From Desulfurococcaceae archaeon MEX13E-LK6-19 (GTDB lineage Archaea; Thermoproteota; Thermoprotei_A; Sulfolobales; Desulfurococcaceae), in contig CP072660.1 in NCBI GenBank assembly GCA_029637525.1, forward strand, positions 310,001 through 374,000: DNA of 64,000 nucleotides, read 5' to 3'. Shown here piece by piece: positions 1-64,000 of this stretch. The translations under genes were made by a program, and so were the position numbers. A model generated the notes under the pieces. The model worked only from the letters and a program-made list of their open reading frames with translations, was not told the DNA's origin and did not search any database. Each line of letters begins with the position of its first letter. Positions within the stretch are counted from its first letter, which is position 1.

Positions 1-906
1 GTCTACATGGTCTCTAACAGCATTCATTATATCTACTATCTCACTCCTACTTGGCTGAGGATTAGACACCATTGATTCAAGAAGCTGTGTTGCAACGATA
101 ACTGGTTTCCCATACCTTATGGCTTCACGCGCTATTCTTTTCTGTAGCATCGGTATTTCTTCTAAACTATAATGCATACCAAGATCTCCTCTTGCAACGA
201 TGCATGCATCAGCTTCTTTCAGTATAGAGGATAGATTACGTAATGCTTCTCTCGTCTCTATCTTGGCTATAACACCGATGTCTCTTCTACCGCGTTTCTC
301 AAGCAGTTCCTTCAATGTATTGACGTCCTTGGCTGTTCTTACATAACTAAGAGCAAGATAGGTCATGTCCCTAGATATAGCATACTCTACACACTCCACA
401 TCGTATTGTGTTAAAACAGGTAAGCCTAGGTCTTTACCTGAGATAATCAATGTTTTTCGAGGACTGATTATCCCGTCATTTAAAGCCAGTAGTATAGCTT
501 CTTCACCTTTTACATCATATACATGGAATCTTAACTTCCCATCGTCAAGTAGGACTAGGTCTCCTGTATCAAGTATTTCGAAGACGCGACGATTATTCAC
601 GGGAATAGTTTTTTCTTCTTCTGTTTTCTCACCGTATACAAGTCGTATCTGTTCTCCTTTCCTTATCTTGAACTGTCTAAAATCGCCAACACGTATCTGT
701 GGCCCTCTAAGGTCGCCTATTAAGGCTACATTAACACCATATTCTTCCTCTACGCTCCGTATCATCTTTATATACTCATCCCATACACTTGGTTCTCCAT
801 GGCTGAAATTTATTCTGAACCCCGCCACACCTTCTCTCATAAAAGATCTAATAGTATCCTCGTCTGCAGACGAGGGACCTATTGTGACGAGTATTTTTGT
901 CTTCAA
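1..906 (-). CDS. pyk: Pyruvate kinase, 3' end beyond the window
   Basis: Glycolytic enzyme converting phosphoenolpyruvate and ADP to pyruvate and ATP in the cytoplasm. I translated the minus strand: it opens MKTKILVTIGPSS, the standard N-terminal strand of the TIM barrel, followed by a GFRINFSHG motif, an LIGDLRGPQIRVG stretch, a B domain, then IAKIETREAL and ARGDLGMHYS with the catalytic Lys and metal-binding Glu/Asp, and GKPVIVATQLLESM near the window edge. About 302 residues are visible; the C-terminal domain lies outside. The TTG at 906 is chosen because a GAGG sits about eight bases upstream. The identification is secure; the start is moderately so. Confidence 0.93.
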   Translation of the reverse strand, partial: MKTKILVTIGPSSADEDTIRSFMREGVAGFRINFSHGEPSVWDEYIKMIRSVEEEYGVNVALIGDLRGPQIRVGDFRQFKIRKGEQIRLVYGEKTEEEKTIPVNNRRVFEILDTGDLVLLDDGKLRFHVYDVKGEEAILLALNDGIISPRKTLIISGKDLGLPVLTQYDVECVEYAISRDMTYLALSYVRTAKDVNTLKELLEKRGRRDIGVIAKIETREALRNLSSILKEADACIVARGDLGMHYSLEEIPMLQKRIAREAIRYGKPVIVATQLLESMVSNPQPSRSEIVDIMNAVRDHVD

Positions 907-982
907 CTTAACCGCCTCTACAAACAACACTTCGTTTACAACTATCTATGTAATAGCTCTTTTGGCACAATACCATATTATC

Positions 983-1306
983 CTAGGCAATAAGATCTAC
1001 TATGTCAAGAACTTTTTTACCAGGCTTTACCCCTACTTCAATAGCTTTTTCTGATGCCATAGCTATCTCTTTTTCTAAAAGCTCTTCAACAGATTTAACC
1101 CCGGATACTCGTGCTGCAACTATACCTAACTTGTTAACGGTAGTAATGTCAAGATATCCACACATTACAAATCCTTTGCTACCCTTCAAGAGAATTAAGG
1201 GTGCACCAGGGAGGTCTATCTCTACACCTATTAGTAACTTGCCGTTTATATTAACCTCCTTGACTTTAATACATTCATTAACGTTAGTAAACTGTTTGTT
1301 GCCCAT
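983..1306 (-). CDS. DUF1805 (YunC-like) protein
   Basis: A 107-residue protein with the compact DUF1805 fold pattern: an N-terminal beta region (GKLLIGVEIDLPGAPLILLKGSKGFVMCGYLDI) followed by the repeated valine-rich VAARVSGVKSVEELLEKEI segment. The family is widespread in archaea and some Firmicutes; its biochemical role is not established. The ATG is preceded by GGTGGA at good spacing. It follows pyruvate kinase on the same strand with a gap of 76 bases (the upstream gene in transcription is this one), so co-transcription is possible. Family call from recalled motifs, without a search. Confidence 0.75.
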   Translation of the reverse strand: MGNKQFTNVNECIKVKEVNINGKLLIGVEIDLPGAPLILLKGSKGFVMCGYLDITTVNKLGIVAARVSGVKSVEELLEKEIAMASEKAIEVGVKPGKKVLDIVDLIA

Positions 1307-1406
1307 TTTACTCCACCTAAACTATCAATATATAGAATCTACAAAATAAATAATCCAACCTCTTAATTAAAACAAGATACCCAGCAGTCGAGAGAGGATG
1401 CATACT

Positions 1407-1949
1407 ATGCCAAAAGATTTCATTGCATCACTAAAGAATCTTCCCCGTACCGGATGGCTGCTAAGAGGAGTGCCCCCATCAGTTGCTGAAACAGTAGCTG
1501 AACACTCATTTGAAGCAGCTATAATATCTCTATTAATAAGCTCCAACATAAAAGAGAACAATAAGAATATTGATCCACTAAAGGCTATTTCATTAACGTT
1601 AGTACATGATATTGCTGAAGCATTTATTGGCGATATAGTTAAGGCTTTCAGCAATAAAATAGGCTCCATTAAAGAAAAAATAGAAGCTGAAATCGTAGAT
1701 GAAGAATGCCATATTAGTGTATTATCTAGGCTATTTAAAGAGTATATTGAAGGAAAGACTATTGAAGCAATAGTTGCAAAGATATCAGATCTACTTGCAA
1801 CATACCTGCAAGGCATGAGATATAGGGCTCAGGGTTATAACGTAGAAGAAATAGCATATAACTCATTAAAAAAAGCCCTAGAACTTGCTAAAAAATATGA
1901 TATAGAAGATGAGGTGAAGAGAGTTCTAGAATTATTTAAGAACGATTAA
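1407..1949 (+). CDS. HD-domain phosphohydrolase (YfbR/HDDC2-like)
   Basis: Small single-domain HD hydrolase, probably a 5'-deoxynucleotidase or related nucleotide phosphatase. The metal ligands are visible: AEHSFEAA (His of the first helix), LVHDIAEAFIGD (the HD pair and the following Asp) and a later ISDLLATYLQG Asp. The N-terminal PRTGWLLRGVP motif is typical of the YfbR/HDDC2 branch. An ATG at 1398 is also in frame, but GAGAGG lies directly against it; the ATG at 1407 has better spacing and is preferred. It is transcribed away from the DUF1805 gene. The substrate cannot be read from sequence. Confidence 0.82.
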   Translation: MPKDFIASLKNLPRTGWLLRGVPPSVAETVAEHSFEAAIISLLISSNIKENNKNIDPLKAISLTLVHDIAEAFIGDIVKAFSNKIGSIKEKIEAEIVDEECHISVLSRLFKEYIEGKTIEAIVAKISDLLATYLQGMRYRAQGYNVEEIAYNSLKKALELAKKYDIEDEVKRVLELFKND

Positions 1950-1965
1950 TTATTACTTATTTGGA

Positions 1966-3258
1966 TCATGCACCCCACTTAAGCGGCTTATTCATTAGAT
2001 CCAATACTATTCTTATGAGGCTCGTACCTCTAATCCTACCTAACCCACCATGCATACATGAGAACTCATCATAAGATTTTACATTGTCTCTTCTAACACC
2101 GGGACCAGCAATCGCCACAGGAACAGGGTCACCGCTATGATCCCTTACAAGACAAGGCGTTGAGTGATCTGCTGCAAGTGCTATTATTGTTTTATCTCTA
2201 TCTATCTCTTTGAGTATCTTCCCTAACATTTTGTCTGTTCTCTCAATAATTTTTATTTTACCTTTAGGATTATTATCGTGACCAGCTATGTCAGGCCCCT
2301 TGATATGAATAAATATAATCTCATAGCCTTTGTCATAAGCCTTCATAACTTCCCTATATATTGCATCGAGATCAGTATCTAAATTGGCCGTCGAGCCCTC
2401 TGGTATAGTTCCCTCTATACCAAAGATACGTGCTGCTCCAACAACAGTGGCCTCTTCTGCAACAATAAATGCTGTTGCATTAAATAGCTTCGGGAATGGA
2501 ACCAGATCCCGTGGAACCATTCCTGCCCCACGCGTTATTATTATGTTGCCAGGCAAAAGGCCCTCTTTAACACGTTCTTTATTAAGAGGATGATCTTTAA
2601 GTGTTCTATAAGCCATCTCTATTATCTTATTGACTACCTCAGCAGTTCTACGCGCCTCCTCAGTATCGTCGAGCGGAACAACCTTCTTTACAGGATTTCC
2701 TTCTTGCGCCGTCCCGGGATCAGAATCGCTTATTTTTGGCGACAAATCCTTTCCTCTAAGAACTAATACTACACGATGCTCTGTAGCGGGATAGAACTCT
2801 ACTTTCACTCCATCAACTTCTTTGATAGAACTATTAAGTGCATCAACAAGTATTTTGACATGCTCGCCCCGTATTCTTCCTGCACGTCTGTCGACAACTA
2901 TTAGTCTACCATCCTCTTCCTTTACAGTAGCAACATTGCAACGAATGGCAACGTCACCGGGTTCTAGTTTAACGCCTATGCCGGCTGCCTCAAGAGGCCC
3001 TCTTCCAGGATAATATTTGTATGGATCATATCCAAATAATGCAATATGTCCTGTATCAGTTCCTGGTCTAACACCTGGTTCAATAGGATCCATTATACCG
3101 GTTATTCCTTTCTTAGCAATATTATCCATGTTAGGCTTCTTCGCAACTTGTAATGGCGTCTTATTACCTAGTTTCGGAATAGGTCTGTCGCCGACACCGT
3201 CCTGGATAAGAATAATGGCTCTATAGGTTTCTTTAGGTTTCCACTCAGCCTTAACCAT
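1966..3258 (-). CDS. apgM: 2,3-bisphosphoglycerate-independent phosphoglycerate mutase, archaeal type
   Basis: Interconverts 3- and 2-phosphoglycerate in glycolysis and gluconeogenesis; binds two divalent metals in an alkaline-phosphatase-like fold. The 430 residues carry the N-terminal metal motif IQDGVGDRPIP (about residues 18-28), the nucleophile region GTDTGHIALFGYDP (residues 66-79), a FIHIKGPDIAGHD metal motif and a C-terminal AADHSTP metal motif. In apgM proteins I remember, the nucleophile position is Ser (GSDTAH); here it is Thr67, which is chemically possible. The ATG follows an AGGTGATATAGA leader. Sharing a window with pyruvate kinase is consistent with lower glycolysis clustering. 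Confidence 0.93.
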   Translation of the reverse strand: MVKAEWKPKETYRAIILIQDGVGDRPIPKLGNKTPLQVAKKPNMDNIAKKGITGIMDPIEPGVRPGTDTGHIALFGYDPYKYYPGRGPLEAAGIGVKLEPGDVAIRCNVATVKEEDGRLIVVDRRAGRIRGEHVKILVDALNSSIKEVDGVKVEFYPATEHRVVLVLRGKDLSPKISDSDPGTAQEGNPVKKVVPLDDTEEARRTAEVVNKIIEMAYRTLKDHPLNKERVKEGLLPGNIIITRGAGMVPRDLVPFPKLFNATAFIVAEEATVVGAARIFGIEGTIPEGSTANLDTDLDAIYREVMKAYDKGYEIIFIHIKGPDIAGHDNNPKGKIKIIERTDKMLGKILKEIDRDKTIIALAADHSTPCLVRDHSGDPVPVAIAGPGVRRDNVKSYDEFSCMHGGLGRIRGTSLIRIVLDLMNKPLKWGA

Positions 3259-3264
3259 TCTATA

Positions 3265-4617
3265 TCACCTTACATGAATATAGAGTCTTGAAGGAACTGA
3301 AGGCAAAACTATTTTTGAAGGCTCAAATACTTTAGACAAACAATATGCTAAATTCAGAGAGTTAGGTTCTTCACCATGATGTAAAATAACATATTCTATT
3401 TCATTACCTCCACATTTTTGTAATGTCCTTAAGTTATCCACTAAATCAAAATGCATTTTTATAGGAATGACAAATATCTTGCACTTAAAAACAACGACTT
3501 TTCCATCATACACAAACGCTTGACTTGATATAGCATCTTCAAGTTTCCTACCAAAGGTTCCAGGTGCCTGATAGCCTGTCAAGAAAACGGCTGATCTAGG
3601 GTCATCTTTTATTTTCATGAATACTTTTCTTGAAAAACCCATTAACATTAGATCCGTGGCCAAAACAACCGAAGGCCTATTCTTAAGTATATCATTAATC
3701 TCCTCCTGTTTAAAACTTTGAATAGGTTTTTTCTTGTAAATCTTCTTCTTTACTATTTTTTTAAACCAAGGATTCATGTATTCTTGGTACTCCTTAAATA
3801 CGTCAAATCCCTTTTCTATGGTGTCCTCGATATATATCACTAAGTCTTTTATCTCCTTTACGCGATCAATATACTTTAAAAATATTGATAATGTTTCTTG
3901 ACCCCGTCCAATGCCTGTTACTGGTATTAATGCTATTCCTCCTTTTCTCACAACATCAATTACTTGTTCAATAAAAATACTTTCACTGTTCTTTCTATCA
4001 ATTATTTTATCTCCATAAGAAGAATTAATAATCACTATATTGTATTTCTTGTCAGGTATAATGGGGTCAACAAGTGTATTGGATCCGAAAGCTATATCTG
4101 CCAAATATAGTATATTGTAGCCATTACTTAGTTCGATGTCAATAAGTGTTGAACCCAAAGCATGTCCTGAAGGGTAAAACTTTACTCTAATATTATGCTC
4201 GTCAATACTCTCTCCTTCTTTAATTATTTTAACGAGTTTTTTCGTTTCATCAACATCTTCAGGTGTATAGATTTTACGACCATCTTCTTCAAAGATTTTA
4301 GCCCATTTATACCAGTGTTTTGACCCAAGCTCGTATGTAGGCTTGTTCATGTATATTGGTCCATTGAACCCTTTTTTCACGAGATACGGCGCCATTACAA
4401 TATGGTCTTCATGTAAATGGCTAATGAATAATGCCTTAATTTTAGAGGGGTCAATTAAATCAATATATGGTGGTTCGCCATAGTAGCCTTCTTTATATGT
4501 CTTTTTTATACCTGCATCAAATACGTAAATGTTGTTATCTACTTCAAGGGCTAAACACGACCGACCTTGCTCACGATACCCCCCAAGAAAGTAAAGAGAC
4601 GTATGGATTGGCGTCAT
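3265..4617 (-). CDS. Metallo-beta-lactamase / beta-CASP-like hydrolase
   Basis: Predicted zinc-dependent hydrolase acting on nucleic acid. The beta-lactamase motif HLHEDH is near residue 70, followed by SGHALGS and YLADIAFGS, and the middle shows a beta-CASP-like region (NSSYGDK, then IPVTGIGRGQETL resembling the usual IPAFAVGRAQE). The C-terminus retains an ILHHGEEPNSL segment that matches the final His motif. It is shorter and more divergent than the aCPSF2-type gene at 56728-58017. GTG 4626 is an alternative start; ATG 4617 has GGAG at normal spacing. It ends six bases before the apgM start on the same strand, so the two are probably one transcript. Confidence 0.78.
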   Translation of the reverse strand: MTPIHTSLYFLGGYREQGRSCLALEVDNNIYVFDAGIKKTYKEGYYGEPPYIDLIDPSKIKALFISHLHEDHIVMAPYLVKKGFNGPIYMNKPTYELGSKHWYKWAKIFEEDGRKIYTPEDVDETKKLVKIIKEGESIDEHNIRVKFYPSGHALGSTLIDIELSNGYNILYLADIAFGSNTLVDPIIPDKKYNIVIINSSYGDKIIDRKNSESIFIEQVIDVVRKGGIALIPVTGIGRGQETLSIFLKYIDRVKEIKDLVIYIEDTIEKGFDVFKEYQEYMNPWFKKIVKKKIYKKKPIQSFKQEEINDILKNRPSVVLATDLMLMGFSRKVFMKIKDDPRSAVFLTGYQAPGTFGRKLEDAISSQAFVYDGKVVVFKCKIFVIPIKMHFDLVDNLRTLQKCGGNEIEYVILHHGEEPNSLNLAYCLSKVFEPSKIVLPSVPSRLYIHVR

Positions 4618-4679
4618 AAGCCTCACTCCTATCGGGGGTGTCCAGTGGGAAAAAAGTTATTGATTTAAAATATTTTACG

Positions 4680-5615
4680 CTACATAACTTTCCTTGTCGT
4701 GTATTTCCATACGTCTCTATAGAACCATGCGAAGAACAATGCTAGAAGCAATAATGCTATCATGATACCCTTGACTACAGGATCCTCTGTCTTGGTCTCT
4801 GGTGTAAAGCCTACCTCTATTTCGAATGTTGATGCTGGCTTGAACTTCGTTGGTTTTACTGTCTTACTGCTTAGGTACCAGAATTCCACAACATGCCTGC
4901 CATCTTTTTCTTCTATACTATGTATGTCCATGTATCTTAGTTTTGATGAAAGTGATGAACGAGCATACATTATCTTCCATCCTTCAGGAGCCTTGACTAT
5001 CACTCTAATTCCTGGTACCTTTTCACCATCTACCTTGTCTGTCTCCCAGGTTATGCCGTAGTAGTAGTTCGTAATTGGCACATAGAGTATTTTCCCGTTT
5101 ATCGGCTTGTAGTCCTTATAGTATTTGTACTCGCTTGTTACGTATAGTTTTGATGTAGATTTCACCATTCCTTTAACAACTATCTCGACTGTAGCCCAGT
5201 CTGTACCATTTATGGGCTTACTGAGTGTTATCTCTACTCTGGATAGCTGGCTTGTCACGAATTTCGCTGATGATACTATGTTTTCGCCCTTATAGATTAC
5301 TGAGCATGACACGAGCTCGGCATCAACGGCTTTATTGTATTTCTTCGAGGATACGAATGATATACCTATTGGTACTACTAGTTCTGTGTCAGTATAGTTT
5401 GCTATCTTGAATGTTATTTTTAGGTTGAATAGTATGGCACCATATTTTTTGCCCGTGGATTTGTCTACGATTTTTGTTATCTTCTCTACATCAAATTCAT
5501 AGGTAACGCCTTTGATTCTTGTCTTAGAGGAACTTGCATAGGTTACTGTAGGTGCTGTAATGGCTAAGACTACTAGCATGAGTATTATGAATGTTGTTAG
5601 TAAGCGCGCCTTCAT
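4680..5615 (-). CDS. Exported, C-terminally membrane-anchored protein, unknown
   Basis: About 311 residues. A classical signal peptide is visible (MKARLLTTFIILMLVVLAI then TYASSS), followed by a long beta-rich extracellular part with many Lys/Tyr/Val, and a C-terminal transmembrane helix (GIMIALLLLALFFAWFY) with a short basic tail. A longer reading frame runs upstream to 5714, but it overlaps the transporter; ATG 5615 with GGGTGATC upstream is the sensible start. It begins five bases after the DASS transporter stop, so the two form one operon and the product may be an accessory or binding subunit of that transporter. That role is inference from position only. Confidence 0.75.
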   Translation of the reverse strand: MKARLLTTFIILMLVVLAITAPTVTYASSSKTRIKGVTYEFDVEKITKIVDKSTGKKYGAILFNLKITFKIANYTDTELVVPIGISFVSSKKYNKAVDAELVSCSVIYKGENIVSSAKFVTSQLSRVEITLSKPINGTDWATVEIVVKGMVKSTSKLYVTSEYKYYKDYKPINGKILYVPITNYYYGITWETDKVDGEKVPGIRVIVKAPEGWKIMYARSSLSSKLRYMDIHSIEEKDGRHVVEFWYLSSKTVKPTKFKPASTFEIEVGFTPETKTEDPVVKGIMIALLLLALFFAWFYRDVWKYTTRKVM

Positions 5616-5620
5616 CGCGA

Positions 5621-7108
5621 TCACCCTGTCCATCCAGGTATGAATCCTATTGATCCTAAGAAGTTGAACCATGCCCAGCCAACTGTTAGGTATAGCACGT
5701 ATCCTATAGTACATACTATAAGTCCGTAGAGCAGCTCATCAGTTACGTTGAAGTATCCTGTACCGTAGTAGATTAGGTTGGGCTTACAGTTGAATGGCAG
5801 GCTTATAGTCCATGAGATAACGAATGCTGCTGGAAGAGCTATCATTACTGGTGGTATTCCTAAGCTTTGTGCAAGAATAATGTACAATGGTATGAATATT
5901 ACTGTCCTTACTGTTTTGCTAGAGAAGATTATGTGAATGTAGAGCATTATACCTAGTAGTATGGCATAAGCGATATACGGGTTTACGCCTTCACTTAGTC
6001 CTGCTGCACTAATTAGTTTACGTGCCATCCATTGTGCCGCGCCTGTATCAGATATAGCTATACCTACTGCATAAGCTCCAGCGCTAAAGATCATTAAATC
6101 CCATGGTACTTTGGCATCTTTCCAGCTCTTGAGAGGTCCTATCTTTGGCATGAAGAGTAGTATTGCACCGATTACTGCAACAACACTAAATGGTATCTTT
6201 AGCCCGAAGAATATCTGTGTATGCCACTGGTCAGTAGCCCATAGGAATAACACTAGCGCAAATATTGCTAGAGCTGATTTCTCGTCACGTGTCAATGGAC
6301 CGAGTTTAGCCATTTCTTCTTTTAGTTTCTCTAAGCCTCCCAGTGGCTCCTTGACTTCAGGCTTCCATAACTTCATACCAATAATCCACATGAGGATCAT
6401 TGTTATTATTATTATTGGCGCTTGTGCTACAAGCCATGTTAACCATGGTATTTCTACTCCTGCCATAGTGTAGAGAAAGCCCCAAGCCATTATCTGAGGT
6501 GCTGTAGCAGTAAGGATCATTGCTGTAGCTAAGTTGTTTGCAACAGGTTGCTGAAGCATTAGTAATTTACCAAACCTGCTCTCACCAGGTTTCGCACCAT
6601 AAGCCTCCGCTATGAGAAGAGCTATTGGTAAGACTATTGCTGCTCTAGCAGTGGTGCTAGGTACAACAAATGCTAGGACAACATTTAGTATTATTAGTCC
6701 TAGAAGGGCTGTCGAAGCTTTTCTACCGAATGTATAAGCCATTTTGTAGGCTATTCTTTTACCTATACCTGTCCTCTCTAGCGCACTAGCTATAATGAAT
6801 GCTGCAACCATTAGCCATATTACTTCTTCTCCGAATCTATAGAATGCTTGCTTGTAATCCCATCCACCAGTCAGGGCAAGCAATACTATGGCAAGCATTG
6901 ACGTTAACCATACTGGTATAGGTGTTGTTAGCCATAGTATGAAAGCTAGCCAGAACACTGCGAGAGCACGTTGTCCTTGTACTGTTAATCCTTCTGGAGT
7001 TGGCATGAATAGTATGGCAAGGAATACTATTAACGCTAAAGGCATTCCTATAATGTTGAGATACTTCTCAACAGGATTCTTAACTGGCTGTTCCACTCTT
7101 CCACTCAA
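5621..7108 (-). CDS. DASS-family (SLC13-like) anion symporter
   Basis: Polytopic membrane transporter of the divalent anion:sodium symporter family, expected to import dicarboxylates, sulfate or phosphate. Family marks include VFWLAFILWLTTPIPVWLTSM near the N-terminus, an AFIIASALERTGIGKRIA helix, VLAFVVPSTTARAAIVLPIAL (the SNT/STT-like substrate loop), and repetition of the same architecture in the second half with FSSKTVRTVIFIPLYI and a final ISLPFNCKPN loop. TTG 7123 is in frame upstream; TTG 7108 has GGTGA five bases before it and is preferred. The following gene is its likely operon partner. The substrate is not determinable here. Confidence 0.87.
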   Translation of the reverse strand: MSGRVEQPVKNPVEKYLNIIGMPLALIVFLAILFMPTPEGLTVQGQRALAVFWLAFILWLTTPIPVWLTSMLAIVLLALTGGWDYKQAFYRFGEEVIWLMVAAFIIASALERTGIGKRIAYKMAYTFGRKASTALLGLIILNVVLAFVVPSTTARAAIVLPIALLIAEAYGAKPGESRFGKLLMLQQPVANNLATAMILTATAPQIMAWGFLYTMAGVEIPWLTWLVAQAPIIIITMILMWIIGMKLWKPEVKEPLGGLEKLKEEMAKLGPLTRDEKSALAIFALVLFLWATDQWHTQIFFGLKIPFSVVAVIGAILLFMPKIGPLKSWKDAKVPWDLMIFSAGAYAVGIAISDTGAAQWMARKLISAAGLSEGVNPYIAYAILLGIMLYIHIIFSSKTVRTVIFIPLYIILAQSLGIPPVMIALPAAFVISWTISLPFNCKPNLIYYGTGYFNVTDELLYGLIVCTIGYVLYLTVGWAWFNFLGSIGFIPGWTG

Positions 7109-7206
7109 TTTTTTCACCAACAAGTGAATACTTCTATACAGTAATTAGTTGACAGAACGCAATAAAAATAGTTTACTTTAGTAACTATATTAAACTAGGT
7201 GAAATT

Positions 7207-7932
7207 TTGGAAAGAGCTCCCACGGGGATACCTGTACTCGATAAAATCCTTGAAGGGGGGATTCCCCGGCCCGCTTCAGTATTGATAACAGGTGATATAG
7301 GTACCAATAAAAACACTTTTGCACAACAAATAATGTATAAAGGCCTCCTAAATGGTGAAAAAGCTATTTACGTAACTGTCGATGCCTTTCCCAGAGATCT
7401 CATAGCTAATATGCTTAAGTACAAAATGAATGTCAAACCCTTTGTCGATAGAGGAGACCTTGTATTTATTGACGGGTTTTCACCTCGCGTAGGTGTAGAA
7501 AGCGATGCACAATACATAATAGAGAATCCGTTCGATCCAAACGAGATCTTAAAGACAATAGTAATAGCAGAGAAAGAGGTGTTTACTGGACAAAAATCCT
7601 GTAGACTAGTATTCTCACATATATCAACAGTTCTCTTCATGGCACGGAAATCACAAATACTAAGTTTTATTGAACGCCTCCACGCTGAAGCAAGGAAATA
7701 CAATGGCATATACATTCTCGTTTACAGTGAAGGCGTTAGAAGTCCTTACATAGAGAATTTTATAAAACAACTGCCTGATGTCGTTATAACACTCAAAAGA
7801 GATCCTATATCAGGTAAAAGGACACTATCTATAACAAGATGTATAAGGACAAGGTATCCGCGTAATTCCTTTGAATATGAACTAACAGACCACGGCATAG
7901 AGGTCAAGGAGCCTGAAAAACTTGTTTACTAA
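7207..7932 (+). CDS. KaiC/RecA-like protein with degenerate ATP site
   Basis: The N-terminus GIPVLDKILEGGIPRPASVLITGD is diagnostic of archaeal KaiC-like RecA-superfamily ATPases. The P-loop reads GDIGTNKNTF where the family has GxPGTGKT: the Gly before Lys and the Thr after it are both Asn, and the Walker B Asp is not evident (LVFSHIST replaces LVIDSIS). It is therefore probably a non-hydrolysing or regulatory member. The TTG start has AGGTGA just upstream. It lies 18 bases ahead of a TrmB-type regulator on the same strand, so a joint sensing or regulatory role is likely but inferred. Confidence 0.8.
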   Translation: MERAPTGIPVLDKILEGGIPRPASVLITGDIGTNKNTFAQQIMYKGLLNGEKAIYVTVDAFPRDLIANMLKYKMNVKPFVDRGDLVFIDGFSPRVGVESDAQYIIENPFDPNEILKTIVIAEKEVFTGQKSCRLVFSHISTVLFMARKSQILSFIERLHAEARKYNGIYILVYSEGVRSPYIENFIKQLPDVVITLKRDPISGKRTLSITRCIRTRYPRNSFEYELTDHGIEVKEPEKLVY

Positions 7933-7950
7933 ACAAGTAAGGATGATATC

Positions 7951-8676
7951 ATGAGCGAGGAAATAGTTTCCTTACTGACAAGTATTGGTTTGAATAAGTA
8001 TGAAGCTAAGGCATACATAGCATTACTAATAAGAGGAATTGCTACAGCAAGTGAAATAAGCGATCTAAGTGGGATCCCTTATACACGCGTATACGATGTT
8101 TTATCAAGTCTTGAATCAAAAGGATTTATAGTATCTGTACCAGGTAGGCCAATGAAGTTCCAAGCACTCGACCCAGATATAGCGCTAAGAAATCTGTTGG
8201 AACTACATAAACAGAAAGTACTTAGCGAATTACAGGTATTTGAGAGGAATGCCAAGAAAGCACTTGAAACTCTTTCGAGACTCAAACCTGGAAGCAGGGA
8301 GTACGAGAAAATAATTTGTCTCAGAGGAAAAGTAAGCATAATGAATTTCATAAGACAACTCATTAGAAGAGCTTCCAGAAATATAATAGAAATAAGAACT
8401 AGTTCTGCACCCAAGATCATATCTAAAGACATGCTTAACGAGATTAAGAAAGAAGAAATTAACATAAGTACTATAACAATTGGTGCAAAAGACGAAAACA
8501 ACCAAATTACACTTGTTATCATAGATGATATAGTCGTTATGTATGAACCTCATGAAAATATTCCAGAAACCATGGGTGAATATGATCGGGCAATAATAAT
8601 CCAGTCAAAGCCCTTGGCAAACATACTCCTTTATTTAGTATCAACTAGTCAAGAAAAAGAGAGCAATTCCAGTTAA
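7951..8676 (+). CDS. TrmB-family transcriptional regulator
   Basis: The first 75 residues form the TrmB winged helix (LLTSIGLNKYEAKAYIALLIRG, then SGIPYTRVYDVLSSLESKGFI and a wing PGRPMKFQALDP). A coiled linker follows, then a small phospholipase-D-like C-terminal region (GKVSIMNFIRQLIRRASRNIIEIRTSS). TrmB proteins usually bind sugars or other metabolites and control transporters and central metabolism. It is co-directional with the KaiC-like gene. The stop lies 24 bases from the att repeat, so before integration this gene converged on the 5S rRNA gene. Effector unknown. Confidence 0.85.
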   Translation: MSEEIVSLLTSIGLNKYEAKAYIALLIRGIATASEISDLSGIPYTRVYDVLSSLESKGFIVSVPGRPMKFQALDPDIALRNLLELHKQKVLSELQVFERNAKKALETLSRLKPGSREYEKIICLRGKVSIMNFIRQLIRRASRNIIEIRTSSAPKIISKDMLNEIKKEEINISTITIGAKDENNQITLVIIDDIVVMYEPHENIPETMGEYDRAIIIQSKPLANILLYLVSTSQEKESNSS

Positions 8677-8699
8677 ATTGCGTTATTTCCTAACAATAA

Positions 8700-8755
8700 A
8701 GAAGGAAGGCGGCCCGATCCCAGCTTGGGGCGGCTGCGGGGCCTCGCGGACCCCA
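8700..8755. repeat. Left attachment site (56-bp direct repeat)
   Basis: Identical to 27718-27773. It carries the last 48 bases of 5S rRNA in antisense and eight bases beyond the 3' end, and represents the original chromosomal 3' end of the gene left behind on integration. It also encodes the first residues of the left integrase fragment. It contains the 17-bp imperfect palindrome of 5S helix IV at 8738-8754, a plausible strand-exchange region. Confidence 0.93.
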
Positions 8756-9726
8756 AGATCATGAATTCGTTTAACACTTTCAATCCCCCTGGTTTAACAC
8801 CTAGTTTAACGCCTTCCATGAGCCAGTTTAACACCGTGGTCTCACAGACCGTTAAACAGCTTTTAAGTGAAGAAACATTTAGGCAAGGATTGAGACAATA
8901 TATGTTCTCTAGATACGTTAGAGACGATGCTAGGCAGAGATATAACTATCTCGTGAAGCATCTAGTTGTTCTCGACGACCCAATGTATATAACAAGGCTT
9001 ACCCCTAGCCAGGCAGCGCATTTGCTCAGGGGAATAGCTGCTCTAAGAGAATACTTGAGGCTCTTGGGCTACAGTGGTATAGCCGAGGCGCTGGACTACT
9101 ACCTTAAACAACTAAGGAAACTTGCCCCGAGGAAACGATCCATTAGGCTGCTCGACTACGAGGCTGATAAAAGCATTATAGACAAGGCTCTCGAGCAGCT
9201 CAGGAAAGCCATTGTCTCACGTTCCATACTATGGAGTCTACTAGCGCTAATAGACTTCTACACAGGCCTGAGGGGAACAGAGCTTGTATGGCTATGGACT
9301 CGGTGGAGTAGCCTCAGGAAAATACACCATAACAGCACAGTGATAGTCGAGTTAGGCTACGAGAGAAGAAGCAAGAAAGCATGGATAACGATGATGCCCA
9401 TGGAGCTAGCAGCTATCTTGGATACATATATGTATAAGGTAACAGTAAACACCATCCAGGACGCAAGAGATAGGCTAGGCATCAGGTGGAGCTTGTTCAG
9501 GAAAGCACACCTAGCAATACTAAGCACGAAACTCATGGAGCACGAGATAGATCTACTCCAAGGAAGGATGGGAAAGATCACTGTGAAACACTATACTAAA
9601 CACCTTAGGGAAATAGCCGACAAATACATAGAAGCATACAAGCCCTACCTACCGCTTCTCAAGCTCTGGCACGAGAGCAAGAAGACGGCTAAACAAGAAC
9701 AAGAAGTCCTCGCCCTTCCTCGTTAG
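8725..9726 (+). CDS. SSV-type tyrosine integrase, C-terminal part (int(C))
   Basis: Catalytic portion of the integrase, cut from its N-terminus by integration. The open frame starts at a TTG inside the att site; the first ten residues are encoded by the 5S-derived repeat. Catalytic features are visible: TGLRGTEL (Arg183 in this numbering), KKAW (Lys217/218), RKAHL (Arg259/His262), GRMGKITVKHY with Arg281 and the nucleophile Tyr290. Joined in frame to the 83 codons at 27524-27772 it gives about 406 residues. Whether this truncated form is translated is unknown. Its 3' end overlaps the convergent winged-helix gene by 78 bp. Confidence 0.9.
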   Translation: MGRLRGLADPKIMNSFNTFNPPGLTPSLTPSMSQFNTVVSQTVKQLLSEETFRQGLRQYMFSRYVRDDARQRYNYLVKHLVVLDDPMYITRLTPSQAAHLLRGIAALREYLRLLGYSGIAEALDYYLKQLRKLAPRKRSIRLLDYEADKSIIDKALEQLRKAIVSRSILWSLLALIDFYTGLRGTELVWLWTRWSSLRKIHHNSTVIVELGYERRSKKAWITMMPMELAAILDTYMYKVTVNTIQDARDRLGIRWSLFRKAHLAILSTKLMEHEIDLLQGRMGKITVKHYTKHLREIADKYIEAYKPYLPLLKLWHESKKTAKQEQEVLALPR

Positions 9727-9915
9727 CCTTAGCCTTCTCTCCCTACCAGTCTCCTCTTCTAGCAAACCCCAAGACACCGCCAAGTCTACATAACGTGTAA
9801 TAGTAGAAGCACTACCGCCAACACACCTAACAAGCTGCGTAACATTCATAGAACCACTATCCCTGACACAAACAAGCATCCTATAAAGAATAACCAAATC
9901 AATACCCCTAGGCAC
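9649..9915 (-). CDS. Winged-helix DNA-binding protein
   Basis: 88 residues with a MarR/ArsR-like winged helix: ILYRMLVCVRDSG, MNVTQLVRCVGGSASTITRYVDLAVSWGLLEEE (recognition helix) and a wing with RRLRLTRKGEDFLFLF. GTG start. Its last 78 bp run antisense through the integrase C-terminal codons, a compact arrangement that could couple expression of the two. A 37-bp inverted repeat lies 42 bases upstream of its start. Likely an element-encoded regulator, perhaps of the integrase; target unknown. Confidence 0.72.
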   Translation of the reverse strand: MPRGIDLVILYRMLVCVRDSGSMNVTQLVRCVGGSASTITRYVDLAVSWGLLEEETGRERRLRLTRKGEDFLFLFSRLLALVPELEKR

Positions 9916-9957
9916 AGCAACTACACCACATGTAATACTCGTAAAACAGAGAAAAAG

Positions 9958-9994
9958 GTGTTAGGTAGAAGTCTGGCGGGTTTCTACCTAACAC
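9958..9994. repeat. 37-bp inverted repeat, copy 1
   Basis: Arms GTGTTAGGTAGA and TCTACCTAACAC around a 13-bp spacer; here pairing extends one base further into the spacer on each side. It lies between two divergently oriented genes, so it is upstream of both. Confidence 0.92.
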
Positions 9995-10032
9995 CCAATT
10001 TAAAAACCAAAGCAAATAGATCAACAATAGGG

Positions 10033-10245
10033 GTGGTTCTACTGGAGCAGCAGAGCACTCTTATTATTAGGGATTTGCAGAGCAGTGTCAGGCTTCTCAG
10101 GAAGCTCAGCAAGCACGGTACTGTTATTTATGCTGCGACAATAGTTGTTGTAAGGATTAATCCCAGGGTTTTAGGTGGCCTCATTAAAAAGAATAAGAAT
10201 GTTAAGGTGGTTGATTCAGTTGTTGTTTTACCGCAGCTAGCTTAG
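10033..10245 (+). CDS. Small unknown protein
   Basis: The frame is open from 9958, but that start falls inside the inverted repeat. GTG 10033 or CTG 10042 (behind GGGGTGG) are better candidates, giving about 67-70 residues ending in VVDSVVVLPQLA. The sequence alternates charged and hydrophobic segments (LIIRDLQSSVRLLRKLSKHGTVIYAATIVVVRINPRVL) and could form a small alpha/beta or ribbon-helix-helix-like domain, but I do not recognise it. It converges with the ATPase gene, overlapping by nine bases. A real gene is likely because codon usage and composition match its neighbours. Confidence 0.5.
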   Translation: MVLLEQQSTLIIRDLQSSVRLLRKLSKHGTVIYAATIVVVRINPRVLGGLIKKNKNVKVVDSVVVLPQLA

Positions 10246-11058
10246 GTTCTTTATTTCCGTAGAAGTATATGTATAGCCCTCGACGAGCTCTTCTGGAATA
10301 AGCCCTTTCTCAACAAGTACTTTGCCCAGCATTTTCTTCGCTAGCCTATGGTATCCGTCTCTGATTATGGAGTAAGCCCTGTACACTGGGTCAGGCAGAT
10401 AGACCACGTATTGATCGGAGCCTACGTCCTCGGTGTACAGCTTATTCATGTAATCACTCTCATCGAGCACGACGATATGGGCTTCAGCAACCTTCACCTT
10501 CAAGCCATTGATTATTTTCGTGCCTACACGCCTGACCCTGACATGCAGCGACTCGGGGTCCTCACGAACCCTGGGTGGAAGCTTCTTCTTTGTAGGAGTC
10601 GTGAACACTAGTACCTTGACATCGGTCCTCGAGGTATCAAACCAGTTCAAGAACCAGATCAGGTAGGGCCTGAGCTCTGGATGATACCAGAAATAAGTGC
10701 TAAGCCAGACGCCAGCATCATCCCATATAATTATATCATTATACTTCTTCAACGCATCAAAGAACTCTTTCGGCGTATGTACAATCCTATTAAGAGCCTC
10801 GAGGTAGGCCTCACCGCAGCTAAGCCCTTGTCTCATGAAGTATTGTGCTACAACCTTGAGTGCATAAGTAGACTTGCCAGCACCCCTGCGGCCAGTAATA
10901 ATAATTGGCTGCAGTTCATTACACTCAATAGCATCAAAAATAAACGATAACAGCAAGTAGTTCCTCTTCCTACACTCAACACCAACTATATCCTCATAAG
11001 CCTTCTCAAGCTCTTCACGCTCCTCATCCGAGAGAACAGAGAATACCTCAAGACTCAT
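10237..11058 (-). CDS. P-loop ATPase of the integrated element
   Basis: 273 residues. Walker A is IIITGRRGAGKST (about residue 53-65), Walker B is NDIIIWDDAG with the adjacent Asp pair, and VKVLVFTTPTKK resembles a sensor-1 strand. The protein lacks further domains I can name. ATPases of this size are common in crenarchaeal viruses and plasmids, where they serve in replication initiation, partitioning or DNA packaging; which applies here is not visible. A TTG at 11067 is also in frame; ATG 11058 is preferred. It is the last gene of a five-gene minus-strand operon and overlaps the preceding gene by 11 bp. Confidence 0.82.
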   Translation of the reverse strand: MSLEVFSVLSDEEREELEKAYEDIVGVECRKRNYLLLSFIFDAIECNELQPIIITGRRGAGKSTYALKVVAQYFMRQGLSCGEAYLEALNRIVHTPKEFFDALKKYNDIIIWDDAGVWLSTYFWYHPELRPYLIWFLNWFDTSRTDVKVLVFTTPTKKKLPPRVREDPESLHVRVRRVGTKIINGLKVKVAEAHIVVLDESDYMNKLYTEDVGSDQYVVYLPDPVYRAYSIIRDGYHRLAKKMLGKVLVEKGLIPEELVEGYTYTSTEIKNLS

Positions 11059-11416
11059 AGTCCTCAACCCTAGTCAGCCGCTGCACCTTCTTCCTAACAA
11101 GCAGGCCACGCCTATCAAGCAGCGAAGTAATCTTGTAGAGTAACTCGAGAAGCTGTCCACGATCCATGTTCTCCACATCTTTAATAGTCTCCAAAGGATT
11201 AAGATCGCTGCCATAAACATCCTCGGGAATAGAAGCAAGCAAAGCCTGCATCATACTCCTTGCATGAGCAAGCCTCATCTTATACTCATACTCTGGCAAC
11301 ATACTATGGATACCACCAAGGGCCCTAGCAACATCAATCAATAAGCCGCCAAGTTCATAACCATAAACTTGCTCCTTATACTTAACCCTATACTCGAGAC
11401 TCAACAGAATCACCAA
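11048..11416 (-). CDS. Hypothetical helical protein
   Basis: 122 residues, mainly helical (LGGLLIDVARALGGIHSML, MRLAHARSMMQALLASI, MDRGQLLELLYKITSLLDRRGLL) with a basic C-terminus. No family recognised. The GTG start overlaps the stop of the 39-codon gene upstream (TGGTGA) and its end overlaps the ATPase start, so translational coupling is likely and it may act together with the ATPase. Confidence 0.68.
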   Translation of the reverse strand: MVILLSLEYRVKYKEQVYGYELGGLLIDVARALGGIHSMLPEYEYKMRLAHARSMMQALLASIPEDVYGSDLNPLETIKDVENMDRGQLLELLYKITSLLDRRGLLVRKKVQRLTRVEDYES

Positions 11417-11529
11417 TAAGCCTTGATTACATCGTAGCCGTTTCTCTCTGCAATAGCTTCTACTTCTTTGAGGAGCATCCTAACATCCTTTGATCTTCTC
11501 TTTTTCTTTAGCACTATGTGGATGTACAT
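11410..11529 (-). CDS. 39-residue basic peptide
   Basis: A short frame read directly from the sequence: ATG at 11529, stop at 11410-11412. It begins MYIHIVLKKKRRSKDVRMLL and ends NGYDVIKAYW. It starts two bases after the stop of the Lys-rich protein gene and its stop overlaps the next GTG start, so it sits exactly in the only gap of an otherwise continuous operon. The first half is strongly basic. Function unknown; the tight fit is the evidence that it is a gene. Confidence 0.6.
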   Translation of the reverse strand: MYIHIVLKKKRRSKDVRMLLKEVEAIAERNGYDVIKAYW

Positions 11530-11531
11530 GG

Positions 11532-11924
11532 CTAGTCTTCCTTGTACTTCTCCCTATAGATCTCCCATGCTTCTTCGGCTGCATCTTCGTATATTTCAGC
11601 TACTTCTTTGAGCTCTCTTCTCTCCTTGGGGCTTATGATCGGGTTCTTAGAAGCTGCTTCGGCACGGTTGGCTGCATATTGTATAGCTCTTGCAATGGTT
11701 AGAGCGGTTTTTCTGCCAATCTTCTTCTTGCCAAGCCTGCCCTTCTTGAGAGCGTCTACGAGCTCCTGGGCAGCCTCTTTAGCTTCGTCAGGCTTCTTGA
11801 ACGATACTATATTGGCAAGCCATTTATGACGTGGTGGCTTGAAGAGCCCGTTGTCTTTACTCTTCTTGTTCTTTGACTTAGACTTGGATTTCTTGCTAAT
11901 CTTTTTCTTCTTTTTCTTCGCCAC
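11532..11924 (-). CDS. Lys-rich, probably DNA-binding protein
   Basis: 130 residues. The first 23 are almost only Lys and Ser (MAKKKKKKISKKSKSKSK and on), a disordered polycation that suits DNA or RNA binding. The remainder is helical: EAKEAAQELVDALKKGRLGKKK, then ALTIARAIQYAANRAEAASKNP, then an acidic end. I know no named family. In a mobile element such a protein could condense the genome or be packaged with it, as an inference. GTG start; it overlaps the upstream gene by 29 bp and leads into the 39-codon peptide gene. Confidence 0.72.
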   Translation of the reverse strand: MAKKKKKKISKKSKSKSKNKKSKDNGLFKPPRHKWLANIVSFKKPDEAKEAAQELVDALKKGRLGKKKIGRKTALTIARAIQYAANRAEAASKNPIISPKERRELKEVAEIYEDAAEEAWEIYREKYKED

Positions 11925-12207
11925 GGCCTACACCCGCCAAGAGTAGTTCTGCATCGGATATGAGTAGATCCTTCTTTGACTCAACAAAATCAACAGCTAG
12001 AGAAGCCCTGAGCGGTGGCGTGAGCTCTATTTCCTTCCCCAAGACATAGTTGATGCTTGCAACAAGCTCCAGCTCCTTCCTACAAGAAAAGCTGCTAAGA
12101 TACGGTAGTATCCTAGCCCATTCACCCAAGCTCTTCCTCAGTGCAGACAAGAGCGTTGTAAGAGAGCTCCTACCAACGAGGAGACCCTTGTCGAACTCCT
12201 TGCTCAC
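11896..12207 (-). CDS. Hypothetical protein, first gene of the minus-strand operon
   Basis: 103 residues, helical, with LSALRKSLGEWARILPYLSSFSC and VASINYVLGKEIELTPPLRASLAVDFVESKK. No family recognised. The GTG start has an excellent AGGTGAT upstream. The divergent promoter region to the membrane-protein cassette lies at 12208-12345. Overlap with the following gene indicates a coupled operon ending in the P-loop ATPase. Confidence 0.68.
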   Translation of the reverse strand: MSKEFDKGLLVGRSSLTTLLSALRKSLGEWARILPYLSSFSCRKELELVASINYVLGKEIELTPPLRASLAVDFVESKKDLLISDAELLLAGVGRGEEKEEKD

Positions 12208-12345
12208 ACAAGATCACCTATGCTACAAATATAAATATTATATGTAATAGGGAGCTGGCTGGAGCACAACATCATTTCTATGGCTAGCTCTACCCAGCTC
12301 GTTATTTCCTATAAAACACGAGATCAACAATTTGGGGAAAGTATC

Positions 12346-13488
12346 ATGACAAGTTCCAAGATCGCCAGAACTCTTGCCTTAATCCTAGTAGTTTTTGCCA
12401 TAATAATAGCACCAATAACCCCATTAGCCCAGACCCTCGAGGAAGAAAAGATAGTTGTTGTAAAAACCTATGACTTAAGCGATCCTACTATTCTTAGTAA
12501 CTTAACAACATATACGTATGATAAGGTCAGCAATGTACTACAGGCCTATGATAACACGACAACAAAAATAGCTGTTGATGGATACCTTTATCTCTCTGAC
12601 TTAAACACAAGCGATAACTATGTTCCAGCAATAGCATTCGACTTACAAGCTCCATCCCTAGACCTTAACAACAACGAGAAAATACTGTATGGATTACTTT
12701 TAAGCAACATCCTTGGCTCTGTAGCCATTGGCACGGTTACAGTTAATGAGACTACAGGACAAGTACTCAACGCCACTTTCATCAAGGTAGAGCCTTATTC
12801 AGACAACATCATTGTTGTCAGGACAGCAAGTGATGTAGTGATCTACACTGGTATAGGCAAGTTCTCTGTTCCAAGCGGCAAAGTAATGATTTACACCGAA
12901 AGCGAGGCCAGCATCCAGGGTATAAGCGAGATCGAACTAAGATCATTAGCTACACCACCAGCAGACTACCAATTAGTTAGGAGTGGCTCAGGCGAGGCCA
13001 CAGTCACCATAAGTGCAACAGGCACGGTAAGAGTATACTTTGACGAGACACATAGCACTGGTGATGCCGATCTATTTATCTTCGATTCAAATAACCCATA
13101 CTTCGCCGAGGCATCAGAGCAATGGAGCTGGAGCACACTACTAATGAGATGTAACCAATTCGCCTTTGCAGACGGTAGACCACAGTTTGTAACAATTGAA
13201 GCTCATGGACAGCTGAAATTCGTTGTAAAGAACTACCCAGGAAGCTATCTTGGTACACAGCCACAGTCATGGAACATCGCCATAGCGGTCCTATCCTCTT
13301 CAGAGACACCATCACCAACATTCACTATACAGAACGAGCAACCTAGCCAAACCCAGACACCTTCTGGTGTAGACTGGAGTAGACTAGCAAGCTACTTTAC
13401 AGGCAATCAGACTGCTATGACGGCTACCATCGTGATCATAATCATCATAGTGATGTTGCTGGCAGTAATTCTGCTATTAAGAAAGTAA
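12346..13488 (+). CDS. Exported glycoprotein-like membrane-anchored protein
   Basis: 380 residues from ATG 12346, which has GGGGAAAG upstream; an open frame to 12280 has no ribosome binding site. An N-terminal signal peptide (ARTLALILVVFAIIIAPI, then PLAQ) is followed by an extracellular region rich in Asn/Thr sequons and beta strands; a segment near the middle (TGTVRVYFDETHSTGDADLFIFD) recalls pre-peptidase C-terminal-like beta domains. A Ser/Thr/Pro/Gln linker and a C-terminal helix (MTATIVIIIIIVMLLAVILLL) anchor it outward. First gene of the membrane cassette. It could be a virion spike or cell-surface protein; the evidence is topology only. Confidence 0.78.
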   Translation: MTSSKIARTLALILVVFAIIIAPITPLAQTLEEEKIVVVKTYDLSDPTILSNLTTYTYDKVSNVLQAYDNTTTKIAVDGYLYLSDLNTSDNYVPAIAFDLQAPSLDLNNNEKILYGLLLSNILGSVAIGTVTVNETTGQVLNATFIKVEPYSDNIIVVRTASDVVIYTGIGKFSVPSGKVMIYTESEASIQGISEIELRSLATPPADYQLVRSGSGEATVTISATGTVRVYFDETHSTGDADLFIFDSNNPYFAEASEQWSWSTLLMRCNQFAFADGRPQFVTIEAHGQLKFVVKNYPGSYLGTQPQSWNIAIAVLSSSETPSPTFTIQNEQPSQTQTPSGVDWSRLASYFTGNQTAMTATIVIIIIIVMLLAVILLLRK

Positions 13489-13513
13489 TGATGCGGTGGT
13501 GGAAGTGAAGTGC

Positions 13514-14209
13514 ATGAAGACAATACTACCAATAACACTGTTGTTATTAGTACTCATATCACCAGCCATTATTGTTGCTGATGAAACAAGGCTTGCATGG
13601 GAAGACAGCGGCTATGACTTAGCACCAGGATATAGATACACTATTTCACTCCACGCCGAGGTATCGTGGACACATGATCTAGCACTGGCTGCTATCGAGG
13701 CTGGACCAGTCAAGGTTGCCGTGGAGATCTTTGACACTAATCCACCAGGCTATGTCACGCTTGGCACCAGGGTCTATGTGAACAACAGGGTCAGGTACAG
13801 CGGCGATGAAGTACAGTTTGGCCCAGGAAGCGGCGGCTCATACGATATCTCAGTGCAAATAAAGGTTGATTGGGACGGTAATGGTGAAGTCTATGTACAT
13901 GGACGTAGAGTAGCAGCATTCACTATCGAGAATCCCTGGGATATACAGCAGTTCACAGACAGGCGCAGTGGCCTCGGATACACGATACAGTCAAGTATTG
14001 TAATAGACTATCAGAGACTCCCACCGCCGTCAAGTGGTGACTCTAACACAATTATCGTACAACAGCCAAGCGAAAACCCGCAAGGCTTCGACTTCTTGGC
14101 CAGCCTTGGTGCTGCCACAGTTGTTTTTGTCCTCATACTGCTCCTGGGGATCGGCGGGATAATGCTCCTGATAGTCTTTAGTCAGGCTAGGCGTAGGGGG
14201 TGGATCTAG
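13514..14209 (+). CDS. Exported beta-rich protein with C-terminal membrane helix
   Basis: 232 residues. Signal peptide MKTILPITLLLLVLISPAII, then a beta-rich ectodomain (DLAPGYRYTISLHAEVSW, VYVNNRVRYSGDEVQFGPGSGG), a linker PSSGDSNTIIVQQPSENP, and a membrane helix (LGAATVVFVLILLLGIGGIMLLIVF) before RRRGWI. The frame opens at 13496 but ATG 13514 with GGTGGAAGTGAAG upstream fits better. The stop touches the ATG of the next gene. Same type-I topology as its two neighbours, so the three are probably components of one surface assembly. Confidence 0.76.
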   Translation: MKTILPITLLLLVLISPAIIVADETRLAWEDSGYDLAPGYRYTISLHAEVSWTHDLALAAIEAGPVKVAVEIFDTNPPGYVTLGTRVYVNNRVRYSGDEVQFGPGSGGSYDISVQIKVDWDGNGEVYVHGRRVAAFTIENPWDIQQFTDRRSGLGYTIQSSIVIDYQRLPPPSSGDSNTIIVQQPSENPQGFDFLASLGAATVVFVLILLLGIGGIMLLIVFSQARRRGWI

Positions 14210-15943
14210 ATGCCCAGGCGTATAGGAACAAACATACTACCCTGGATCATACTGGGACTGATAATGCTAGCCATAGTACTAATACCAACCATAATGATAT
14301 ACAACATATATAACCAAGTAACAAGACCACTCCAGGGACTACCACTAGTCCACGAGATACCTGCTAGCCAAGTCCAGGTGACAGTACAAACACTGAGCTT
14401 GGAGCCAGGCCAGGTCTATGAGCTGCAACTAACCAGTGATAACAGCCTAGTGTTCACGAAGACAAACAGGATACTAACAGAAGATATGACACTAGAACAA
14501 ACAACACTAAGTAGCGGCGACGTAATAGCACCACATCTATACGACTGGTTGTTTCCTGATGGTTATATGGATTGGATTGCCTACGACTATACAGAAACTA
14601 TAAGCGGTAGTTTTGTTGTTGAGGCTAGGGCTAGTGTCTTTGACACTAATATCAGGCATGTATTTAATACGAGGGCAAGGTCTGGCGTTGCTAATTATGA
14701 CTATAGCTTTGACTTCAAGTTCCAGAACGGTAATAGAATTCATGGCGATATAGGTAATGGCACGACATGGCTTACAACTGTTGCCGACGTTTATCCATTC
14801 TACTATGAGACCCATAGATTCTACAACATAACATACGAGGTCTACGAGACAGGCTACAAGATATATGTTGATGGCGAGCTAAAAGCTAGTGGAACATATG
14901 ACGTAAGCACGCCATTACTAACAGACGTAAATCATTATCCTATCGTCGGCGGCTCAATACCAACTCTCTCAACAGTATACGATAGAGTATTCTATGGATA
15001 CATAAGCTATGTAAGGGTGAAACAAGGGAGTACATTAAAGCTACTTCTTGACCCAATTGCGTTCAATGGAACACATTACTTCGACATAGTATCAGGCGCT
15101 GTTGGTACAGTAACAGGCGATGTACAACGAGTACCAGCCGAGCATACATGGCTATGGCTAATCAAGTCTCTAGAAACTGACGGTAAACTACATATTAAGT
15201 TTGTGCCACCAGGTGCTGTTCTTAGGATCACGTATAATGATCAGGTTTATGAGTGGCGTATTGATGGTAAGGCTAATGCTGCTGGGTTGATAGAGGACTA
15301 TGCTATTGACTTGTTGTCAGTCTTTGGTACTACAACATTAAGCAATGCTAAGGTTGAGCTTATATGGACCAATAAGGTCAGGTTCTATGCACCACCAGGG
15401 TTCACAGTAAAGGTGTCTAATGAGAACCTTACTATTGCTAAGAGAGTACCTGAGAACGCTAGCTATGTGGATATAGCGCTTGAGCCTGGCGTATATACTG
15501 TTGAGCTTCTTGCTGACCGTCAGGTTGAGCCGCATGTCAGCTTAATGCGTGATAACAACTATTATGTTATTGTTGTCCGTGACGAAAACTACTACGCTCT
15601 AGCAAACGCCACAGTGGTAGTCTATGCCAACGGCGTTGAGGTTGCCAGGGGTGTAACGGATGCTACTGGCAGATTCATAGTGCCAGCTAGCGAGCTCAAC
15701 AACACTGATACAATTAGAGTAGAAGTACTGGCACTATCAGCAGGCACATACTACACTACATCAAGAACCATAGAGCTAACCCAGGCAGCACCAGCAACCC
15801 AAACTCCTAGTCAAAACCAGCCAGTTAGCAGCGGCTCAGAATACATAATAGCCATTGATAGAACCAGGATAACAACCACCATAGTGATCATACTAGCCAT
15901 AATGTTTCTTGCAGTACTAGTTATAGCCTTCAGGAAAAGGTGA
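14210..15943 (+). CDS. Large exported protein with LamG-like and CarboxypepD-reg-like domains
   Basis: 577 residues. An N-terminal membrane helix (LPWIILGLIMLAIVLIPTIMI) without clear cleavage site, then a probable concanavalin/LamG-like domain at about 125-235 (YNITYEVYETGYKIYVDGELK is characteristic), a beta region, a carboxypeptidase-regulatory-like fold near 450-510 (ALANATVVVYANGVEVARGVTDATGRF), a Thr/Gln/Pro linker and a C-terminal helix (TTTIVIILAIMFLAVLVIAF). The LamG-like part suggests carbohydrate or surface binding. With helices at both ends it may be anchored twice. Candidate host-recognition protein; inference. Confidence 0.75.
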   Translation: MPRRIGTNILPWIILGLIMLAIVLIPTIMIYNIYNQVTRPLQGLPLVHEIPASQVQVTVQTLSLEPGQVYELQLTSDNSLVFTKTNRILTEDMTLEQTTLSSGDVIAPHLYDWLFPDGYMDWIAYDYTETISGSFVVEARASVFDTNIRHVFNTRARSGVANYDYSFDFKFQNGNRIHGDIGNGTTWLTTVADVYPFYYETHRFYNITYEVYETGYKIYVDGELKASGTYDVSTPLLTDVNHYPIVGGSIPTLSTVYDRVFYGYISYVRVKQGSTLKLLLDPIAFNGTHYFDIVSGAVGTVTGDVQRVPAEHTWLWLIKSLETDGKLHIKFVPPGAVLRITYNDQVYEWRIDGKANAAGLIEDYAIDLLSVFGTTTLSNAKVELIWTNKVRFYAPPGFTVKVSNENLTIAKRVPENASYVDIALEPGVYTVELLADRQVEPHVSLMRDNNYYVIVVRDENYYALANATVVVYANGVEVARGVTDATGRFIVPASELNNTDTIRVEVLALSAGTYYTTSRTIELTQAAPATQTPSQNQPVSSGSEYIIAIDRTRITTTIVIILAIMFLAVLVIAFRKR

Positions 15944-15949
15944 TCAGAA

Positions 15950-16774
15950 ATGTTTAAACCCAAGCCTTTTTTCTTTCTCACAATAATACTTGTCTTAATC
16001 ATAGCTTCTCCTGTTTTCGCTGAAGACAAAGAAGAGCTTAGGTTCTCTAATGATTGGCTGAAGGGTGTTGCTATTGTTGTTTATCAGAACCAGTATGGTA
16101 CTTGTTTCTGGGTGAACCCCAGTCATGTCGTTACGGCAGCGCATGTTGTGAACAACCAGCCTAACGCTGTTGTGACCATCATAAGGGGTAATGTCCATGC
16201 TAGAGGAGTTGTTGTAGCACTTGATACTCAGAGTGATTTGGCGGTGATATACGTTGAGAACTCTGGCCAGTTTGACAAATACATCTTCCCGCTGGCCGTC
16301 AGGATACCTGAGCCCTCGAGTACAATATACGTTATAGGTTATCCATTCGAGCTACTGCAGATAATGGGTAGCCTCGAGGCTCTTAGCGAGAACCCTAGGA
16401 TTCTCGAGAGCCGTCTAACATGGTCCGCCAATGGCTTGATCGAGCTGGGCGGAATCGTTGATGCTGGCAATAGCGGTGGACCTGTCCTGGACTACTACGG
16501 CAACGTTATTGGTGTCGTGAGCTTTGCGCTGCGTGGCAATGCTGGAGTACTCTACTTCGCCACAACGGTAGGCGCATTGAGAGAACTGCTTAGAGAACAT
16601 GGAATAGCCTACATCGAGGGAACAAGCAGCATACTCCCTGAATCCATAGTACAAGACCCATTCGTGGCAGGCGCAATAGCAGGGGCATCAGCTGGCCTAG
16701 TCCTCGACATACTCATCCTCGCTACAGGCACAGGACTGGGAATACTCATAGCCTCAAAAAGGAGGCGAAGATAA
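15950..16774 (+). CDS. Secreted HtrA-like serine protease, membrane-anchored
   Basis: Trypsin-fold protease with a complete catalytic triad: TAAHV (His65), DTQSDLAV (Asp96) and GNSGGP (Ser175). A signal peptide occupies residues 1-24 and a C-terminal hydrophobic region (AGAIAGASAGLVLDILILATGTGLGILI) precedes RRR, so the protease domain faces the outside. No PDZ domain is present; at 274 residues it is a minimal HtrA/DegP-type core. It stands six bases after the LamG-like gene and two before the next gene, within the structural cassette. It may process the neighbouring surface proteins; this is inferred from position. Confidence 0.87.
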   Translation: MFKPKPFFFLTIILVLIIASPVFAEDKEELRFSNDWLKGVAIVVYQNQYGTCFWVNPSHVVTAAHVVNNQPNAVVTIIRGNVHARGVVVALDTQSDLAVIYVENSGQFDKYIFPLAVRIPEPSSTIYVIGYPFELLQIMGSLEALSENPRILESRLTWSANGLIELGGIVDAGNSGGPVLDYYGNVIGVVSFALRGNAGVLYFATTVGALRELLREHGIAYIEGTSSILPESIVQDPFVAGAIAGASAGLVLDILILATGTGLGILIASKRRRR

Positions 16775-16776
16775 AT

Positions 16777-17895
16777 ATGGATGGCCAGCTTCCAATCGAT
16801 GAACACATTATAGAGCTAATAAAGAAGTATCTTTTCCAGCAGCATCTAGCTAATGAGCCGCAATGGCTTGTATTAACCCTAGCTGCACCCATTATAGCTC
16901 TGCTTTTCTTTATCATCTTGTGGGCTAAGTATAAGGCTCATGTACATGACCTGGTTGATGCTGTGTTCTTTTTCTTCATACCCTATGCCCCTAAACGTAT
17001 GCTGTTGCTGAAGGATCATCTTGGTAATAAGCATGTTTTCTATGATGACGAGATCAAGGTTGCTGGCGGTAAGGATGGCGGGTTTATTGTTCAGGCTGGC
17101 AGCTTTCTAGTGAAGCTCAACGATGACCCATTTGCTTATGCAGAGCCCTTATCATTGATCGATACCAAGATACCTGGTGGCCCAAGCCCCTTCGGCTTGT
17201 TTGTCAGGCAGCTAGTGGCAGTCTATATAATGCTGGCCTTGATAGCACTGAGCTTCGCCAACACAATAGTCGTCACTATGGCTGGCTTCGGCATGCCGCC
17301 TACACCAATAGACCTAGTAGTCTTCAGCGCCCTGGTGTTCTCGCTGGCCTGGCTACTAGCCATACTCGTGAAAGCCTTCAGCCCACAGACACTCTTCACA
17401 AGCATAGTGGTCTCGCACTCAGAGAACAACATAATGCGTGGAATCATACCAGTAGACGCATTCTCGAGCATACCACCAACAAAACTACTAAGCAAACTAA
17501 CCAAGATAGAGATCAACGTAGCTGACTCAGTCAAAGAAGCCTACGAGAAGATAAAGAACATAGTGGGAGACAGCGGTCTAGCAGCAGCAATACTAAGCAC
17601 GATAGGAGAAGTCTACGAGACATGCCATAAGTCACTTGGACTAATCCTCAAGTCAAGATACGATATATCAGTGGCAGCGAAGGCCAGGTACATGCTTGAA
17701 AGAGAAAAGATAGGCCCGTCATGGCTGACCCGATACGCTGGAGTAATAGCGATACTAGCACTAATAGCAATAGCCGTGCTGGCAGCCCTTCTATTGAACA
17801 TACAGGTCCAGCCAGCACAAGTAATCAACGAGACAACCAACACCATCACCTATGTCACCCCTGCACAGCCACCGCCACCACCGATATCGGGCTGA
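16777..17895 (+). CDS. Multi-pass membrane protein, unknown
   Basis: 372 residues. Hydrophobic helices are visible near 30-48 (WLVLTLAAPIIALLFFIIL), 145-170, 180-200 (LVVFSALVFSLAWLLAILV) and near the C-terminus (YAGVIAILALIAIAVLAALLL), with a soluble insert between the first and second and a Pro-rich tail. A central region (ILSTIGEVYETCHKSLGLILKSRYDISVAAKARYML) is helical and charged. I recognise no family. Starts two bases after the protease stop; part of the same transcript. Confidence 0.72.
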   Translation: MDGQLPIDEHIIELIKKYLFQQHLANEPQWLVLTLAAPIIALLFFIILWAKYKAHVHDLVDAVFFFFIPYAPKRMLLLKDHLGNKHVFYDDEIKVAGGKDGGFIVQAGSFLVKLNDDPFAYAEPLSLIDTKIPGGPSPFGLFVRQLVAVYIMLALIALSFANTIVVTMAGFGMPPTPIDLVVFSALVFSLAWLLAILVKAFSPQTLFTSIVVSHSENNIMRGIIPVDAFSSIPPTKLLSKLTKIEINVADSVKEAYEKIKNIVGDSGLAAAILSTIGEVYETCHKSLGLILKSRYDISVAAKARYMLEREKIGPSWLTRYAGVIAILALIAIAVLAALLLNIQVQPAQVINETTNTITYVTPAQPPPPPISG

Positions 17896-17900
17896 TAGCT

Positions 17901-18194
17901 ATGGAGCTGGTCGCAGCTGCAGCATTAGCAGCATTCATGCTATCGATAACCTATGCCTTCGTGAAGATAGCAGAAAGACAAGGAATAGCAAAAGCATTCA
18001 TAGCAGCCCTGATACTAGCAGACCTCTTCGTAATCCTCTTAATGCTACTAGGCATCGACAGACCACTAATCATAATAAAGACAAGACTGGGATCCACGAC
18101 AATAACCTACCTTCAAGTGTTTCTACTGCTAAAAGTACCTTTCACGATATGGAGTATCGTCAATCGAGAACAACTAAGGAGAATACTTGGATGA
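17901..18194 (+). CDS. Small membrane protein with three hydrophobic segments
   Basis: 97 residues from ATG 17901; the frame is open from 17721 but the upstream part is a shadow of the preceding gene. Hydrophobic segments: ELVAAAALAAFMLSITYAF, AFIAALILADLFVILLMLL and TYLQVFLLLKVPFTIW. No catalytic motif. Small multi-helix membrane proteins in such cassettes can be virion membrane proteins; no direct evidence. Confidence 0.66.
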   Translation: MELVAAAALAAFMLSITYAFVKIAERQGIAKAFIAALILADLFVILLMLLGIDRPLIIIKTRLGSTTITYLQVFLLLKVPFTIWSIVNREQLRRILG

Positions 18195-18261
18195 AGACAC
18201 AAACTCTTTTTCCTCTATACATGTGATACAATATATTGTACTGGTTACTGGTGGGTTAATC

Positions 18262-18618
18262 TTGGATAAAAAGAGCTTCCTCTACGGGCTAGGCATAGGC
18301 CTGGTTCTGGCTGCACTAGTGTTCCTCGCAGCACTATGGGGCCCCCTCAACAACGTAGACTACTACACGAGAAAACTACTAGACTACGTAAACTCTGAGA
18401 CATACGACACCTCGAGAGACATTCTGGCAAAAATGTATGACGAAGGAAAAACGCTGCTAAACAACATAGAACTCACAACCAAAGACCTAGAATACGCCAA
18501 ACAAGGAACAGTAGCAGCACTAGCAACAGCCACGCTATTCACGATAATACTTGGAGCAGCAGTAATCACGGTAACATATCTATGGCGTAAAATAAAACTA
18601 CCAATACCTAAACTGTAA
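18262..18618 (+). CDS. Two-helix membrane protein with coiled linker
   Basis: 118 residues. TTG 18262 is chosen because GGTGGG precedes it; the frame is open from 18187 without a ribosome site. Helix one is LYGLGIGLVLAALVFLAALW, then an about 55-residue polar helical segment (DYYTRKLLDYVNSETYDTSRDILAKMYDEG), then helix two ATATLFTIILGAAVITVTYLW and a basic tail. A helix-linker-helix layout like this would place the linker on one side of the membrane. Unknown function. Confidence 0.65.
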   Translation: MDKKSFLYGLGIGLVLAALVFLAALWGPLNNVDYYTRKLLDYVNSETYDTSRDILAKMYDEGKTLLNNIELTTKDLEYAKQGTVAALATATLFTIILGAAVITVTYLWRKIKLPIPKL

Positions 18619-18674
18619 CTCTCTTTTTCTAAAACACCTTAGACAAACACGTATAATGTAATTGGTGTATAAAC

Positions 18675-18863
18675 ATGGTTAAACGGAACACCCTCATCAC
18701 ACTCCTTGCAGCAATACCCATTATCGCAATAATCATCTGGTTGCACTGGATCTTACTAAAAAGTGGAACACTGAAAATAGTGCTAATCACAGGACCACTA
18801 GTCATCGGAATAGCATTCGCCATAGCATTCCTACTAGGACAACAAAGAAGAAGTGTTAGGTAG
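18675..18863 (+). CDS. 62-residue alpha-helical hairpin membrane protein
   Basis: Two closely spaced hydrophobic helices (LITLLAAIPIIAIIIWLHWILL and IVLITGPLVIGIAFAIAFLLG) separated by about six residues, with basic ends MVKRN and QQRRSVR. Size and shape resemble the hydrophobic hairpin coat proteins of archaeal spindle-shaped viruses, but such hairpins are easily found by chance and I saw no specific sequence signature. Its stop codon lies inside inverted repeat copy 2, which therefore follows it directly. Confidence 0.66.
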   Translation: MVKRNTLITLLAAIPIIAIIIWLHWILLKSGTLKIVLITGPLVIGIAFAIAFLLGQQRRSVR

Positions 18864-18889
18864 ATTACCACTCAGGTTCTACCTAACAC
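18853..18889. repeat. 37-bp inverted repeat, copy 2
   Basis: Perfect 12-bp arms with a 13-bp spacer. The left arm overlaps the last codons and the stop of the 62-residue membrane protein gene, which shows that the repeat is tolerated inside coding sequence. It closes the membrane-protein cassette. Confidence 0.93.
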
Positions 18890-18998
18890 CATTCTTTTTG
18901 TTTCACCCAACACCCTGAGACCCTGTATAGAGTGAAGTATTTGGCTAAACAGGTCCTCGAGGAGACAACCACCACGTAGCCTAGAGGAAGTGACCAGG

Positions 18999-19181
18999 AT
19001 GCCCGTAGACCCCAAGGTAGTCCTCTTAGTTGAGTACATCCAACGTAAAGTAGACGACAAACTAAGAGAGCTGAAAATACCAGACGAAATAAGACAAAAG
19101 ATAAACTACGAGATAGAGAAAATCAAGCAAACACTCATCGAATACGGCCTAGCGCAAATAGAGAAAGAACTAGGGATTTAA
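18999..19181 (+). CDS. Small helical protein
   Basis: 60 residues from ATG 18999 (GTG 18990 is also in frame). It opens MPVDPKVVLLVEYIQRKVDD and continues as an almost uninterrupted charged amphipathic helix ending IEKELGI; this suits a coiled-coil or dimeric three-helix protein. No family recognised. Independent of the membrane cassette, 110 bases beyond repeat copy 2. Confidence 0.58.
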   Translation: MPVDPKVVLLVEYIQRKVDDKLRELKIPDEIRQKINYEIEKIKQTLIEYGLAQIEKELGI

Positions 19182-19251
19182 TTCGATCTAATAGTTTTGA
19201 TCGATAAGATTATTTTTCGTTGCGTATAAGTTTAATCTTGAGTGAGTAACA

Positions 19252-19959
19252 ATGATACTTGGCGAGATCCTAGAGTTTTTTAGATGGATTCTAAGTAACA
19301 TTATTGTACTTGCTTTAGGCGGCTTAATTACAAAGTTAATAGAGATATTTCTTCCAGGAAGCATACGATACAGGTTAAGACTTTGGTGGGGGTATGCATG
19401 CAACTACTTTCGTAATCCTGATATTCATGCAAAGAATGTATGGATCTTTTATTTAGGTGAAGAATATGTTATGGACGAATTACAGGAACATATACTGAAC
19501 TATTTTATCCAACAAAAGGTAAAGGCGTTCAATGGTAATGATAACATTAAGTTTGAGATAGAATACAACGATAAAAAATTAGAAGGATTCCTATATTTCG
19601 GTGTATCAGGAATTAACGAAGATAAGATACTGGTAAACCAAATAGAAGTAGTTGTAGAAACAACTCTTCACTACAGAGAATTCTTTGAAGGTCTCCTTGC
19701 ACTTCGTGAGGCTATACATAAGAACATAATAGCACACCTAGTAACATGCCTTAATCAACCAGAGTACTCATCTGTTCTTGAAGTTAAAATAAACAAGCTA
19801 GAAGAAGTAACAAAAATAATTGATGATCTGAAGGTTAAGTACATCTCGTTAGGAGACAAGTACAGAATTTATCTTGTAGGAAAGTATATTAGAATAACCG
19901 ACATCGTAGACAAAAGCGTATTAAGAGCTCTAAAAACTCTCTTAGCTCTCTATTTATGA
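19252..19959 (+). CDS. Hypothetical protein with N-terminal membrane helix
   Basis: 235 residues. One hydrophobic helix near the start (FFRWILSNIIVLALGGLITKLIEIF) followed by a soluble, charged domain with IWYLGEEY-type aromatic patches and alternating beta strands (FEIEYNDKKLEGFLYFGVSGI, ILVNQIEVVVETTL). Visibly more A+T-rich than the surrounding element genes. It overlaps the convergent gene at 19950 by ten bases, and the two look like one acquired unit. I cannot name a family. Confidence 0.68.
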   Translation: MILGEILEFFRWILSNIIVLALGGLITKLIEIFLPGSIRYRLRLWWGYACNYFRNPDIHAKNVWIFYLGEEYVMDELQEHILNYFIQQKVKAFNGNDNIKFEIEYNDKKLEGFLYFGVSGINEDKILVNQIEVVVETTLHYREFFEGLLALREAIHKNIIAHLVTCLNQPEYSSVLEVKINKLEEVTKIIDDLKVKYISLGDKYRIYLVGKYIRITDIVDKSVLRALKTLLALYL

Positions 19960-20702
19960 AGAGATGCCAGTATATTTTCTTTGATATAATTTATGAGGAA
20001 CAATTTATCACGTTCTTCATTAAAGAGGTTATAGCAAATTACAGTAAGTGTATCGCCTAGACTAGAACTCTTTGGATTTTTCCGTATGATTCTAAACTTG
20101 TATGTTTTTCCCCTACTACTCTTATATCTAAAATCAGAATACATGTAATCCTTATCTGGTTCGAGTGCTCGCGAAGAAAACTCTTCATATTCCTGTGGAG
20201 ATTCAACATTGCTACCAAATACATGAAGCTTAGTCCATCCGTTAATATCTCGTAATCCATCAAACGCTGTACCATAAGTTTGGTGAGGAATTTTATCAAC
20301 TATGTCGCGTAACTGATTACGAGATAAGTACACTATGTTTATCCTACCTTGATAACTACCAAATAGCTTTCTTTCAAGCTCCTCTATTAAGGTCTTAATC
20401 TTGAGTGCTCCAGAAAAAATACATAGGTAAGTCTTATCGTTATAATTAAATATCGCAAATTCTATCGAAGCATTCCTCTTTTTAGTCTCATACCTTTTAT
20501 TCTCAACATTATATTCCTTATCAATATATTGATATCCAAAACAACCAAATATAACTTCCGAAATCTTTCTAATATTATAGAATGATGCATATAAAGATTC
20601 CTGTTTACCATTAATGATAACTGATTGATTTATATAAACGTAAGGTTTATCCGATATACTTTTCAATTTATCATATATATCATCAATACTTAAAAAAGGC
20701 AT
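19950..20702 (-). CDS. Hypothetical protein, A+T-rich cargo gene
   Basis: 250 residues from ATG 20702 (MPFLSIDDIYDKL); the frame extends to 20756 but neither start has a clear ribosome binding site, so the transcript may be leaderless. Mixed alpha/beta, rich in Tyr, Asn and Lys. No transmembrane helix and no motif that I recognise. Composition contrasts with the G+C-richer element genes, suggesting separate acquisition. Convergent with the membrane-helix gene at 19252. Confidence 0.66.
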   Translation of the reverse strand: MPFLSIDDIYDKLKSISDKPYVYINQSVIINGKQESLYASFYNIRKISEVIFGCFGYQYIDKEYNVENKRYETKKRNASIEFAIFNYNDKTYLCIFSGALKIKTLIEELERKLFGSYQGRINIVYLSRNQLRDIVDKIPHQTYGTAFDGLRDINGWTKLHVFGSNVESPQEYEEFSSRALEPDKDYMYSDFRYKSSRGKTYKFRIIRKNPKSSSLGDTLTVICYNLFNEERDKLFLINYIKENILASLHK

Positions 20703-21017
20703 TGTATATAAGTGGCAAGCAAGCAAGTATTTCACCCCCTTATCTAAACAAAACAATGCTTGGCATTAATACCATTATGTGATACAATATTTTGTCTTCT
20801 CATAACACCCTTTAAACTATCACTTAAGATTTTGACATCAATTTTTTCGATAGCAAATGCTACAAGATATCTACAGTAAAAATAACCCAATACGTTCACC
20901 TATTCACTTATCCACATGATATCTAATTTAATACCGTATTACTTTATATTGATAACGCCAACTGTTTCTAGAGAACCCAATCATGCCATCTAACAATAAG
21001 GACTTTCCAGAGATAAG
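20703..21017. other. A+T-rich intergenic stretch, no gene seen
   Basis: About 315 bases between two minus-strand genes. No plausible reading frame, RNA or long repeat was found. It should hold the promoter of the 19950 gene; TATA-like stretches such as TTTATATTGATA occur near 20942. The 37-bp repeat copy 3 follows at its right edge. Confidence 0.6.
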
Positions 21018-21054
21018 GTGTTAGGTAGAACCCTTACACAAATCTACCTAACAC
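21018..21054. repeat. 37-bp inverted repeat, copy 3
   Basis: Perfect 12-bp arms, 13-bp spacer. It lies four bases beyond the stop of the minus-strand gene 21059-21973, a terminator-like position for that gene. Confidence 0.93.
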
Positions 21055-21058
21055 GCAT

Positions 21059-21973
21059 TTATTGTTTCCCGCCCTGTTGCTTAGGGGTAACCTTACCTGC
21101 CTTGATCTTGAATGCCATATATCTTGCTAAGCTGAGAGCAATTTCTTTGGCCAACTCGGCCTCCTTAGGACCACCATACGTCTTATAATGTTCGCCAAAA
21201 TTGCTTAGAAGATGAAAGGAACTATTGGCATAATCATACAAAAGTGTGGCACGGTTTTTGATGTTGTCTACTTTTTCTATGCCCCTAAGATAGTCCCTAA
21301 AACCTTCAGCGACTTTCCTAAAGAATTTGATAGCTTTCTCATAATCCTTTTCAGCATAACTTAAAACACCCACTTTAAGATCCGAAGCAATGTCATTGAG
21401 CCCTATCTCGTAAAGAAGAGAAATTAACCCATGATGCAATAGCGTGTCCTTACACATGTTTACAAGCCTACGGGTAACATCAACTAACCTCTCTGGAGTG
21501 TTCTCCTCATAATATTCTTCAACACTCTCTGGCAAAAGAGAATAAGTTTTTACAGTCGTTTCAGGAGATTGCTTTTCACTCTTATAATAACATTTCAAAC
21601 CAAACAGCTCAATAATAATGTAATATCCTACAGGTATGTCAAAATCCTTGCATAAATCACTGACATCCAAAACTAGATCACCCCTATAAGATAACTTGCC
21701 TTCATACTTGACCTCACTTGCTAGTGGTAATTCATAAAACTTATTAATGCTCCTTAAAAGTCCCCCCTTCGGCGTATACACCTCATGAACAAATACATAT
21801 GCCTCTGCCTTATGTACTCTATTAGTAAGATAACGAGGATTAAGATAATGGGGATATCTATGAACAACTTCCTCAACATTAATCACTAGACGCAAAGCTA
21901 CATTCTTTTCCTCCAAATCGAAACCAGTAAAAACTGGCATATACTTAACAGGTTTAACAAATATGAACGGCAT
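21059..21973 (-). CDS. Unknown protein, beta N-terminus and helical C-terminus
   Basis: 304 residues. The first about 120 residues look beta-rich (NVALRLVINVEEVV, AEAYVFVHEVY, YYIIIELFGLKCYY); the rest is helical (RLVDVTRRLVNMCKDTLLHHGLISLLYEIGLND, YEKAIKFFRKVAEGFRDYL). The C-terminal region NSSFHLLSNFGEHYKTYGG with its paired His recalls the small helical C-terminal domains seen in some abortive-infection proteins, but this is weak. Its start coincides with the stop of the wHTH gene upstream, so the regulator and this protein form a two-gene operon. Confidence 0.68.
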   Translation of the reverse strand: MPFIFVKPVKYMPVFTGFDLEEKNVALRLVINVEEVVHRYPHYLNPRYLTNRVHKAEAYVFVHEVYTPKGGLLRSINKFYELPLASEVKYEGKLSYRGDLVLDVSDLCKDFDIPVGYYIIIELFGLKCYYKSEKQSPETTVKTYSLLPESVEEYYEENTPERLVDVTRRLVNMCKDTLLHHGLISLLYEIGLNDIASDLKVGVLSYAEKDYEKAIKFFRKVAEGFRDYLRGIEKVDNIKNRATLLYDYANSSFHLLSNFGEHYKTYGGPKEAELAKEIALSLARYMAFKIKAGKVTPKQQGGKQ

Positions 21974-22239
21974 TATATCATCCCCGCCAGCTCTAGTAAT
22001 GCTTTAGCGTGTTCAGCCGCCTTGCGCCCCTTCTCTGTTAGTTTTATGATTTTTCTTACTGGTGGCCCTTGTTCTATTTCTTCAACAACGAAGCCTAGTT
22101 TTTGTAGTAGGTCCACGGCTCTTCTTACGGTTCTGTAGTTGAGTCCTGTTTCTCTGCTTATTGTTAGAAGAGCTGAGCCATCGTGATCCAGTAGGTATGC
22201 TAATACTTTTAGTGGCCCGTTGAGTCCTCGTTCACTCAA
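21973..22239 (-). CDS. Winged-helix regulator
   Basis: 88 residues from TTG 22239 (GGTG seven bases upstream); a frame to 22272 runs through the operator-like palindromes and is less likely. The winged helix is clear: GPLKVLAYLLDHDGSALLTISRETGLNYRTVRRAVDLLQKLGFVVEE then a wing and TEKGRKAAEHAKALLELAG. Located next to several TGTACA palindromes in the divergent promoter region, so autoregulation and control of the plus-strand operon are plausible. First gene of a two-gene minus-strand operon. Confidence 0.8.
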   Translation of the reverse strand: MSERGLNGPLKVLAYLLDHDGSALLTISRETGLNYRTVRRAVDLLQKLGFVVEEIEQGPPVRKIIKLTEKGRKAAEHAKALLELAGMI

Positions 22240-22250
22240 CCATAAGCACC

Positions 22251-22363
22251 ATGTATAATATACATAGTACAAGTATTACAGTATGATCTGCTAGTTGTAC
22301 ATTGTACAGAGAGCTTATATACCTAGCACATTGTACAATATACACAGAGGTGAATATGTACAT
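22251..22363. promoter_or_regulatory. Divergent promoter with TGTACA palindromes
   Basis: Four inverted repeats lie between the two divergent operons: a 15-bp one at 22251-22265 (ATGTATAATATACAT), TGTACATTGTACA at 22296-22308, ATTGTACAAT at 22330-22339, and ATGTACAT at 22356-22363. A TATA box (CTTATATAC, about 22314-22322) for the plus-strand operon sits between the second and third. A dimeric regulator bound here would cover the TATA box. The bound protein is unknown; the wHTH and the RHH proteins next to it are the obvious candidates. Confidence 0.65.
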
Positions 22364-22604
22364 GGGAACTGCCCCGTCTTCTACTGGAACTCAAGTTATT
22401 TTTTCTTCAAAGAGTGTTCCTCGTAGGAAGATTGGTCCTAGGGTAAGAGTTGATGTTATTGCTGAGTTCAAGAAGCTGGTTGAGCTGACTGGCAGAGACT
22501 TCGAGGAGCTTGTTGAGGAGGCTATGATCGAATACCTTAGGAAGCATGGCATCAGGATTGATGGAAGTGAGCCTGAGCCAGTGGAAGACATAAACATTGT
22601 CTAA
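22362..22604 (+). CDS. Ribbon-helix-helix protein 1
   Basis: 80 residues from ATG 22362 with GAGGTGA eight bases upstream (ATG 22356 is too close to it). A disordered Ser/Thr-rich head is followed by a CopG-like ribbon-helix-helix pattern: GPRVRVDVIAEFKKLVELTGRDFEELVEEAMIEYL written as strand, helix, helix. The acidic tail is short. Such proteins bind DNA as dimers and commonly repress element operons. First gene of an eight- to nine-gene plus-strand operon. Confidence 0.72.
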   Translation: MGTAPSSTGTQVIFSSKSVPRRKIGPRVRVDVIAEFKKLVELTGRDFEELVEEAMIEYLRKHGIRIDGSEPEPVEDINIV

Positions 22605-22616
22605 GGGTGATCCGTA

Positions 22617-22955
22617 GTGTCGGTGTCTCTTCTTTCTGCTACTGCGGGTCTTAGGGATTTTGTTAGGTATCAGGTTGAGAAGAGGGATGTTATTGCTATT
22701 GATGTTGATGATCTCGAGGAGAGTGTTGTTGTCTCGTTTAAGGTTAGTCGATCTAGTGCCCGTATCATAGAAGCGATCGTCAAGAGCCTCGGGACCGATA
22801 AGAGCACTGTTATTAGGATGGCGCTGGCTGTTGCACTCGAGTTCTTCGAGAACAATGACCCAGAGAAGCTGAGGGAAGCAGCCAGGAACGCCAGGAGGAT
22901 CACATCACTAAACGCCATGCGGGTAATGCTGAAGGGAATGAAGCTCCTGAAGTGA
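22617..22955 (+). CDS. Ribbon-helix-helix protein 2
   Basis: 112 residues, GTG start behind GGGTGATC. The central segment VVVSFKVSRSSARIIEAIVKSLGTDKSTVIRMALAVALEFF shows strand, helix A and helix B with the S-T-V-I-R turn typical of ribbon-helix-helix regulators. The N-terminal 30 residues and Arg-rich C-terminal helix are extra. It follows RHH protein 1 by 12 bases and precedes the nuclease by six. Two RHH genes in tandem suggest copy or partition control; inference. Confidence 0.72.
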   Translation: MSVSLLSATAGLRDFVRYQVEKRDVIAIDVDDLEESVVVSFKVSRSSARIIEAIVKSLGTDKSTVIRMALAVALEFFENNDPEKLREAARNARRITSLNAMRVMLKGMKLLK

Positions 22956-22961
22956 AGAGCC

Positions 22962-23684
22962 ATGAACAAAGAACAACTACTCAAGCTAGCCGAGGCACTC
23001 AGGCCAGCAGTGGCTGCCAGCGACCATAGTGTCCAGTCGTTGATATACCAGTGGAACCTCGGCGACCTACTAGAGCACTTGACGAGAGAATGTGATGCCA
23101 AGGTTTGCCTCACCGTATCCGATCTGGTGTATTGTAGCCAGAAGTACTGGTTTAGGCTACAGCATCCCTTGCCTGTTATCGAGCAGAATATTTATGGTCC
23201 ATGGGGTGTTTATGGTAGGCTTATCCATCTTGGTCTCGAGCATCTTCTCAGAGAGAAATGGAATGGTGTTAGAATCGAAGTCGAGGTTGAGAGAAGGCTT
23301 TGGCTGAACAATGGAGAGCCTACACTAGTTAAGATCACGGGGCGCATAGACGCCCTCAGGGTTACTGATGGCGGTGAAGTTGTTGTCTATGAGTTCAAGA
23401 GTTCTAGAGGCGATAGCGAGCAGCCTAAGCAGCCGCATATCATGCAGCTAAGAATCTATATGCTCATGGCTTCAGCGACAAAAGGCTACTTGGTATACGT
23501 TAATCCAGACCGTGTAGCAGAATACGAGATCAACAACCCTATGAACGACGTGGATCTAAAACAACTTGTCAAAGAAACCATCGAGAACACCAAGCACCCA
23601 CGCTGGGACTGGGAATGCAGCTATTGTCCATACAACATGATGTGTCCCTACAAACACTTCTCAAACAACTACAAGAGGAGGTGA
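22962..23684 (+). CDS. Cas4-like PD-(D/E)XK nuclease with Fe-S Cys motif
   Basis: 240 residues. The RecB/Cas4 arrangement is complete: an N-terminal single Cys (SDLVYCSQKYWFR), GRLIHLGLEHLL (active-site His helix), KITGRIDALRV (catalytic Asp), VVYEFKSSRG (catalytic E-x-K), a QLRIYMLMA helix (QxxxY motif), and C-terminal CSYCPYNMMCPYK with three more Cys for a 4Fe-4S cluster. Expected to be a DNA exonuclease. Viral and plasmid Cas4 homologues occur without CRISPR loci, and no other cas gene is present here. Part of the regulator operon, six bases after the preceding gene. Confidence 0.85.
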   Translation: MNKEQLLKLAEALRPAVAASDHSVQSLIYQWNLGDLLEHLTRECDAKVCLTVSDLVYCSQKYWFRLQHPLPVIEQNIYGPWGVYGRLIHLGLEHLLREKWNGVRIEVEVERRLWLNNGEPTLVKITGRIDALRVTDGGEVVVYEFKSSRGDSEQPKQPHIMQLRIYMLMASATKGYLVYVNPDRVAEYEINNPMNDVDLKQLVKETIENTKHPRWDWECSYCPYNMMCPYKHFSNNYKRR

Positions 23685-23691
23685 TCGAGTG

Positions 23692-23943
23692 ATGAGGCAT
23701 GGAATTGTTGATTGTCGTAAATGCGAGTACTTCGTTCCCATTGAGAAGTTTGAGGAAAACGATATGCTGGATCTTCTCGAGGAAGCAGAGATCTATCGGG
23801 CCAAGTATGGTGTTGAGATACTGGGATGGTGCAGTAGGTTCCATAGATTCGTAAGATACTATGTTGGCAGATGCTATGGCTTCAAACCAAAAGAGTATCA
23901 GCCACCAAGACCATTGACTGACTTCCTTAAGGTGAAACAATGA
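23692..23943 (+). CDS. Small Cys-rich protein
   Basis: 83 residues from ATG 23692 (GTG 23689 is an alternative) behind AGGAGGTGA. CRKCEYF near the start, GWCSRF and GRCYGFKP later give four Cys that could bind zinc or an Fe-S cluster. The layout resembles the C-terminal Cys module of the preceding Cas4-like protein and it may be a partner. No family recognised. Stop overlaps the next start (ATGA). Confidence 0.66.
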   Translation: MRHGIVDCRKCEYFVPIEKFEENDMLDLLEEAEIYRAKYGVEILGWCSRFHRFVRYYVGRCYGFKPKEYQPPRPLTDFLKVKQ

Positions 23944-24314
23944 CCAGGTTCGCTAGAGTCATCAAGCAACAGCTCCAGGCCACCGATAACACTAGTGTTA
24001 GTAGTGCTAGCGATCTCGAGTACTTGCTGCAGACTCCTAGTCTCTATAGAACCTTGCTGCTTATCCATGAGTACCTAGTTGTTAATAAGCGCAGGGGCTT
24101 TACTTATGATGGTATAAAGAGCTATGCTGCCTCGAGGAGGTTCTACAGCGAGTACACTGATCGGACTCTTGACCGTGCTATCAGGAAGCTCGCAGAGCTA
24201 GGCTACCTAAACAGGGTTCATCCAAGGGATAACAAGAAGAAAGTGATCTTTGTTCCAACAGAGAAGTTCCAAAGAGTTATCGAGGAGAGAAGGGGGCTTC
24301 TCGACGATGGCTGA
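23940..24314 (+). CDS. Winged-helix DNA-binding protein
   Basis: 124 residues: a flexible N-terminus and a helix-turn-helix with wing (RTLLLIHEYLVVNKRRGFTYDGIKSYAAS, DRTLDRAIRKLAELGYLNRVHPRDNKKKVIFVPT). Starts within the ATGA overlap of the Cys-rich gene and overlaps the next gene by eight bases, so translation is coupled. Could be a replication-initiator-like or regulatory protein; the sequence shows only DNA binding. Confidence 0.72.
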   Translation: MTRFARVIKQQLQATDNTSVSSASDLEYLLQTPSLYRTLLLIHEYLVVNKRRGFTYDGIKSYAASRRFYSEYTDRTLDRAIRKLAELGYLNRVHPRDNKKKVIFVPTEKFQRVIEERRGLLDDG

Positions 24315-24729
24315 GGCTATGGCTGCTGTAGTGAATGACGGACAGAACCTTGGTGAGTTGCTGCGTGTGGTTAGACGAGATCTTGATAGGCTTAAGACTA
24401 TGGTCTATAGACTGCTTAGCGAGCTAGAGGCTAGGAACGTCAGCTATGACGGTTATACATTGACTTACACATGGGTTCTAAACAAGGTCGGGAAGAAGTA
24501 CTATTACTACTACCTCAAGAGCAAGACGAGGAAGCCTACGTCAATATACATAGGCAAGACCATCGACAGTGGACTACTAAAGTACCGTGGATACAACCTA
24601 AAACAATTCATCAAAGAACTCAACAGGCTCCTAAGAGGGATACTCACCCTCGAATCACAGTTATCAATAATCCAAACAACAGCCAGTCTACTCGAAATGA
24701 TCAAGAAAAGAGAAGAAGGTGAAGAGTAA
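24307..24729 (+). CDS. Coiled-coil protein with DUF6788-like core
   Basis: 140 residues from ATG 24307. Helices at both ends (LGELLRVVRRDLDRLKTMVYRLLSELEA and LKQFIKELNRLLRGILTLESQLSII) flank a strongly aromatic beta core (KKYYYYYLKSKTRKPTSIYIGK). A YYYL...YIGK core between coiled helices is what I remember from small proteins of mobile elements termed DUF6788; the assignment is tentative. Its stop overlaps the next start (TAATG). Confidence 0.62.
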   Translation: MAEAMAAVVNDGQNLGELLRVVRRDLDRLKTMVYRLLSELEARNVSYDGYTLTYTWVLNKVGKKYYYYYLKSKTRKPTSIYIGKTIDSGLLKYRGYNLKQFIKELNRLLRGILTLESQLSIIQTTASLLEMIKKREEGEE

Positions 24730-24971
24730 TGGCTGAAAAGGATAAGAAGCATGATGTTGAAGATGGGGAATTTGATGTTTATCAGTTTTGTCTAGACAAC
24801 TTTGATGACAGTGTGAGATGTGATTGTGATGGATGCTGGACAACAGACGACGTCTTGAATGCTATGTGTAGTGAGATCTGGGAAGATATTGCATACGAGC
24901 TTGGCATGCTAGATTACTGTGATGAAGATGAAGAATTCCTTGACGAAGATGATGAAGATCTAGACTGGTGA
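24729..24971 (+). CDS. Highly acidic small protein
   Basis: 80 residues, of which about 31 are Asp or Glu and only five or so are basic; the C-terminal 17 residues are almost purely acidic. Five Cys occur, three as CDCDGC. Charge and size fit a DNA-mimic protein (anti-restriction or anti-nuclease type) or an acidic partner of a basic protein, but no known family is recognised. Embedded in the coupled operon (overlap of one base with the upstream stop). Confidence 0.65.
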   Translation: MAEKDKKHDVEDGEFDVYQFCLDNFDDSVRCDCDGCWTTDDVLNAMCSEIWEDIAYELGMLDYCDEDEEFLDEDDEDLDW

Positions 24972-24976
24972 AAACA

Positions 24977-25078
24977 ATGTTGTTTGAAGTTTGTATGTTT
25001 TTGTTCGCCTTTACGCTCCTGGGTGTCCTGGGTCTCGCTGTGAAGTTGCCTGTACTCGAGGAGGGTGGTGGGCTATGA
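24977..25078 (+). CDS. 33-residue single-helix membrane peptide
   Basis: A short frame read from the sequence: ATG at 24977, TGA at 25076-25078. It starts MLFEVCMFLFAFTLLGVLG and ends in an EEGGGL tail. The stop overlaps the start of the next gene (CTATGAGG), which fills the gap between two otherwise coupled genes. One hydrophobic segment. Function unknown. Confidence 0.5.
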   Translation: MLFEVCMFLFAFTLLGVLGLAVKLPVLEEGGGL

Positions 25079-25728
25079 GGCATGCGTATGATTATTCGTT
25101 GAAGCTGGCTGCTAGGCAGGCTGTGATAGCCGAGATAACGAGGAGGTTCATAAAGAGTGTGAAGAGGAACTGGAGCCTAGTTGAAGGCTATAAGAGGATG
25201 AGGCTGGGTAGTCCGCTGAGAATAGATTATGATGAACGGAGGACTATACTGGACATCTATATAGAGCTGCCAGCCACGAGGCCAGTCAGGTACCTTGTAT
25301 ACATATCTATGCAGACAAGCAGGCCGCTGAGCCCCAGCCAGACCAGGACAAAGATACTCAGGCTCCTGGAGAGGAAAACAAGGTATGTCACGGGAATGGA
25401 TACAGCAAAGTACATCCTATGCCCCGCAGGATATACCAGAGGAGCACTAGAGATGCTCAGGACAGCAAGAATAATCCCCATGAAGAACATGCACGAGATA
25501 ATAAAGAACATGGCCAAGTACTTCAAGAACAGATACACCAAGCTCATTGATGCCTTACGTGGAAAACGACTCTACGGAGAACTCATGCTCCTAGCCTACA
25601 TCCTCAGAGAAATAACAAAAGAACTAGGAGAAACAATAGCCAACGATCCACTAGAACAATACCTCAAATACTACCCATCACCACTCATCCTCGCAGAACA
25701 AGGCATAGAAATCCCAGCACCACATTAG
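25075..25728 (+). CDS. Unknown basic protein ending the regulator operon
   Basis: 217 residues from ATG 25075; an open frame to 24991 is a shadow of the small membrane peptide. Basic helical start (LKLAARQAVIAEITRRFIKSVKRNW), then a beta hairpin-like stretch (RRTILDIYIELPATRPVRYLVYISMQ) that could be a nuclease-type core with an Asp-Glu pair, then helices. I do not recognise a family. Last gene before the repeat cluster; the stop is 34 bases before repeat copy 4. Confidence 0.66.
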   Translation: MRHAYDYSLKLAARQAVIAEITRRFIKSVKRNWSLVEGYKRMRLGSPLRIDYDERRTILDIYIELPATRPVRYLVYISMQTSRPLSPSQTRTKILRLLERKTRYVTGMDTAKYILCPAGYTRGALEMLRTARIIPMKNMHEIIKNMAKYFKNRYTKLIDALRGKRLYGELMLLAYILREITKELGETIANDPLEQYLKYYPSPLILAEQGIEIPAPH

Positions 25729-25761
25729 CCGATCCCTTCACTCTTCTAGCTTATTCCATTA

Positions 25762-25798
25762 GTGTTAGGTAGATTCTTACTGGGGTTCTACCTAACAC
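25762..25798. repeat. 37-bp inverted repeat, copy 4
   Basis: Perfect 12-bp arms, 13-bp spacer. First of three copies clustered downstream of the regulator operon; copy 5 begins 51 bases after the start of this one. Confidence 0.93.
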
Positions 25799-25812
25799 TC
25801 TTTACCGTGAAG

Positions 25813-25849
25813 GTGTTAGGTAGACTTCCACTCCACTTCTACCTAACAC
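25813..25849. repeat. 37-bp inverted repeat, copy 5
   Basis: Perfect 12-bp arms, 13-bp spacer, 14 bases after copy 4. Confidence 0.93.
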
Positions 25850-25882
25850 TTGAACCCTGCACCCTGTATCTTTGCTTAAGTG

Positions 25883-25919
25883 GTGTTAGGTAGAGCTCCA
25901 CCCGAATTCTACCTAACAA
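25883..25919. repeat. 37-bp inverted repeat, copy 6
   Basis: 13-bp spacer; the last base of the right arm differs (AACAA instead of AACAC), otherwise complete. It ends the cluster, 33 bases after copy 5. Confidence 0.92.
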
Positions 25920-26227
25920 TAGCATCTATTCCACTCGAGAAGGAACATTGCATTACATATCAACTGATCTAAGACCCTCTGTGATGATATATCAACTGAT
26001 CTCCGATGGAGTGATGGAGTGTTCCAGGCTCTGGCCTACCTAGCCTGATCGAAGAAGCAGGTAATCAGCATGTATATCAACGATCTATAGATGAGTCATC
26101 GCCATCGCTAGAATATTCTATAGTAATTGTATTAAGAATAGGTCCTGTAGTTACAGTAAGTCATTATAAGAAAGGACTTCTATGACCTTTGGCTTCTATA
26201 ATACTCTTCTTTTAGAGTAGCATCTAA
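25920..26227. other. Gene-free region with short direct repeats, possible origin or partition site
   Basis: About 300 bases without a plausible gene between convergent operons. ATATCAACTGATCT occurs exactly at 25957-25970 and 25989-26002, and a shortened version ATATCAACGATCT at 26074-26086. Together with the three inverted repeats just to the left, the region resembles an iteron-type origin or centromere. It lies far from both element ends. Function is inferred only from repeat density and lack of genes. Confidence 0.55.
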
Positions 26228-26788
26228 TTAGTAATGAATACCTTTTTTTAATTTCTCGAAATAGGCAAGGTTTTTGCATCGTTTCTCGATCTCGCTAAAT
26301 GAGAGCCTATATTCTTTTACAAGATAGTTAAATGTTGAGGCTAGTATTCCAAAATATCTTTGGGCTATCTTTAAGCAGGTCTCCTTGTCTTGGCAGAAGA
26401 GGGTTTTATCGATTGGATGGATAGGCAGAATTTTCTTAACTTCTTTGTCACGTAGTGCTTTGCTTAGAAGCCACATTTTTTGATCAAGTATAAGTAGGTA
26501 TGTTACGTGTTCTTCGCCTATCAGAGACTCCTTGCCAGAGCATTTTCTAACCGTGACGCTTTCTAGTCCTGGATAAATTAACCCATATTCTTTTTTCATA
26601 TAGGCTAAAACACAAGCTATTGCTGCTGCAAGGTCTAGTGCTATTCTTCTTTCATAACCGAACCTGATTGCTCTAATCTGCTTGTATGCTGCAAAAGCTA
26701 TGATTATTGTTGCTAGTGCAGCAAATACTTGGGCAATATTTGCAGCTTCTCTTGATGTAAGAAACGAGATTATATCATTGATTGACAT
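26228..26788 (-). CDS. Hypothetical protein with one membrane helix
   Basis: 186 residues from ATG 26788 (GGGGT upstream); the longer frame reaches into repeat copy 7 and is rejected. A hydrophobic segment near residue 18-36 (AQVFAALATIIIAFAAY) is followed by a soluble helical domain with paired Cys (CSGKES, CQDKETC). No family recognised. Similar layout, one N-terminal helix and a cytoplasmic helical domain, occurs in many small cargo proteins of archaeal elements. Confidence 0.65.
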   Translation of the reverse strand: MSINDIISFLTSREAANIAQVFAALATIIIAFAAYKQIRAIRFGYERRIALDLAAAIACVLAYMKKEYGLIYPGLESVTVRKCSGKESLIGEEHVTYLLILDQKMWLLSKALRDKEVKKILPIHPIDKTLFCQDKETCLKIAQRYFGILASTFNYLVKEYRLSFSEIEKRCKNLAYFEKLKKGIHY

Positions 26789-26829
26789 ACCCCATCTAAT
26801 ACATTTTATCAGTATACAAACATAATAAA

Positions 26830-26866
26830 ATGTTAGGTAGACACTGGCCTGGCTTCTACCTAACAC
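26830..26866. repeat. 37-bp inverted repeat, copy 7
   Basis: First base of the left arm is A instead of G; otherwise 12-bp arms and a 13-bp spacer. It sits 42 bases upstream of the start of the minus-strand gene 26228-26788, the same distance as copy 1 from its wHTH gene. Confidence 0.92.
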
Positions 26867-27119
26867 CTTACACTGTAATTATTATAGTTTTTCATTGGAT
26901 GATTAAAGAGAATGCTACTGAACCTAGCAGGTTCTACTACCTCTTTTAAATGTATGTCTTTAATTATTGTTTTTGTATGGTGGGTTTGTTCTAGGTTTGA
27001 ACGGATTTTTCCTGTTTAGGGCGACAATATTGTCCTCGAATATTTTGTTCACTATATTGTGTTTTCCGTTTCCACATAAAAATATTTTACATTAAGATTA
27101 AAATAAGCTTGGTGGCAAT
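26867..27119. promoter_or_regulatory. Intergenic region with a 12-bp palindrome
   Basis: No gene seen in 253 bases. GACAATATTGTC at 27023-27034 is a perfect palindrome and may be an operator for the small gene at 27120, whose ATG is preceded by GGTGG. An A+T-rich stretch at 27075-27105 is the likely promoter. Confidence 0.45.
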
Positions 27120-27332
27120 ATGAGCAGACAAGAGGTATATGAATATTACCTTGTAGAATGTCAGCATGGAGAATCCCGAATAAAGGTTGCTGTTGAACCT
27201 GATAAGCTAGAAAATGAGATAAAGAGTATTGTCTTTCAGCTTATTGGACCAGTGGAAGAGTCTAAGGTTATTGAAATAGAATGCAAAGTCCGCAAACTAC
27301 GTGCAAAAGTAATATTCGAAGATGAGCAATAA
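27120..27332 (+). CDS. Small hypothetical protein
   Basis: 70 residues, ATG behind GCTTGGTGG. Beta-alpha-beta pattern: YEYYLVECQHGESRIKVAV, helix LENEIKSIVFQLIG, then VIEIECKVRKLRAKVIFEDE. Acidic overall, no family recognised. A gap of 190 bases to the integrase fragment contains the direct repeat GTTATATGG (about 27447 and 27460) in the presumed integrase promoter. Confidence 0.6.
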   Translation: MSRQEVYEYYLVECQHGESRIKVAVEPDKLENEIKSIVFQLIGPVEESKVIEIECKVRKLRAKVIFEDEQ

Positions 27333-27523
27333 GGTGATGTCTATACCTGTTAGTGGGTATAAAATCATTTCAAACTCTTTTTTATGTAAAAATTATTTCT
27401 TCTATTACTTTTTGTGTAATTTTTATGGTATTGGTTTTTAGTTTGTTATATGGGGTTGTTATATGGTCTGTGGGACGGGTTTATTAGGTTTGTTACTTGT
27501 AGTGTAATAGTGGTGTATAACGC

Positions 27524-27773
27524 ATGCCTCACCTACCTTCGCCTGAAGAGCTAAGGGACAACCCTAATCTTTTCTTGAAGCTTATGGACGAGTATAGGAT
27601 AACGCCAAGAGACCTCGGGATCACTAGGGTCTATAAAAGCATGCTTAAGAAGGGCCTCAGGAAACCCAGCCTAGAGTTATGCAGGAAGATGCTTAAGCTA
27701 GTTGAGCAGAAACAAGGAGAAGGAAGGCGGCCCGATCCCAGCTTGGGGCGGCTGCGGGGCCTCGCGGACCCCA
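27524..27773 (+). CDS. SSV-type integrase, N-terminal part (int(N))
   Basis: Codons 1-83 of the integrase, from ATG 27524 to the end of the att repeat. The helical DNA-binding head is ITPRDLGITRVYKSMLKKGL; codons 66-83 (EGRRPDPSLGRLRGLADP) are encoded by the 5S-derived att site. From 27774 the open frame merely runs antisense through the 5S gene to 27871 and is not integrase. In the circular form residue 83 is followed directly by Lys-Ile-Met of the left fragment in the same frame. In this integrated state the protein lacks its catalytic domain. Confidence 0.9.
27718..27773. repeat. Right attachment site (56-bp direct repeat)
   Basis: Identical to 8700-8755. It forms the 3' part of the intact 5S rRNA gene, so integration preserved the gene. 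Its inner end coincides with the helix IV palindrome GGGGCCTCGCGGACCCC (27756-27772). The flanking base identities diverge immediately outside (G/A at the left edge, C/A at the right). Confidence 0.93.
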
Positions 27774-27859
27774 CGGCCAACCCCAACGTGGCCGGCTTAA
27801 CTTCCGGGTTCGATATGAGACCGGGTGTTGCCCGGCCACTATGGCCGGGTCGGGCCGCC
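27726..27859 (-). rRNA. rrf: 5S ribosomal RNA, target of the integrated element
   Basis: Read on the minus strand, about 134 bases. The closing helix I is perfect (GGCGGCCCGA with TCGGGCCGCC). The conserved archaeal segments CATATCGAACCCGGAAGTTAAG and the AAGCTGGGAT 3' motif are present, and helix IV with a GCGA loop (GGGGTCCGCGAGGCCCC). The last 48 bases lie in the att repeat. A TTAAAA promoter-like element is about 30 bases upstream, inside the end of the Zn-ribbon gene. It is not linked to 16S or 23S genes in this window, as is usual for crenarchaea. Confidence 0.94.
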
Positions 27860-27887
27860 AGTTTAGTCTAGTCAGTTGTTTCGTGTT

Positions 27888-28169
27888 TTAAGTTTTTCTC
27901 CTATACTGCTGCAATTCGATCGCATATATTGCTTCTACACGCATATACTCTCCGCATTTTGGGCATCTATTTTTCACCATTGTAACAAAGTCTCCTGGCT
28001 CGAAGTCTCTTTCTATACTGTAGCCGCATTTTACGCATTTCAACAACGTTTTCGTTATAAGTTCTTTTGTTGGAGGCCTTCTTCTTGATTCTATCCACAT
28101 TTGTAATAAGACTATTATTAGACTCATTAATATCAATATTATGATGAAGTTATAGTCTTGCCATATCAT
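27888..28169 (-). CDS. Membrane-anchored Zn-ribbon protein
   Basis: 93 residues: an N-terminal helix (FIIILILMSLIIVLLQMWI) and a zinc ribbon with KCVKCGYS and RCPKCGEY pairs. Function unknown; it overlaps the DUF1512 gene upstream by four bases, so they are translated together and probably work together at the membrane. It ends 28 bases before the 5S gene on the same strand. Confidence 0.75.
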   Translation of the reverse strand: MIWQDYNFIIILILMSLIIVLLQMWIESRRRPPTKELITKTLLKCVKCGYSIERDFEPGDFVTMVKNRCPKCGEYMRVEAIYAIELQQYRRKT

Positions 28170-29260
28170 TGCGCTACACCTATTGTATTACCTATTCCAG
28201 CAACAAGCACAGTTGATCCGGGTGAAGTTGATTCTTCAATAATCTTTAAGATGTATTCTTTGGCTCGTTCCACTGCCTCGTAAATCTCTTTCTTCATAGG
28301 ATACAAAGCATCTTCAAGACCCATTTTTATTACGAGTGCACGTAACGGGATATTGTATTTAGATGTAGCTCTTTCTATAGCTATCTTCTCAGGGCCAGGA
28401 TCTCCTATTGCTGCGCCAACGCCTTCAGCTATTTCACCAACAGTTTCTCCTTCAAGTTTTAGAGCTGCATCAACAGTTACCACTAGGTCTACATTACCGT
28501 TTAGTTCTTCAATAATCTTTGCAATAGCTTTACCGGGCTTACCAACATTAGATCCAGGTCCTTCAGCCTTTATTATAAAGACCCTCCTATCACGTATCCA
28601 TGCCTCAATAACAACAACATCTTCTACTATTCTTTTAGACAAAACACGTCCTTCTTCCGCAAGTTTTACTGCAAGAAGTGGCCCAGCCGCATCACCTATG
28701 GGTGTACCTTGGAGGAATGCCGAGAAACTCTTGTAGTATGTGTCCACAATTCTCAGGATCTCAGGCATTTGAAATTGTAGTTGCATTAACAAAATCCAGT
28801 TGTTGTATTTTTCACCAATAAGAAGATAATGACGGACAACCTTATAGATGAAATTGAGTACACTAGCTATTTCTATAGATGACTCGATAAGACTTCTTTC
28901 ATACCTACTTAATTTAGGGAAAATATTCTTCAAGGAATCCTTGAACACGTTTTCTCTAACACTAAGTAAATGATCGAGACGTTTTATTATATCTGTTGGC
29001 TCTATAGAAACAGGCTCTATTGTAAAGAAGTCAAGGTACCTAGCAAGTAAGGGTGCAGGTTCCTTTACACCAAGACGTCTAAAAACTTCTTCAAGTCTAC
29101 TCTTACTTTCTTCAACTCTACTCCCTATATAAGATAACTTATTCCTAATATCAAAAGCCCATAATTTCATTTGAATTCTTTGGTTAAGCCCGGTAAATAG
29201 CATGAGGAAGAAAATCAAGAAAATTATCTGGCCTATATAGTCACTCCAGTCTCCAGACAT
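28166..29260 (-). CDS. DUF1512 family membrane protein
   Basis: About 364 residues from ATG 29260 (GGTGG upstream; a GTG at 29287 is alternative). N-terminal helix IGQIIFLIFFLMLFTGL, then a long helical region and a C-terminal alpha/beta part with repeated Gly-rich loops (EGPGSNVGKPGKAI, GVGAAIGDPGPEK). I recall this archaeal-only family as DUF1512, of unknown function. Overlaps the Zn-ribbon gene. Confidence 0.75.
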   Translation of the reverse strand: MSGDWSDYIGQIIFLIFFLMLFTGLNQRIQMKLWAFDIRNKLSYIGSRVEESKSRLEEVFRRLGVKEPAPLLARYLDFFTIEPVSIEPTDIIKRLDHLLSVRENVFKDSLKNIFPKLSRYERSLIESSIEIASVLNFIYKVVRHYLLIGEKYNNWILLMQLQFQMPEILRIVDTYYKSFSAFLQGTPIGDAAGPLLAVKLAEEGRVLSKRIVEDVVVIEAWIRDRRVFIIKAEGPGSNVGKPGKAIAKIIEELNGNVDLVVTVDAALKLEGETVGEIAEGVGAAIGDPGPEKIAIERATSKYNIPLRALVIKMGLEDALYPMKKEIYEAVERAKEYILKIIEESTSPGSTVLVAGIGNTIGVAQ

Positions 29261-29332
29261 TTGCCACCGAACCCTTTCATTCGACACTCATCTTTACGAT
29301 TAAGGTAAATTACTTACCTCCTATAAAAATTG

Positions 29333-30253
29333 CTATAAAGTGGTCACAATTACGTCTTTTCCACTAATCAATATAGTATGCTCAAACTGTGCAACAATAC
29401 CATTGGTTTTCTCAACAAGAACCGGATAAACAGTGACAACACCTTTACGGATTAGCCCTGAAATAGTGTTTCTTAGCCCATCTAGCGAAGAAACCATACT
29501 TTTTAACCATCTTTCACAGAATGGTAATCTCTTTCTAGTGTTCCAAACATAATCAACTATTTTCTTCTCAGTAAAAGATAGCCTTGTTCTTGGCTTACCT
29601 GTTCTTAAACTAAAGATTGTTACAACATTATCTTCTCTAACTAGACCTATACCAGTTGTAGCAAAGGGTTCAATAGCGTAAGCACCATTAGTAAGCCTCC
29701 AGCCAGCGCTTTTGTCCCAATAATTTGGTATGGTTAAACCCGAGTGAATGATGTACCTATCCATACTATGTCCCGTTAGATTACGTATAGGCTTATAACC
29801 CATTGATACAATTGTTTCCTCAATAATTTTACCGATCTCAGATACCTTAACACCCGGCTTAACAATCTCGAGAGCTCGTTCAAGAGCTTTTTCTGAAGCT
29901 TCAAGTAATGACTCATATGCAGGATTAAACGTGACAGATATAGCCGTGTCAGCAATATATCCATCAACATGAACACCTATATCTATTTTTAGTACAGCAT
30001 TATCCGGAATGGTGGCTTCATCGTCAATGACAGGTGTATAATGTGCAGCAATATTGTTTACAGACAAGTTAACAGGGAAAGCGGGTTCGCCTCCTAGCTC
30101 ACGAATTCTCTGTTCAATATAGTTAGCAAGTTCAACAAGCTTCATTCCAGGTTTTGATTTCTTGGCTGCCTCAGTTCTAACTCTCTTCGCGATATCACCC
30201 GCTTTAACATATTTTTTAATAATATCTTCATCAATAACCTCGATAACCAACAA
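29333..30253 (-). CDS. map: Methionine aminopeptidase, type II
   Basis: Removes the initiator Met from nascent proteins. The 306 residues show the pita-bread fold metal ligands: IDIGVHVDGYIADTAISV (two Asp), GHSMDRYIIHSG (His), EPFATTG (Glu) and VAQFEHTILI (Glu). The about 60-residue insertion before the EKKIVDYVW segment marks the archaeal/eukaryotic type II. TTG 30253 behind GGAGG is used. Size is normal for the archaeal enzyme. Confidence 0.94.
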   Translation of the reverse strand: MLVIEVIDEDIIKKYVKAGDIAKRVRTEAAKKSKPGMKLVELANYIEQRIRELGGEPAFPVNLSVNNIAAHYTPVIDDEATIPDNAVLKIDIGVHVDGYIADTAISVTFNPAYESLLEASEKALERALEIVKPGVKVSEIGKIIEETIVSMGYKPIRNLTGHSMDRYIIHSGLTIPNYWDKSAGWRLTNGAYAIEPFATTGIGLVREDNVVTIFSLRTGKPRTRLSFTEKKIVDYVWNTRKRLPFCERWLKSMVSSLDGLRNTISGLIRKGVVTVYPVLVEKTNGIVAQFEHTILISGKDVIVTTL

Positions 30254-30354
30254 AGCACGCCTCCGTTATTTTCCCTTAATGCTAATTATTTTAGGTTCTG
30301 GAGACTATTTATTAATATTTGGATAGAAATTAGTATCTTTCAAGGTGAGAATAC

Positions 30355-31050
30355 ATGACTACAATTAGATACTTGGGTCATGCTGCTTTCGAAGTCAAAT
30401 TAAAAGGCTTAGATGGGAAAGAAAAAACCATACTCATAGACCCATGGGTGACAAATCCATTATCACCATATAGAAGCGTTGAAGAGTACTTAAAAACAGT
30501 TAACAAAATAGATTACATCATCGTGACACACGACCATGGAGATCATTTAGGTGATACAGAGCCCATAGCAAAAAAGACTGGTGCTAAAGTTATTGCCATA
30601 TACGATCTTGCCGTAGAACTTGAAAAGAAGAATATTGTAGCCATAGGAGCAAATGTCGGTGGACGATTAGATATTCCAGACATATACGTTGTACTCACGC
30701 CAGCTATTCATAGTGCACAACTAGGTAATCCTGTTGGAGTAGTTGTAGGTGGAACAGATATAAGAATATATCATGCAGGAGACACTGGATTATTTGCAGA
30801 AATGACGTTTATAGGAGAACTCTACAAGCCTGATATAGCCTTGCTACCAATAGGAGGACACTTCACTATGGGGATACCTGAAGCAGTAAAAGCTGTAGAA
30901 CTAATCAAACCCAAGATCGCAATACCAATGCACTATAACACATTTCCTGTAATAAAAGCTGACGCAGATGAATTCAAGAGAAGAGTTGAAGAAAAGACGC
31001 CAACAAAAGTAGTTATCTTAAAACCAGGACAAGAATACAACTACCCCTAA
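30355..31050 (+). CDS. UPF0173-type metal-dependent hydrolase
   Basis: 231 residues of the metallo-beta-lactamase fold: starts TIRYLGHAAFEV, has THDHGDHLGD (HxHxDH, first metal site), AIHSAQLG, IYHAGDTGLF and a final PMHYNTFPV motif. This set is that of UPF0173 (YtkL-like). Physiological substrate unknown. ATG behind AAGGTGAG. Divergent from map. Confidence 0.88.
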   Translation: MTTIRYLGHAAFEVKLKGLDGKEKTILIDPWVTNPLSPYRSVEEYLKTVNKIDYIIVTHDHGDHLGDTEPIAKKTGAKVIAIYDLAVELEKKNIVAIGANVGGRLDIPDIYVVLTPAIHSAQLGNPVGVVVGGTDIRIYHAGDTGLFAEMTFIGELYKPDIALLPIGGHFTMGIPEAVKAVELIKPKIAIPMHYNTFPVIKADADEFKRRVEEKTPTKVVILKPGQEYNYP

Positions 31051-31067
31051 AACTAAATATTAAACAG

Positions 31068-31178
31068 GCCCCCAGACGCCGACAACCCCGCTCCCGCTAG
31101 TAAGAGCTCGTGGGAGAAGAGCCGGATAAGGCCCCGATGACCACGAGTGTTAGTAGCGGGGGACAGGCGTCTGGGGGC
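31068..31178 (+). ncRNA. H/ACA-like guide RNA candidate inside a 13-bp stem
   Basis: Closed by a perfect 13-bp stem (31068-31080 with 31166-31178). Inside: lower stem CCCGCTA/TAGCGGG (31093-31099, 31154-31160), an internal loop of about seven and six bases suited to a pseudouridylation pocket, an upper stem CTCGTGG/CCACGAG (31107-31113, 31141-31147), and a GAGA/GATGA pair of the kink-turn type below a short apical hairpin. ACA at 31163-31165 stands two bases after the lower stem and 15 bases from the top of the pocket, the usual H/ACA geometry. G+C is far above its surroundings. The extra outer stem is atypical. Confidence 0.6.
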
Positions 31179-31341
31179 GTATTAATGAATTAAAAATGAA
31201 ATAAATCAGTGAAAAATTGTTTTTCACATCTTAACAATTAATTCAGTACATTATTGTTCATGACGATTTTCAGAGAAAATCCATTTATAGAGGATTTCTG
31301 TTGTTATAAAATAAGTTGATATTACTATAGGTGGGTATGAT

Positions 31342-32442
31342 ATGGAGAACATTAATGCGAGACTAGAGCTCATAACAAGGAATGCCGTAGAGATAGTTAC
31401 ATTAGATGATTTGAAGAGAGTACTAGAAGATGTAGAGAAACCTAAAGCCTATATTGGTTTTGAGCCTAGCGGGCTTGTTCATATAGGTTGGCTTATTTGG
31501 ATGTACAAAATAAGAGACTTCGTTGAAGCTGGTCTTGAAACATACATACTTGAAGCAACATGGCACGCCTATATAAATGATAAACTAGGAGGAGACATGG
31601 ATACTATAAGGAAGGCAGCAAGATTTGTCAGAAAAGTATTGGAAGCCCTAGGAATCAATGTTTCCAAGATAAAATTTGTTGATGCAGAAGATCTTATTAG
31701 TGATAAAACCTACTGGGAACTACTCATAAAGTCCGCTAAACATGTAAGTCTAGCCCGTGTAAAACGTGCTCTTACAATAATGGGTAGGAAAGCTAGTGAA
31801 GCTGAAACAGATTTTTCCAAACTGATCTACCCATTAATGCAAGTTACGGACATATTCTATTTAGACTTAGATATAGCTTTAGGAGGTACAGATCAAAGAA
31901 AAGCCCACATGCTTGCAAGAGACATTGCCGAAAAAATAGGGAGGAAAAAAGTAGTAGCAATACATACCCCCTTGTTAACGAGTTTACAGGGACCAGGCAA
32001 AAGAATGGAGGTGACTATCAGTGAAGCAAATATTGATGAAGTACTTGCCGATGTAAAAATGAGTAAATCTAAGCCTGAAACAGCAATCTTTATCCACGAT
32101 CCCCCAGAAGCTATAAGAGAGAAAATAAGAAAAGCCTACTGCCCACCACGAGAAGTAGAGCTAAATCCTGTTATTGAAATCAACAAATACTTGTTGTTCT
32201 CACAGCCAGGGTTCGAACTATACGTTGATAGACCCGCAAAGTATGGAGGCCCATTGACTATCCATAGCTATGAAGAACTAGAGAAACTATACAAAGAAGG
32301 AAAACTTCATCCAGCAGACCTTAAGAACGCTACTGCTGAAGCATTAATAAAAATGCTTGAACCCGTGAGGAAAAAGATCCTAGAAGATAGAGAAGCACGT
32401 GAACTACTAGAAACTCTAATGCACGCTAAGATAACACGGTGA
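31342..32442 (+). CDS. tyrS: Tyrosyl-tRNA synthetase
   Basis: Class I synthetase charging tRNA-Tyr. HIGH-like motif FEPSGLVHIGW (about residues 40-50), tyrosine-binding region PLMQVTDIFYLDLDIALGGTDQRK, and the KMSKSK loop near residue 236. A short C-terminal domain is normal for the archaeal enzyme (366 residues). The GTT-free archaeal type starts with ATG behind ATAGGTGGG. A hairpin GTGAAAAA/TTTTTCAC near 31210 and a TATA-like TTTATAAAA near 31302 precede it. Confidence 0.94.
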   Translation: MENINARLELITRNAVEIVTLDDLKRVLEDVEKPKAYIGFEPSGLVHIGWLIWMYKIRDFVEAGLETYILEATWHAYINDKLGGDMDTIRKAARFVRKVLEALGINVSKIKFVDAEDLISDKTYWELLIKSAKHVSLARVKRALTIMGRKASEAETDFSKLIYPLMQVTDIFYLDLDIALGGTDQRKAHMLARDIAEKIGRKKVVAIHTPLLTSLQGPGKRMEVTISEANIDEVLADVKMSKSKPETAIFIHDPPEAIREKIRKAYCPPREVELNPVIEINKYLLFSQPGFELYVDRPAKYGGPLTIHSYEELEKLYKEGKLHPADLKNATAEALIKMLEPVRKKILEDREARELLETLMHAKITR

Positions 32443-32495
32443 TAACTAAACACAATTACTTACTGCTTCTCGTTTTAACACCAATACTACATGTG

Positions 32496-32630
32496 AATAT
32501 ATAAGTTGGATTGTGCTAGAACATTTACGAAACGAAAACCACGCAGAAAGCTAACCCAGGTAACACTGGGTTCCCTAAAATGATGAACCTGATGTTTACA
32601 TTCATCATTTAGCTTGTCACAAGAATTAAT
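32496..32630 (+). promoter_or_regulatory. Promoter and structured leader of dnaG
   Basis: TATA box AATATATAAG (32496-32505) places the transcript start near 32528, giving a leader of about 115 bases. It can fold into a three-way junction: outer stem AAGCT/AGCTT (32548-32552 with 32611-32615), hairpin one with 7-bp arms AACCCAG/CTGGGTT (32553-32559, 32566-32572) and hairpin two with a perfect 10-bp stem AAATGATGAA/TTCATCATTT (32578-32587, 32601-32610). It may be a regulatory leader or an independent small RNA. No known riboswitch family recognised. Confidence 0.5.
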
Positions 32631-32644
32631 GGAGGTCGGTAAGA

Positions 32645-33856
32645 TTGCCGAAATACTTGATCAAAGCAAGAATAGTTGTTGACGGTATAGTTGAAAAACC
32701 TGATGTTATAGGAGCAATTTTTGGACAAACAGAGGGTCTATTAGGAGACCAATTAGATCTTAGACAATTACAAGATAAGGGTAGAATAGGACGTATAATA
32801 GTTGACCTAAAAACGCATGGAACAAAGAGTGTCGGCGAAATAATTATACCTTCAAATCTTGATCGTGTAGAAACAGCACTAATTGCTGCAATGATAGAGT
32901 CTGTAGACAAAGTGGGACCTTATCCAGCTAAAATAGAAGTGGTTGATATAATAGATGTTCGTCTAGAGAAAATTAAGAAAATCGTTGAACGCGCCAAGGA
33001 GATATTAATCAAGTGGAGTAGACAAAAGGGACCTGATCTCAAAGAAATAGTTCTGGAACTTGAAAAGGCACTAAAACCCCCAGAAGTAGTAAAGTATGGT
33101 CCCGAACAACTACCCGCAGGACCTGATGTAGATAAATCGGATACATTAATAATTGTTGAAGGACGTGCTGATGTAATTAATCTGCTGAGATACGGATACA
33201 CTAATGTAATAGCACTTGGTGGTGCAAAAACAAAAATACCTGAGTCATTAATCAACCTAACACACTCAAAGAAAAAAGTAATAGTATTTCTCGACGGGGA
33301 TAGAGCCGGAGAACTTATACTCAAGGAGCTTTTGAGAAGCAATATGAAGATCGACTACATTGCCAGGGCTCCTCAAGGCAAAGAAGTAGAAGAATTGACA
33401 GGTAGTGAAATCGAAGAATCATTAAAGAAGGCTATACCTGTTAAGGAGTATATCGAACAAAAGAAAAAAGCTGTACAGCAACGTCAACAAAAACCACAGA
33501 TTACAGAAAAACCCATCACTAAAAAACCACTAGCACCCAAAGAGATGGAAGAAATAGTGTCAATAAACACGAAAGTATTAAGCGATATAAAGGAGTTAGC
33601 GGGTACACTTGAAGCAATACTATACGATAAAGAATGGAATGCTATAGACAAGTGTCCTGTAAGAGATTTAGTCGAGAAACTACATTCAGCAAAGACGAAC
33701 AACATCTATGCAATAGTATTTGACGGCATAGTCACACAAAGACTTCTTGACGCAGCCAAGGCACGTGGTATAAAGATACTGATAGGGGCAAAACTTGGCA
33801 ACATTACATATAAGCCTGAAGAAATTATAGTACTTACATTTAATGATCTTCTGTAA
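32645..33856 (+). CDS. dnaG: DnaG-type primase / exosome subunit
   Basis: Archaeal DnaG, 403 residues. Starts MPKYLIKARIVVDGIVEKPDVIGAIFGQTEGLL, typical of the family; the Toprim core follows with LIIVEGRADV (catalytic Glu) and VIVFLDGDRAG (DxD). A variable Lys/Gln/Pro-rich linker near residue 275-300 leads to a C-terminal domain. In crenarchaea it is known both as primase-like and as an RNA exosome component. TTG 32645 with GGAGGTCGG upstream. It converges on the PolB gene with about 20 bases between. Confidence 0.92.
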   Translation: MPKYLIKARIVVDGIVEKPDVIGAIFGQTEGLLGDQLDLRQLQDKGRIGRIIVDLKTHGTKSVGEIIIPSNLDRVETALIAAMIESVDKVGPYPAKIEVVDIIDVRLEKIKKIVERAKEILIKWSRQKGPDLKEIVLELEKALKPPEVVKYGPEQLPAGPDVDKSDTLIIVEGRADVINLLRYGYTNVIALGGAKTKIPESLINLTHSKKKVIVFLDGDRAGELILKELLRSNMKIDYIARAPQGKEVEELTGSEIEESLKKAIPVKEYIEQKKKAVQQRQQKPQITEKPITKKPLAPKEMEEIVSINTKVLSDIKELAGTLEAILYDKEWNAIDKCPVRDLVEKLHSAKTNNIYAIVFDGIVTQRLLDAAKARGIKILIGAKLGNITYKPEEIIVLTFNDLL

Positions 33857-33876
33857 AAATGTTAGATGTTATCTCA

Positions 33877-36279
33877 CTATTTTTTCTTTGCAAAGAAGTC
33901 AAACAGGCTTTTCTGTCCTCCCGCAACCCTCTTTAATTGTGTTTCTGTCACACCAAAATATGCCAAGATCCTCATTGCTGCGGGTATTATCTGTCTATCA
34001 ATATAATACGTTGTATCAATATTTTTCGGGTCGGCAAATTGATATGGTTCTACTCTACGCGATATATTGCCACTACCTTTCATAACGACATAACCTATTT
34101 TATCGCCCACACTTACTTTTATCCCTCTCCTCAAAAGCTTTCTTGCAGCTGCTACGTGAGGCTCTTCGGCTTTGTATTCATTGATATTCTTCGTCAAAGT
34201 CTTCCATATAACGAGTTTCTCAAGAGGCACCTCACCTTTATTGATCTTGTTAACTATTTCTCTAACATAATTTATCGCTTTTTCAATACTCATTTCCTTT
34301 AATAATATTTCAGTGATCTTTTCTTGGACTTCCTTAGCTATCTCGGTCCAATCACCCCTAACAGCTTCAAAACCAACAATATCTATTCTTCCATCTTCAA
34401 GTAGTCCGGCATAACGTTTCTTCGCTTCGGTAAAGAATACTCTCAGGTATATTTTGTCTATTTTTATTTCAAGCCCTAGTTCCTCTTCGATCATTTTAAT
34501 TAACTTGTCTATTTTCTCTTTATCGTATTTTACAAATAGAGAATCCGTATCTCCATATATCACATCTAGCCCAAGTTTCTTCGCGTATTCAATAGCTTTC
34601 ATTATTGTTTGTCTACCCCAAGCTGTCACAGCTTCTGCACATTGCCTACAATACCATCTAGCTCCAACCCATCCCATGTATCCATACGACGCGTTTGCCA
34701 GCACCTTTAATGCCTTTTGTCTCTCATTGAGTATTCTGTACTCATAACTATCTGGAGGATACTTCTTCATTTCCTCACGAACTCTTTTCCTTAAGGTGAT
34801 GAGTGTTGTTAATACTTTCTTGAAGAATCCTGGAGGCTCTTTTCTAAAACAATGATTTACTTCAGGGGCTATCCAGTGTGTTTCAGGACTACAATTGTAA
34901 GGATCATAGGTATCAGGACCTACGTTATACTTTATCATAATACTGGGGTACATTGCAGAGAAGTCAAGTACAGCAACATTTTCATGAATACCTCGTTTTG
35001 GCGTTAAAACTACTGCACCACGGTAGGTTTCATAGGGTCTCTCAACACGATTAGGAACAAGCTCGTTGAACTCATAAGCAGCTCTCATCAAGTACCATTC
35101 AAGCCTAAATCCCACACTTGCCGCACCAACTTGGTCTAAAGGTAATCCTGTTATGCTGGATAGCTGCATTGCGAAAGGAAGGAATTTCTCGCCAATACCA
35201 TAAGTGGAGATAACATCTTCTGCCGCATACTTAAGGAATATTGGACGTAAATCAGGGTTATCCCAGTATTTCGGCATTTCAGTCCATTCGATTATTGTTC
35301 TCTCGCTTTTCTTCATTACACCAAGGTACTCAGCAACATTTTCTAGAGTCTTTACTTTCACCTCAGGTATTTCCTCAGCAAAATCATATAGATCTACATT
35401 GAGTCTACCAGGAATACTTATATGTCCATAAACACTTGGTGTCGGTTCTCCTCCAATACGTCTACCTATATCAAGTTTTATACCAAGATACTTAGCTCGC
35501 TCGCGAAGATAGGGCCAATCAAATTTATTACTGTTGTAACCAACTATGATATCGGGATCATAATCAATGATGTATTTTATGAACTCCATCAATGTTTTTC
35601 GATCATTTTTATCTTCAGCAGTAAATTGTTTTAACTCACCTTTATCGTTGTAAACAGATATTATTATTACCGGGTCTGTTTCCGGGCGAGGAGACCCCCT
35701 TGGACTATATACCTCTATGTCAAAAGCAATTATTCTAAGATCCTTAGGTGTCGACGTATCTTCAATAGCTTTTATATCACCAATAATCTCGTATTCCTCA
35801 TCAACACGATAAGCCGGTTTTTTATTTACTCTCTTTACTCTAGCAATATGCCATTGGCATGGATGGAGTTTTTTGTCGATAAGGTACCTCATACTAAATC
35901 TTATATCTGCTTCAACTACCTCCTTCACGCCACTAAGTTTGGATACCTTTTCACGATACTCCCTTACGTACTCAGGTATGACAGTTGTTATCTTCAATGT
36001 TTTTACAGGTCTTCCAAAGAAGTTCTTTGTAAGTTCCTCTATAGAAATTATTGGAGAACCTGGTTTAGATAAAGCCTTTATACGCGCCACAAGTTCTTTT
36101 ACATTGGTATTTATATTATCTTCTAGAATTGCATAGAAGTATGGTCTAAATCTTCTATCACGTAGAAGTACTCTCTTACCATCCCTCGTCGCTGCCCAAA
36201 TAATTATATGAGGCTCTTTACCAACAATCTCATAGGATATATCAAGTAGGTAAAACTCTAGATCTAATTCTTCGCTCAA
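33877..36279 (-). CDS. polB: Family B DNA polymerase with PCNA-binding tail
   Basis: 800 residues. Exonuclease motifs FDIEVY, GYNSNKFDWPYL and YAAEDV..Y; polymerase motifs DFSAMYPSIM (A), KVLANASYGYMG (B) and YGDTDSLF (C). The extreme C-terminus QKSLFDFF is a canonical PCNA-interacting peptide. The length suits the crenarchaeal PolB3-type replicative polymerase. Both exonuclease and polymerase sites look intact. TTG start behind GGGAG. A second PolB lies at 58630-61212 in this window. Confidence 0.94.
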   Translation of the reverse strand: MSEELDLEFYLLDISYEIVGKEPHIIIWAATRDGKRVLLRDRRFRPYFYAILEDNINTNVKELVARIKALSKPGSPIISIEELTKNFFGRPVKTLKITTVIPEYVREYREKVSKLSGVKEVVEADIRFSMRYLIDKKLHPCQWHIARVKRVNKKPAYRVDEEYEIIGDIKAIEDTSTPKDLRIIAFDIEVYSPRGSPRPETDPVIIISVYNDKGELKQFTAEDKNDRKTLMEFIKYIIDYDPDIIVGYNSNKFDWPYLRERAKYLGIKLDIGRRIGGEPTPSVYGHISIPGRLNVDLYDFAEEIPEVKVKTLENVAEYLGVMKKSERTIIEWTEMPKYWDNPDLRPIFLKYAAEDVISTYGIGEKFLPFAMQLSSITGLPLDQVGAASVGFRLEWYLMRAAYEFNELVPNRVERPYETYRGAVVLTPKRGIHENVAVLDFSAMYPSIMIKYNVGPDTYDPYNCSPETHWIAPEVNHCFRKEPPGFFKKVLTTLITLRKRVREEMKKYPPDSYEYRILNERQKALKVLANASYGYMGWVGARWYCRQCAEAVTAWGRQTIMKAIEYAKKLGLDVIYGDTDSLFVKYDKEKIDKLIKMIEEELGLEIKIDKIYLRVFFTEAKKRYAGLLEDGRIDIVGFEAVRGDWTEIAKEVQEKITEILLKEMSIEKAINYVREIVNKINKGEVPLEKLVIWKTLTKNINEYKAEEPHVAAARKLLRRGIKVSVGDKIGYVVMKGSGNISRRVEPYQFADPKNIDTTYYIDRQIIPAAMRILAYFGVTETQLKRVAGGQKSLFDFFAKKK

Positions 36280-36312
36280 ACCATACTCCCTATATAAATA
36301 TGTTAGTTAAGA

Positions 36313-36801
36313 CTATGATAAGTGTTCTTTGCCTATTTGTTTAACCATAAGAAAACCGTCTTCACAACCATAATATTTTCTGATTCTTTTCATTATAACA
36401 TAACCTAAGGACTTATAGAGATTTATTGCGACATTATTTGTTTCTTTCACTTCTAAATAAATGTATTTAGCACCACTTGAATACAGTCTCTTCTCTAGCT
36501 CGCTCATTAATATCCTTCCCAACCCCATTCTTCTATATAGTGGATGAATGGCTATAGATATAACATGTCCACGTTTGCCATTAATATGTTCCAAAACTCC
36601 TATTGCGTAACCTACGATTCTATTGATACATTCTAGGACAATAAAGTATTCCCTTGAAATAATATAGTAATAAAGAAGTAGTTCAAAAGGATATGCGTCT
36701 TTACCAAAACTTTTAATTTCAATATCATAGACTTCTCTAAGATCACTTATATCAACAGTTCTTACACGAATACAGCATATAGGCGTCCTTTTATAACACA
36801 A
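36313..36801 (-). CDS. rimI: RimI-like N-terminal acetyltransferase (GNAT)
   Basis: 162 residues with the GNAT pattern: VRTVDISDLREVYDIEIKSF, strand VISIAIHPLYRRMGLGRILMSELEKR (Q/RxxGxG/A acetyl-CoA loop) and LEVKETNNVAINLYKSLGYVIMKRIRKYY, all typical of the archaeal N-alpha-acetyltransferase of the Ard1/RimI group. TTG start behind GAGAGGGA; the first 10 residues are less certain. Lies just upstream of polB on the same strand. Confidence 0.87.
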   Translation of the reverse strand: MCYKRTPICCIRVRTVDISDLREVYDIEIKSFGKDAYPFELLLYYYIISREYFIVLECINRIVGYAIGVLEHINGKRGHVISIAIHPLYRRMGLGRILMSELEKRLYSSGAKYIYLEVKETNNVAINLYKSLGYVIMKRIRKYYGCEDGFLMVKQIGKEHLS

Positions 36802-36957
36802 TACAGTATTCCCTCTCCGAATAGAACAAAAATACGGCTATGGATTTATAAGAAGTAATGCGATTGTGTAATAGTTACGGAGCAAATATGGCGCCGATAA
36901 TTACCCAATTAGTAAACCAAGCAGAACAGAAACCCACCAGGAGGATGGTATAGAACC

Positions 36958-38049
36958 ATGGTAAGAATACTTGAAAAGAATTTAAAGAAAGGCTACATAA
37001 AGTTGATTCCTGAAGATACTGATGATTTATGGTTACTTTATAACATTATTCGGAAAGGAGACGTAGTTATTGCAAAAACTACCAGAGACGTTAAAACAGA
37101 TAGTGGAAGCAGAAGAATACCCATGACTTTATCAATTAAAGTAACTTATCTCGAATTCCAGCCATTCACAAATAGACTCAGAATACGCGGCATAGTTATA
37201 GAGGGTCCCGAACAATTTGGTGTAAAAGGACACTACCATACAATAAATTTAGAGCCAGGCAACCCTATAGTAATAATAAAGAATCAATGGCCCATGTTCC
37301 TGATAAAGAAGCTCGAGAAAGCTAGTTTAAGGAGAGGTAATATTCTTTTAGCTGCTTTAGATTATGACGAATATGCTATAGGTATACTTGGTAATCAAGG
37401 TCTTAACATTTTGTTTGAAAAATCCTCAAGGCTTTCGGGAAAAGATAGTCCTAATCAAGATTTAATGATAGACCGGTATATTGATGAGGTAGTGAATACC
37501 ATTCTAGAGTATATTAATAGGTATAAAGTGAACGCAGTTATAGTAGCTGGACCTGGTTTCACCAAATATGATATAAAGAAGAGACTTGAGGAAAAAACTA
37601 GCGGTAACATAAAAATATATATCGATACTACATCAGTTGGAGGGTCATCGGGACTACACGAGCTTTCCAGAAGAGATAAAATAAAGGAGGTTATGCGGGA
37701 ACTAGAAGTAATTAGGGCACAAAAGATCATAGAAGAGTTTATGAAAAGACTTGTTCAGTCACCAGAACTTGTTGCTTATGGTTTAGACGAAGTAGAAATA
37801 GCTGTTAAGAACAATGCTGTCGATAAAATAGTTGTTGCTGAGTCAATTATAAGGAGTGGTGATGAAAATCTAATGGAAAGAATTGATAGAATTCTTACAG
37901 AAGCCGATAAGAAAAGAGCAGAAATAGTTATTGCACCTTATCATTCTGAGGCAGAAGAACAAGTCCTGGGACTTGGTGGCATAATAGCTTTACTTAGATT
38001 TCCTATACCAGGATTACGAGATATAGTTAGAAAACCCGGTAAAGACTAG
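36958..38049 (+). CDS. pelA: Pelota (ribosome rescue factor)
   Basis: 363-residue archaeal Pelota, paralogue of aRF1 that acts with aABCE1 in rescue of stalled ribosomes. N-terminal Sm-like domain MVRILEKNLKKGYIKLIPEDTDD, loops with VVIAKTTRDVKTDSGS, a central domain VIVAGPGFTKYDIKKRL and a C-terminal eL30-like domain with GLDEVEIAVKNNAVDKIVV. It lacks the GGQ motif, as Pelota should. ATG with AGGAGGA upstream; TATA box TTTATAAG near 36847 about 110 bases upstream. Confidence 0.94.
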   Translation: MVRILEKNLKKGYIKLIPEDTDDLWLLYNIIRKGDVVIAKTTRDVKTDSGSRRIPMTLSIKVTYLEFQPFTNRLRIRGIVIEGPEQFGVKGHYHTINLEPGNPIVIIKNQWPMFLIKKLEKASLRRGNILLAALDYDEYAIGILGNQGLNILFEKSSRLSGKDSPNQDLMIDRYIDEVVNTILEYINRYKVNAVIVAGPGFTKYDIKKRLEEKTSGNIKIYIDTTSVGGSSGLHELSRRDKIKEVMRELEVIRAQKIIEEFMKRLVQSPELVAYGLDEVEIAVKNNAVDKIVVAESIIRSGDENLMERIDRILTEADKKRAEIVIAPYHSEAEEQVLGLGGIIALLRFPIPGLRDIVRKPGKD

Positions 38050-39068
38050 TATACTACACATCGTTCGTTAAGTACAGTATTTGAGAAAGGATAGTACTCT
38101 ATAATTAAAGCTTTGATTCCTTTACCTCTTAAGCGGTAACACTCTGTAGGTAAAACATAGTTTTTACCAAGGAAACTGATAAGAATGTTTTCGTCTAACT
38201 CGTGGACGTTTTTAACCATTATGCTGATGTTCGTACCCTCTCTTGTGGCTATTTCATGTACACCTATAGTATTTACTGCTTTTCTGAGCATTCTTCTTCT
38301 AAATTGAACTTTATCTTTAAATGATAACGTGCAGAAATGTACTGCTAAGTTCTTTACATTTGTTTCACACCAAGAAAGAAATTCCTTTAGTTTCTCCCAT
38401 GTATTCTCTACAGTTAATCCACGAGGTCTTAAACCGTGAAGGATAATGTTTTCAATATTTGATTCAGAGACTTCGAGCTCATTTATGTTTATGAATTTCA
38501 CACCTATTCGCTCTAATTGCACGATTAAATCCTTTAGAAACGAAACATAGTCTTCTGTTGGTATAAATGGTACTTCTACACCAACATCAAAGCCTATGGT
38601 AACGGCTTTCTCAACCTTAGGCAGCAATTCATAACTGTATACATGAAATCTTATCTCGTCTAATCCTGTTTCATAGAGTAAACCAAGGATATTATCGTCT
38701 ACTAGACGCCCACTTGTGTATAAATGTATATGAAATCTGTTACCAAATTCTCTCTTCAGCTCTTTAATTACTTGGCGAGTTCTCTCAATACTAAATATTG
38801 GATCTCCACCGGTTATACCTGCACCAAACGCATTAATCTTATATGCTTCCAAAACTATGTCATCAATACTTTTCACATGTTCTTCATCTACAAAGACTAC
38901 ATCTCTACCAATTTTTTCCTTCGATATTGGACAATACCAGCATCTATCGAGACATATGCCTGTAATAAATACAACTATTTTCATTCCTGCCAGACAATAC
39001 CTACAACCTTTGGGGAGAAATAAATTGAAGTAGCCAGTAGTATAATGATATTTGAATGTTTTTCCCAT
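38046..39068 (-). CDS. Radical SAM protein, unknown product
   Basis: 340 residues from ATG 39068; the longer frame to 39200 overlaps the nucleotidyltransferase gene. The cluster motif CLDRCWYC (CX3CX2C) is preceded by CRYC, possible extra cluster ligands, and followed by GAGITGGDPIF (GGDP/E SAM motif). A TIM-barrel continues (FHVYSYELLPKVEKAV). The starting segment GYFNLFLPKGCRYCLAGMK is found in the archaeal subgroup of radical SAM proteins I cannot name. Starts one base after the upstream stop with GAGGT, so it is co-translated with the nucleotidyltransferase. Its stop overlaps that of pelA by four bases. Confidence 0.85.
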   Translation of the reverse strand: MGKTFKYHYTTGYFNLFLPKGCRYCLAGMKIVVFITGICLDRCWYCPISKEKIGRDVVFVDEEHVKSIDDIVLEAYKINAFGAGITGGDPIFSIERTRQVIKELKREFGNRFHIHLYTSGRLVDDNILGLLYETGLDEIRFHVYSYELLPKVEKAVTIGFDVGVEVPFIPTEDYVSFLKDLIVQLERIGVKFININELEVSESNIENIILHGLRPRGLTVENTWEKLKEFLSWCETNVKNLAVHFCTLSFKDKVQFRRRMLRKAVNTIGVHEIATREGTNISIMVKNVHELDENILISFLGKNYVLPTECYRLRGKGIKALIIEYYPFSNTVLNERCVVY

Positions 39069-39069
39069 A

Positions 39070-39792
39070 CTAGTAACCTCGTTCAAGTAAAACTTTGCGA
39101 AGCCAAGGATTCTTGGCTGCAAGCTTCTGAATAGCTTCTTCAAAAACTTCTTCTGGAGCCAGAATATACTTGAGGAATACACCAGTTCTTCCAATCTCAT
39201 CTCTTCTACTTAGTACTCTTACTCGTTCTAAAACAGTATCAATACTTATTCCTATAATCCTCGCTGCTTCTTCTTCTCTACCTATTACAGGTATCTCTAT
39301 GTGTCCGATATCCGTAGGTTTTATAAGAACGAGTCTTTTATCAACGCCAGGAACTCTAATCCCTTTCTTAAGCATATTTAGGTCAGCTAATCCACCGAAT
39401 TTATAGAACTCATATTCTCTAGGCTGAAGTTTTGCTAAAGGAAAACTAACGACGCGTTTCTCCTCATCGTCAAGAACTATATATGCTTTAGGCGTGCTTG
39501 AGGGTGTCGCCATTACAATATATTTATAATTTATCCTGAAACCCCCGGTCTCCAATGCATACTCGATTTTAAAACTCGGTACATAGTATGGTATGAATAC
39601 GTCGATATCACTACCCTTCCACACATCCCCACGAGCAATACTACCATGCACTATAGCCTTAATACCATGGCGTTGAAGAGCTTCTAAAATCATTATAGCT
39701 TCGTTTCTCAATTTTCTCAAAATAGTCCATCTTTCCTTATCGTATACTACTTCTCTATACTCTGGAATTCTCTGTATCTTCTCTCTAACCAT
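39070..39792 (-). CDS. Nucleotidyltransferase-domain protein
   Basis: 240 residues. Polymerase-beta-type motif VHGSIARGDVWKGSDIDVFI (GSxxRGD, GSDID) near residue 55, plus YKYIVMATPSSTPKAYIVLDDE with a third carboxylate. The rest includes an HTH-like segment at EEEAARIIGISIDTVLERVRVLSRR. The archaeal family couples nucleotidyl transfer with an unidentified substrate. ATG 39792 with GGTGA upstream is preferred to TTG 39810. Operon partner of the radical SAM gene. Confidence 0.82.
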   Translation of the reverse strand: MVREKIQRIPEYREVVYDKERWTILRKLRNEAIMILEALQRHGIKAIVHGSIARGDVWKGSDIDVFIPYYVPSFKIEYALETGGFRINYKYIVMATPSSTPKAYIVLDDEEKRVVSFPLAKLQPREYEFYKFGGLADLNMLKKGIRVPGVDKRLVLIKPTDIGHIEIPVIGREEEAARIIGISIDTVLERVRVLSRRDEIGRTGVFLKYILAPEEVFEEAIQKLAAKNPWLRKVLLERGY

Positions 39793-39986
39793 GACAGATT
39801 TCTTCACCAAGTGGTTCTACTAATCTCGTATACATTTGTCTCTATAAGCGATAACCCTCATATTTTTTCCTTCGGTTCTTAATAACAAAATCACACATTA
39901 TATTTAATATGTTGTCCCAATAATACGAATTACGTTAGGGAAAACTATAGTAATACAACACAACTATCTTGGAGGAGCATAGTGAC

Positions 39987-41063
39987 ATGATCAATGGCTT
40001 TATTGATATATTGATATACATAGTCATTGCATGGCTTACGTTTAACATATTGTATTTAGTTAGGAGAGACTATTTTGAGAGAAAAGGAGTGAAGTTGTAT
40101 TATGGAGTTGTACTAGTTTATAAGAAGCCCTATAGTTTTCATAGTTTTCAGGGCAATAACACCATAAGAAAATTGTCTTACATAGCAGTAATAGCAGCTG
40201 TGTATGGCGTGTATGTGTTTTATGCAACTATGATCGCTGCATTATTGTCAAAACTAGGTTTGATAGTCTTACCTGCTAAACCTCGTGTATTAATCCCGGG
40301 GATTAATATAACTGGTATAGACTTGCTCTACTTTGCATTAGCTATCTTAATCGCAGCGTTAGTTCATGAGCTCGCCCATGCACTTGTTGCAGCGTCAAAT
40401 AATATTGAAGTAAAAGGGTTAGGGTTTGCTATACTATTCTTCTTACCCGTAGCTTTCACTGAAATCAATGAAGAAATGTTTGTGAAGAGTTCACGGAAAT
40501 CAAAAATTCTAACATTATCCGCAGGACCTGCATCAAATATTATTTTGGCTCTAATAATGATGTTTCTACTATCATTAATAATAAGTAGCTCGGGCCTAGT
40601 AATCATAGGTGTTGAAGAAAATAGTCTTGCTGCCCGGTACGGAATCAAGGAAAACACTATAATACTCGAAGTAAATGGTAAGCCTGCAACACTAGATGAA
40701 CTTAGCAAGGTACTACATGTAAATAAGACAACGTATTTTAGTTTGAAACTACTTTATCCCAACGGAACCATAAAAACATTAAATATAGTTAAACCAGAAA
40801 ACACAACAAAACTCGGTGTATTATTAACATTTATGCCAAGTACATTCCTGTTATCGATATTCGGGATCCAAGGAGCTCTTACATTTGTTAGCATTATTCG
40901 CTGGATATATATTGTAAACATGAGTCTCGGCATAATAAATATAGCACCAATATTTGTAACCGATGGTGCAAGAATTATACAAGAATTATTCGGGAATACC
41001 ACAGCTACTAACATAGTAAGCACAATAACACTATTGCTTTTACTCGTACTCTTTCTACCCTAA
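39987..41063 (+). CDS. Site-2 protease (M50), membrane zinc protease
   Basis: 358 residues with several membrane helices. The zinc motif HELAHALVA follows a hydrophobic segment; a second metal motif NIAPIFVTDGARI (NxxPxxxxDG) closes the active site. A PDZ-like domain sits in between (VIIGVEENSLAARYGIKENTIILEVNGKPA). Cuts transmembrane substrates in regulated intramembrane proteolysis. ATG 39987 behind GGAGGAG; a TTG at 39969 is also in frame. Substrate unknown. Confidence 0.9.
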   Translation: MINGFIDILIYIVIAWLTFNILYLVRRDYFERKGVKLYYGVVLVYKKPYSFHSFQGNNTIRKLSYIAVIAAVYGVYVFYATMIAALLSKLGLIVLPAKPRVLIPGINITGIDLLYFALAILIAALVHELAHALVAASNNIEVKGLGFAILFFLPVAFTEINEEMFVKSSRKSKILTLSAGPASNIILALIMMFLLSLIISSSGLVIIGVEENSLAARYGIKENTIILEVNGKPATLDELSKVLHVNKTTYFSLKLLYPNGTIKTLNIVKPENTTKLGVLLTFMPSTFLLSIFGIQGALTFVSIIRWIYIVNMSLGIINIAPIFVTDGARIIQELFGNTTATNIVSTITLLLLLVLFLP

Positions 41064-41145
41064 TGTTAAAATTCTTTAAAGAAATCACTAAAACAGGGCC
41101 ATATGTTAGTGGTTATATAGGGGCGTAAAGAAGATCTGGTAATAT

Positions 41146-42279
41146 TTATGCGTTTGATTCTTGTTCTTGTAGTTCTAGAGCTTTTTCAGTCTTTACGTCG
41201 AATAACACGATTTTTTCCTCTATAGGACACAACATAACTTTTTCACCGACATTAAATGTTTCTCCACGCGGAACAATGACTTTGACCATGACGTTGTCTA
41301 TAGATACCGTTACAATGTTTTCTCTACCTAGGGGCTCAACGGCATAGACTTCGCCATAGAAACACCTGTTTCTATATTTTTCGTCAATACTTGCACTAGC
41401 TGGGAATATGTGTGTATCTTCAGGTCTGAATCCTACTATTACTTTATCTGGTTTGATTTTTGCAACAATGTCAATGTAATGTCTTGGTACAAGTAACTTA
41501 CTCTTACCAATAACTATGTAATGGTTACCGTTTTCACTAATGACTTCTGCTTCTATAAAGTTCATTGGAGGATTACCCAGAAATCCTCCAACAAATTTAC
41601 AGCTAGGTTTGCTGTACACAGTCTCCGGTGTCCCAACTTGCAGAATTCTACCCTCATTAATGACAGCTATTCTGTCAGCCATAGCAAGAGCTTCAGCCTG
41701 ATCATGAGTTACATAGACAGTTGTTATTCCTAGCCTTTTCTGTAGCCTCTTTAACTCGGCTCTAACACTTATTCTCAATAAAGCATCAAGATTACTTAAA
41801 GGCTCATCTAAAAGGAGTACTTGGGGCTCCTTTACAAGGGCTCTGGCAATAGCTACTCTTTGCTGCTGTCCACCTGATAACTGATGAGGATATCTATCAA
41901 GTAGATGACTTATCCTGAGCATATCTGCAACTTCAACAACCTTCTTTTTAATATCTTCTTCTGGCACTTTCTTTAAACGAAGCGGGAAAGCAATATTGTC
42001 ATATACTTTCATATGGGGATAAAGTGCCCAGTTCTGGAAAACCAGACCTACATTCCTTTCTTTAGGCGGCAGTTGTGTTACATCTTTTTCTCCGAAAAAT
42101 ATTCTGCCAGATGTGGGCTTATAGATCCCTGCTATTAAGTAGAGAATAGTGCTTTTACCGCTTCCTGAAGGACCTAGTAAAGCCATGAACTCTGAGTCTC
42201 TAATCTCTAGGTTTACATTATTTACTGCGATTACTTTACCGAATTTCTTAGTTACATTTACTAGTTTTATGGAGACCAT
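41146..42279 (-). CDS. Sugar ABC transporter ATPase (MalK/UgpC type)
   Basis: 377 residues. Walker A GPSGSGKST, Q-loop VFQNWALYPHM, signature LSGGQQQRVAIARAL, Walker B VLLLDEPLSNLD, H-loop VYVTHD, then a C-terminal TOBE/regulatory domain (VIVGFRPEDTHIF, VEPLGRENIVTVSI), all as in the MalK/UgpC subfamily. Last gene of a four-gene operon with two permeases and a binding protein. Confidence 0.95.
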   Translation of the reverse strand: MVSIKLVNVTKKFGKVIAVNNVNLEIRDSEFMALLGPSGSGKSTILYLIAGIYKPTSGRIFFGEKDVTQLPPKERNVGLVFQNWALYPHMKVYDNIAFPLRLKKVPEEDIKKKVVEVADMLRISHLLDRYPHQLSGGQQQRVAIARALVKEPQVLLLDEPLSNLDALLRISVRAELKRLQKRLGITTVYVTHDQAEALAMADRIAVINEGRILQVGTPETVYSKPSCKFVGGFLGNPPMNFIEAEVISENGNHYIVIGKSKLLVPRHYIDIVAKIKPDKVIVGFRPEDTHIFPASASIDEKYRNRCFYGEVYAVEPLGRENIVTVSIDNVMVKVIVPRGETFNVGEKVMLCPIEEKIVLFDVKTEKALELQEQESNA

Positions 42280-42283
42280 GCTC

Positions 42284-43159
42284 TCACCTCTTTACCCCAG
42301 CTAAACTTACCTTAAGGAGGAGCTGTTGTGAAGTTATGAAGAATATTATTGTTGGGAGCAAGTATAGTGTCGCAGCCGCTGCAACTAAAGGCATGTATGC
42401 ATATTCTGTCTCTAAGTTTGCCTCAATAAATGTTGCAAGAGTCCTCTCTACAAGAAATGTCCTAACATATATCAAGTCTTGCCATCCTGCAAGGAATCCA
42501 AACAACATTATAGCTGCTATTCCTGGTTTGACCAGAGGCAACATGACTTGAAACCAAACCCTAGGTCTCGAGGCTCCATCAACAATAGCTGCCCACTCAA
42601 CCTCCCACGGTATGAGATCGAAGAATCCTTTCATAAGCCATGTGGACATGGGTATCTCGAGAGCTGCTCTAGCGATTATAACGTAAAAGAACGAGAATGT
42701 ACTAATAAATTCTGTATATGACGGTACCATTAGCCTATATATAAAGTAGACTCCTACTATAAGGACTGAACCAGGAAATGCATGTAATAAGAGGATCAAG
42801 AGGAGGAAGTGTTTACGATAGCGGAACTTCATACGAGATAACGCGTAACCAGACATTGTCCCAACAATTGTTACTAGCAGAGAAACACCTAGGGCTACTA
42901 TGGCTGTGTTTATAAAGTATCGTAGTATATCTTCTGTTAGACCTCCCGTTATAGCAACTTTTCCTTGAAACAAAAGCTCCCAATTACGTAGAGTAAACTC
43001 GAACGAGCTCGGATCGAAATTGGTTACCATTTTCTTACTGAAGCTAGATAACACTAACAAAGAGAATCCTGCGATTAATGGCAGAGATGCAAGTATTATT
43101 GCCAACAAGATTATTATTTCTGTTTTATGCGTTCTTATTTCAACATCTTTCATTGACAC
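42284..43159 (-). CDS. Sugar ABC transporter permease (MalG type)
   Basis: 291 residues, about six membrane helices. The coupling-helix EAA motif is WEVEWAAIVDGASRPRVWFQVMLPLVKPGI. The N-terminal LLAIILASLPLIAGFSLLVLSSF helix is normal for MalG-like permeases. Begins where the preceding permease gene ends and lies four bases from the ATPase gene, so it is one transcript. Confidence 0.93.
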   Translation of the reverse strand: MSMKDVEIRTHKTEIIILLAIILASLPLIAGFSLLVLSSFSKKMVTNFDPSSFEFTLRNWELLFQGKVAITGGLTEDILRYFINTAIVALGVSLLVTIVGTMSGYALSRMKFRYRKHFLLLILLLHAFPGSVLIVGVYFIYRLMVPSYTEFISTFSFFYVIIARAALEIPMSTWLMKGFFDLIPWEVEWAAIVDGASRPRVWFQVMLPLVKPGIAAIMLFGFLAGWQDLIYVRTFLVERTLATFIEANLETEYAYMPLVAAAATLYLLPTIIFFITSQQLLLKVSLAGVKR

Positions 43160-44157
43160 TAGATATCACCCCGCGGCTCCGTGACCATTTCGCCGAATCT
43201 AAGTACTCTAAGTGTTATCAAGCCAAGAATCGATCCTATAATCACAAGTATTACACCAGCTGCAGCAGCAAGCCCTTGGTCTTTAACGCCAGTAAAGGCG
43301 GCACGATAAACGTAAAGGGATAATGTTGTCCCGTATTCTTCTCTAACTAGACCCCATTCTACAAGCAGGAACAAATGAGCATAAGTAGTTAATAGACTTA
43401 GAAGCTGCCACGTAGTGACGTATAATATATGCCATTTCATGAGGGGTATGAGGATTTTTCTTGAGATCTCCCAATTCGACGCGCCATCGACTCTAGCTGC
43501 TATCACAAGTTCCTTGGGTATATTACTTATGGCAGAAGTAAACACTATCATACCAAAACTTACTCCTACGAGTCCATTGACGAAGATTATAATACTCCAG
43601 GGACCCCACGGTATTACTTCTTGTCCCCAGGAAACAGGCTTGTCTATTAACCCTATACTCATTAAGAACGAGTTCAGTGTACCGATTTCACTTCCATGGA
43701 AGAAATAATACCAGACCAGACTATACACAGCTATCGGTGACATTCTTGGTAATAACCAGAGTGTACGTATAACCGCTGATGGTTTCTCATAGATAAAGAA
43801 TGTTGCGAGAGATAAGACGAGTCCTCCAAGAACATTAATGGTTAATGTAACGGCTATAAACACTATTGTAGTAACAATTATTGCTTTAAAACTAGGGTCA
43901 TGATTAAACATATAAAACAATTTCTCATAATTTCTAAAACCAACTATTTCACCAATATATCGATCTATATTCCAGTTCTTGAGCGGAGTAAAACTTATGT
44001 ATATGGATAATATGACTGGAAGTATATAGAATATGGTGATCATGACGATTGCAGGTAATAGGAAGAACAATGTTTCAAAGCTTTTATGAGATAAACTAAA
44101 TTTATTATTTGTTATTTTTTTGAAAAAAGATTTTATTTTGTGTATATTACGTAGCAT
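43159..44157 (-). CDS. Sugar ABC transporter permease (MalF type)
   Basis: 332 residues; first helix FFLLPAIVMITIFYILPVILSIYISF and EAA motif ELVIAARVDGASNWEISRKILIPLMKW near residue 220 mark the MalF/UgpA type. Starts behind the binding protein with 38 bases between, ends overlapping the second permease. Confidence 0.93.
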   Translation of the reverse strand: MLRNIHKIKSFFKKITNNKFSLSHKSFETLFFLLPAIVMITIFYILPVILSIYISFTPLKNWNIDRYIGEIVGFRNYEKLFYMFNHDPSFKAIIVTTIVFIAVTLTINVLGGLVLSLATFFIYEKPSAVIRTLWLLPRMSPIAVYSLVWYYFFHGSEIGTLNSFLMSIGLIDKPVSWGQEVIPWGPWSIIIFVNGLVGVSFGMIVFTSAISNIPKELVIAARVDGASNWEISRKILIPLMKWHILYVTTWQLLSLLTTYAHLFLLVEWGLVREEYGTTLSLYVYRAAFTGVKDQGLAAAAGVILVIIGSILGLITLRVLRFGEMVTEPRGDI

Positions 44158-44195
44158 TGTTTTACACCACGTTATTGCGTAGTTGATATTTTAGA

Positions 44196-45857
44196 TTACG
44201 GGAAGCTCCATCCCGTTGGTATTTCGCCGATGATTTCGGTGCTGTCACGTAGGTCCACGTCTGCGTTTATCTTTGAGACAATATAGTTTACTGCTTCTTC
44301 AGGAGTCATTTCTCCTCTAAGTACCTTGTCTACTGCGTCCTTGAATATGTCTACGAGCTTTGGATATAGTGGATGCTTGGGCGGTATCTTTGTGTACTCT
44401 AACATATACTCTGCATCAGCAAGGAATGCTGTGTTGATCGGGTTTACTGTGGCTTCTACAATGTCCTTAATTTGTTCTTTAACTTCATCTGATAAGTCTA
44501 TCTCTAGGTTCTTCAGTTTTTGAAGCCATGTCTCATCTTTGATGAGATTCACTGCGGCTTTTCTCACTGGCAGGTGAGAGCTGATTATACTGTGTATAGC
44601 ATTTATATCAGGATCGCTAGCTTTTACTATGACTAGGAAGGCTAGTTCGTGATAAAGCTCTTTTAGTTCATCGTATCTTGGGTTCTTTTCGCCTGCTCTA
44701 GAGTTTATCATCCATGCAAATGGCTGGCTTAGTGTTACTGGGCTTTTGCCTTTCTCACCTGCGGGGAATAGCGTGTAGTAGAAGAACTCTTTTACTTCTT
44801 CTGCTGTAAGCCCTCTTGTTTCACCTGTCTGTGGGTCGGTGTAGTACTCTCTTGTCTGCCATTCAGTCCAGTGCCATACTCCTCCTATGAAGAATAGCGT
44901 TTTTCCATTGACTACAGTTGGATGTATTTGTTGTCCCCAGTCCCACTCCATCATGTTCTCTGGTATGAGGCCGTCTCTAGCCATTTTCCATTCTACGTAA
45001 AGCCATTTGTATACTGCTTCCTTGTCGAACACGAGCTTGTCCTTTTCTTCGTCATAGAGTTTCCCGCCGAAGGCGTAGATGAACTGTATTAGGTCGGGAT
45101 GAGCTGATCCTTTTCTATGTATTACTCCCCATTCTGCACATCCTGATTCAACAGCTTTCTTAGCCCATTGATATACATCAGACCAGGTGAATTCACCGTT
45201 CTTAACTTTAGTAGCTAAATCGCTGAAGTCTAGTCCAGCACATTGTGCAACATCCTTTCTCATGTATAGCGGTCTTGCCTCAGTGTCTTGTGGTAGACCA
45301 TATAGCCTGCCTTTCCATTTCATTACTTCTAATACTGCCGGGTAGAAGTCGTTTAGTAGATCCTGGTATTTGTTGGCATAGTCTGTTATGTCTAGTATAT
45401 ATCCCTCGCTAGCTAGTTCTGCAATGTATACATAGGAGTTCACGAAGAAGTCTGGTGCTTGTCCTATTGGTTGTTTACTAAGGTATTCCTCATAAACAGC
45501 GTGAGCGTTTCTATCATACCTTGTTTCCGTAATTACTATCCTTATACCTAGGTTGTGTTCCTCCCATATTTTATTAATCCTATGAGCTGCCTCAACAATT
45601 CCAAGTACTCTCATGACACTATTGGGGTCTCCACCACTCCATACACTAAATTTCACTTCATTAATACCGTTAGCTAAGAGAGCTTTACCTACTTCAACAA
45701 CATCTTTTTCAAAATCTCCAGTAAGTTCAACCTCTTTAGGCCCAGCTACTTGAGGGCCTCGATAGAATCCAAAATAATATATCACGCCCGCTAGTATTAT
45801 CAAGAATATTACGATTATTCCAAGAGCAGTCTTTGAGATCCCTCTCACCTTTCTCAT
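44196..45857 (-). CDS. Extracellular sugar-binding protein of the ABC transporter
   Basis: 553 residues. N-terminal hydrophobic helix (KTALGIIVIFLIILAGVIYYFGFY) then an extracellular two-lobe binding protein (ARPLYMRKDVAQCAGLDF, LFFIGGVWHWTEWQTREYY, SQPFAWMINSRAGEKNP). An about 25-residue spacer precedes the mature domain; no lipobox Cys is evident, so it is probably held by the helix. First gene of the operon. Ligand unknown; the family is that of maltose/trehalose and other oligosaccharides. Confidence 0.9.
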   Translation of the reverse strand: MRKVRGISKTALGIIVIFLIILAGVIYYFGFYRGPQVAGPKEVELTGDFEKDVVEVGKALLANGINEVKFSVWSGGDPNSVMRVLGIVEAAHRINKIWEEHNLGIRIVITETRYDRNAHAVYEEYLSKQPIGQAPDFFVNSYVYIAELASEGYILDITDYANKYQDLLNDFYPAVLEVMKWKGRLYGLPQDTEARPLYMRKDVAQCAGLDFSDLATKVKNGEFTWSDVYQWAKKAVESGCAEWGVIHRKGSAHPDLIQFIYAFGGKLYDEEKDKLVFDKEAVYKWLYVEWKMARDGLIPENMMEWDWGQQIHPTVVNGKTLFFIGGVWHWTEWQTREYYTDPQTGETRGLTAEEVKEFFYYTLFPAGEKGKSPVTLSQPFAWMINSRAGEKNPRYDELKELYHELAFLVIVKASDPDINAIHSIISSHLPVRKAAVNLIKDETWLQKLKNLEIDLSDEVKEQIKDIVEATVNPINTAFLADAEYMLEYTKIPPKHPLYPKLVDIFKDAVDKVLRGEMTPEEAVNYIVSKINADVDLRDSTEIIGEIPTGWSFP

Positions 45858-45945
45858 TTAACAATCACCCCAAAGATCAGATGGGGTATATCTGTTGTAA
45901 TATAGAAGTCTATAAATATAATATTGAAGTGATCACTTATAGCTT
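45858..45945 (-). promoter_or_regulatory. Promoter and operator-like repeats of the sugar ABC operon
   Basis: A perfect 10-bp palindrome AGTGATCACT (45928-45937) lies just upstream of TATTATATTTATA, the probable TATA region on the minus strand. Nearer the start codon, ACCCCA and TGGGGT (45872-45892 region) form a six-base inverted repeat with a nine-base loop in the leader. Both could be regulator sites; TrmB-type regulators often control such operons in archaea. Binding protein unknown. Confidence 0.5.
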
Positions 45946-46041
45946 TTTCCAAAAAAGACGTATAAATCAGTCTCGTTAGAGTAATCCCCCCAGATTCTCT
46001 ATAAATAAACCTATATTAGCCAGCAAATAAAATAACTAAAT

Positions 46042-46355
46042 AGCCCGTGGGGCCGTGGGTAGGGCCCCTAAACCCCGCTTAGGGCTAGGGGCCAGAGCAA
46101 CCTCTCGAGCCCCTATGCGCGCCCGCTAACCCCCACGCCCACCAATGACCCCCGCCCCGTGGGGCTAGCGGTGGCGGAGCCCTCCTCGGAGGAGGAGGGT
46201 AAACCGCCTTAACCGGGGGAACCAGGCCAGGCCCGGAAGGGAGCAACCTAACCCTGGCCGCTAGCGTTCACGGGTCACCGGGGCCGAGGGAGGGCGTGGA
46301 AGGGCTCTGGCGGGAAAGCGGTAGGGGCTCGAGAGGGGCCGCGGCCCCACGGGCT
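46042..46355 (+). ncRNA. ffs: Signal recognition particle 7S RNA
   Basis: About 314 bases. The two ends pair over 14 bases (AGCCCGTGGGGCCG at 46042 with CGGCCCCACGGGCT ending 46355), the closing helix typical of archaeal SRP RNA. The SRP54 binding hairpin is at about 46231-46260: CCAGGCCCGGAAGGGAGCAACC with the GGAA tetraloop and symmetric loop. G+C is far higher than neighbouring DNA. TATAAATA near 45999 is the probable promoter. It lies 93 bases before tRNA-Ser. Confidence 0.93.
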
Positions 46356-46448
46356 ATTCTAAATATAGTTGCTAAACTAGAATTAAATAACTACAAACCA
46401 GAATTAAGCATATAAACCAGCCACACCTCCATAAAGTTATGGAGAAAC

Positions 46449-46533
46449 GCCGGGGTCGCCTAGCCTGGTAGGGCGCCGGCCTGCTAAGCCGGTGGGGTGT
46501 GTCCCCGCGCGGGTTCAAATCCCGCCCCCGGCG
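46449..46533 (+). tRNA. tRNA-Ser (GCT)
   Basis: 85 bases. Acceptor GCCGGGG/CCCCGGC, anticodon loop CTGCTAA giving anticodon GCT, a long variable arm (GGGGTGTGTCCCC) as required for Ser, and T arm GCGGGTTCAAATCCCGC. Discriminator G; CCA is not encoded (GCC then T follows). No intron. Confidence 0.95.
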
Positions 46534-46726
46534 CCTCTTTCTTATTATCTTTCTTATTAAAAGAAGTGAATCATTAGTTTCTTCTATATAGACGTACAAG
46601 ATTATATCCATAGTCCCACATAATTAACATTAATTAATGAAAATTAGAAAATTATATAATTAGTATAAAAGTGTTATAGTTTATACATGCTTTAAAATGA
46701 TAACAACTTCGCTTTTATCTAATACT

Positions 46727-47680
46727 TTAATACCATGTTACATACGTTATGCGTATCTCTTTGCTTATTTCATCGAGTCTTCGCCAATCCTCGTAGCTTA
46801 GCCGCCATCCTACTGCACCAGCATTGTCTACTACTTGTTCCGGCTTCTTTGCTCCAGGTATTGGTACTATTAAGGGACTATACATTATTAGCCAGTTGAG
46901 AGCTATTTGTGCCGGTGTCTTCCCATATTTTTCGCTAAGTTTCTTTAGCTCTTGTATTAATGGCCATATTTTCTTAAAGTTCTCGGGATGGAATACAGGG
47001 TCTCCACTCCTCACGTCCTGGAATTCTGGTAGGTTTTCAGGCGTATATTTCCCCGTTAAGGCACCTTTGGCAAGAGGACTCCAGGGCAGAATTGTCATAC
47101 CGTTCTTTTCAGCATAAGGTATAAGCTCTTTTTCTGCCTGTCTCTCAACGAGGTTATAACGAAACTGTAGACTCACTATATCTATTGTTGATAAGCAGTT
47201 TCTAGCAGCTTCAACGAGTTCCACGGGATAGTCACTTAATCCTATATACCTTATTTTCCCTAGAATCACCAGTCTCTCAAGAGCCCTCATGTACTCACAT
47301 GTAGGGAAATGATGCCAGCATGGAGGCCAGTGTATCTGCATTAAATCAATGCAATCAACTCCAAGTCTTTTAAGTGATTTATCTACAGCTCTAAACACGT
47401 CATCAGCTGATAGGAAGTCTCCCGGTATTTTAGTAGCGATAACCACCTCATCTCTTTTCACACCAGCTTCACGAAGAGCTCTCCCGAGAAACTCTTCACT
47501 CATACCACGCCCGTAAACCATAGCTGTATCAAAGAAGTTGATTCCAACTTCAAGAGCTTTAAACACTATAGACTTCGCCATGTTGTAGTCTGTCACACCC
47601 CAGGCCTCACTAAACTGCCATGCACCCAGTCCTATACGTGAAATCTTAACATCTGTTTTACCAAGCCTTACATACTCCAA
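46727..47680 (-). CDS. Aldo/keto reductase
   Basis: 317-residue NADPH-dependent TIM-barrel oxidoreductase: YVRLGKTDVKISRIGLGAW start, catalytic Asp/Tyr/Lys/His set in INFFDTAMVYGRGMSEEFLG, VIATKIPG, MQIHWPP, cofactor-binding IPGAKKPEQV. TTG start. Substrate unknown. Stands alone between tRNA-Ser and the AlaX gene. Confidence 0.93.
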   Translation of the reverse strand: MEYVRLGKTDVKISRIGLGAWQFSEAWGVTDYNMAKSIVFKALEVGINFFDTAMVYGRGMSEEFLGRALREAGVKRDEVVIATKIPGDFLSADDVFRAVDKSLKRLGVDCIDLMQIHWPPCWHHFPTCEYMRALERLVILGKIRYIGLSDYPVELVEAARNCLSTIDIVSLQFRYNLVERQAEKELIPYAEKNGMTILPWSPLAKGALTGKYTPENLPEFQDVRSGDPVFHPENFKKIWPLIQELKKLSEKYGKTPAQIALNWLIMYSPLIVPIPGAKKPEQVVDNAGAVGWRLSYEDWRRLDEISKEIRITYVTWY

Positions 47681-47911
47681 GAACTATTCATCCCCCTAAT
47701 TTTTCTACCAACTATATTTATCTACGTCTTTGTTATACACAAGTGTATCGCTCACTATATTCATGCCATAAAAGTCTCGAGTAAGTGATGAAAAAGTCTT
47801 CTACATAGAGCTATAGATAGCGATTACTATGGTATTCATTATAGAATCGTTGCATGTTAACGAAAATTATTTTGTTGTAATTAGTGGAGAAAAAGAGTGA
47901 GGCATTAGAAC

Positions 47912-48634
47912 ATGGCTACAGAGCTACTTTATCAAAAAGATAGTTACGTTAAGGAGTTTACTGCAACTATTAAAGCCATTGAAGGGAATAAAATAGTTCT
48001 AGACAAAACAGCTTTTAATCCTCGCTCAGGGGGATTAGCCAACGACACTGGCTATATAATCAAAAACGAGGAGGCCTACAAAGTTAAGGATGTTTATTTC
48101 AATAAAGATACTGGAGAGGTAATCCATGTAATTGAGGAAAGCGAACACAATCTATCTATAGGAGATCTTGTAAAAGGCGTTATTGATTGGGATAGAAGAT
48201 ATAAGATAATGAGGTTACATACAGCAGCACACATTCTAGCGGCAATAATGTATAATGACTATGGTGCACTTATAACTGGAGGCTCAATTTACCCTGACTA
48301 CGCTTACGATGATTATAGTTTAGAAAAATATGACCCAGAGATATTCAAAGAAGCCATAGCAAAAGCAAATGATGTCGTCAAACAAGGGATCGAAGTTAAA
48401 ATATATTGGTTGAAAAGAGAGGAAGCATTGAAAATACCTGGAATAGTCAAGCTTGCTTCACGTATGCCGCCGAGTCTAGAATTTCTAAGAATAGTAGAAA
48501 TACCTGGGATAGACATACAAGCCGATGGAGGACCCCATGTGAAGAACACTAAGGAGATTGGAGAAATAGTGTTCATTAAAGCGGCCAATAAGGGCAAGAA
48601 AAAGAAAAGACTGTATTACACAGTTAAACCCTAA
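47912..48634 (+). CDS. alaX: Alanyl-tRNA editing protein AlaX
   Basis: Free-standing editing domain that hydrolyses mischarged Ser/Gly-tRNA-Ala. 240 residues: glycine-rich part FNPRSGGLANDTG, zinc motif LHTAAHILAA (HxxxH) and second motif IDIQADGGPHVKNTKEIG. Relative to AlaRS (CGGTH), the Cys ligand is Asp (DGGPH), which I believe occurs in archaeal AlaX-M, and the Thr before the His is Pro. Length and layout are of the AlaX-M type. ATG start; it precedes ggt by 43 bases on the same strand. Confidence 0.9.
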   Translation: MATELLYQKDSYVKEFTATIKAIEGNKIVLDKTAFNPRSGGLANDTGYIIKNEEAYKVKDVYFNKDTGEVIHVIEESEHNLSIGDLVKGVIDWDRRYKIMRLHTAAHILAAIMYNDYGALITGGSIYPDYAYDDYSLEKYDPEIFKEAIAKANDVVKQGIEVKIYWLKREEALKIPGIVKLASRMPPSLEFLRIVEIPGIDIQADGGPHVKNTKEIGEIVFIKAANKGKKKKRLYYTVKP

Positions 48635-48677
48635 AGACACTCCATAAATACCAAGAATATGCTGGAGCGAAGAAACA

Positions 48678-50207
48678 ATGACTCTTTACAGCAGTTTTGG
48701 AATAGCAGGCACCAGCTCCCAAATCCACTTAGCGTCAATAGCTGGGCTTAAAGTGCTAGAAAATGGCGGAAACGCGTTCGATGCCGCGATCACCATAAGC
48801 AGTGTACTAACAGTCTTACTTCCACATACAAGCAGTATTGGTGGTGATGGATTTCTTCTAGCAAGAGACAGTTCAGGCAACATAATAGCATATAACGGGT
48901 CCGGTCGCTCTCCCAAGAACTTTCCAACTAGTAAGTACTTGGAGGAAAAACCCCTACGTGGACCATTAACCGTAACCGTGCCAGGATTAGTTGATCTATG
49001 GGGCTGGTTGTCAGAAAATTACTGTACAAGAGACTTATATGAGCTACTTAAGCCTGCTATAAACCTCTCTAGATACGGTTTCTACGTACAAGAAGCACTA
49101 GCTAATGCTATCAGGAGAAATTATGAATCCCTACGTAAGTACAATAGTTGGATTAAAACCTTTGGTAAACTAAGAGAAGGCTGTTATACCCGCTTTACTG
49201 AATTAGCCCACATACTGGAAGTCATTGGGAGAAGAGGAGCAAGAGAATTCTATGAGGGAAAAATAGCTGAGGAGCTAGTTGAAGAACTTTCTAAACAAGG
49301 AGTCCCATTAGTTTACGAAGACTTTGCATCACATAGGGGAGAAAAAGTTAACCCAATTAAATCAACTTACAGAGACTACGAGGTATACGAATTACCTCCT
49401 AATAGCCAAGGAGTAACTACTCTAGAGCTTCTAAAACTCATAGAGATCACTAATCTCAATAACAGAGAGTTCAACGACGAAGAAAGGATTATTACTTTCT
49501 TTAACTTAGCACTAATAGCCTATAAGGATAGAGACATGCATGTTGCTGATCCTTGCTTCTACGAATATGATCCTTTACAGTTAATAGATGAATACGCCCT
49601 AAAGAAGAAGCTCCAAGAAATAAACGTTTCCACTCAAGAAAATAGTAATGGGAACTATCTAGATAAGGATACAACATTTTTTGTCGTGGGAGATAGGCAA
49701 GGCAATATAGTTGGTTTTATACAAAGCATATTCTATCCCTTCGGTTCAGGTATCGTAGTGAAAGACATACCATTCCAGAATAGAGGATACGGTTTCTCTA
49801 AGAAGCCAGGGCTACCTAACAGTCCTTTGCCAAGAAAAAGACCAATGCACACATTATCCGTATTAATGGCTCACCATGATAATGAAGGATGGTATGTTAT
49901 CGGTTGTGCAGGTGGTGATCTCCGACCACAAATACATGCTGAGGTGTTTACTAATATCGCTGACTACAAGTTTAGTCTATCAAGAGCTGTTGATGCACCG
50001 AGGTTCATGTTAATAGAAAGAGCTCCCATTAAGGCACTAGCTGAAGAAGATCTTGGATTAAAGAAGTATCCTAAATGGCTAAATATAATTAAGCCAAAGT
50101 CACCGCATACGGGTATAGTTCATGCCTTGAGGTATAGAAAAGATCACGTGTATGAATTAGTAGCTGATGTACGAGGAGGAGGTATAGCTATACCACAGGT
50201 TCACTAA
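48678..50207 (+). CDS. ggt: Gamma-glutamyltransferase family protein
   Basis: 509-residue Ntn-hydrolase. N-terminal large subunit: SSQIHLASIAGLKVLENGGNAFDAAIT and SSIGGDGFLLARD, GRSPKNF. The predicted processing site with nucleophile Thr is KDTTFFVVGDRQGNIVGFIQSIF; small subunit ends RGGGIAIPQ with PGLPNSPLPRKRPMHTLS in between (substrate loop). No signal peptide, so cytoplasmic. Shorter lid region than bacterial GGT. Could act on glutathione-like or other gamma-glutamyl compounds. Confidence 0.88.
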   Translation: MTLYSSFGIAGTSSQIHLASIAGLKVLENGGNAFDAAITISSVLTVLLPHTSSIGGDGFLLARDSSGNIIAYNGSGRSPKNFPTSKYLEEKPLRGPLTVTVPGLVDLWGWLSENYCTRDLYELLKPAINLSRYGFYVQEALANAIRRNYESLRKYNSWIKTFGKLREGCYTRFTELAHILEVIGRRGAREFYEGKIAEELVEELSKQGVPLVYEDFASHRGEKVNPIKSTYRDYEVYELPPNSQGVTTLELLKLIEITNLNNREFNDEERIITFFNLALIAYKDRDMHVADPCFYEYDPLQLIDEYALKKKLQEINVSTQENSNGNYLDKDTTFFVVGDRQGNIVGFIQSIFYPFGSGIVVKDIPFQNRGYGFSKKPGLPNSPLPRKRPMHTLSVLMAHHDNEGWYVIGCAGGDLRPQIHAEVFTNIADYKFSLSRAVDAPRFMLIERAPIKALAEEDLGLKKYPKWLNIIKPKSPHTGIVHALRYRKDHVYELVADVRGGGIAIPQVH

Positions 50208-50275
50208 ACACAGCATGTACATACAATGGTCAAACCTATTCTTACTCGAAAACATTCTTGGTTAAAAGAAAAGTA

Positions 50276-50437
50276 TGGTCCCCCGGCGGGGATTCGAACC
50301 CCGGGCCACCCGGTTTCTGTGCGAGCCCTAGGCCGACCCGCCTTCATTCACGCCCCCTGGGGGCTGGGGGCGTCAGGCGGGCGGGGAGCCCACACCTCCC
50401 ACTACAGCCGGGCGCTCTGCCGCTGAGCTACCGGGGG
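50276..50437 (-). tRNA. tRNA-Tyr (GTA) with a large intron
   Basis: Acceptor CCCCCGG/CCGGGGG, D arm GCTCAGCGGCAGAGC, anticodon GTA, T arm CGGGGTTCGAATCCCCG, discriminator A and an encoded CCA (50276-50278). C1-G72 fits archaeal tRNA-Tyr. The anticodon stem CCCGG/CCGGG is interrupted by an intron of about 87 bases after the position next to the anticodon; a helix GTGTGGGC/GCTCGCAC (with wobbles) next to the exon ends fits the bulge-helix-bulge splice motif. The intron is very G+C-rich with strong internal hairpins. Confidence 0.92.
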
Positions 50438-50563
50438 CTGTCCTTTTTTGTCTTTTAATTCAACGGGTTTATTTGTTTTTCTTGGCGATCAAATATTATT
50501 TAATAGGTTTTTAATATAACACTATAAGTGACGCGCTATTGGTTTCGAGTGTTAGGTGATGTT

Positions 50564-51220
50564 ATGGAGCGTTTAAGTAGAATTGTCGAAAATATTTTGT
50601 CCGAAGATATAAGTGTCATAGATAATATACTTAACGTGAAGGATAATGTTAGAGAGAATGCTATAAAGTTGAGTCGTGACATCATCAGAGCGAGCGCCGA
50701 GGTTACAAGACTAATACATCTTAAAGACTTCTCATCAGCTAAAGAAAAATTGTCCATAGCGCAAGATAAAGCCAGGGAATTAATAGACCTGCTAAAAGAT
50801 CATCCCGACTTGTTTTATAGTGGATTAGTCTATAATTGCTTGAGCGAGTTTGTTGAAGCATACATTGTATACAACCTAATTGTCGCCAAAAGAATGCCTT
50901 CATATAAAGAACTAGCAGGCATACCATACATACCTTATCTACAAGGATTAGGAGATACCATAGGTGAGATACGTAGATACATCATAGATCTTCTTAAAGA
51001 CGAGAAATACGAAGAAGCCAGAGAATACCTCGATGTAATCGAGAACATGTATCAAGTACTAAAGAAACTCCATTACCCAGACGCTTTAACACCTGGTTTA
51101 CGCCATAAAGTTGATGTTGCAAGAAGACTTATAGAAGACACCAAAGTTCTTTACGTAAACACTATTACTGCATCACGACTACGGAAATCTCTCGAAAAAG
51201 TTCTTGAGAGCAAGACGTAA
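50564..51220 (+). CDS. Translin-family protein
   Basis: 218 residues from ATG 50564 (TAGGTGATG upstream). All-helical; conserved translin segments include IKLSRDIIRASAEVTRLIHLKDF, DLFYSGLVYNCLSEFVEAYIVYNL, PYLQGLGDTIGEIRRYIIDLL and ALTPGLRHKVDVARRLIEDTK. Archaeal translins bind single-stranded nucleic acid; role uncertain. Convergent with the next gene, overlapping by 42 bp. Confidence 0.88.
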   Translation: MERLSRIVENILSEDISVIDNILNVKDNVRENAIKLSRDIIRASAEVTRLIHLKDFSSAKEKLSIAQDKARELIDLLKDHPDLFYSGLVYNCLSEFVEAYIVYNLIVAKRMPSYKELAGIPYIPYLQGLGDTIGEIRRYIIDLLKDEKYEEAREYLDVIENMYQVLKKLHYPDALTPGLRHKVDVARRLIEDTKVLYVNTITASRLRKSLEKVLESKT

Positions 51221-52666
51221 TGTAGTAATTGCCTTTAAAACACTGTTTTTCAATAACCTAGCTAAATCAATTAGTTCACGAAATAGTGATTTCCCTGTAC
51301 AGCACATCTCTTTATATTCTCTCATAAACTCATAGGATAAGTAAAGCAGCATTGACACATAAAGTAATGATAGTATTATCATTGACAACCACATATACTT
51401 ATACAGCACATAGAACACTATGTAGTAATTGGCATATAGGTAATCAAGAAGCCTCCTTATATCAAGAAATGGTGCATCTTTAAATGAATTCACAAGCAAT
51501 TCATATGCATCATACCAAGCGAGATCTTCTGCTAGGAAAATATATCCCCTCACAACTCCGGCTGTAACAAATGTTAAAAATCCGTAAAAAGCCATTGACA
51601 CCATTGGGATCATTAAATACACTATTTTCGCTCTTAATTTAGTTACTATATTCCCTATATTAATAGCTAGGAAAGGCAGAACCCATACAAAATAGGGATT
51701 ATTACCTACTTTATTAAGAGCAAGTGTAATCAATAGCACCGTTGCATAGGCTAGACTACCACATTTTTCATCAACCCCCTTGTTTCTAATTAGTGTATTA
51801 ATTACATACAAGTATACTACAACAAATACCGGCACCCAAATCCATTTGAGGAAATCCGGTAAGACACGATAATCATAATGAGCTAAATAGAGAGGTAACG
51901 CATATAGACTTAATTCCTGTGGAATCCTATTGCTATGGAACGTAATAACGTGAGCTATGAAGTTTTCTGGAGAAAAATAAAGGAAAGGCATAACTATCGG
52001 TATGCCTATGGCGATGCATCCTAGTAAGAATTCAGCAACTCCACGTATTTTCTTTATTTTATACGAATCATACATATATAATGGTGCTAAAACGGCGGGC
52101 AAAGGCTTAATGAGTATAGCAAACGTGAAAACCATACCTGATAAGAATAACGATTTCTTTTTGTAAAGCAATATAAATGAAGCCATCAACCCAAGGGCAA
52201 CTACTAGGTCAAACTGATAACTTAACACTGTACCATAAGCAGCTATTGTTACAAGAAACCATTTACTAGTATTCCATCCATAGTACCTGTACAAATAGTA
52301 AGCTATCATAATAAACGATATTATAAGAGGAATCTTGACTATAAGTCTTAGAAGCACAAGCGAGGCATCAGAAAACATAAGCCCTAGTTCATAAAAGAAA
52401 ATAAACAACAACACAGCCATGGGAGGGTAAGCAACTTTATATTCAGGGCATGGACTACTATACGCATAAATATATAGAAGACCCTTCTTTCTAAATACTT
52501 CATCCCACTTAATGAAGTAACCAACATCATATATTAGCCAGGATGTTGAGGCTATGATTAATAGTATTATAAGTGAACCAGTGAGCGTAATTATGAATTT
52601 AGTTCTATCATCAAGCCTAAACCACATGTTCTTTACCGATACTATGGACTTCGTTAACATGGTCAT
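51179..52666 (-). CDS. Multi-pass membrane glycosyltransferase-like protein (GT-C type)
   Basis: 495 residues with about ten membrane helices (LTGSLIILLIIASTSWLIY, AVLLFIFFYELGLM, IPLIISFIMIAYYLY, FAILIKPLPAVLAPLYMY, and others). First extracellular loop DVGYFIKWDEVFRKKG resembles the D-x-x-Y/D-x-x loop of GT-C glycosyltransferases using polyprenyl-phosphate sugars, and AILIKPLPAVLAP is typical of DUF2029/GT87-type enzymes. Substrate unknown. Convergent with translin (42-bp overlap). Confidence 0.75.
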   Translation of the reverse strand: MTMLTKSIVSVKNMWFRLDDRTKFIITLTGSLIILLIIASTSWLIYDVGYFIKWDEVFRKKGLLYIYAYSSPCPEYKVAYPPMAVLLFIFFYELGLMFSDASLVLLRLIVKIPLIISFIMIAYYLYRYYGWNTSKWFLVTIAAYGTVLSYQFDLVVALGLMASFILLYKKKSLFLSGMVFTFAILIKPLPAVLAPLYMYDSYKIKKIRGVAEFLLGCIAIGIPIVMPFLYFSPENFIAHVITFHSNRIPQELSLYALPLYLAHYDYRVLPDFLKWIWVPVFVVVYLYVINTLIRNKGVDEKCGSLAYATVLLITLALNKVGNNPYFVWVLPFLAINIGNIVTKLRAKIVYLMIPMVSMAFYGFLTFVTAGVVRGYIFLAEDLAWYDAYELLVNSFKDAPFLDIRRLLDYLYANYYIVFYVLYKYMWLSMIILSLLYVSMLLYLSYEFMREYKEMCCTGKSLFRELIDLARLLKNSVLKAITTLRLALKNFFERFP

Positions 52667-52772
52667 AAGATATTCTACACCGTGGAAGTATACACATGCT
52701 ACGAGAATAATAAAGATTATAGTGTAACTATGTAGAGCTATTCAAGAGCATACACTAAAGATAAAGAAGGAG

Positions 52773-52846
52773 TGGGCCCGGGGGGATTTGAACCCCCGAC
52801 CACCGGGTTATGAGCCCGGCGCTCTACCTGGCTGAGCTACGGGCCC
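52773..52846 (-). tRNA. tRNA with anticodon CAT (Met, or Ile2)
   Basis: 74 bases. Acceptor GGGCCCG/CGGGCCC, anticodon loop CTCATAA, T arm CGGGGGTTCAAATCCCCCC region, discriminator A, no CCA encoded (CT follows). Elongator Met, initiator Met and Ile2 (modified CAU) all show CAT; the anticodon stem CCGGG/CCCGG with GGG:CCC pairs would fit an initiator, but the GGGCCCGTAGCTCAGCC beginning looks like an elongator or Ile2 species. Identity is left open. Confidence 0.88.
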
Positions 52847-52913
52847 CCAGGCCCTATTCATGTAAGTTTTTGGTAGGGGTATTTAATTTTAAGGGCTATT
52901 ATACTCTATTACC

Positions 52914-54170
52914 TCATGTACCCAGCTGCCATGAGCGTAGATATTGTTTCTGTTCTTCGGTAAGTTCATCTATTTTAATACCCATTGTCTCGAGTTTATG
53001 CCTTGCTATAGTCTGGTCTATTTCTAGTGGTGGGTTCATTACTTTGGGTGGAAGCTTCCCTCTATTATCATACAGGTACTTAACCGCCATGAACTGGTTA
53101 GCGAAACTCATATCCATTACTTCACTGGGATGACCCTCAGCCGCAACAAGATTAACTAGTCTTCCTTCTGCTAGAAGGTATATCTTCCTTCCATCACGTA
53201 GAGTGTACTCGTCAACATTTTCTCTTATCCTCCTCTTGGATACCGATAACGCCTCGAGATCAGGGATCCATATCTCGACATTGAAGTGTCCTGCATTGGC
53301 TAGGATGGCTCCATCCTTCATTACTTCTATGTGTTCCTTCCGGATGACCGCTTTGTTGCCTGTTGCAGTAATAAATATGTCGCCAACTTTGGCCGCCTCC
53401 TTCATCGGCATAACCTCGAAGCCATCGAACACTGCTTCAAGAGCCCTTATCGGATCAACTTCCGTCACTATAACCCTCCTGGCGCCAAGACCTTTAGCAC
53501 GCATCGCAATACCTTTTCCTACCCATCCATACCCAGCAACAACCACGACCTTGCCAGCTACAAGGATGTTTGTAGCCCTCAAAATACCATCAAACGTGCT
53601 CTGCCCAGTACCATACCTGTTGTCAAACAGGTACTTTGTATACGCGTTATTAACAGCAATGACGGGATACTTTAGAAGACCATCTCTCTCAAGAGCTTTA
53701 AGCCTAATAACACCGGTTGTTGTCTCCTCGGTGCCGCCGATTATACGTGAAGCTATATCAACATAGTCTTTATGGAGTATTGCATGAAGATCTGCTCCAT
53801 CGTCTAAAACAATGTCAGGCTTAGCTTCAACGACTTGTTTAATACACCAGTAGTAGTCTTCACTACTTTGTCCACGCCACGCATAAACGTTTATACCATA
53901 CTCTACTAGAGCTGCAGCAACATCATCTTGGGTAGACAAGGGATTGCTTCCAGCTAGATAAACCTCTGCACCAGCATCACGGAGAGCTTTCACGAGAACA
54001 GCTGTTTCCTTAGTTACGTGGAGAACTGCTCCTATCCTCAGTCCCTCAAAGGGTTTGCTACTACTATACTTCCTCCTGTAGAGCATGAGGACGGGCATAT
54101 GCTTTTCTGCCCACTCGATCTTTAGGGCGCCCTGTTTTGCTAAACTCATGTCCTTAACTTTGTATCCCAT
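52914..54170 (-). CDS. ahcY: S-adenosylhomocysteine hydrolase
   Basis: 418 residues from ATG 54170 (AGGTGA upstream; GTG 54179 is in frame). NAD-binding motif [20 protein letters not shown], substrate motifs [56 protein letters not shown], and C-terminal [16 protein letters not shown]. The enzyme removes S-adenosylhomocysteine from methylation reactions. Shorter than eukaryotic forms, as usual in archaea. Confidence 0.95.
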
Positions 54171-54326
54171 AGTGTTCACCTAGAGGAAACAATAAGGATA
54201 CAGTATAGTTAAAACTTACTGAAATATCTAGTTGATTACAATTATGTATCTACGCTCCAAAACAATATTACCTCCCTATCTGTTTAAGAAGCAAGAGAAC
54301 AGACGTTATCCCTGGTGCATTTAGTA

Positions 54327-54836
54327 ATGGAGAGGAAGCCTACACGTAAAGAAGTAATAGCGGTGATTGCTTCAAGGAAGCCATGGCTCATACCGCTCAT
54401 ATATACAATATATAGTCTAGGTGGCTCAGCAAAACTTGAAGAAATAAAGGAGATACTTAGTCTTCGCTCAATCGTGTTGAAACGAGGACTATGGTGGCTT
54501 CAGAAATTTGGTATAGCAACAAGGAAAAACGACAAGGTAGTCATGGACCCCGAGTACAAGAAAGTCCTCGACGAACTATTCATGGATATCTGTAAAACAA
54601 GAAATTACTATATCTTGAAATTTGGTGCAACTTACCTAGTCGTCTCAGTCAAGAGGACAAGAATTTCATCATATACTGTCCCAGCACAATTGGTTGAAGA
54701 ACTAGCCAAAATGGTTAATAATGTCTCGGCAGAATTCACACCAAAAGATCTCGCCGAAGCCATGGGGATTCCTCCTAAACTAGCTTATCGAGTTGTTAAA
54801 ACAAGGAAACTCCTCATCGAGTGCTCTAAGAAGTAA
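54327..54836 (+). CDS. Helix-turn-helix DNA-binding protein
   Basis: 169 residues from ATG 54327. N-terminal wHTH: PWLIPLIYTIYSLGGSAKLEEIKEILSLRSIVLKRGLWWLQKFGIATRKND; a second HTH-like element near the C-terminus (FTPKDLAEAMGIPPKLAYRVVKTRKLL). A two-HTH archaeal regulator family I cannot name. The C/D box RNA candidate lies directly beyond its stop on the other strand. Confidence 0.74.
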   Translation: MERKPTRKEVIAVIASRKPWLIPLIYTIYSLGGSAKLEEIKEILSLRSIVLKRGLWWLQKFGIATRKNDKVVMDPEYKKVLDELFMDICKTRNYYILKFGATYLVVSVKRTRISSYTVPAQLVEELAKMVNNVSAEFTPKDLAEAMGIPPKLAYRVVKTRKLLIECSKK

Positions 54837-54893
54837 TCAGCATCGCAGGGCATCAACATCCGTAATTTCTGTGTCGGAGGTTTTCATCATCGA
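54835..54893 (-). ncRNA. C/D box sRNA candidate A
   Basis: On the minus strand: box C GATGATGA (54884-54891), a 12-base guide, D' box CAGA (54868-54871), eight bases, C' box ATGTTGA (54853-54859), a second 12-base guide, and D box CTGA (54837-54840). Two equal 12-base guides are the classical archaeal 2'-O-methylation guide RNA. D' and C' are slightly degenerate, as is usual. The D box overlaps the last codon and stop region of the convergent regulator gene. No target was worked out. Confidence 0.68.
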
Positions 54894-54980
54894 GAAGTAC
54901 TAACATAATAAGAAACTAATATAAGTATCTCGAGAACTCATATAGTAAAACAATCAATCCATATGCCAAGAGAAGAATCA

Positions 54981-55058
54981 TGGTGGGCCCGCGGGGATTT
55001 GAACCCCGGACCTCCGCCGTGTGAGGGCGGCGTCCTAACCAGGCTAGACGACGGGCCC
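54981..55058 (-). tRNA. tRNA-Val (CAC)
   Basis: Acceptor GGGCCCG/CGGGCCC, D arm TCTAGCCTGGTTAGGA, anticodon loop CTCACAC giving CAC, T arm CGGGGTTCAAATCCCCG, discriminator A and an encoded CCA (54981-54983). No intron. A fragment of an integrase-like gene ends exactly at its 5' edge. Confidence 0.95.
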
Positions 55059-55272
55059 CCTGGTTCTCGTTTCCCTTTATTGTTACCGCTAGGGTTATTA
55101 GTTCTTTTGCGGTGATCATATGGAGCAGCTTATCGAGCAGCTCATCAGTAATGCGTCGTCTACGATTCTTAATCATATTCCCATATGGTCCACTAAGCCC
55201 TAGCTCTCTGTAGCTCACATTCTTTACCTTCGTAACATACATGAAGAGTACCCAGCGGAAATCCTGGCTCAC
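55059..55272 (-). pseudogene. Integrase N-terminal fragment abutting tRNA-Val
   Basis: About 71 codons from GTG 55272 up to the tRNA; in-frame stop upstream at 55284. The segment VSYRELGLSGPYGNMIKNRR followed by RRITDELLDKLLHMITAKEL matches the layout of the int(N) fragment of this window (ITPRDLGITRVYKSMLKKGL then KPSLELCRKMLKL) and of crenarchaeal integrase heads in general. No catalytic part is nearby. The frame continues without a stop in sense direction through the whole tRNA-Val (to 54916), which need not be meaningful. Probably a relic of an earlier element. Confidence 0.55.
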
Positions 55273-55284
55273 TCTGCACCACTA

Positions 55285-55613
55285 GTTTATGATATACCAG
55301 TTGATCCCTTGAAACTATAGAGGTAGAAATACACTTCCAAATCAAGCAATATGCTCAAGAGAAGAAAGTTGTCTTATACATCAATAGTTTAATGGAGTGA
55401 TCGACACTATAATGTCCTCAAGTAAACATGTTAATAGCGATCCAACTAGGTACATTAAGAATAGTAGTTTAGTATAAGATATTATTATGATGGTAGGTTT
55501 CCATTATTCTCTTTGTAATAGCATTTGATAACGGTTACTGTGTAAGTTACTGTATATTTTAAATAGTAGTTAAGACAAATAATGAAGCAAGACTTAGAAA
55601 ACCATTGGTGAAC
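55285..55613. other. Gene-free A+T-rich region
   Basis: About 330 bases between the integrase relic and the small membrane gene. No gene, RNA or repeat found. TATA-like TTTTAAATAG near 55557 probably belongs to the gene at 55614. If the relic is real, this stretch could be more remains of the lost element. Confidence 0.5.
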
Positions 55614-55985
55614 ATGTTGAAACATATGGTGTTAAAGGCGTTTGGTTCTCTAATCCTACTATTATTCTTCATGGCTTATATTAATACACCTCGAAATGTG
55701 TTATTGATCAGCCTGGTAGTTGGAGTCTCATTACTTTTGTGTTATACTGTAATATCCATACTGATAGATGTACCGCTTCGTAGATATTATGGAACAATTG
55801 TTTCCATAGGCATAAAGGCACTTGCAATAGCAATGGTAGCATTCTTAGCAGTAATTGTTTTCTTTGCAAACAAGGAACCTACTCTCACCACCTCAATAAT
55901 GCTTTTATCAACATACTTTATCATCTACTGGTACGAGCTTTTAAAGGAAGAAATAAAATATAAGCAGAAAATCAAAATATCATAA
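55614..55985 (+). CDS. Small membrane protein, four hydrophobic segments
   Basis: 123 residues from ATG 55614 (TTGGTG upstream). Hydrophobic helices: AFGSLILLLFFMAYI, NVLLISLVVGVSLLLCYTVISILI, GIKALAIAMVAFLAVIVFFA and LTTSIMLLSTYFIIYWYELL, then a Lys-rich tail. No family recognised. Stands alone next to the integrase relic and a long empty region. Confidence 0.6.
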   Translation: MLKHMVLKAFGSLILLLFFMAYINTPRNVLLISLVVGVSLLLCYTVISILIDVPLRRYYGTIVSIGIKALAIAMVAFLAVIVFFANKEPTLTTSIMLLSTYFIIYWYELLKEEIKYKQKIKIS

Positions 55986-56507
55986 TATACAACATTAGTA
56001 ATCAAATAATATCAAAAATATACAAACAATAGTCAGTAAAAGAGAACTATACAACATTATATTTTCTCTATATCATATATAGACGATGCCTAAGGACCTG
56101 GCATATACATATTCATATTGCCAGCTCTAATAATACATTAGATAATACATAAAGCATTAGGCGACGTCTCGGTATTACCCTACTTAGTGCCCAAAGGAGA
56201 CTTTCAGTAGTAGGAGCCCCAGCTATCTCGTAATTCCTCAAGAACGTTGTAACGGATTCTATTTAGGTATACAGAGATTCGCATCTTGACGAGTCTATAT
56301 CAGCTTTATGCTCTACAATGTAAGGGTATCAACCTAAACTAGGCTTAGGCAATAATCCTTTCCATTCGTTTATAATCCAGTGGCCTACAGAAGTTTTTAA
56401 AGACCTTGCAATCACATAATCGCTATTTACATGTCATAAGAATATTTATAAGCCTCGTCTAGTGTTATTAGGGCTAGCAATAGATACATTGTATCTGGTG
56501 ATCTTGT
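55986..56507. other. Empty 520-base region
   Basis: No convincing gene. A somewhat G+C-richer patch at 56160-56240 contains short inverted segments (CCTAC...GTAGG) but no recognised element; a transposon remnant was considered and not supported. The right end holds the promoter of eL38: AATATTTATAAGCC near 56443. Confidence 0.55.
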
Positions 56508-56723
56508 ATGCCCAAGGAGATTACTGATAGAGATAAGTTTATGGAGATTGTAGAAAGAGCTGAAGAAATTAGAGTTAAAAAGCTTGAGAAAGAGGGTATA
56601 GCAAAAGTAAAAGCCAGAACTAAAAGATACCTATACACAATAAAGATCCCACTAGACCAGCTTGATGAATTCCTTCAAAAGATCAAGGAGAAAGTCGGTG
56701 AGGAAAAGATAGTTTATTTCTAA
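56508..56723 (+). CDS. rpl38e: Ribosomal protein eL38
   Basis: 71-residue large-subunit protein, found in Crenarchaeota and eukaryotes: MPKEITDRDKFMEIVERAEE, then a basic VKARTKRYLYTIKI strand and PLDQLDEFLQKIKEK helix. ATG start with GGTGAT upstream. Converges with the aCPSF2 gene four bases apart. Confidence 0.9.
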   Translation: MPKEITDRDKFMEIVERAEEIRVKKLEKEGIAKVKARTKRYLYTIKIPLDQLDEFLQKIKEKVGEEKIVYF

Positions 56724-56727
56724 CTTT

Positions 56728-58017
56728 CTAGGCCTCCACTGTTATTGTCTCACCATTGCTAGGAGTGTAGATGTTAATATCATCTCCAAGTTCTTCTCTA
56801 ATCTTGTTAGCAAGATAGTTTCTAGAACTATCTTCTCCATGAATTATAACAATATTCTTTAATGTATGGCGGTAGTGTACTACAATATTCAGCAACCCAT
56901 CTCTACCAGCATGACTGGAGAGATCGAACCATTGCAGTCTAGCCTTGATCTTTATACCAAGTTCTTCTATTTCTCCTTTCTCAAGAATCATGTGCCCGGG
57001 ACTATCAAGAGACTGGTAGCTTACGAGAAATACAGCATTCTTTTCATTAGACCCTAGTTTCTTCAAGTAGTAGAGAGCAGGTCCTCCTTTCAGCATTCCT
57101 GCCGATGAAACTATTACGCATGGCCTCTTCCACGCTTTCCTTCTATCCTCCCATCCACGTATAAACCTTGTATTCTCTACAGCTCTACGAAACATATCGG
57201 GATCACGTAAAAACTTCTTGTTCCTCAAATAAATCTCTGTTATTTCTCTTGACATGCCATCAAGATATACAGGGACATGCGGTAGCTCGGCTGCAAGAAG
57301 AGAAATGACTTCTTGGCTTCTACCAACACTAAAAGCGGGTATTAAAACAGTACCACCATCATTAATAACTTCTTCTACTGCTTCAACAAGCTTCTTCTCC
57401 ACGAGATACCTTGGAGGATGTTTTACTCCACCATAAGTAGACTCGATAATCAACGTATCAACTTTGTAAGGCCAAAGTTCTGCTTTGGAGAGAGTCCATG
57501 TCTGTATAGTGTTTATATCCCCAGTATACATGATCTTGTGACCACTTGGAGTAGTCAAGTACGTTATCATACTACCCAGTATGTGACCTGCACTCGTCAC
57601 AAGAATATTATAGTCATTAACATCAACATCCTCACCATAGTCGAGTAACAAGGAGTTATCCATCATTGCCTGGACTTCTCCTTCCTCATAATCAATATAG
57701 TATCCTGAAAGCTTCATGAAGTCCTTTATGAGGATCTCGCCAATGACCTGTGTAGGCTTAGTCATTATGGATAATGGGCGTGCCGATATGTAGAGCATGG
57801 GGACAGCACCAATATGGTCAAGGTGGGCATGAGAAACAACAACAGCCGCTACATCAACAGGTCTTATATGCTCGGGAAACTGTGGGCGACCCTCCTCGTC
57901 AAAATTAACACCATAGTCAAGAAGAATTCCTTTCTTCTTTACAGTATCTCTCACATAAATCGCTGCCCTACCGACCTCGCCCCCGCTACCAAGCACTTTT
58001 ATTTCAACACTAGCCAT
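56728..58017 (-). CDS. beta-CASP ribonuclease (aCPSF2-like)
   Basis: 429 residues without N-terminal KH domains. Metallo-beta-lactamase motifs HAHLDHIG, SAGHILGS and YTGDIN; beta-CASP motifs ESTYGG, IPAFSVGRSQEV and the final IIHGED. It is the intact crenarchaeal CPSF73-type endo/exonuclease, with roles in RNA end processing and turnover. More canonical than the divergent gene at 3265-4617. Confidence 0.92.
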   Translation of the reverse strand: MASVEIKVLGSGGEVGRAAIYVRDTVKKKGILLDYGVNFDEEGRPQFPEHIRPVDVAAVVVSHAHLDHIGAVPMLYISARPLSIMTKPTQVIGEILIKDFMKLSGYYIDYEEGEVQAMMDNSLLLDYGEDVDVNDYNILVTSAGHILGSMITYLTTPSGHKIMYTGDINTIQTWTLSKAELWPYKVDTLIIESTYGGVKHPPRYLVEKKLVEAVEEVINDGGTVLIPAFSVGRSQEVISLLAAELPHVPVYLDGMSREITEIYLRNKKFLRDPDMFRRAVENTRFIRGWEDRRKAWKRPCVIVSSAGMLKGGPALYYLKKLGSNEKNAVFLVSYQSLDSPGHMILEKGEIEELGIKIKARLQWFDLSSHAGRDGLLNIVVHYRHTLKNIVIIHGEDSSRNYLANKIREELGDDINIYTPSNGETITVEA

Positions 58018-58169
58018 ACCCTACTACTCCTCCCGAATAACGACTCCACATTAAGCTCTCATCTCATAAATAAGATCACACCCTTATTAACTTGTTTAAA
58101 ACATAAAACTAGTCTCAACATAAATATACAGGAGATAACAAAGCTTATCACAAGGGAGAGTGTACTACA

Positions 58170-58541
58170 GTGATCCCAGGTCTTTCGCCACGTGATTTAA
58201 AGAAAATGCTTAAACGCATGGGTATAAACGTTGTTGAAATAGACAATGTTGAAAAAGTAATTATTGTAACAAGAGATAAAGAGATAACGATTATTGAGCC
58301 CCAAGTAATGCTCTTTGATGCTGGTAAACAAAAAATCTACCAGATCGTAGCAGAAGAAGTTGAAGAAGAAAAACGTGCCCTCGGAGAAGAAAAAGAAGAG
58401 ATCGAGATAAGCGAAGAAGACGTATTATTTGTTGCAGAACAAGCAGGAGTATCACCTGATGAAGCAAGAGAAGCATTAATCAAGGCAAAAGGTGATCTAG
58501 CCGAAGCAATACTGCTTCTTAAAGAGGAGAAGAAAAATTAG
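58170..58541 (+). CDS. nac: Nascent polypeptide-associated complex protein
   Basis: 123 residues. NAC domain (PRDLKKMLKRMGINVVEIDNVEKVIIVTRDKEITI) and C-terminal UBA domain (ISEEDVLFVAEQAGVSPDEAREALIKAKGDLAEAILLL), with a charged linker. Archaeal NAC forms a homodimer at the ribosomal exit. GTG start behind GGGAG. Sits between aCPSF2 and polB. Confidence 0.94.
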   Translation: MIPGLSPRDLKKMLKRMGINVVEIDNVEKVIIVTRDKEITIIEPQVMLFDAGKQKIYQIVAEEVEEEKRALGEEKEEIEISEEDVLFVAEQAGVSPDEAREALIKAKGDLAEAILLLKEEKKN

Positions 58542-58629
58542 ATGAAGAGATAAAAGATTTTTCAACTGCTCATGAAGATACCATAGTTTTCTGGGAACAC
58601 ACTCCCGGTCTCTCCTCATACGTTTATTG

Positions 58630-61212
58630 ATGGTGACACAGGTATTGAAGATAGATAAAATAGGTAACGTATACAGTCTCTATCCTACAGAACAGTTCAC
58701 CAATAGACTAAGAGAGCCCGCATATTTACTTGGAGTATATTATGATGGTACATTAGGTAAAGCCGTACTCGAGTTTGTATCAAATGATGGAAATTCCCTC
58801 ATATTACTCGTTGATCCAACTGGTCACAAACCATATTTCCTTACAGACATCCCTCCCGATAAAATCCGTGAAATAAAACAGATAACAAACCACCCAGGAT
58901 TTGATGGAATAGAAGTCGTGAGGAAATTCGATCCTCTTTTCGGGAAATATAGAACCATGACAAAAATCGTTACTAAAGACCCATTAGCTGTAGCTAAACT
59001 ACGTAACAAGGTCGCAAAGGCTTGGGAGGCAAAAATAAAGTATCACGACAACTATGTCTTTGATCGACAATTAATACCCGGGATGAAGTATGTTCTAGAA
59101 AACGATTTAACATTCAAGCTTGTGACGCCACCAATATCTAAAGAGACTAGAGAATTAGCAAGAAAACTCTTCAGTAATGAACCCAAGGAGACGCAAGAAC
59201 TAGCGCTACAATGGCTCCCCATATTTGAGGAGAAACCACCCAATGCTAGACGAGTAGCTATAGACATAGAGGTTTACACACCATTCAAGGGAAGGATTCC
59301 TCATGCCGAGCGGGCAGAATACCCGATAACGAGCATAGCTCTAGTTGCCAATGATGGGTTGAAGAAAGTACTTGTACTTGCTCGTGAACACAACTGGGGC
59401 GAGATACCACCAGAATACCCCATAGATGCGGTCGTGGAAGTATTCGAAGACGAGTATAGCTTGATCCTAGAGTTCTTCCGCATAATAACAAGGTATCCTA
59501 TAGTACTAACTTTTAACGGTGATAACTTCGACCTGAACTACATATACCATAGAGCATTAAAGATAGGTATTCCAAGAGAGTATATACCATTAAAGATCTC
59601 TGAAGACATGGTGAGGATAACAACAAGCATACACATCGACTTGTATAAGTTCTTCAATAATAGGGCTATACAAACCTATGCTTTCGGAGGCAAATACCAA
59701 GAGTTCACACTAGAAGCCATAGCCTCAGTATTGCTTGGTGTGTCAAAACTTCCTGTTGAAGGAAACATAGGTGAGCTAGAGTACGGTAAGCTTATAGCTT
59801 ACAACTACAGGGACTCCGAACTCACACTCCAGCTCACGTTATTCAACGACGAGCTGGTATGGAAGCTTATGGTACTCCTAGCACGTATAGCTAAGACAAG
59901 TATAGAGGATATTTGTAGAAAAACAATATCAAAATGGATACAGAATCTCTTCTACTGGGAACATCGTAGAAGAGGATACTTGATCCCAGAGCCAGAGGAT
60001 ATTAAGAAAGTAAAAGGTGGAATGAGTAAAACTGAGGCAACAATACAGGGAAGAAAATATGCTGGAGCACTTGTCCTTGAACCCCCTGTAGGCATATTCT
60101 TCAACGTAGTTGTAATGGACATAGCATCACTATACCCAAGTATAATCAAGAAATACAATCTTAGCTACGAGACAGTAAATGTCGAAGAATGTAAAAACGT
60201 TGTCTACGCAACCGATGAAACAGGGGCAAAAGTTCATAGTATTTGCTTCGATAAACCCGGTTTAATATCACAGATAATAGGGTTATTGAGAGACTTCCGT
60301 GTAGGCATATACAAGAAGAAGTCGAAAGACAAAAGCTTAAGTCCTACTGAGAGAAGCTGGTACGATGTTGTACAGAAAGCTATGAAAGTATTCATAAACG
60401 CTAGTTATGGAGTATTTGGAGCTGCATCATTTCCTCTCTACGCACCAGCTGTAGCTGAGAGCGTGACAGCTCTCGGCAGAAGAGCCCTCTATAGTATACT
60501 CCAGAAATCAGCTGACATAGGAATAAAAGTTCTCTATGGAGACACTGACTCGATATTCCTATGGGCACCATCTGATGAGCAAGTAGATGTCATCCAGAAA
60601 TGGGTTGAAGAAACACTGGGACTCGAAATAGAGCTCGACAAAGTATTTACATACGTCTTGTTCACAGGACTCAAGAAGAACTATATCGGACTATACCCTG
60701 ATGGAGGCATAGAAATCAAAGGCCTTATAGCGAAGAAGAGGAACACACCTACGTTCCTGAAAGACTTATTCAATGAACTTATAGAAATGTTCAAATCAGC
60801 TAAAGATCCTCACGACTTCGTTAAGATAAAAGAGTGGCTACAAAACAAAGTAAAAACACTCTACCTACAACTTAAGAATAAAGAGCTAACACTCGATAAA
60901 TTAGCATTTAAAGTAACATTGTCTAAATCGCTAGACGAGTACACAAAGAATAGACCACAGCATGTAAAGGCCGCTTTACAACTAAGAAACTATGGAGTAA
61001 ACGTTGCCCCAGGAGACATAATAGTGTTCATAAAAGTTAAGTCAAGAGATGGTGTCAAGGCTATCCAATTAGCTAAACTCTATGAAATAGACCCAGATAA
61101 ATACATTGATCAAATAAAATCGGCTCTTGAACAATTGCTTCACGCATTTGGCGTAGAATGGGATGATATAATAGGTTTAAACAAGCTTGAAGCATTTTTC
61201 ACTGCACACTAG
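58630..61212 (+). CDS. polB: Family B DNA polymerase, second copy (PolB1-like)
   Basis: About 860 residues. Exonuclease motifs AIDIEVYTP, LTFNGDNFDLNYI and YNYRDSEL; polymerase motifs DIASLYPSIIKK (A), FINASYGVFGA (B) and YGDTDSIFLW (C). Longer than the polymerase at 33877-36279 and lacking its C-terminal PCNA peptide; the length and divergent palm insert point to the crenarchaeal PolB1 group. TTG 58627 is directly before ATG 58630. All catalytic residues seem present. Confidence 0.93.
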   Translation: MVTQVLKIDKIGNVYSLYPTEQFTNRLREPAYLLGVYYDGTLGKAVLEFVSNDGNSLILLVDPTGHKPYFLTDIPPDKIREIKQITNHPGFDGIEVVRKFDPLFGKYRTMTKIVTKDPLAVAKLRNKVAKAWEAKIKYHDNYVFDRQLIPGMKYVLENDLTFKLVTPPISKETRELARKLFSNEPKETQELALQWLPIFEEKPPNARRVAIDIEVYTPFKGRIPHAERAEYPITSIALVANDGLKKVLVLAREHNWGEIPPEYPIDAVVEVFEDEYSLILEFFRIITRYPIVLTFNGDNFDLNYIYHRALKIGIPREYIPLKISEDMVRITTSIHIDLYKFFNNRAIQTYAFGGKYQEFTLEAIASVLLGVSKLPVEGNIGELEYGKLIAYNYRDSELTLQLTLFNDELVWKLMVLLARIAKTSIEDICRKTISKWIQNLFYWEHRRRGYLIPEPEDIKKVKGGMSKTEATIQGRKYAGALVLEPPVGIFFNVVVMDIASLYPSIIKKYNLSYETVNVEECKNVVYATDETGAKVHSICFDKPGLISQIIGLLRDFRVGIYKKKSKDKSLSPTERSWYDVVQKAMKVFINASYGVFGAASFPLYAPAVAESVTALGRRALYSILQKSADIGIKVLYGDTDSIFLWAPSDEQVDVIQKWVEETLGLEIELDKVFTYVLFTGLKKNYIGLYPDGGIEIKGLIAKKRNTPTFLKDLFNELIEMFKSAKDPHDFVKIKEWLQNKVKTLYLQLKNKELTLDKLAFKVTLSKSLDEYTKNRPQHVKAALQLRNYGVNVAPGDIIVFIKVKSRDGVKAIQLAKLYEIDPDKYIDQIKSALEQLLHAFGVEWDDIIGLNKLEAFFTAH

Positions 61213-61268
61213 CTTTTTAAGACTCTACTACTGTTATCAAAAGAAGAAAAAGGCTTGGGGTGCCATTT

Positions 61269-61556
61269 ATGCCCAAGAAGAGGGAAAGTCGTGGACGACA
61301 TAAAGGTGCAAAAGGAAAAGTCGAGATGGTACAATGCGATAATTGTGGGCGTCTCGTACCCCGTGACAAAGCAATATGTGTTACAAGAATGTATTCACCA
61401 GTAGACCCCCAGCTAGCAAGAGAGCTTGAGAAGAAAGGAGCCATCATAATGAGGTATCCAGTAACCAAATGCTACTGTGTATCATGTGCAGTCCATCTTG
61501 GTATAGTGAAAGTACGTCCAGAAGAAGAAAGAAAGCCCAAGAGAACATACATATAA
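61269..61556 (+). CDS. rps26e: Ribosomal protein eS26
   Basis: 95 residues from ATG 61269 (GGGGTG upstream): MPKKRESRGRHKG start, zinc ligands in VQCDNCGRLV and CYCVSCAVHLG, then a basic tail. The protein is shared by Crenarchaeota and eukaryotes. Adjacent to polB on the same strand, 56 bases behind it. Confidence 0.93.
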   Translation: MPKKRESRGRHKGAKGKVEMVQCDNCGRLVPRDKAICVTRMYSPVDPQLARELEKKGAIIMRYPVTKCYCVSCAVHLGIVKVRPEEERKPKRTYI

Positions 61557-61703
61557 TGATAGAACAGTGCTGCTTGAGACAATAAAATAATTTAAGTATT
61601 TCATTTATATATTCAACTTTAGTATCACAAGCAATTTAATCTGAAAACAGTCTCTACAACATATTAAACACAATCTTAACTTAATTATATAATTCCTGGT
61701 GTT

Positions 61704-62165
61704 ATGATGCATTACTTTATGTTTATTGAGGACAAACCCGGTTTTCATAGATATGATATAGTGGAACGCATCATAAGGGTATTAAACACATTATATAAAC
61801 TATATAATGCTTTATTTATTATTTCAAAGAATACTGATTATTGGGAACTTATTTATTATAAACCATACTCGTATATAAAGTTACTTACAAATACTGATGG
61901 GTTAAGAAATATTATTAACATGATTCTTCCCTCAAACAAAATTGTTATCTTAAGTGAACAAGCCAGTTTATCTTCTAGAATATTATGTGAATCAAGGCAA
62001 CACAAATGCTTTGTCCTGGGCTTGCATAGTGATTTCAGTTATGAAACACTTAAGATGTTTGGATTGGTTATTGAAAAAGCTATTAATTTAGGTAACGTGA
62101 GCTATATTACAAGTCATTGCATTTACATCATCTATTATCTTGAGAGACTATGCCAATACAAATAA
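61704..62165 (+). CDS. Conserved-looking hypothetical protein
   Basis: 153 residues, ATG start. Mixed alpha/beta with RYDIVERIIRVLNTLYKLYNALFIISKNTDYWELI, IVILSEQASLSSRIL and FVLGLHSDFSYE; strand-loop order could be a small Rossmann-like or SPOUT-type fold, but no motif is decisive. Rich in Tyr/Ile. I do not recognise a family. It precedes a three-gene cluster with the methyltransferase. Confidence 0.6.
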   Translation: MMHYFMFIEDKPGFHRYDIVERIIRVLNTLYKLYNALFIISKNTDYWELIYYKPYSYIKLLTNTDGLRNIINMILPSNKIVILSEQASLSSRILCESRQHKCFVLGLHSDFSYETLKMFGLVIEKAINLGNVSYITSHCIYIIYYLERLCQYK

Positions 62166-62222
62166 CTTATATCCCCCTAGTCTCCTCCTTTATAGCGTAG
62201 AAAAATAGCGAGGATGAACAAT

Positions 62223-62552
62223 ATGGCCAAACCTAAAAAATTAATTCTAGTCACTGCAACACATCACCCACTACATGAACTCTGGGTTAAATTAGTTGAA
62301 GATGTTGCACAAACACTGAATCTAGAGAAGGAAATTAGGTACGAAGACTACGTATTATTAACAGAGTACGGCGATACCGATGATCTCGGAATGACCTGGC
62401 TTCCACAACTCTTAATCGAGCTAGAAGATGGTACAATAAAATTATTACTATCAAAAATGCCTCTAAATAAAGCTCTACAACCCGATTACGAAAAAGCTAA
62501 AGAAGAAGTATTAAGTAAGATTAAAGAGTTCGAAGAAGGAGGAGGGCAATAA
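62223..62552 (+). CDS. Hypothetical alpha/beta protein
   Basis: 109 residues from ATG 62223 (GAGGATGAAC upstream). KKLILVTATHHPLHELWVKLVEDVAQTLN suggests a strand and helix of a thioredoxin-like fold; no Cys pair is present. The tail is Glu/Gly-rich. It lies seven bases before the methyltransferase gene, so the two are likely co-transcribed. Confidence 0.62.
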   Translation: MAKPKKLILVTATHHPLHELWVKLVEDVAQTLNLEKEIRYEDYVLLTEYGDTDDLGMTWLPQLLIELEDGTIKLLLSKMPLNKALQPDYEKAKEEVLSKIKEFEEGGGQ

Positions 62553-62559
62553 TAACAGC

Positions 62560-63048
62560 ATGAATTGTTCAATAACAGTTCCTTTTGTCCCTACACCCGA
62601 GCCTGTTGTCCGTTCTATGTTAAAGTTAGCTAAGGCAGGGCCTAATGATATAGTATATGATCTAGGTTGCGGTGACGGAAGAATTCTCATCATGGCAGTT
62701 AAGGAATTTAATGTAAAGAAAGCTGTTGGTGTCGAAATCAGGGAAGATAAAGTAAAAGAAGCTATTGAAAACGCTAAAAAAGCTGGTGTAGAGGATCGCG
62801 TAGTAATTATTCATGGAGACATGTTTGAAGTTGATGTAAGTGAGGCAACTATTGTAACACTATTCTTGCTCACAAGTGTTAACGAAAGACTCAGACCCAA
62901 ACTAGAGAAAGAACTACGAACAGGAACCAGAGTAGTTTCACATGAATTCAGAATCCCTGGATGGAAACCCAAAGAGGTAGTGGATGTAAAAGACAATAAT
63001 TACATAACACATACTATTTATCTTTATGTAATAGGTGAACATAAATAG
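62560..63048 (+). CDS. Protein lysine methyltransferase of the aKMT4 type
   Basis: 162-residue class I SAM methyltransferase: VPTPEPVVRSMLKLAK, motif I IVYDLGCGDGRIL, motif II KAVGVEIREDKVKEAI, motif III region VVIIHGDMFEVDV and VVSHEFRIPGWKPKEV. This is strongly reminiscent of the Sulfolobus aKMT4 enzyme that methylates many chromatin and other proteins. The identification is from memory of that protein; broad lysine specificity is expected. Confidence 0.82.
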   Translation: MNCSITVPFVPTPEPVVRSMLKLAKAGPNDIVYDLGCGDGRILIMAVKEFNVKKAVGVEIREDKVKEAIENAKKAGVEDRVVIIHGDMFEVDVSEATIVTLFLLTSVNERLRPKLEKELRTGTRVVSHEFRIPGWKPKEVVDVKDNNYITHTIYLYVIGEHK

Positions 63049-63067
63049 AGATCAATTCTCTCATTAT

Positions 63068-63859
63068 TTAAAGAAGTCTTTTTCTAGCAAATACTATGTA
63101 TCCTGTATGCCCAATCATTAACGTATGAGGTCTTAAGGCGCCCGGTGTTGTCATATATGTCCTTAACAATGACTCATAAACATTCACGTCAATAAATCCA
63201 TCATGTTTCTTAATTGCATCAAGAACTTTATCTACCTGGTTTATCGTTGGTACATATATCAATACTGGACATGATGGTTTCAGAGCATTATGTACATACT
63301 CTAAAGCATTCCACGGGTCTGGTATGTCGAGAAATACTGCATCAACATTTTTTTCATCTATTCCCTCACGAATGTCCTTGTTTTTGAGTATAACACGGTC
63401 AATAAGTTTTGCTTTAGATAGATTTTCTCTAGCTACCTCTAGGAAGTCTTTCCTTATCTCATAACCATATACTCTTCCGTTCTCACCAACTATCCTAGCT
63501 AGATACGATGTGAGAAACCCCGTACCAACACCTGCTTCGACAACATGTGAACCAGGACCTATACCTGATAAGTAAACCATTAGTGAGGCATCTTTAGGAT
63601 AAATAACTTGGGTTACACGTTTAAACCCATTCAGATAATCTTGAGGAAGAGGCCTCATAAGATATGCTTGATAGCCGAGACTAGTCTTTATGGTGCTCCC
63701 AAACTCCTTACCTATAATTTCATCATGCTTAATGAAGCCCTTATCTGTACCTAAGATACCCCCCTTCTTTACTTCCACAAGAAATCTTCTTTTCGAATCA
63801 ATTATTATGTAAACTATTGATCCCTCTGTTATTATATTATCTTTCGACAAAATATTCAC
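63068..63859 (-). CDS. trmI: tRNA (adenine-N1)-methyltransferase
   Basis: 263 residues. N-terminal beta domain (GSIVYIIIDSKRRFLVEV), then class I methyltransferase: VTQVIYPKDASLMVYLSGI, HVVEAGVGTGFLTSYLA (motif I), GYEIRKDFLEVARENL, DAVFLDIPDPWNAL (motif IV, DxPxPW). Makes m1A at positions 57/58 of tRNA in archaea. ATG start; its leader carries the C/D RNA candidate B. Confidence 0.93.
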   Translation of the reverse strand: MNILSKDNIITEGSIVYIIIDSKRRFLVEVKKGGILGTDKGFIKHDEIIGKEFGSTIKTSLGYQAYLMRPLPQDYLNGFKRVTQVIYPKDASLMVYLSGIGPGSHVVEAGVGTGFLTSYLARIVGENGRVYGYEIRKDFLEVARENLSKAKLIDRVILKNKDIREGIDEKNVDAVFLDIPDPWNALEYVHNALKPSCPVLIYVPTINQVDKVLDAIKKHDGFIDVNVYESLLRTYMTTPGALRPHTLMIGHTGYIVFARKRLL

Positions 63860-63861
63860 CT

Positions 63862-63926
63862 AAAATCAGTCCTGGTGTCATTCATCATAGTCGTGCTCAG
63901 TAATACCAACCCTCTTCATCAATCTA
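63862..63926 (-). ncRNA. C/D box sRNA candidate B
   Basis: Minus strand: box C TTGATGA (63916-63922), a 15-base guide, D' CTGA (63897-63900), eight bases, C' ATGATGA (63882-63888), a 12-base guide (63870-63881) and D CTGA (63866-63869). Only the first base of box C departs from RTGATGA. It ends seven bases before the trmI start, so it may be processed from the trmI leader or transcribed separately. No terminal stem is obvious and the guide targets were not determined. Confidence 0.6.
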
Positions 63927-63991
63927 ATTTGAAGATTTAATAATCTATTTAAAGTTTATTTATATGAAGTCTGCTGAACAAGGTGATAGTA

Positions 63992-64000
63992 ATGCAAGCA
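63992..64000 (+). CDS. Start of a gene running off the window
   Basis: ATG at 63992 with AGGTGA eight bases upstream and a TTTATTTATATG promoter-like stretch further left, divergent from trmI. Only Met-Gln-Ala is visible, so nothing can be said about the product. Confidence 0.4.

Follow-up and report, generated by a model that had tools for sequence, protein, structure and literature searches.

The closest described systems to the locus reported here are the SSV-type (suicidal) integrases of SSV1 and SSV2 (Fuselloviridae), which are reviewed in PMC8371274. Our element has in common with them an attP site inside the integrase gene, a split gene, a tyrosine recombinase, a target RNA gene that is restored, and a limit of sequence identity at a stem-loop with a 7-nt loop (PMC8371274), but its target is the 5S rRNA gene instead of a tRNA gene. 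The same 2021 review (section 19) asks whether dyad symmetry of this kind is also found in targets other than tRNA genes. APOV1, a member of the Guttaviridae from Aeropyrum pernix (PMC5882108), is likewise a provirus of the Desulfurococcales and encodes both an SSV-type integrase and a DnaA-like protein, although it integrates into tRNA-Leu. Sulfolobus super-elliptical virus (SSEV; MN539721, listed under Fuselloviridae) resembles our element in a protease-like gene accompanied by two adjacent membrane-protein genes and in a DnaA-like gene, whereas it is a 15.4-kb virus that does not share the other module genes at the sensitivity used; no integrase is annotated in its record, where every product is given as "hypothetical protein."

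In the searchable literature, tRNA genes are almost the only sites at which archaeal SSV-type integrases have been described. The archaeal integrase targets that our literature search returned were tRNA genes, protein genes, and intergenic sites, with no rRNA gene named, and we found no precedent there for 5S as an integration target; papers on Campylobacter, Staphylococcus, and Francisella were rejected as precedents, as their subjects are different. A tRNA target is usual for an SSV-type integrase, not defining. Here, we describe an element in a 64,000-nucleotide stretch of DNA (the window) from a heat-loving archaeon; with high confidence, we interpret this element as a provirus whose suicidal tyrosine recombinase has the 5S rRNA gene as its attB. 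This interpretation is biochemically untested, and there are no reads or excision data.

Results

The element spans 19,018 bp and is delimited by exact 56-bp direct repeats at 8700-8755 and 27718-27773 (period 19,018). The left copy (attL, 8700-8755) consists of a 3′ piece of the 5S rRNA gene (nt 87-134) that has been displaced, together with eight bases downstream of it, and the right copy (attR, 27718-27773) lies within the restored 5S gene. The composition given in the initial annotation, namely 48 nt of the 3′ part of 5S plus 8 flanking bases, was confirmed. The intact 5S gene that it placed at 27726-27859 was also found, but on the minus strand, and the element lies 3′ of 5S. An Rfam scan of the window returned this single 5S gene (RF00001, 27733-27852, minus strand, 63.6 bits, gathering score 38). 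The genome is a single contig of 1.91 Mb, and because the whole-genome search for 5S gave one full copy, the 56-bp fragment, and nothing else, the target is its sole full-length 5S gene. A BRE/TATA-like promoter of this gene, GAAAAACTTAAAA (27886-27898, minus strand), is located on the chromosomal side and was untouched by integration; relatives from the same family have a similar element ahead of their 5S genes. No tRNA gene was found near 8700 or 27773, and the element does not have the usual tRNA attB, with 5S rRNA being the target instead.

As expected for an SSV-type integrase, the two parts of the gene lie at opposite ends of the integrated element. The N-terminal part, int(N) (27524-27773, plus strand), whose homologues occur at 5S and tRNA genes elsewhere, runs without a frame break into the att repeat at 5S and is antisense to the 5S gene. 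The catalytic part, int(C) (8756-9726, plus strand), belongs to an ORF (8725-9726) that begins within the repeat. Joining int(N), the repeat, and int(C) produced a single in-frame archaeal integrase of 406 aa with the att site inside its gene, in agreement with the split integrase noted in the initial annotation. The fused protein matched PF16795 (Phage_integr_3) above the cut-off (E 5.9e-9), and int(C) matched the integrase phrog_5127 (2e-15). Candidates for the R-K-R-H/W-Y residues are R256, K290/K291, R332, H335, and Y363 (fused-protein numbering); their catalytic roles are inferred by analogy, with no activity data. The window integrase had no match to known virus integrases in a phage collection (tblastn) and none among PDB structures, and searches of IMG/VR with the integrase alignment and with the protease of the element returned no relatives.

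The initial annotation recommended a search for integrase fragments beside 5S genes in other genomes, and this was productive in at least eight further archaeal genomes. In total, 5S-linked cases are present in nine genomes of four families, comprising two complete elements and seven more genomes with displaced 5S fragments or int(N) fossils at 5S genes. The second complete element, in G063 from another family, is 16.3 kb long and lies in a 5S gene, with a 45-bp repeat contained within an in-frame 454-aa integrase. In G151, a displaced 5S fragment is fused in frame to the start of int(C), and its chromosomal flank resembles the native 5S flank of its genus, five other members of which (G153, G113, G154, G101, and G152) have unoccupied 5S sites. 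An int(N) adjoins 5S in G172, G155, G158, G159, and G021, as detected with residues 1-66 only, that is, without the 5S-derived residues. G025 holds a degraded remnant with two partial copies, where the identity (35 bp, made up of the last 23 nt of 5S and 12 flanking bases) ends short of helix IV. Other candidates were set aside: int(N) beside 5S in G056 and G076, where no N-part was left once the 5S-derived residues were removed; a second 5S piece in G121 (63 nt), with no integrase nearby; and second 5S copies in G066, G096, and G028, which extend over nearly the whole gene in the search alignment and do not represent att fragments.

No reads could be inspected to address whether a 5S duplication or an assembly artefact merely flanks a mobile region. 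We give this explanation next to no credence, as the repeat reconstitutes an in-frame integrase, the same arrangement recurs in separate, unrelated assemblies with different repeat sequences, and related genomes without the element hold a single 5S copy instead of both. The exact repeats, the in-frame fusion, and the independent recurrence in other genomes thus uphold the view that an SSV-type integrase inserted the element into the 5S rRNA gene.

Several of the int(N) pieces beside 5S are decayed, and some could derive from one old event. It is very improbable, however, that all 5S-linked integrase pieces in the order go back to one ancient, vertically inherited integration, with the window element as an unusual survivor. 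The decay of many pieces in the family and the poor resolution of the N-part tree are compatible with such a history, but complete or displaced copies bear the 5S sequence and flank of their own host, relatives from the same genus have empty sites, and the window and G063 integrases are ~50% identical and come from different families and from elements with different contents.

The locus itself does not provide the exact empty site. The 7.8 kb of host genes to the left of the element (931-8699) do not keep the ancestral order, as pyruvate kinase comes after 5S within about 0.7-3.5 kb in relatives; with the left flank rearranged, the empty site of the window strain is therefore not seen. Empty and occupied sites can be compared within another genus, between G151 and its relatives. 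The idea that these 7.8 kb represent an older element was dropped, as they contain ordinary host genes and no further 5S fragment.

Six related Desulfurococcales genomes (G113, G177, G158, G153, G110, and G015) carry SSV-type integrases at tRNA-Ala, -Ile, -Thr, and -Gly genes. They fall in the same clade as the window integrase by sequence and show the same split, but in their case one half of a tRNA gene, 5′ or 3′, serves as attB, and their repeat identity ends at the anticodon arm. The catalytic-domain tree parts the tRNA users on one side (94/99) from three 5S users on the other; the SSV1 and APOV1 integrases were left out, being too distant to place. A sister provirus in G056, which has the same genus code as G063, shares the virion-like module of the window element but has a 72-bp repeat at tRNA-Leu(GAG) and an adjoining gene only 28% like int(C), so module and target are swapped.

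The recombination core that was initially proposed is the palindrome of helix IV, GGGGT-CCGCGAG-GCCCC (5-7-5; 27756-27772, minus strand), the sequence of which is also present at 8738-8754. Geometry alone does not pick out helix IV, because six 5-7-5 palindromes with four or more of the five pairs occur in the 5S gene. The identity limits are more informative: in G000 and G063, the identical stretch begins one base ahead of helix IV, and in G151 it begins precisely at the 7-nt loop of this helix, while the att sequences of the three differ from one another. An alternative that keeps the element and target places the crossover at another point within the common 45-56 bp, such as the palindrome CCCAAGCTGGGATCGGG (5S nt 113-129), with the limit at helix IV merely reflecting the extent required to restore the gene. 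Both this other 5-7-5 palindrome inside the repeat and the short identity in G025 speak for it. Nevertheless, we find it rather unlikely, since G025 is a decayed remnant, the other three limits coincide with helix IV or its loop to within one base, and the tRNA-using relatives likewise stop at the anticodon arm. Helix IV as the core is thus supported by these limits and by the anticodon-arm parallel, but it is not proven.

The genes of the element suggest a viral origin. A DnaA-like replication initiator ATPase of the SSV1 B251/APOV1 orf19 type (10237-11067, minus strand; phrog_5484, 3.9e-32) was matched by tblastn in SSV1, SSV-Lassen, and APOV1, meeting what we required of a Fuselloviridae or SSEV-like element. 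A putative virion module (12280-18194, plus strand) comprises 12280, 13496, and 14210 (membrane/lectin-like), the trypsin-like protease 15950, and the membrane proteins 16777 and 17721; it is conserved in the G063 5S element and the G056 provirus, and its last three genes match ORFs of SSEV. The remaining features are a winged-helix regulator (21973-22272, minus strand) that matches an SSV1 ORF and, by iterated profile search, also SSEV and APOV1 ORFs; a Cas4-like PD-(D/E)XK nuclease (22962-23684, plus strand; PF12705, 9.2e-16; phrog_1706, 1.2e-22); a winged-helix regulator related to APOV1 orf1 (23940-24314, plus strand; E 3.7e-11); and a conserved protein (24991-25728, plus strand; phrog_17932) with a relative beside the G063 element. 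Because the protease and two further genes are common to SSEV, and the DnaA-like ATPase to SSV1 and APOV1, the element is most likely a provirus, as judged from its gene content; virion formation is inferred. That it could instead be an integrative plasmid or a virus-derived remnant, and not a functional provirus, remains possible though less than likely: no SSV1-type coat protein was detected when the element was compared with SSV1 ORFs (phmmer), and several of its genes have no known relatives. On the other hand, the putative virion module, with its signal or membrane segments and trypsin-like protease, is kept in two other elements, and a virus genome contains matches to three of its genes.

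Discussion

Based on the arrangement of these sequences, we propose that the circular form of the provirus would have the 3′ part of the host 5S copied inside the integrase gene, where it would be read antisense as protein (PDPSLGRLRGLADP). Recombination by the integrase would join this attP to the 5S gene of the chromosome at helix IV, which has a 5-7-5 palindrome matching the geometry of the tRNA anticodon arm; both cleavage at the helix IV loop and activity of the fused enzyme are inferred. Integration would divide the integrase gene, leaving int(N) and int(C) apart and locking the element in, and a complete 5S would be rebuilt simultaneously, with the promoter and 5′ part supplied by the chromosome and the 3′ part by the virus. 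Function of the restored 5S is likewise presumed.

Relative to the literature searched, what is new here is the 5S rRNA target, as the suicidal arrangement of SSV-type integrases was already known. We lean, without certainty, toward the existence of a dedicated, 5S-specific lineage of suicidal integrases, for which helix IV mimics the anticodon arm and which has entered 5S genes repeatedly in several Desulfurococcales families, on each occasion restoring an essential rRNA gene that is often present in single copy. A simple sequence signature for proviruses that island finders based on tRNA genes would miss is available in the int(N) fossils and the displaced fragments of 5S, and the natural 5S sites make the question of dyad symmetry raised in PMC8371274 testable. 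Because the one full-length 5S gene of the cell is interrupted and reconstituted, part of this ribosomal RNA gene of the host must be present in the virus as an exact copy, and the choice of 5S suggests that what the integrase may need is a short palindrome with a 7-bp spacer in a conserved RNA gene, and not a tRNA as such.

Integration into the 5S rRNA gene

The repeats that bound the 19-kb element (8700-8755 and 27718-27773; 56 bp, spacing 19,018 bp) are identical throughout. The right copy lies within the minus-strand 5S rRNA gene (Rfam match at 27733-27852, 63.6 bits; gene region 27726-27859), and the left copy consists of nt 87-134 of the gene region followed by 8 bases past its 3′ end. 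No second full 5S copy was found in the whole genome (1.91 Mb, one contig), which, together with the overlap, indicates that the repeat marks a 3′ fragment displaced from the sole full-length 5S gene; the complete gene is restored at the element's other end. We thus confirmed integration bounded by repeats from the 3′ part of 5S and 8 downstream bases, as the initial annotation had proposed along with a split integrase. The int(N) ORF starts at 27524 and reads into the right repeat, the int(C) ORF runs out of the left repeat to 9726, and through one repeat copy they join into a single 406-aa frame, in which the 5S segment is translated antisense (PDPSLGRLRGLADP). The joined protein scores above the curated threshold for PF16795 ('Archaeal phage integrase'), int(C) matches the phrog_5127 integrase, and R256, K290/K291, R332, H335 and Y363 are present, residues that by analogy would be catalytic. 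This layout is the SSV-type arrangement, where attP lies within the integrase gene and integration splits it (PMC8371274). A second, distinct integrase-like gene is found elsewhere in this genome (L128, G000:C1:265128-265520).

The right flank (27888-29287) keeps its synteny with 5S throughout the family. In relatives, pyruvate kinase follows 5S within about 0.7-3.5 kb; here it occupies 1-930, with 7.8 kb of ordinary host genes between it and the element, and the left flank is rearranged. From the element to pyruvate kinase, 931-8699 encodes MBL/beta-CASP, sodium:sulfate symporter, KaiC-like and TrmB-like proteins. The suggested comparison of empty and occupied sites could therefore not be obtained in this strain, but it was in the genus of G151, where a displaced 5S fragment is joined in frame to the start of int(C). 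The chromosome beyond that fragment (ATTAATTC...) is the usual 5S-following sequence of other species in the genus, whose 5S gene is single and unoccupied.

Distribution and relatives

An order-wide search revealed int(N) and int(C) separated by 15 kb in G063, a member of another family. A 45-bp repeat bounds the G063 element, and the intact copy of this repeat again forms the 3′ part of 5S. The joined integrase is one frame of 454 aa, ~50% identical to ours; the att sequences are unlike, and each exactly matches its own host's 5S gene. Because translated-5S residues could mislead, the int(N) query was limited to integrase residues 1-66, and pieces directly adjoining the 5S 3′ end were detected in G172, G155, G158, G159 and G021. 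G025 carries a decayed element (~2.7 kb, 35-bp repeat including 5S sequence). With G151, the 5S-associated cases number nine genomes, spread over four of the order's families. In G158 (L106/L154; G158:C484, C489), both 5S 3′ copies share 22 more bases beyond the gene, inside the int(N) portion, which looks as though a newer element inserted next to an older int(N) fossil.

The nearest relatives of the integrase target tRNA genes. In G113, a 14.6-kb element sits at tRNA-Ala, and its 46-bp repeat spans the gene's 5′ half; int(N) lies upstream of tRNAs in G158, G153, G118, G028, G215 and G025, and at 3′ halves of tRNAs in G110, G015 and G177. In L112 (G177:C88, 4982-9135), int(C) has an int(N)-like piece immediately after it and another int(N) adjoins tRNA-Ala, which suggests stacked or successive integrations. 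In our own stretch, 50279-50437 (Rfam tRNA match, 159-nt span, without an ARAGORN call) is probably an intron-containing tRNA gene. The catalytic-part tree splits tRNA users from three 5S users (support 94/99), with the 5S group itself lacking strong support (48/61), and the short, weak N-part tree neither showed nor rejected one 5S clade (p-AU 0.16).

Crossover site

Helix IV of 5S, a 17-nt palindrome (GGGGT-CCGCGAG-GCCCC), had been put forward as the recombination core. SSV1 cuts flank the 7-nt anticodon loop (PMC8371274), and identity in the tRNA-using relatives ends at the anticodon arm. Identity starts one base ahead of the palindrome in our element and G063, and exactly at the 7-nt loop in G151. 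On these grounds, the helix IV loop is likely the overlap region for recombination. However, the 5S gene holds six 5-7-5 palindromes with ≥4/5 pairs, which means that geometry cannot settle the matter by itself, and identity in G025 stops before helix IV, leaving the proposal supported but unproven.

Nature of the element

The element is most likely a provirus, although particle formation has not been shown. It encodes an SSV1/APOV1-type DnaA-like ATPase, winged-helix regulators and a Cas4-like nuclease. The gene run at 12280-18194, conserved in the G063 element and a G056 provirus, includes two membrane-protein genes and one for a trypsin-like protease, all three matching ORFs of the Sulfolobus super-elliptical virus (SSEV, MN539721). 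In G063 (L028, 11629-14901), one long open frame holds the counterparts of our separate 13496, 14210 and 15950 genes. The G056 provirus (L158/L159; G056:C16, ~202534-219525), a sister with the same virion-like module, is bounded by a 72-bp repeat at tRNA-Leu(GAG), next to a gene with only 28% likeness to int(C); modules and targets are thus exchanged among elements. A further int(N)-like fragment lies near tRNA-Val (21679-21855 of the joined L158/L159 stretch).

A review of archaeal tyrosine recombinases gives only tRNA, protein-gene and intergenic targets, with no mention of rRNA (PMC8371274); a thaumarchaeal survey does not name an rRNA target, and the sites given in the TIGER/Islander summary are tRNA/tmRNA, protein-coding or intergenic. 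Nothing relevant on 5S as a target was found in the open-licence literature, but an older report cannot be excluded.

For the host, the 5S promoter GAAAAACTTAAAA (27886-27898), conserved in relatives, stays on the chromosome, and the last 48 nt of 5S together with TTCCTTCT would come from the virus. We infer that TTCCTTCT, which is pyrimidine-rich, may serve in termination.

Follow-up and report, generated by a model that had tools for sequence, protein, structure and literature searches.

Most virion proteins known from archaeal viruses are orphans. Among the described systems closest to the one considered here, the fusellovirus SSV1 (NC_001338) combines an SSV-type integrase, whose attachment site lies inside its own gene, with a DnaA-like NTPase and a virion module. 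Sulfolobus super-elliptical virus (SSeV; MN539721), a deposited isolate with a circular genome of 15.4 kb that is filed under Fuselloviridae, is known here from its name and record, the literature searched yielding no description of its virion or of an SSeV-like group. The thalassapleoviruses AvPV1 and ApPV1 are enveloped pleomorphic viruses, AvPV1 forming particles (PMC10919331). The virion of the guttavirus APOV1 (NC_028256) is enveloped and ovoid, and its genome is similar in size to the element described below.

The 64,000-nt stretch of DNA analysed here (the window; all coordinates are positions in it), part of the chromosome of a heat-loving archaeon, contains an integrated element of 19.0 kb (8700-27773) at the 3' end of a 5S rRNA gene. 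It is bounded by 56-bp repeats of 100% identity lying 19,018 bp apart, with a G+C content of 42.8% inside and 38.4 and 38.5% outside. Within it is a cassette of genes for membrane proteins, surface proteins and a protease (12280 or 12346 to 18863), and we consider it probable (roughly 0.8) that this is the virion-membrane module of a temperate, enveloped virus with a circular dsDNA genome, integrated at the 5S rRNA gene and belonging to an undescribed group that includes SSeV. The features of the element other than the cassette genes are as follows:

8700-8755, left attachment repeat of 56 bp, matching the right copy at every position (repeat search)
8725-9726, plus strand, split SSV-type tyrosine integrase, C-terminal portion (PF16795, 4e-9; phrog_5127 integrase, 2e-15)
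9649-9915, minus strand, winged-helix/MarR-like regulator (weak Pfam MarR/HTH matches; family common to SSeV, SSV1 and APOV1)
10237-11067, minus strand, DnaA-like/AAA+ NTPase (phrog_5484, 3.9e-32)
11048-11416, minus strand, g11048, small protein beside the NTPase, kept in several elements (iterated profile)
11532-11924, minus strand, g11532, basic protein rich in Lys and candidate nucleoprotein, homologous to AvPV1 gp07 and ApPV1 gp13
11896-12207, minus strand, g11896, small protein conserved near the same position in loci L007, L021 and L026
18853-18889, palindromic site GTGTTAGGTAGA-N13-TCTACCTAACAC, one of seven
22962-23684, plus strand, Cas4-like PD-(D/E)XK nuclease (PF12705, 9e-16; phrog_1706, 1e-22)
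27524-27871, plus strand, split integrase, N-terminal portion (overlaps with the right attachment repeat; homologous N-termini occur in other elements)
27718-27773, right attachment repeat; it includes the 3' end of the 5S rRNA gene
27733-27852, minus strand, 5S rRNA gene, the integration target (Rfam RF00001, 63.6 bits)

The integrase frame runs on unbroken from its N-terminal portion through the repeat (406 aa), and the attachment site lies inside the integrase gene, as in Fuselloviridae; the putative provirus may be active. The other palindromic sites start at 9958, 21018, 25762, 25813, 25883 and 26830, and all seven in the window fall within the element, against a chance expectation of none. 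The NTPase is related both to that of the thalassapleoviruses (hhalign 99.7%) and to SSV1 B251 (phmmer, 4.3e-23), and the Lys-rich protein to AvPV1 gp07 (hmmsearch, 7e-13) and ApPV1 gp13 (2e-12; hhalign 98.7%). Transcribed divergently from the cassette, these two proteins might serve in genome handling or condensation.

Inspection of the open reading frames bears out the original prediction of eight genes in a row, all on one strand and near-contiguous:

12280-13488, plus strand, S1, exported protein of 402 aa with a C-terminal anchor (homologues in G170 and G174)
13496-14209, plus strand, S2, exported protein with a C-terminal anchor (homologues in several elements, in some fused next to P or S3)
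14210-15943, plus strand, S3, large surface protein carrying LamG-like and Ig/MG-like domains
15950-16774, plus strand, P, membrane-anchored HtrA/trypsin-type protease (Pfam Trypsin_2, PF13365, 1.8e-18)
16777-17895, plus strand, M1, signature membrane protein (alignment, predicted model, homologue SSeV gp33)
about 17901-18194, plus strand, M2, membrane protein of 97 aa, adjoining M1 in most loci
18187-18618, plus strand, M3, membrane protein, start uncertain (ORF and hydrophobicity)
18675-18863, plus strand, M4, 62-aa hairpin with two hydrophobic segments, candidate structural membrane protein

Signal peptides and C-terminal segments are present in S1, S2 and S3, in keeping with the three exported, C-terminally anchored proteins foreseen. 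For S1, a start at the internal ATG at 12346 is likely because the 380-aa product there opens with a typical signal peptide. The LamG-like and regulatory-like domains proposed for S3 fared less evenly: the LamG-like Pfam match (23.0 bits) falls short of its cut-off of 27.6 and the carboxypeptidase-regulatory-like match (18.2 bits) of its cut-off of 32.3, but such matches recur in relatives, the regulatory-like one in four of five and LamG_3 in two of five. The predicted model of S3 contains a confident Ig/alpha-2-macroglobulin-like domain (residues 436-527) and is poor across residues 109-314, so that the evidence for the LamG-like part is that from Pfam. Signal peptides, C-terminal segments and Arg/Lys-rich tails suggest that S1-S3 and P face outward.

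The catalytic triad of P, predicted as His65, Asp96 and Ser175, is invariant in all nine aligned sequences, one of which comes from a virus isolate. The best solved-structure match is HTRA1 (2.3e-9), with the protease domain alone matched; a Pfam search found no PDZ match at E <= 1, and its C-terminal end is a membrane segment that starts near residue 239. Because HtrA relatives are found in 303 of the 398 genomes of the phylum (E <= 1e-10), an HtrA-type protease by itself is not diagnostic. Searching with the protease alignment identified 15 viral loci, two of which (L054 and L059) were inspected, and 21 genome loci, ten of them archaeal. In several relatives the surface proteins and the protease are joined in-frame as polyproteins with internal signal peptides, among them a 1087-aa product of G170 that comprises S3, S2 and P.

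The four predicted membrane proteins, among them the 62-residue hairpin, were confirmed as M1-M4. M1 consists of a transmembrane (TM) segment, a small beta domain, a TM hairpin, a helical region, a further TM segment and a Pro/Thr-rich tail. Its predicted model has a mean pLDDT of 73.9; the best PDB match has an E value of 0.18, and a fold search in BFVD gave two matches, A0A7L4XND4 (334 aa) and A0A2Z5WQ06 (317 aa), the former probably being SSeV gp33, going by its length. The listed M2 frame opens at 17721, overlapping M1. No credible homologue of M3 was detected; small hairpins like M4 are present in many related loci and in SSeV (gp31 and gp32), the likeness of M3 and M4 to relatives being one of size and pattern without significant sequence similarity. 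The original prediction recognised no capsid gene, and that absence stands: profile searches and hhalign match no element protein to a known capsid or fusogen. The small hairpins, M4 included, are candidate capsid proteins.

The distribution of M1 is patchy, with 13 of 214 genomes of the order carrying it, and SSeV is its only match among 50,697 phage records (single-sequence tblastn, E 2e-9). A phylum-wide M1 profile matched 18 of 398 genomes, four of them (G000, G167, G041 and G014) over most of its length; the other 14 matches were judged spurious, mainly covering a TM segment and the Pro/Thr-rich tail and in one case a short internal stretch. Neither the window M1 nor its counterpart from locus L023 matched any of the viral contigs searched, and genome contigs searched with M1 gave no match. 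The proposed search for syntenic cassettes shows the genes in matching order at independent loci, which is more than chance: in the G170 element the NTPase, g11048, g11532 and g11896 are followed by S1 and onward as in the window, and the IMG/VR contig L054 reads S2-P-M1-hairpin-M2. Related elements occur in other heat-loving archaea. A further protein, Y, a frequent but non-defining feature, lies upstream of M1 in nine loci (L021, L007, L026, L009, L023, L024, L025, L006 and L073) and was not found in the window element. Attachment repeats are present in four further elements, at 5S, tRNA-Val, tRNA-Leu and tRNA-Ser genes, and this variety of RNA-gene sites, together with the patchiness of M1, indicates that the cassette is mobile rather than the fixed chromosomal cluster that would have spoken against the original prediction. 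A non-exhaustive search of 118 genomes gave no convincing match of CRISPR spacers to element DNA; short matches in L109 and L111 sit in no repeat array, and L112 and L114 were left out.

A tie to a virus comes from SSeV, which encodes both P and M1 (1.3e-16 and 1.3e-15, respectively, by single-sequence phmmer from the window proteins) and in which M2 and Y, two further membrane families, are matched by profile; S1, S2 and S3 have no homologue there detectable by profile, hhalign or phmmer. We provisionally define an SSeV-like group here by M1, a membrane-anchored trypsin-like protease with intact triad and virions of super-elliptical shape, a shape taken from the name of the SSeV record; M1 and the protease are both present in the window. 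Of SSV1-like proteins SSeV keeps eight (integrase, NTPase, D244, D63, A100, VP2, F93 and C80), and VP1, VP3, VP4 (C792), A291, C166 and B277 were not found in it; the cassette therefore stands where fuselloviruses have their virion module. SSeV is absent from the 24 records returned by tblastn with SSV1 VP3.

That SSeV carries the protease and M1 favours a virion over a surface adhesion, S-layer-modifying or protein-quality apparatus that would benefit the host without forming particles. LamG/Ig-like ectodomains beside an HtrA-type protease do resemble cell-surface systems, and HtrA relatives are common in the phylum, but M1 is rare and is found alongside integrases and attachment repeats at differing sites, which leaves such an apparatus highly improbable, the least likely reading of all. 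It is also very unlikely that the element is an ordinary fusellovirus or other spindle-shaped virus whose M3, M4 and hairpins are strongly diverged VP1 and VP3. This would suit the fuselloviral integrase, NTPase and VP2 of SSeV and the filing of its record, and two-helix hairpins of 60-90 aa are roughly comparable to VP1 and VP3 in size and shape; in hhalign, however, the best five targets of the hairpin family all score <= 0.3%, SSV1 VP1 and VP3 not being among them, VP4, B277, C166 and A291 are missing from SSeV, and profile comparison gives M1, M2, P and Y no credible fuselloviral counterpart. Of the enveloped or spindle-like virion originally predicted, then, the virion is favoured and a spindle shape is not supported.

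A non-viral integrative plasmid, one that uses its membrane proteins to bud vesicles carrying DNA or for transfer between cells and has no true virion, would explain why no capsid gene is recognised; membrane proteins and surface ectodomains alone could conceivably make vesicles, and SSV-type integrases occur in plasmids too (PMC8371274). Such a plasmid nevertheless seems unlikely: a named virus carries P and M1 in a module that replaces fuselloviral virion genes, and the NTPase and Lys-rich protein are shared with AvPV1, a particle former (PMC10919331).

If the cassette is indeed a virion-membrane module, S1-S3 would be translocated by way of their signal peptides, anchored by their C-termini and displayed as surface spikes, their lectin/Ig-like domains perhaps binding glycans or the S-layer. 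P would share that membrane, its protease domain projecting outward, and might mature the spikes or open the S-layer at exit or entry; M1 and M2 may be conserved scaffold or assembly proteins, with most of the virion's membrane protein supplied by small hairpins (M4 and possibly M3). A bolder proposal, which we put forward tentatively and hold to be rather less than an even bet, is that of a new enveloped archaeal virus family, several members of which make their spikes and outward HtrA-type protease as polyproteins. Host signal peptidase, and perhaps the viral protease too, would split these, making them the archaeal equivalent of the glycoprotein polyproteins found in eukaryotic enveloped viruses. 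On this view the whole module was transferred as one unit to a backbone of fusellovirus type, and the virion changed from spindle to ellipsoid. The module ties 17 M1 loci, the window included (MAGs titled Staphylothermus, Pyrodictiaceae, Desulfurococcales and Acidilobaceae are among them), to one deposited Sulfolobus virus, gives hypothetical genes of SSeV candidate functions and points to virion modules being exchanged on a common replication and integration backbone. Should P mature the spikes, archaeal viruses would have an envelope-maturation system that can be compared with those of eukaryotic enveloped viruses.

P resembles HtrA/DegS-type serine proteases in its chymotrypsin-like fold matches and His-Asp-Ser triad and differs from them in having no matched PDZ domain, a C-terminal anchor, a mobile element as its source and, in places, fusion to surface proteins. 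With Fuselloviridae the element has in common the integrase type, the DnaA-like NTPase and the regulator family, but it carries the protease and M1/M2 module instead of VP1, VP3, VP4, A291, B277 and C166. The comparison with spindle-virus coat proteins that had been suggested gave no credible match of any element family to the SSV1 capsid proteins VP1 and VP3 or the end-fibre protein VP4 by profiles or hhalign, searches in which short hydrophobic proteins are easily missed. With filters off, M3 matched an SSV1 frame at 15223 (E 0.0042) and Y a 92-residue SSV1 frame (E 0.0071), and hhalign aligned Y with the VP4 C-terminus (12.6% over 33 columns); we take these as chance because they are short and hydrophobic or helical.

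Like Thalassapleoviridae and Pleolipoviridae, the element clusters its NTPase gene in a single block with genes for small membrane proteins and for surface proteins that bear signal peptides, and it shares the NTPase and Lys-rich protein with AvPV1 and ApPV1; unlike them, it has a split SSV-type integrase and an HtrA-type protease. Its NTPase reaches only 12.5% against haloviral VP8 in hhalign, which also gives <= 1.4% for S1, S2, S3 and X against two VP4 fusogen families and, among the matches listed, <= 0.5% for M2, M3 and the hairpins against VP3. Neither gp08 nor haloviral ORF6/ORF7 matches an element protein by profile comparison or hhalign; by eye, M1 and AvPV1 gp08 have a broadly similar TM order and a small beta-rich stretch, a likeness that profile comparison does not support. 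Guttaviridae, represented by APOV1, are alike in NTPase (hhalign 99.1%), SSV-type integrase, winged-helix proteins and RNA-gene integration, the best score of S1-S3, P, M1, M2, Y and the hairpins against 21 APOV1 proteins being 9.5%. Ovaliviridae (SEV1: ellipsoid, with a linear genome and a putative protein-primed polymerase) are disfavoured because the element integrates as a circle via its integrase. The new virus family held possible in the original prediction gains support from an element that is related to SSeV and has no virion-protein match in fuselloviruses, guttaviruses or pleolipoviruses. With SSeV it shares the triad protease P, M1, M2, the NTPase, the SSV-type integrase, the regulator family and two-helix hairpins, SSeV differing in the order of its NTPase, Y, P and M1 and in its D244, D63, A100 and VP2 of SSV1 type.

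We conclude that the cassette, which encodes three exported proteins with C-terminal anchors (S1, S2 and S3), an HtrA/trypsin-type protease (P) and four membrane proteins (M1 to M4), is probably the virion-membrane module of a putative temperate virus of a provisional SSeV-like group. All eight genes are present as originally predicted, with the starts of S1, M2 and M3 uncertain, and the catalytic triad of P is indeed intact, being invariant in nine of nine aligned sequences. The LamG and regulatory-like domains proposed for S3 were recovered as matches, but these fall below Pfam thresholds.

The host chromosome (1.91 Mb, of which the window is part) is a single contig. The cassette lies in a 19.0-kb element (8700-27773) with the following features:

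8700-8755: left copy of a 56-bp repeat
27718-27773: right copy, identical to the left
27733-27852, minus strand: complete 5S rRNA gene, its 3' end covered by the right repeat
9958, 18853, 21018, 25762, 25813, 25883 and 26830: seven near-identical palindromes, GTGTTAGGTAGA-N13-TCTACCTAACAC, 37 bp each

The SSV-type (archaeal) integrase is split: the C-terminal part begins in the left repeat, whereas the N-terminal part reaches into the right one; joined, the halves give 406 residues in a frame open throughout, and the re-formed enzyme would excise the element. G+C content is 42.8% in the element against 38.4 and 38.5% in the flanks. Other products include a DnaA-like NTPase, a Lys-rich protein (g11532) that would condense the genome, winged-helix and ribbon-helix-helix-like proteins and a Cas4-like nuclease. 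By pattern count, all seven palindromes in the window fall inside the element, where chance predicts none, and three cluster at 25.76-25.92 kb; they are probably operators of one element regulator or repressor, or iterons of an origin. A 27-28-bp stretch overlapping the palindrome at 9958 also matches stretches in G010 and in G024, the latter from a host of the same family as the window's. The AT-rich stretch at 18990-21973 (G+C down to 0.33) is possibly accessory cargo; family searches with its genes at 19252, 19950 and 21059 gave no significant assignment.

That the cassette might be a fixed chromosomal cluster, the finding that would have refuted the original prediction, is contradicted by the varied RNA genes at which its relatives' repeats sit. 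Attachment-type repeats were also found in four other elements, with lengths of 45 bp (G170), 46 bp (G045), 72 bp (G174) and 36 bp (G167), the first at a 5S gene and the other three at tRNA-Val, tRNA-Leu and tRNA-Ser genes. The 5S rRNA 3' end, targeted by two elements in hosts of different families (L021 4218-4341; window 27718-27852), is an unusual target for SSV-type integrases, and a term search of a review of archaeal tyrosine recombinases (PMC8371274) gave no mention of it.

Distribution is patchy: of 214 genomes searched across the order, 13 yielded M1, counting that of the window. Annotation covered 14 loci from 13 elements. Twelve of these elements carry M1; the thirteenth (L031, in G138) is a decayed relative with a fragmented integrase, an intact M2 and only a tail of M1 containing a stop. 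Seven further loci added M1 in L054, L074, L076 and L090, whilst in L075 and L077 P is present and the sequence ends before or within M1; L059 proved unrelated. This gives 17 M1 loci, window included. P occurs together with M1 in 13 of the other 16 (absent from L090 and the short contigs L024 and L028) and M2 is found in 14 (not in L029 or L090; that of L032 counted from its copy, L073), counts that express co-occurrence rather than frequency, nearly all loci having been picked via M1 or P matches. In G170 the order is that of the window: NTPase, g11048, g11532, g11896, then S1 on the opposite strand.

The chief evidence for a virion-building role of the module comes from SSeV (Sulfolobus super-elliptical virus, MN539721), the only one of 50,697 phage records matched by the window's M1. 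Single-sequence E-values are 1.3e-16 for P, 1.3e-15 for M1 and 4.3e-8 for the NTPase; M2 and Y, the protein upstream of M1 in many relatives, also match by profile, with E-values flattered by SSeV's own presence in the profiles. SSeV and the fusellovirus SSV1 have eight proteins in common (B251, integrase, D244, D63, A100, VP2, F93 and C80), and none of VP1, VP3, VP4, A291, C166 and B277 of SSV1 was found in SSeV at E 0.01. SSeV thus appears to have kept a fusellovirus-type backbone in which the protease/M1 module took the place of the virion-membrane genes. It is filed under Fuselloviridae, a classification that may need revision. Since this relative is already in GenBank as a virus, the module is not categorically new.

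The M1 model (mean pLDDT 73.9) has a long helix at its N-terminus, followed by a small beta domain, a transmembrane hairpin and a helical region, and then the last transmembrane segment. It has no PDB match at E below 0.1 and matches two viral models in BFVD, one of them probably SSeV's own. The other, the viral protein A0A2Z5WQ06 (317 aa), with an M1-like predicted structure (Foldseek E 3e-15), may mark a further group member. An Ig/alpha-2-macroglobulin-like domain predicted at 436-527 of S3 (Z 11.7 over 77 residues) would fit a spike or adhesin, and S1-S3 would mediate attachment.

Small proteins (60-90 aa) that contain two hydrophobic stretches, and in many cases end in a basic C-terminus, adjoin M1 or P in many elements; SSeV has two, gp31 and gp32, the latter of 62 aa like M4. 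Their alignment is loose (mean column identity 24%, no invariant columns), and similar segments terminate a surface protein in some elements. On size and pattern, these hairpins are the best candidates for a major membrane protein of the putative particles, which would be released through budding.

In several relatives the surface proteins are fused: S3, S2 and P in an uninterrupted 1087-codon reading frame (G170); S3 and S2 with another ectodomain protein (G174, 1127 residues); P and S2 (G167, 591); an S2-like part and P (L075, 702); and an N-terminal ectodomain and S3 (G024, 772). By eye, each junction in the first four has a hydrophobic anchor, then Arg/Lys residues, then a signal peptide of typical form whose cleavage site resembles Ala-X-Ala; at the G024 junction the second segment resembles an anchor. 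Host signal peptidase likely cuts the fusions co-translationally into single-anchor membrane proteins, with ectodomains and protease all outside, and processing would involve both this enzyme and P. Eukaryotic enveloped viruses make similar glycoprotein polyproteins, with no homology implied; among the papers that our literature search listed, none was recognised as dealing with polyproteins in archaeal viruses.

Judged by the virion proteins compared, the putative virus is outside Fuselloviridae, Guttaviridae, Pleolipoviridae and Thalassapleoviridae. Credible matches to the element are limited in SSV1 to integrase, NTPase and regulators, and in the guttavirus APOV1 to these and g23940. The Archaeoglobus pleomorphic viruses AvPV1 and ApPV1, enveloped according to PMC10919331, share the NTPase (hhalign 99.7%) and g11532 (98.7%) with the element, whilst the cassette has no match to their VP3, VP4 fusogen or gp08, or to haloviral ORF6/ORF7. 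The Lys-rich pair (L116 5649-6029; window 11532-11924) suggests that genome-handling genes may be exchanged among viruses of different archaeal phyla. With the NTPase and g11532 matched and the cassette not, the replication and genome-handling part ties several enveloped virus groups together and the surface module stands alone.
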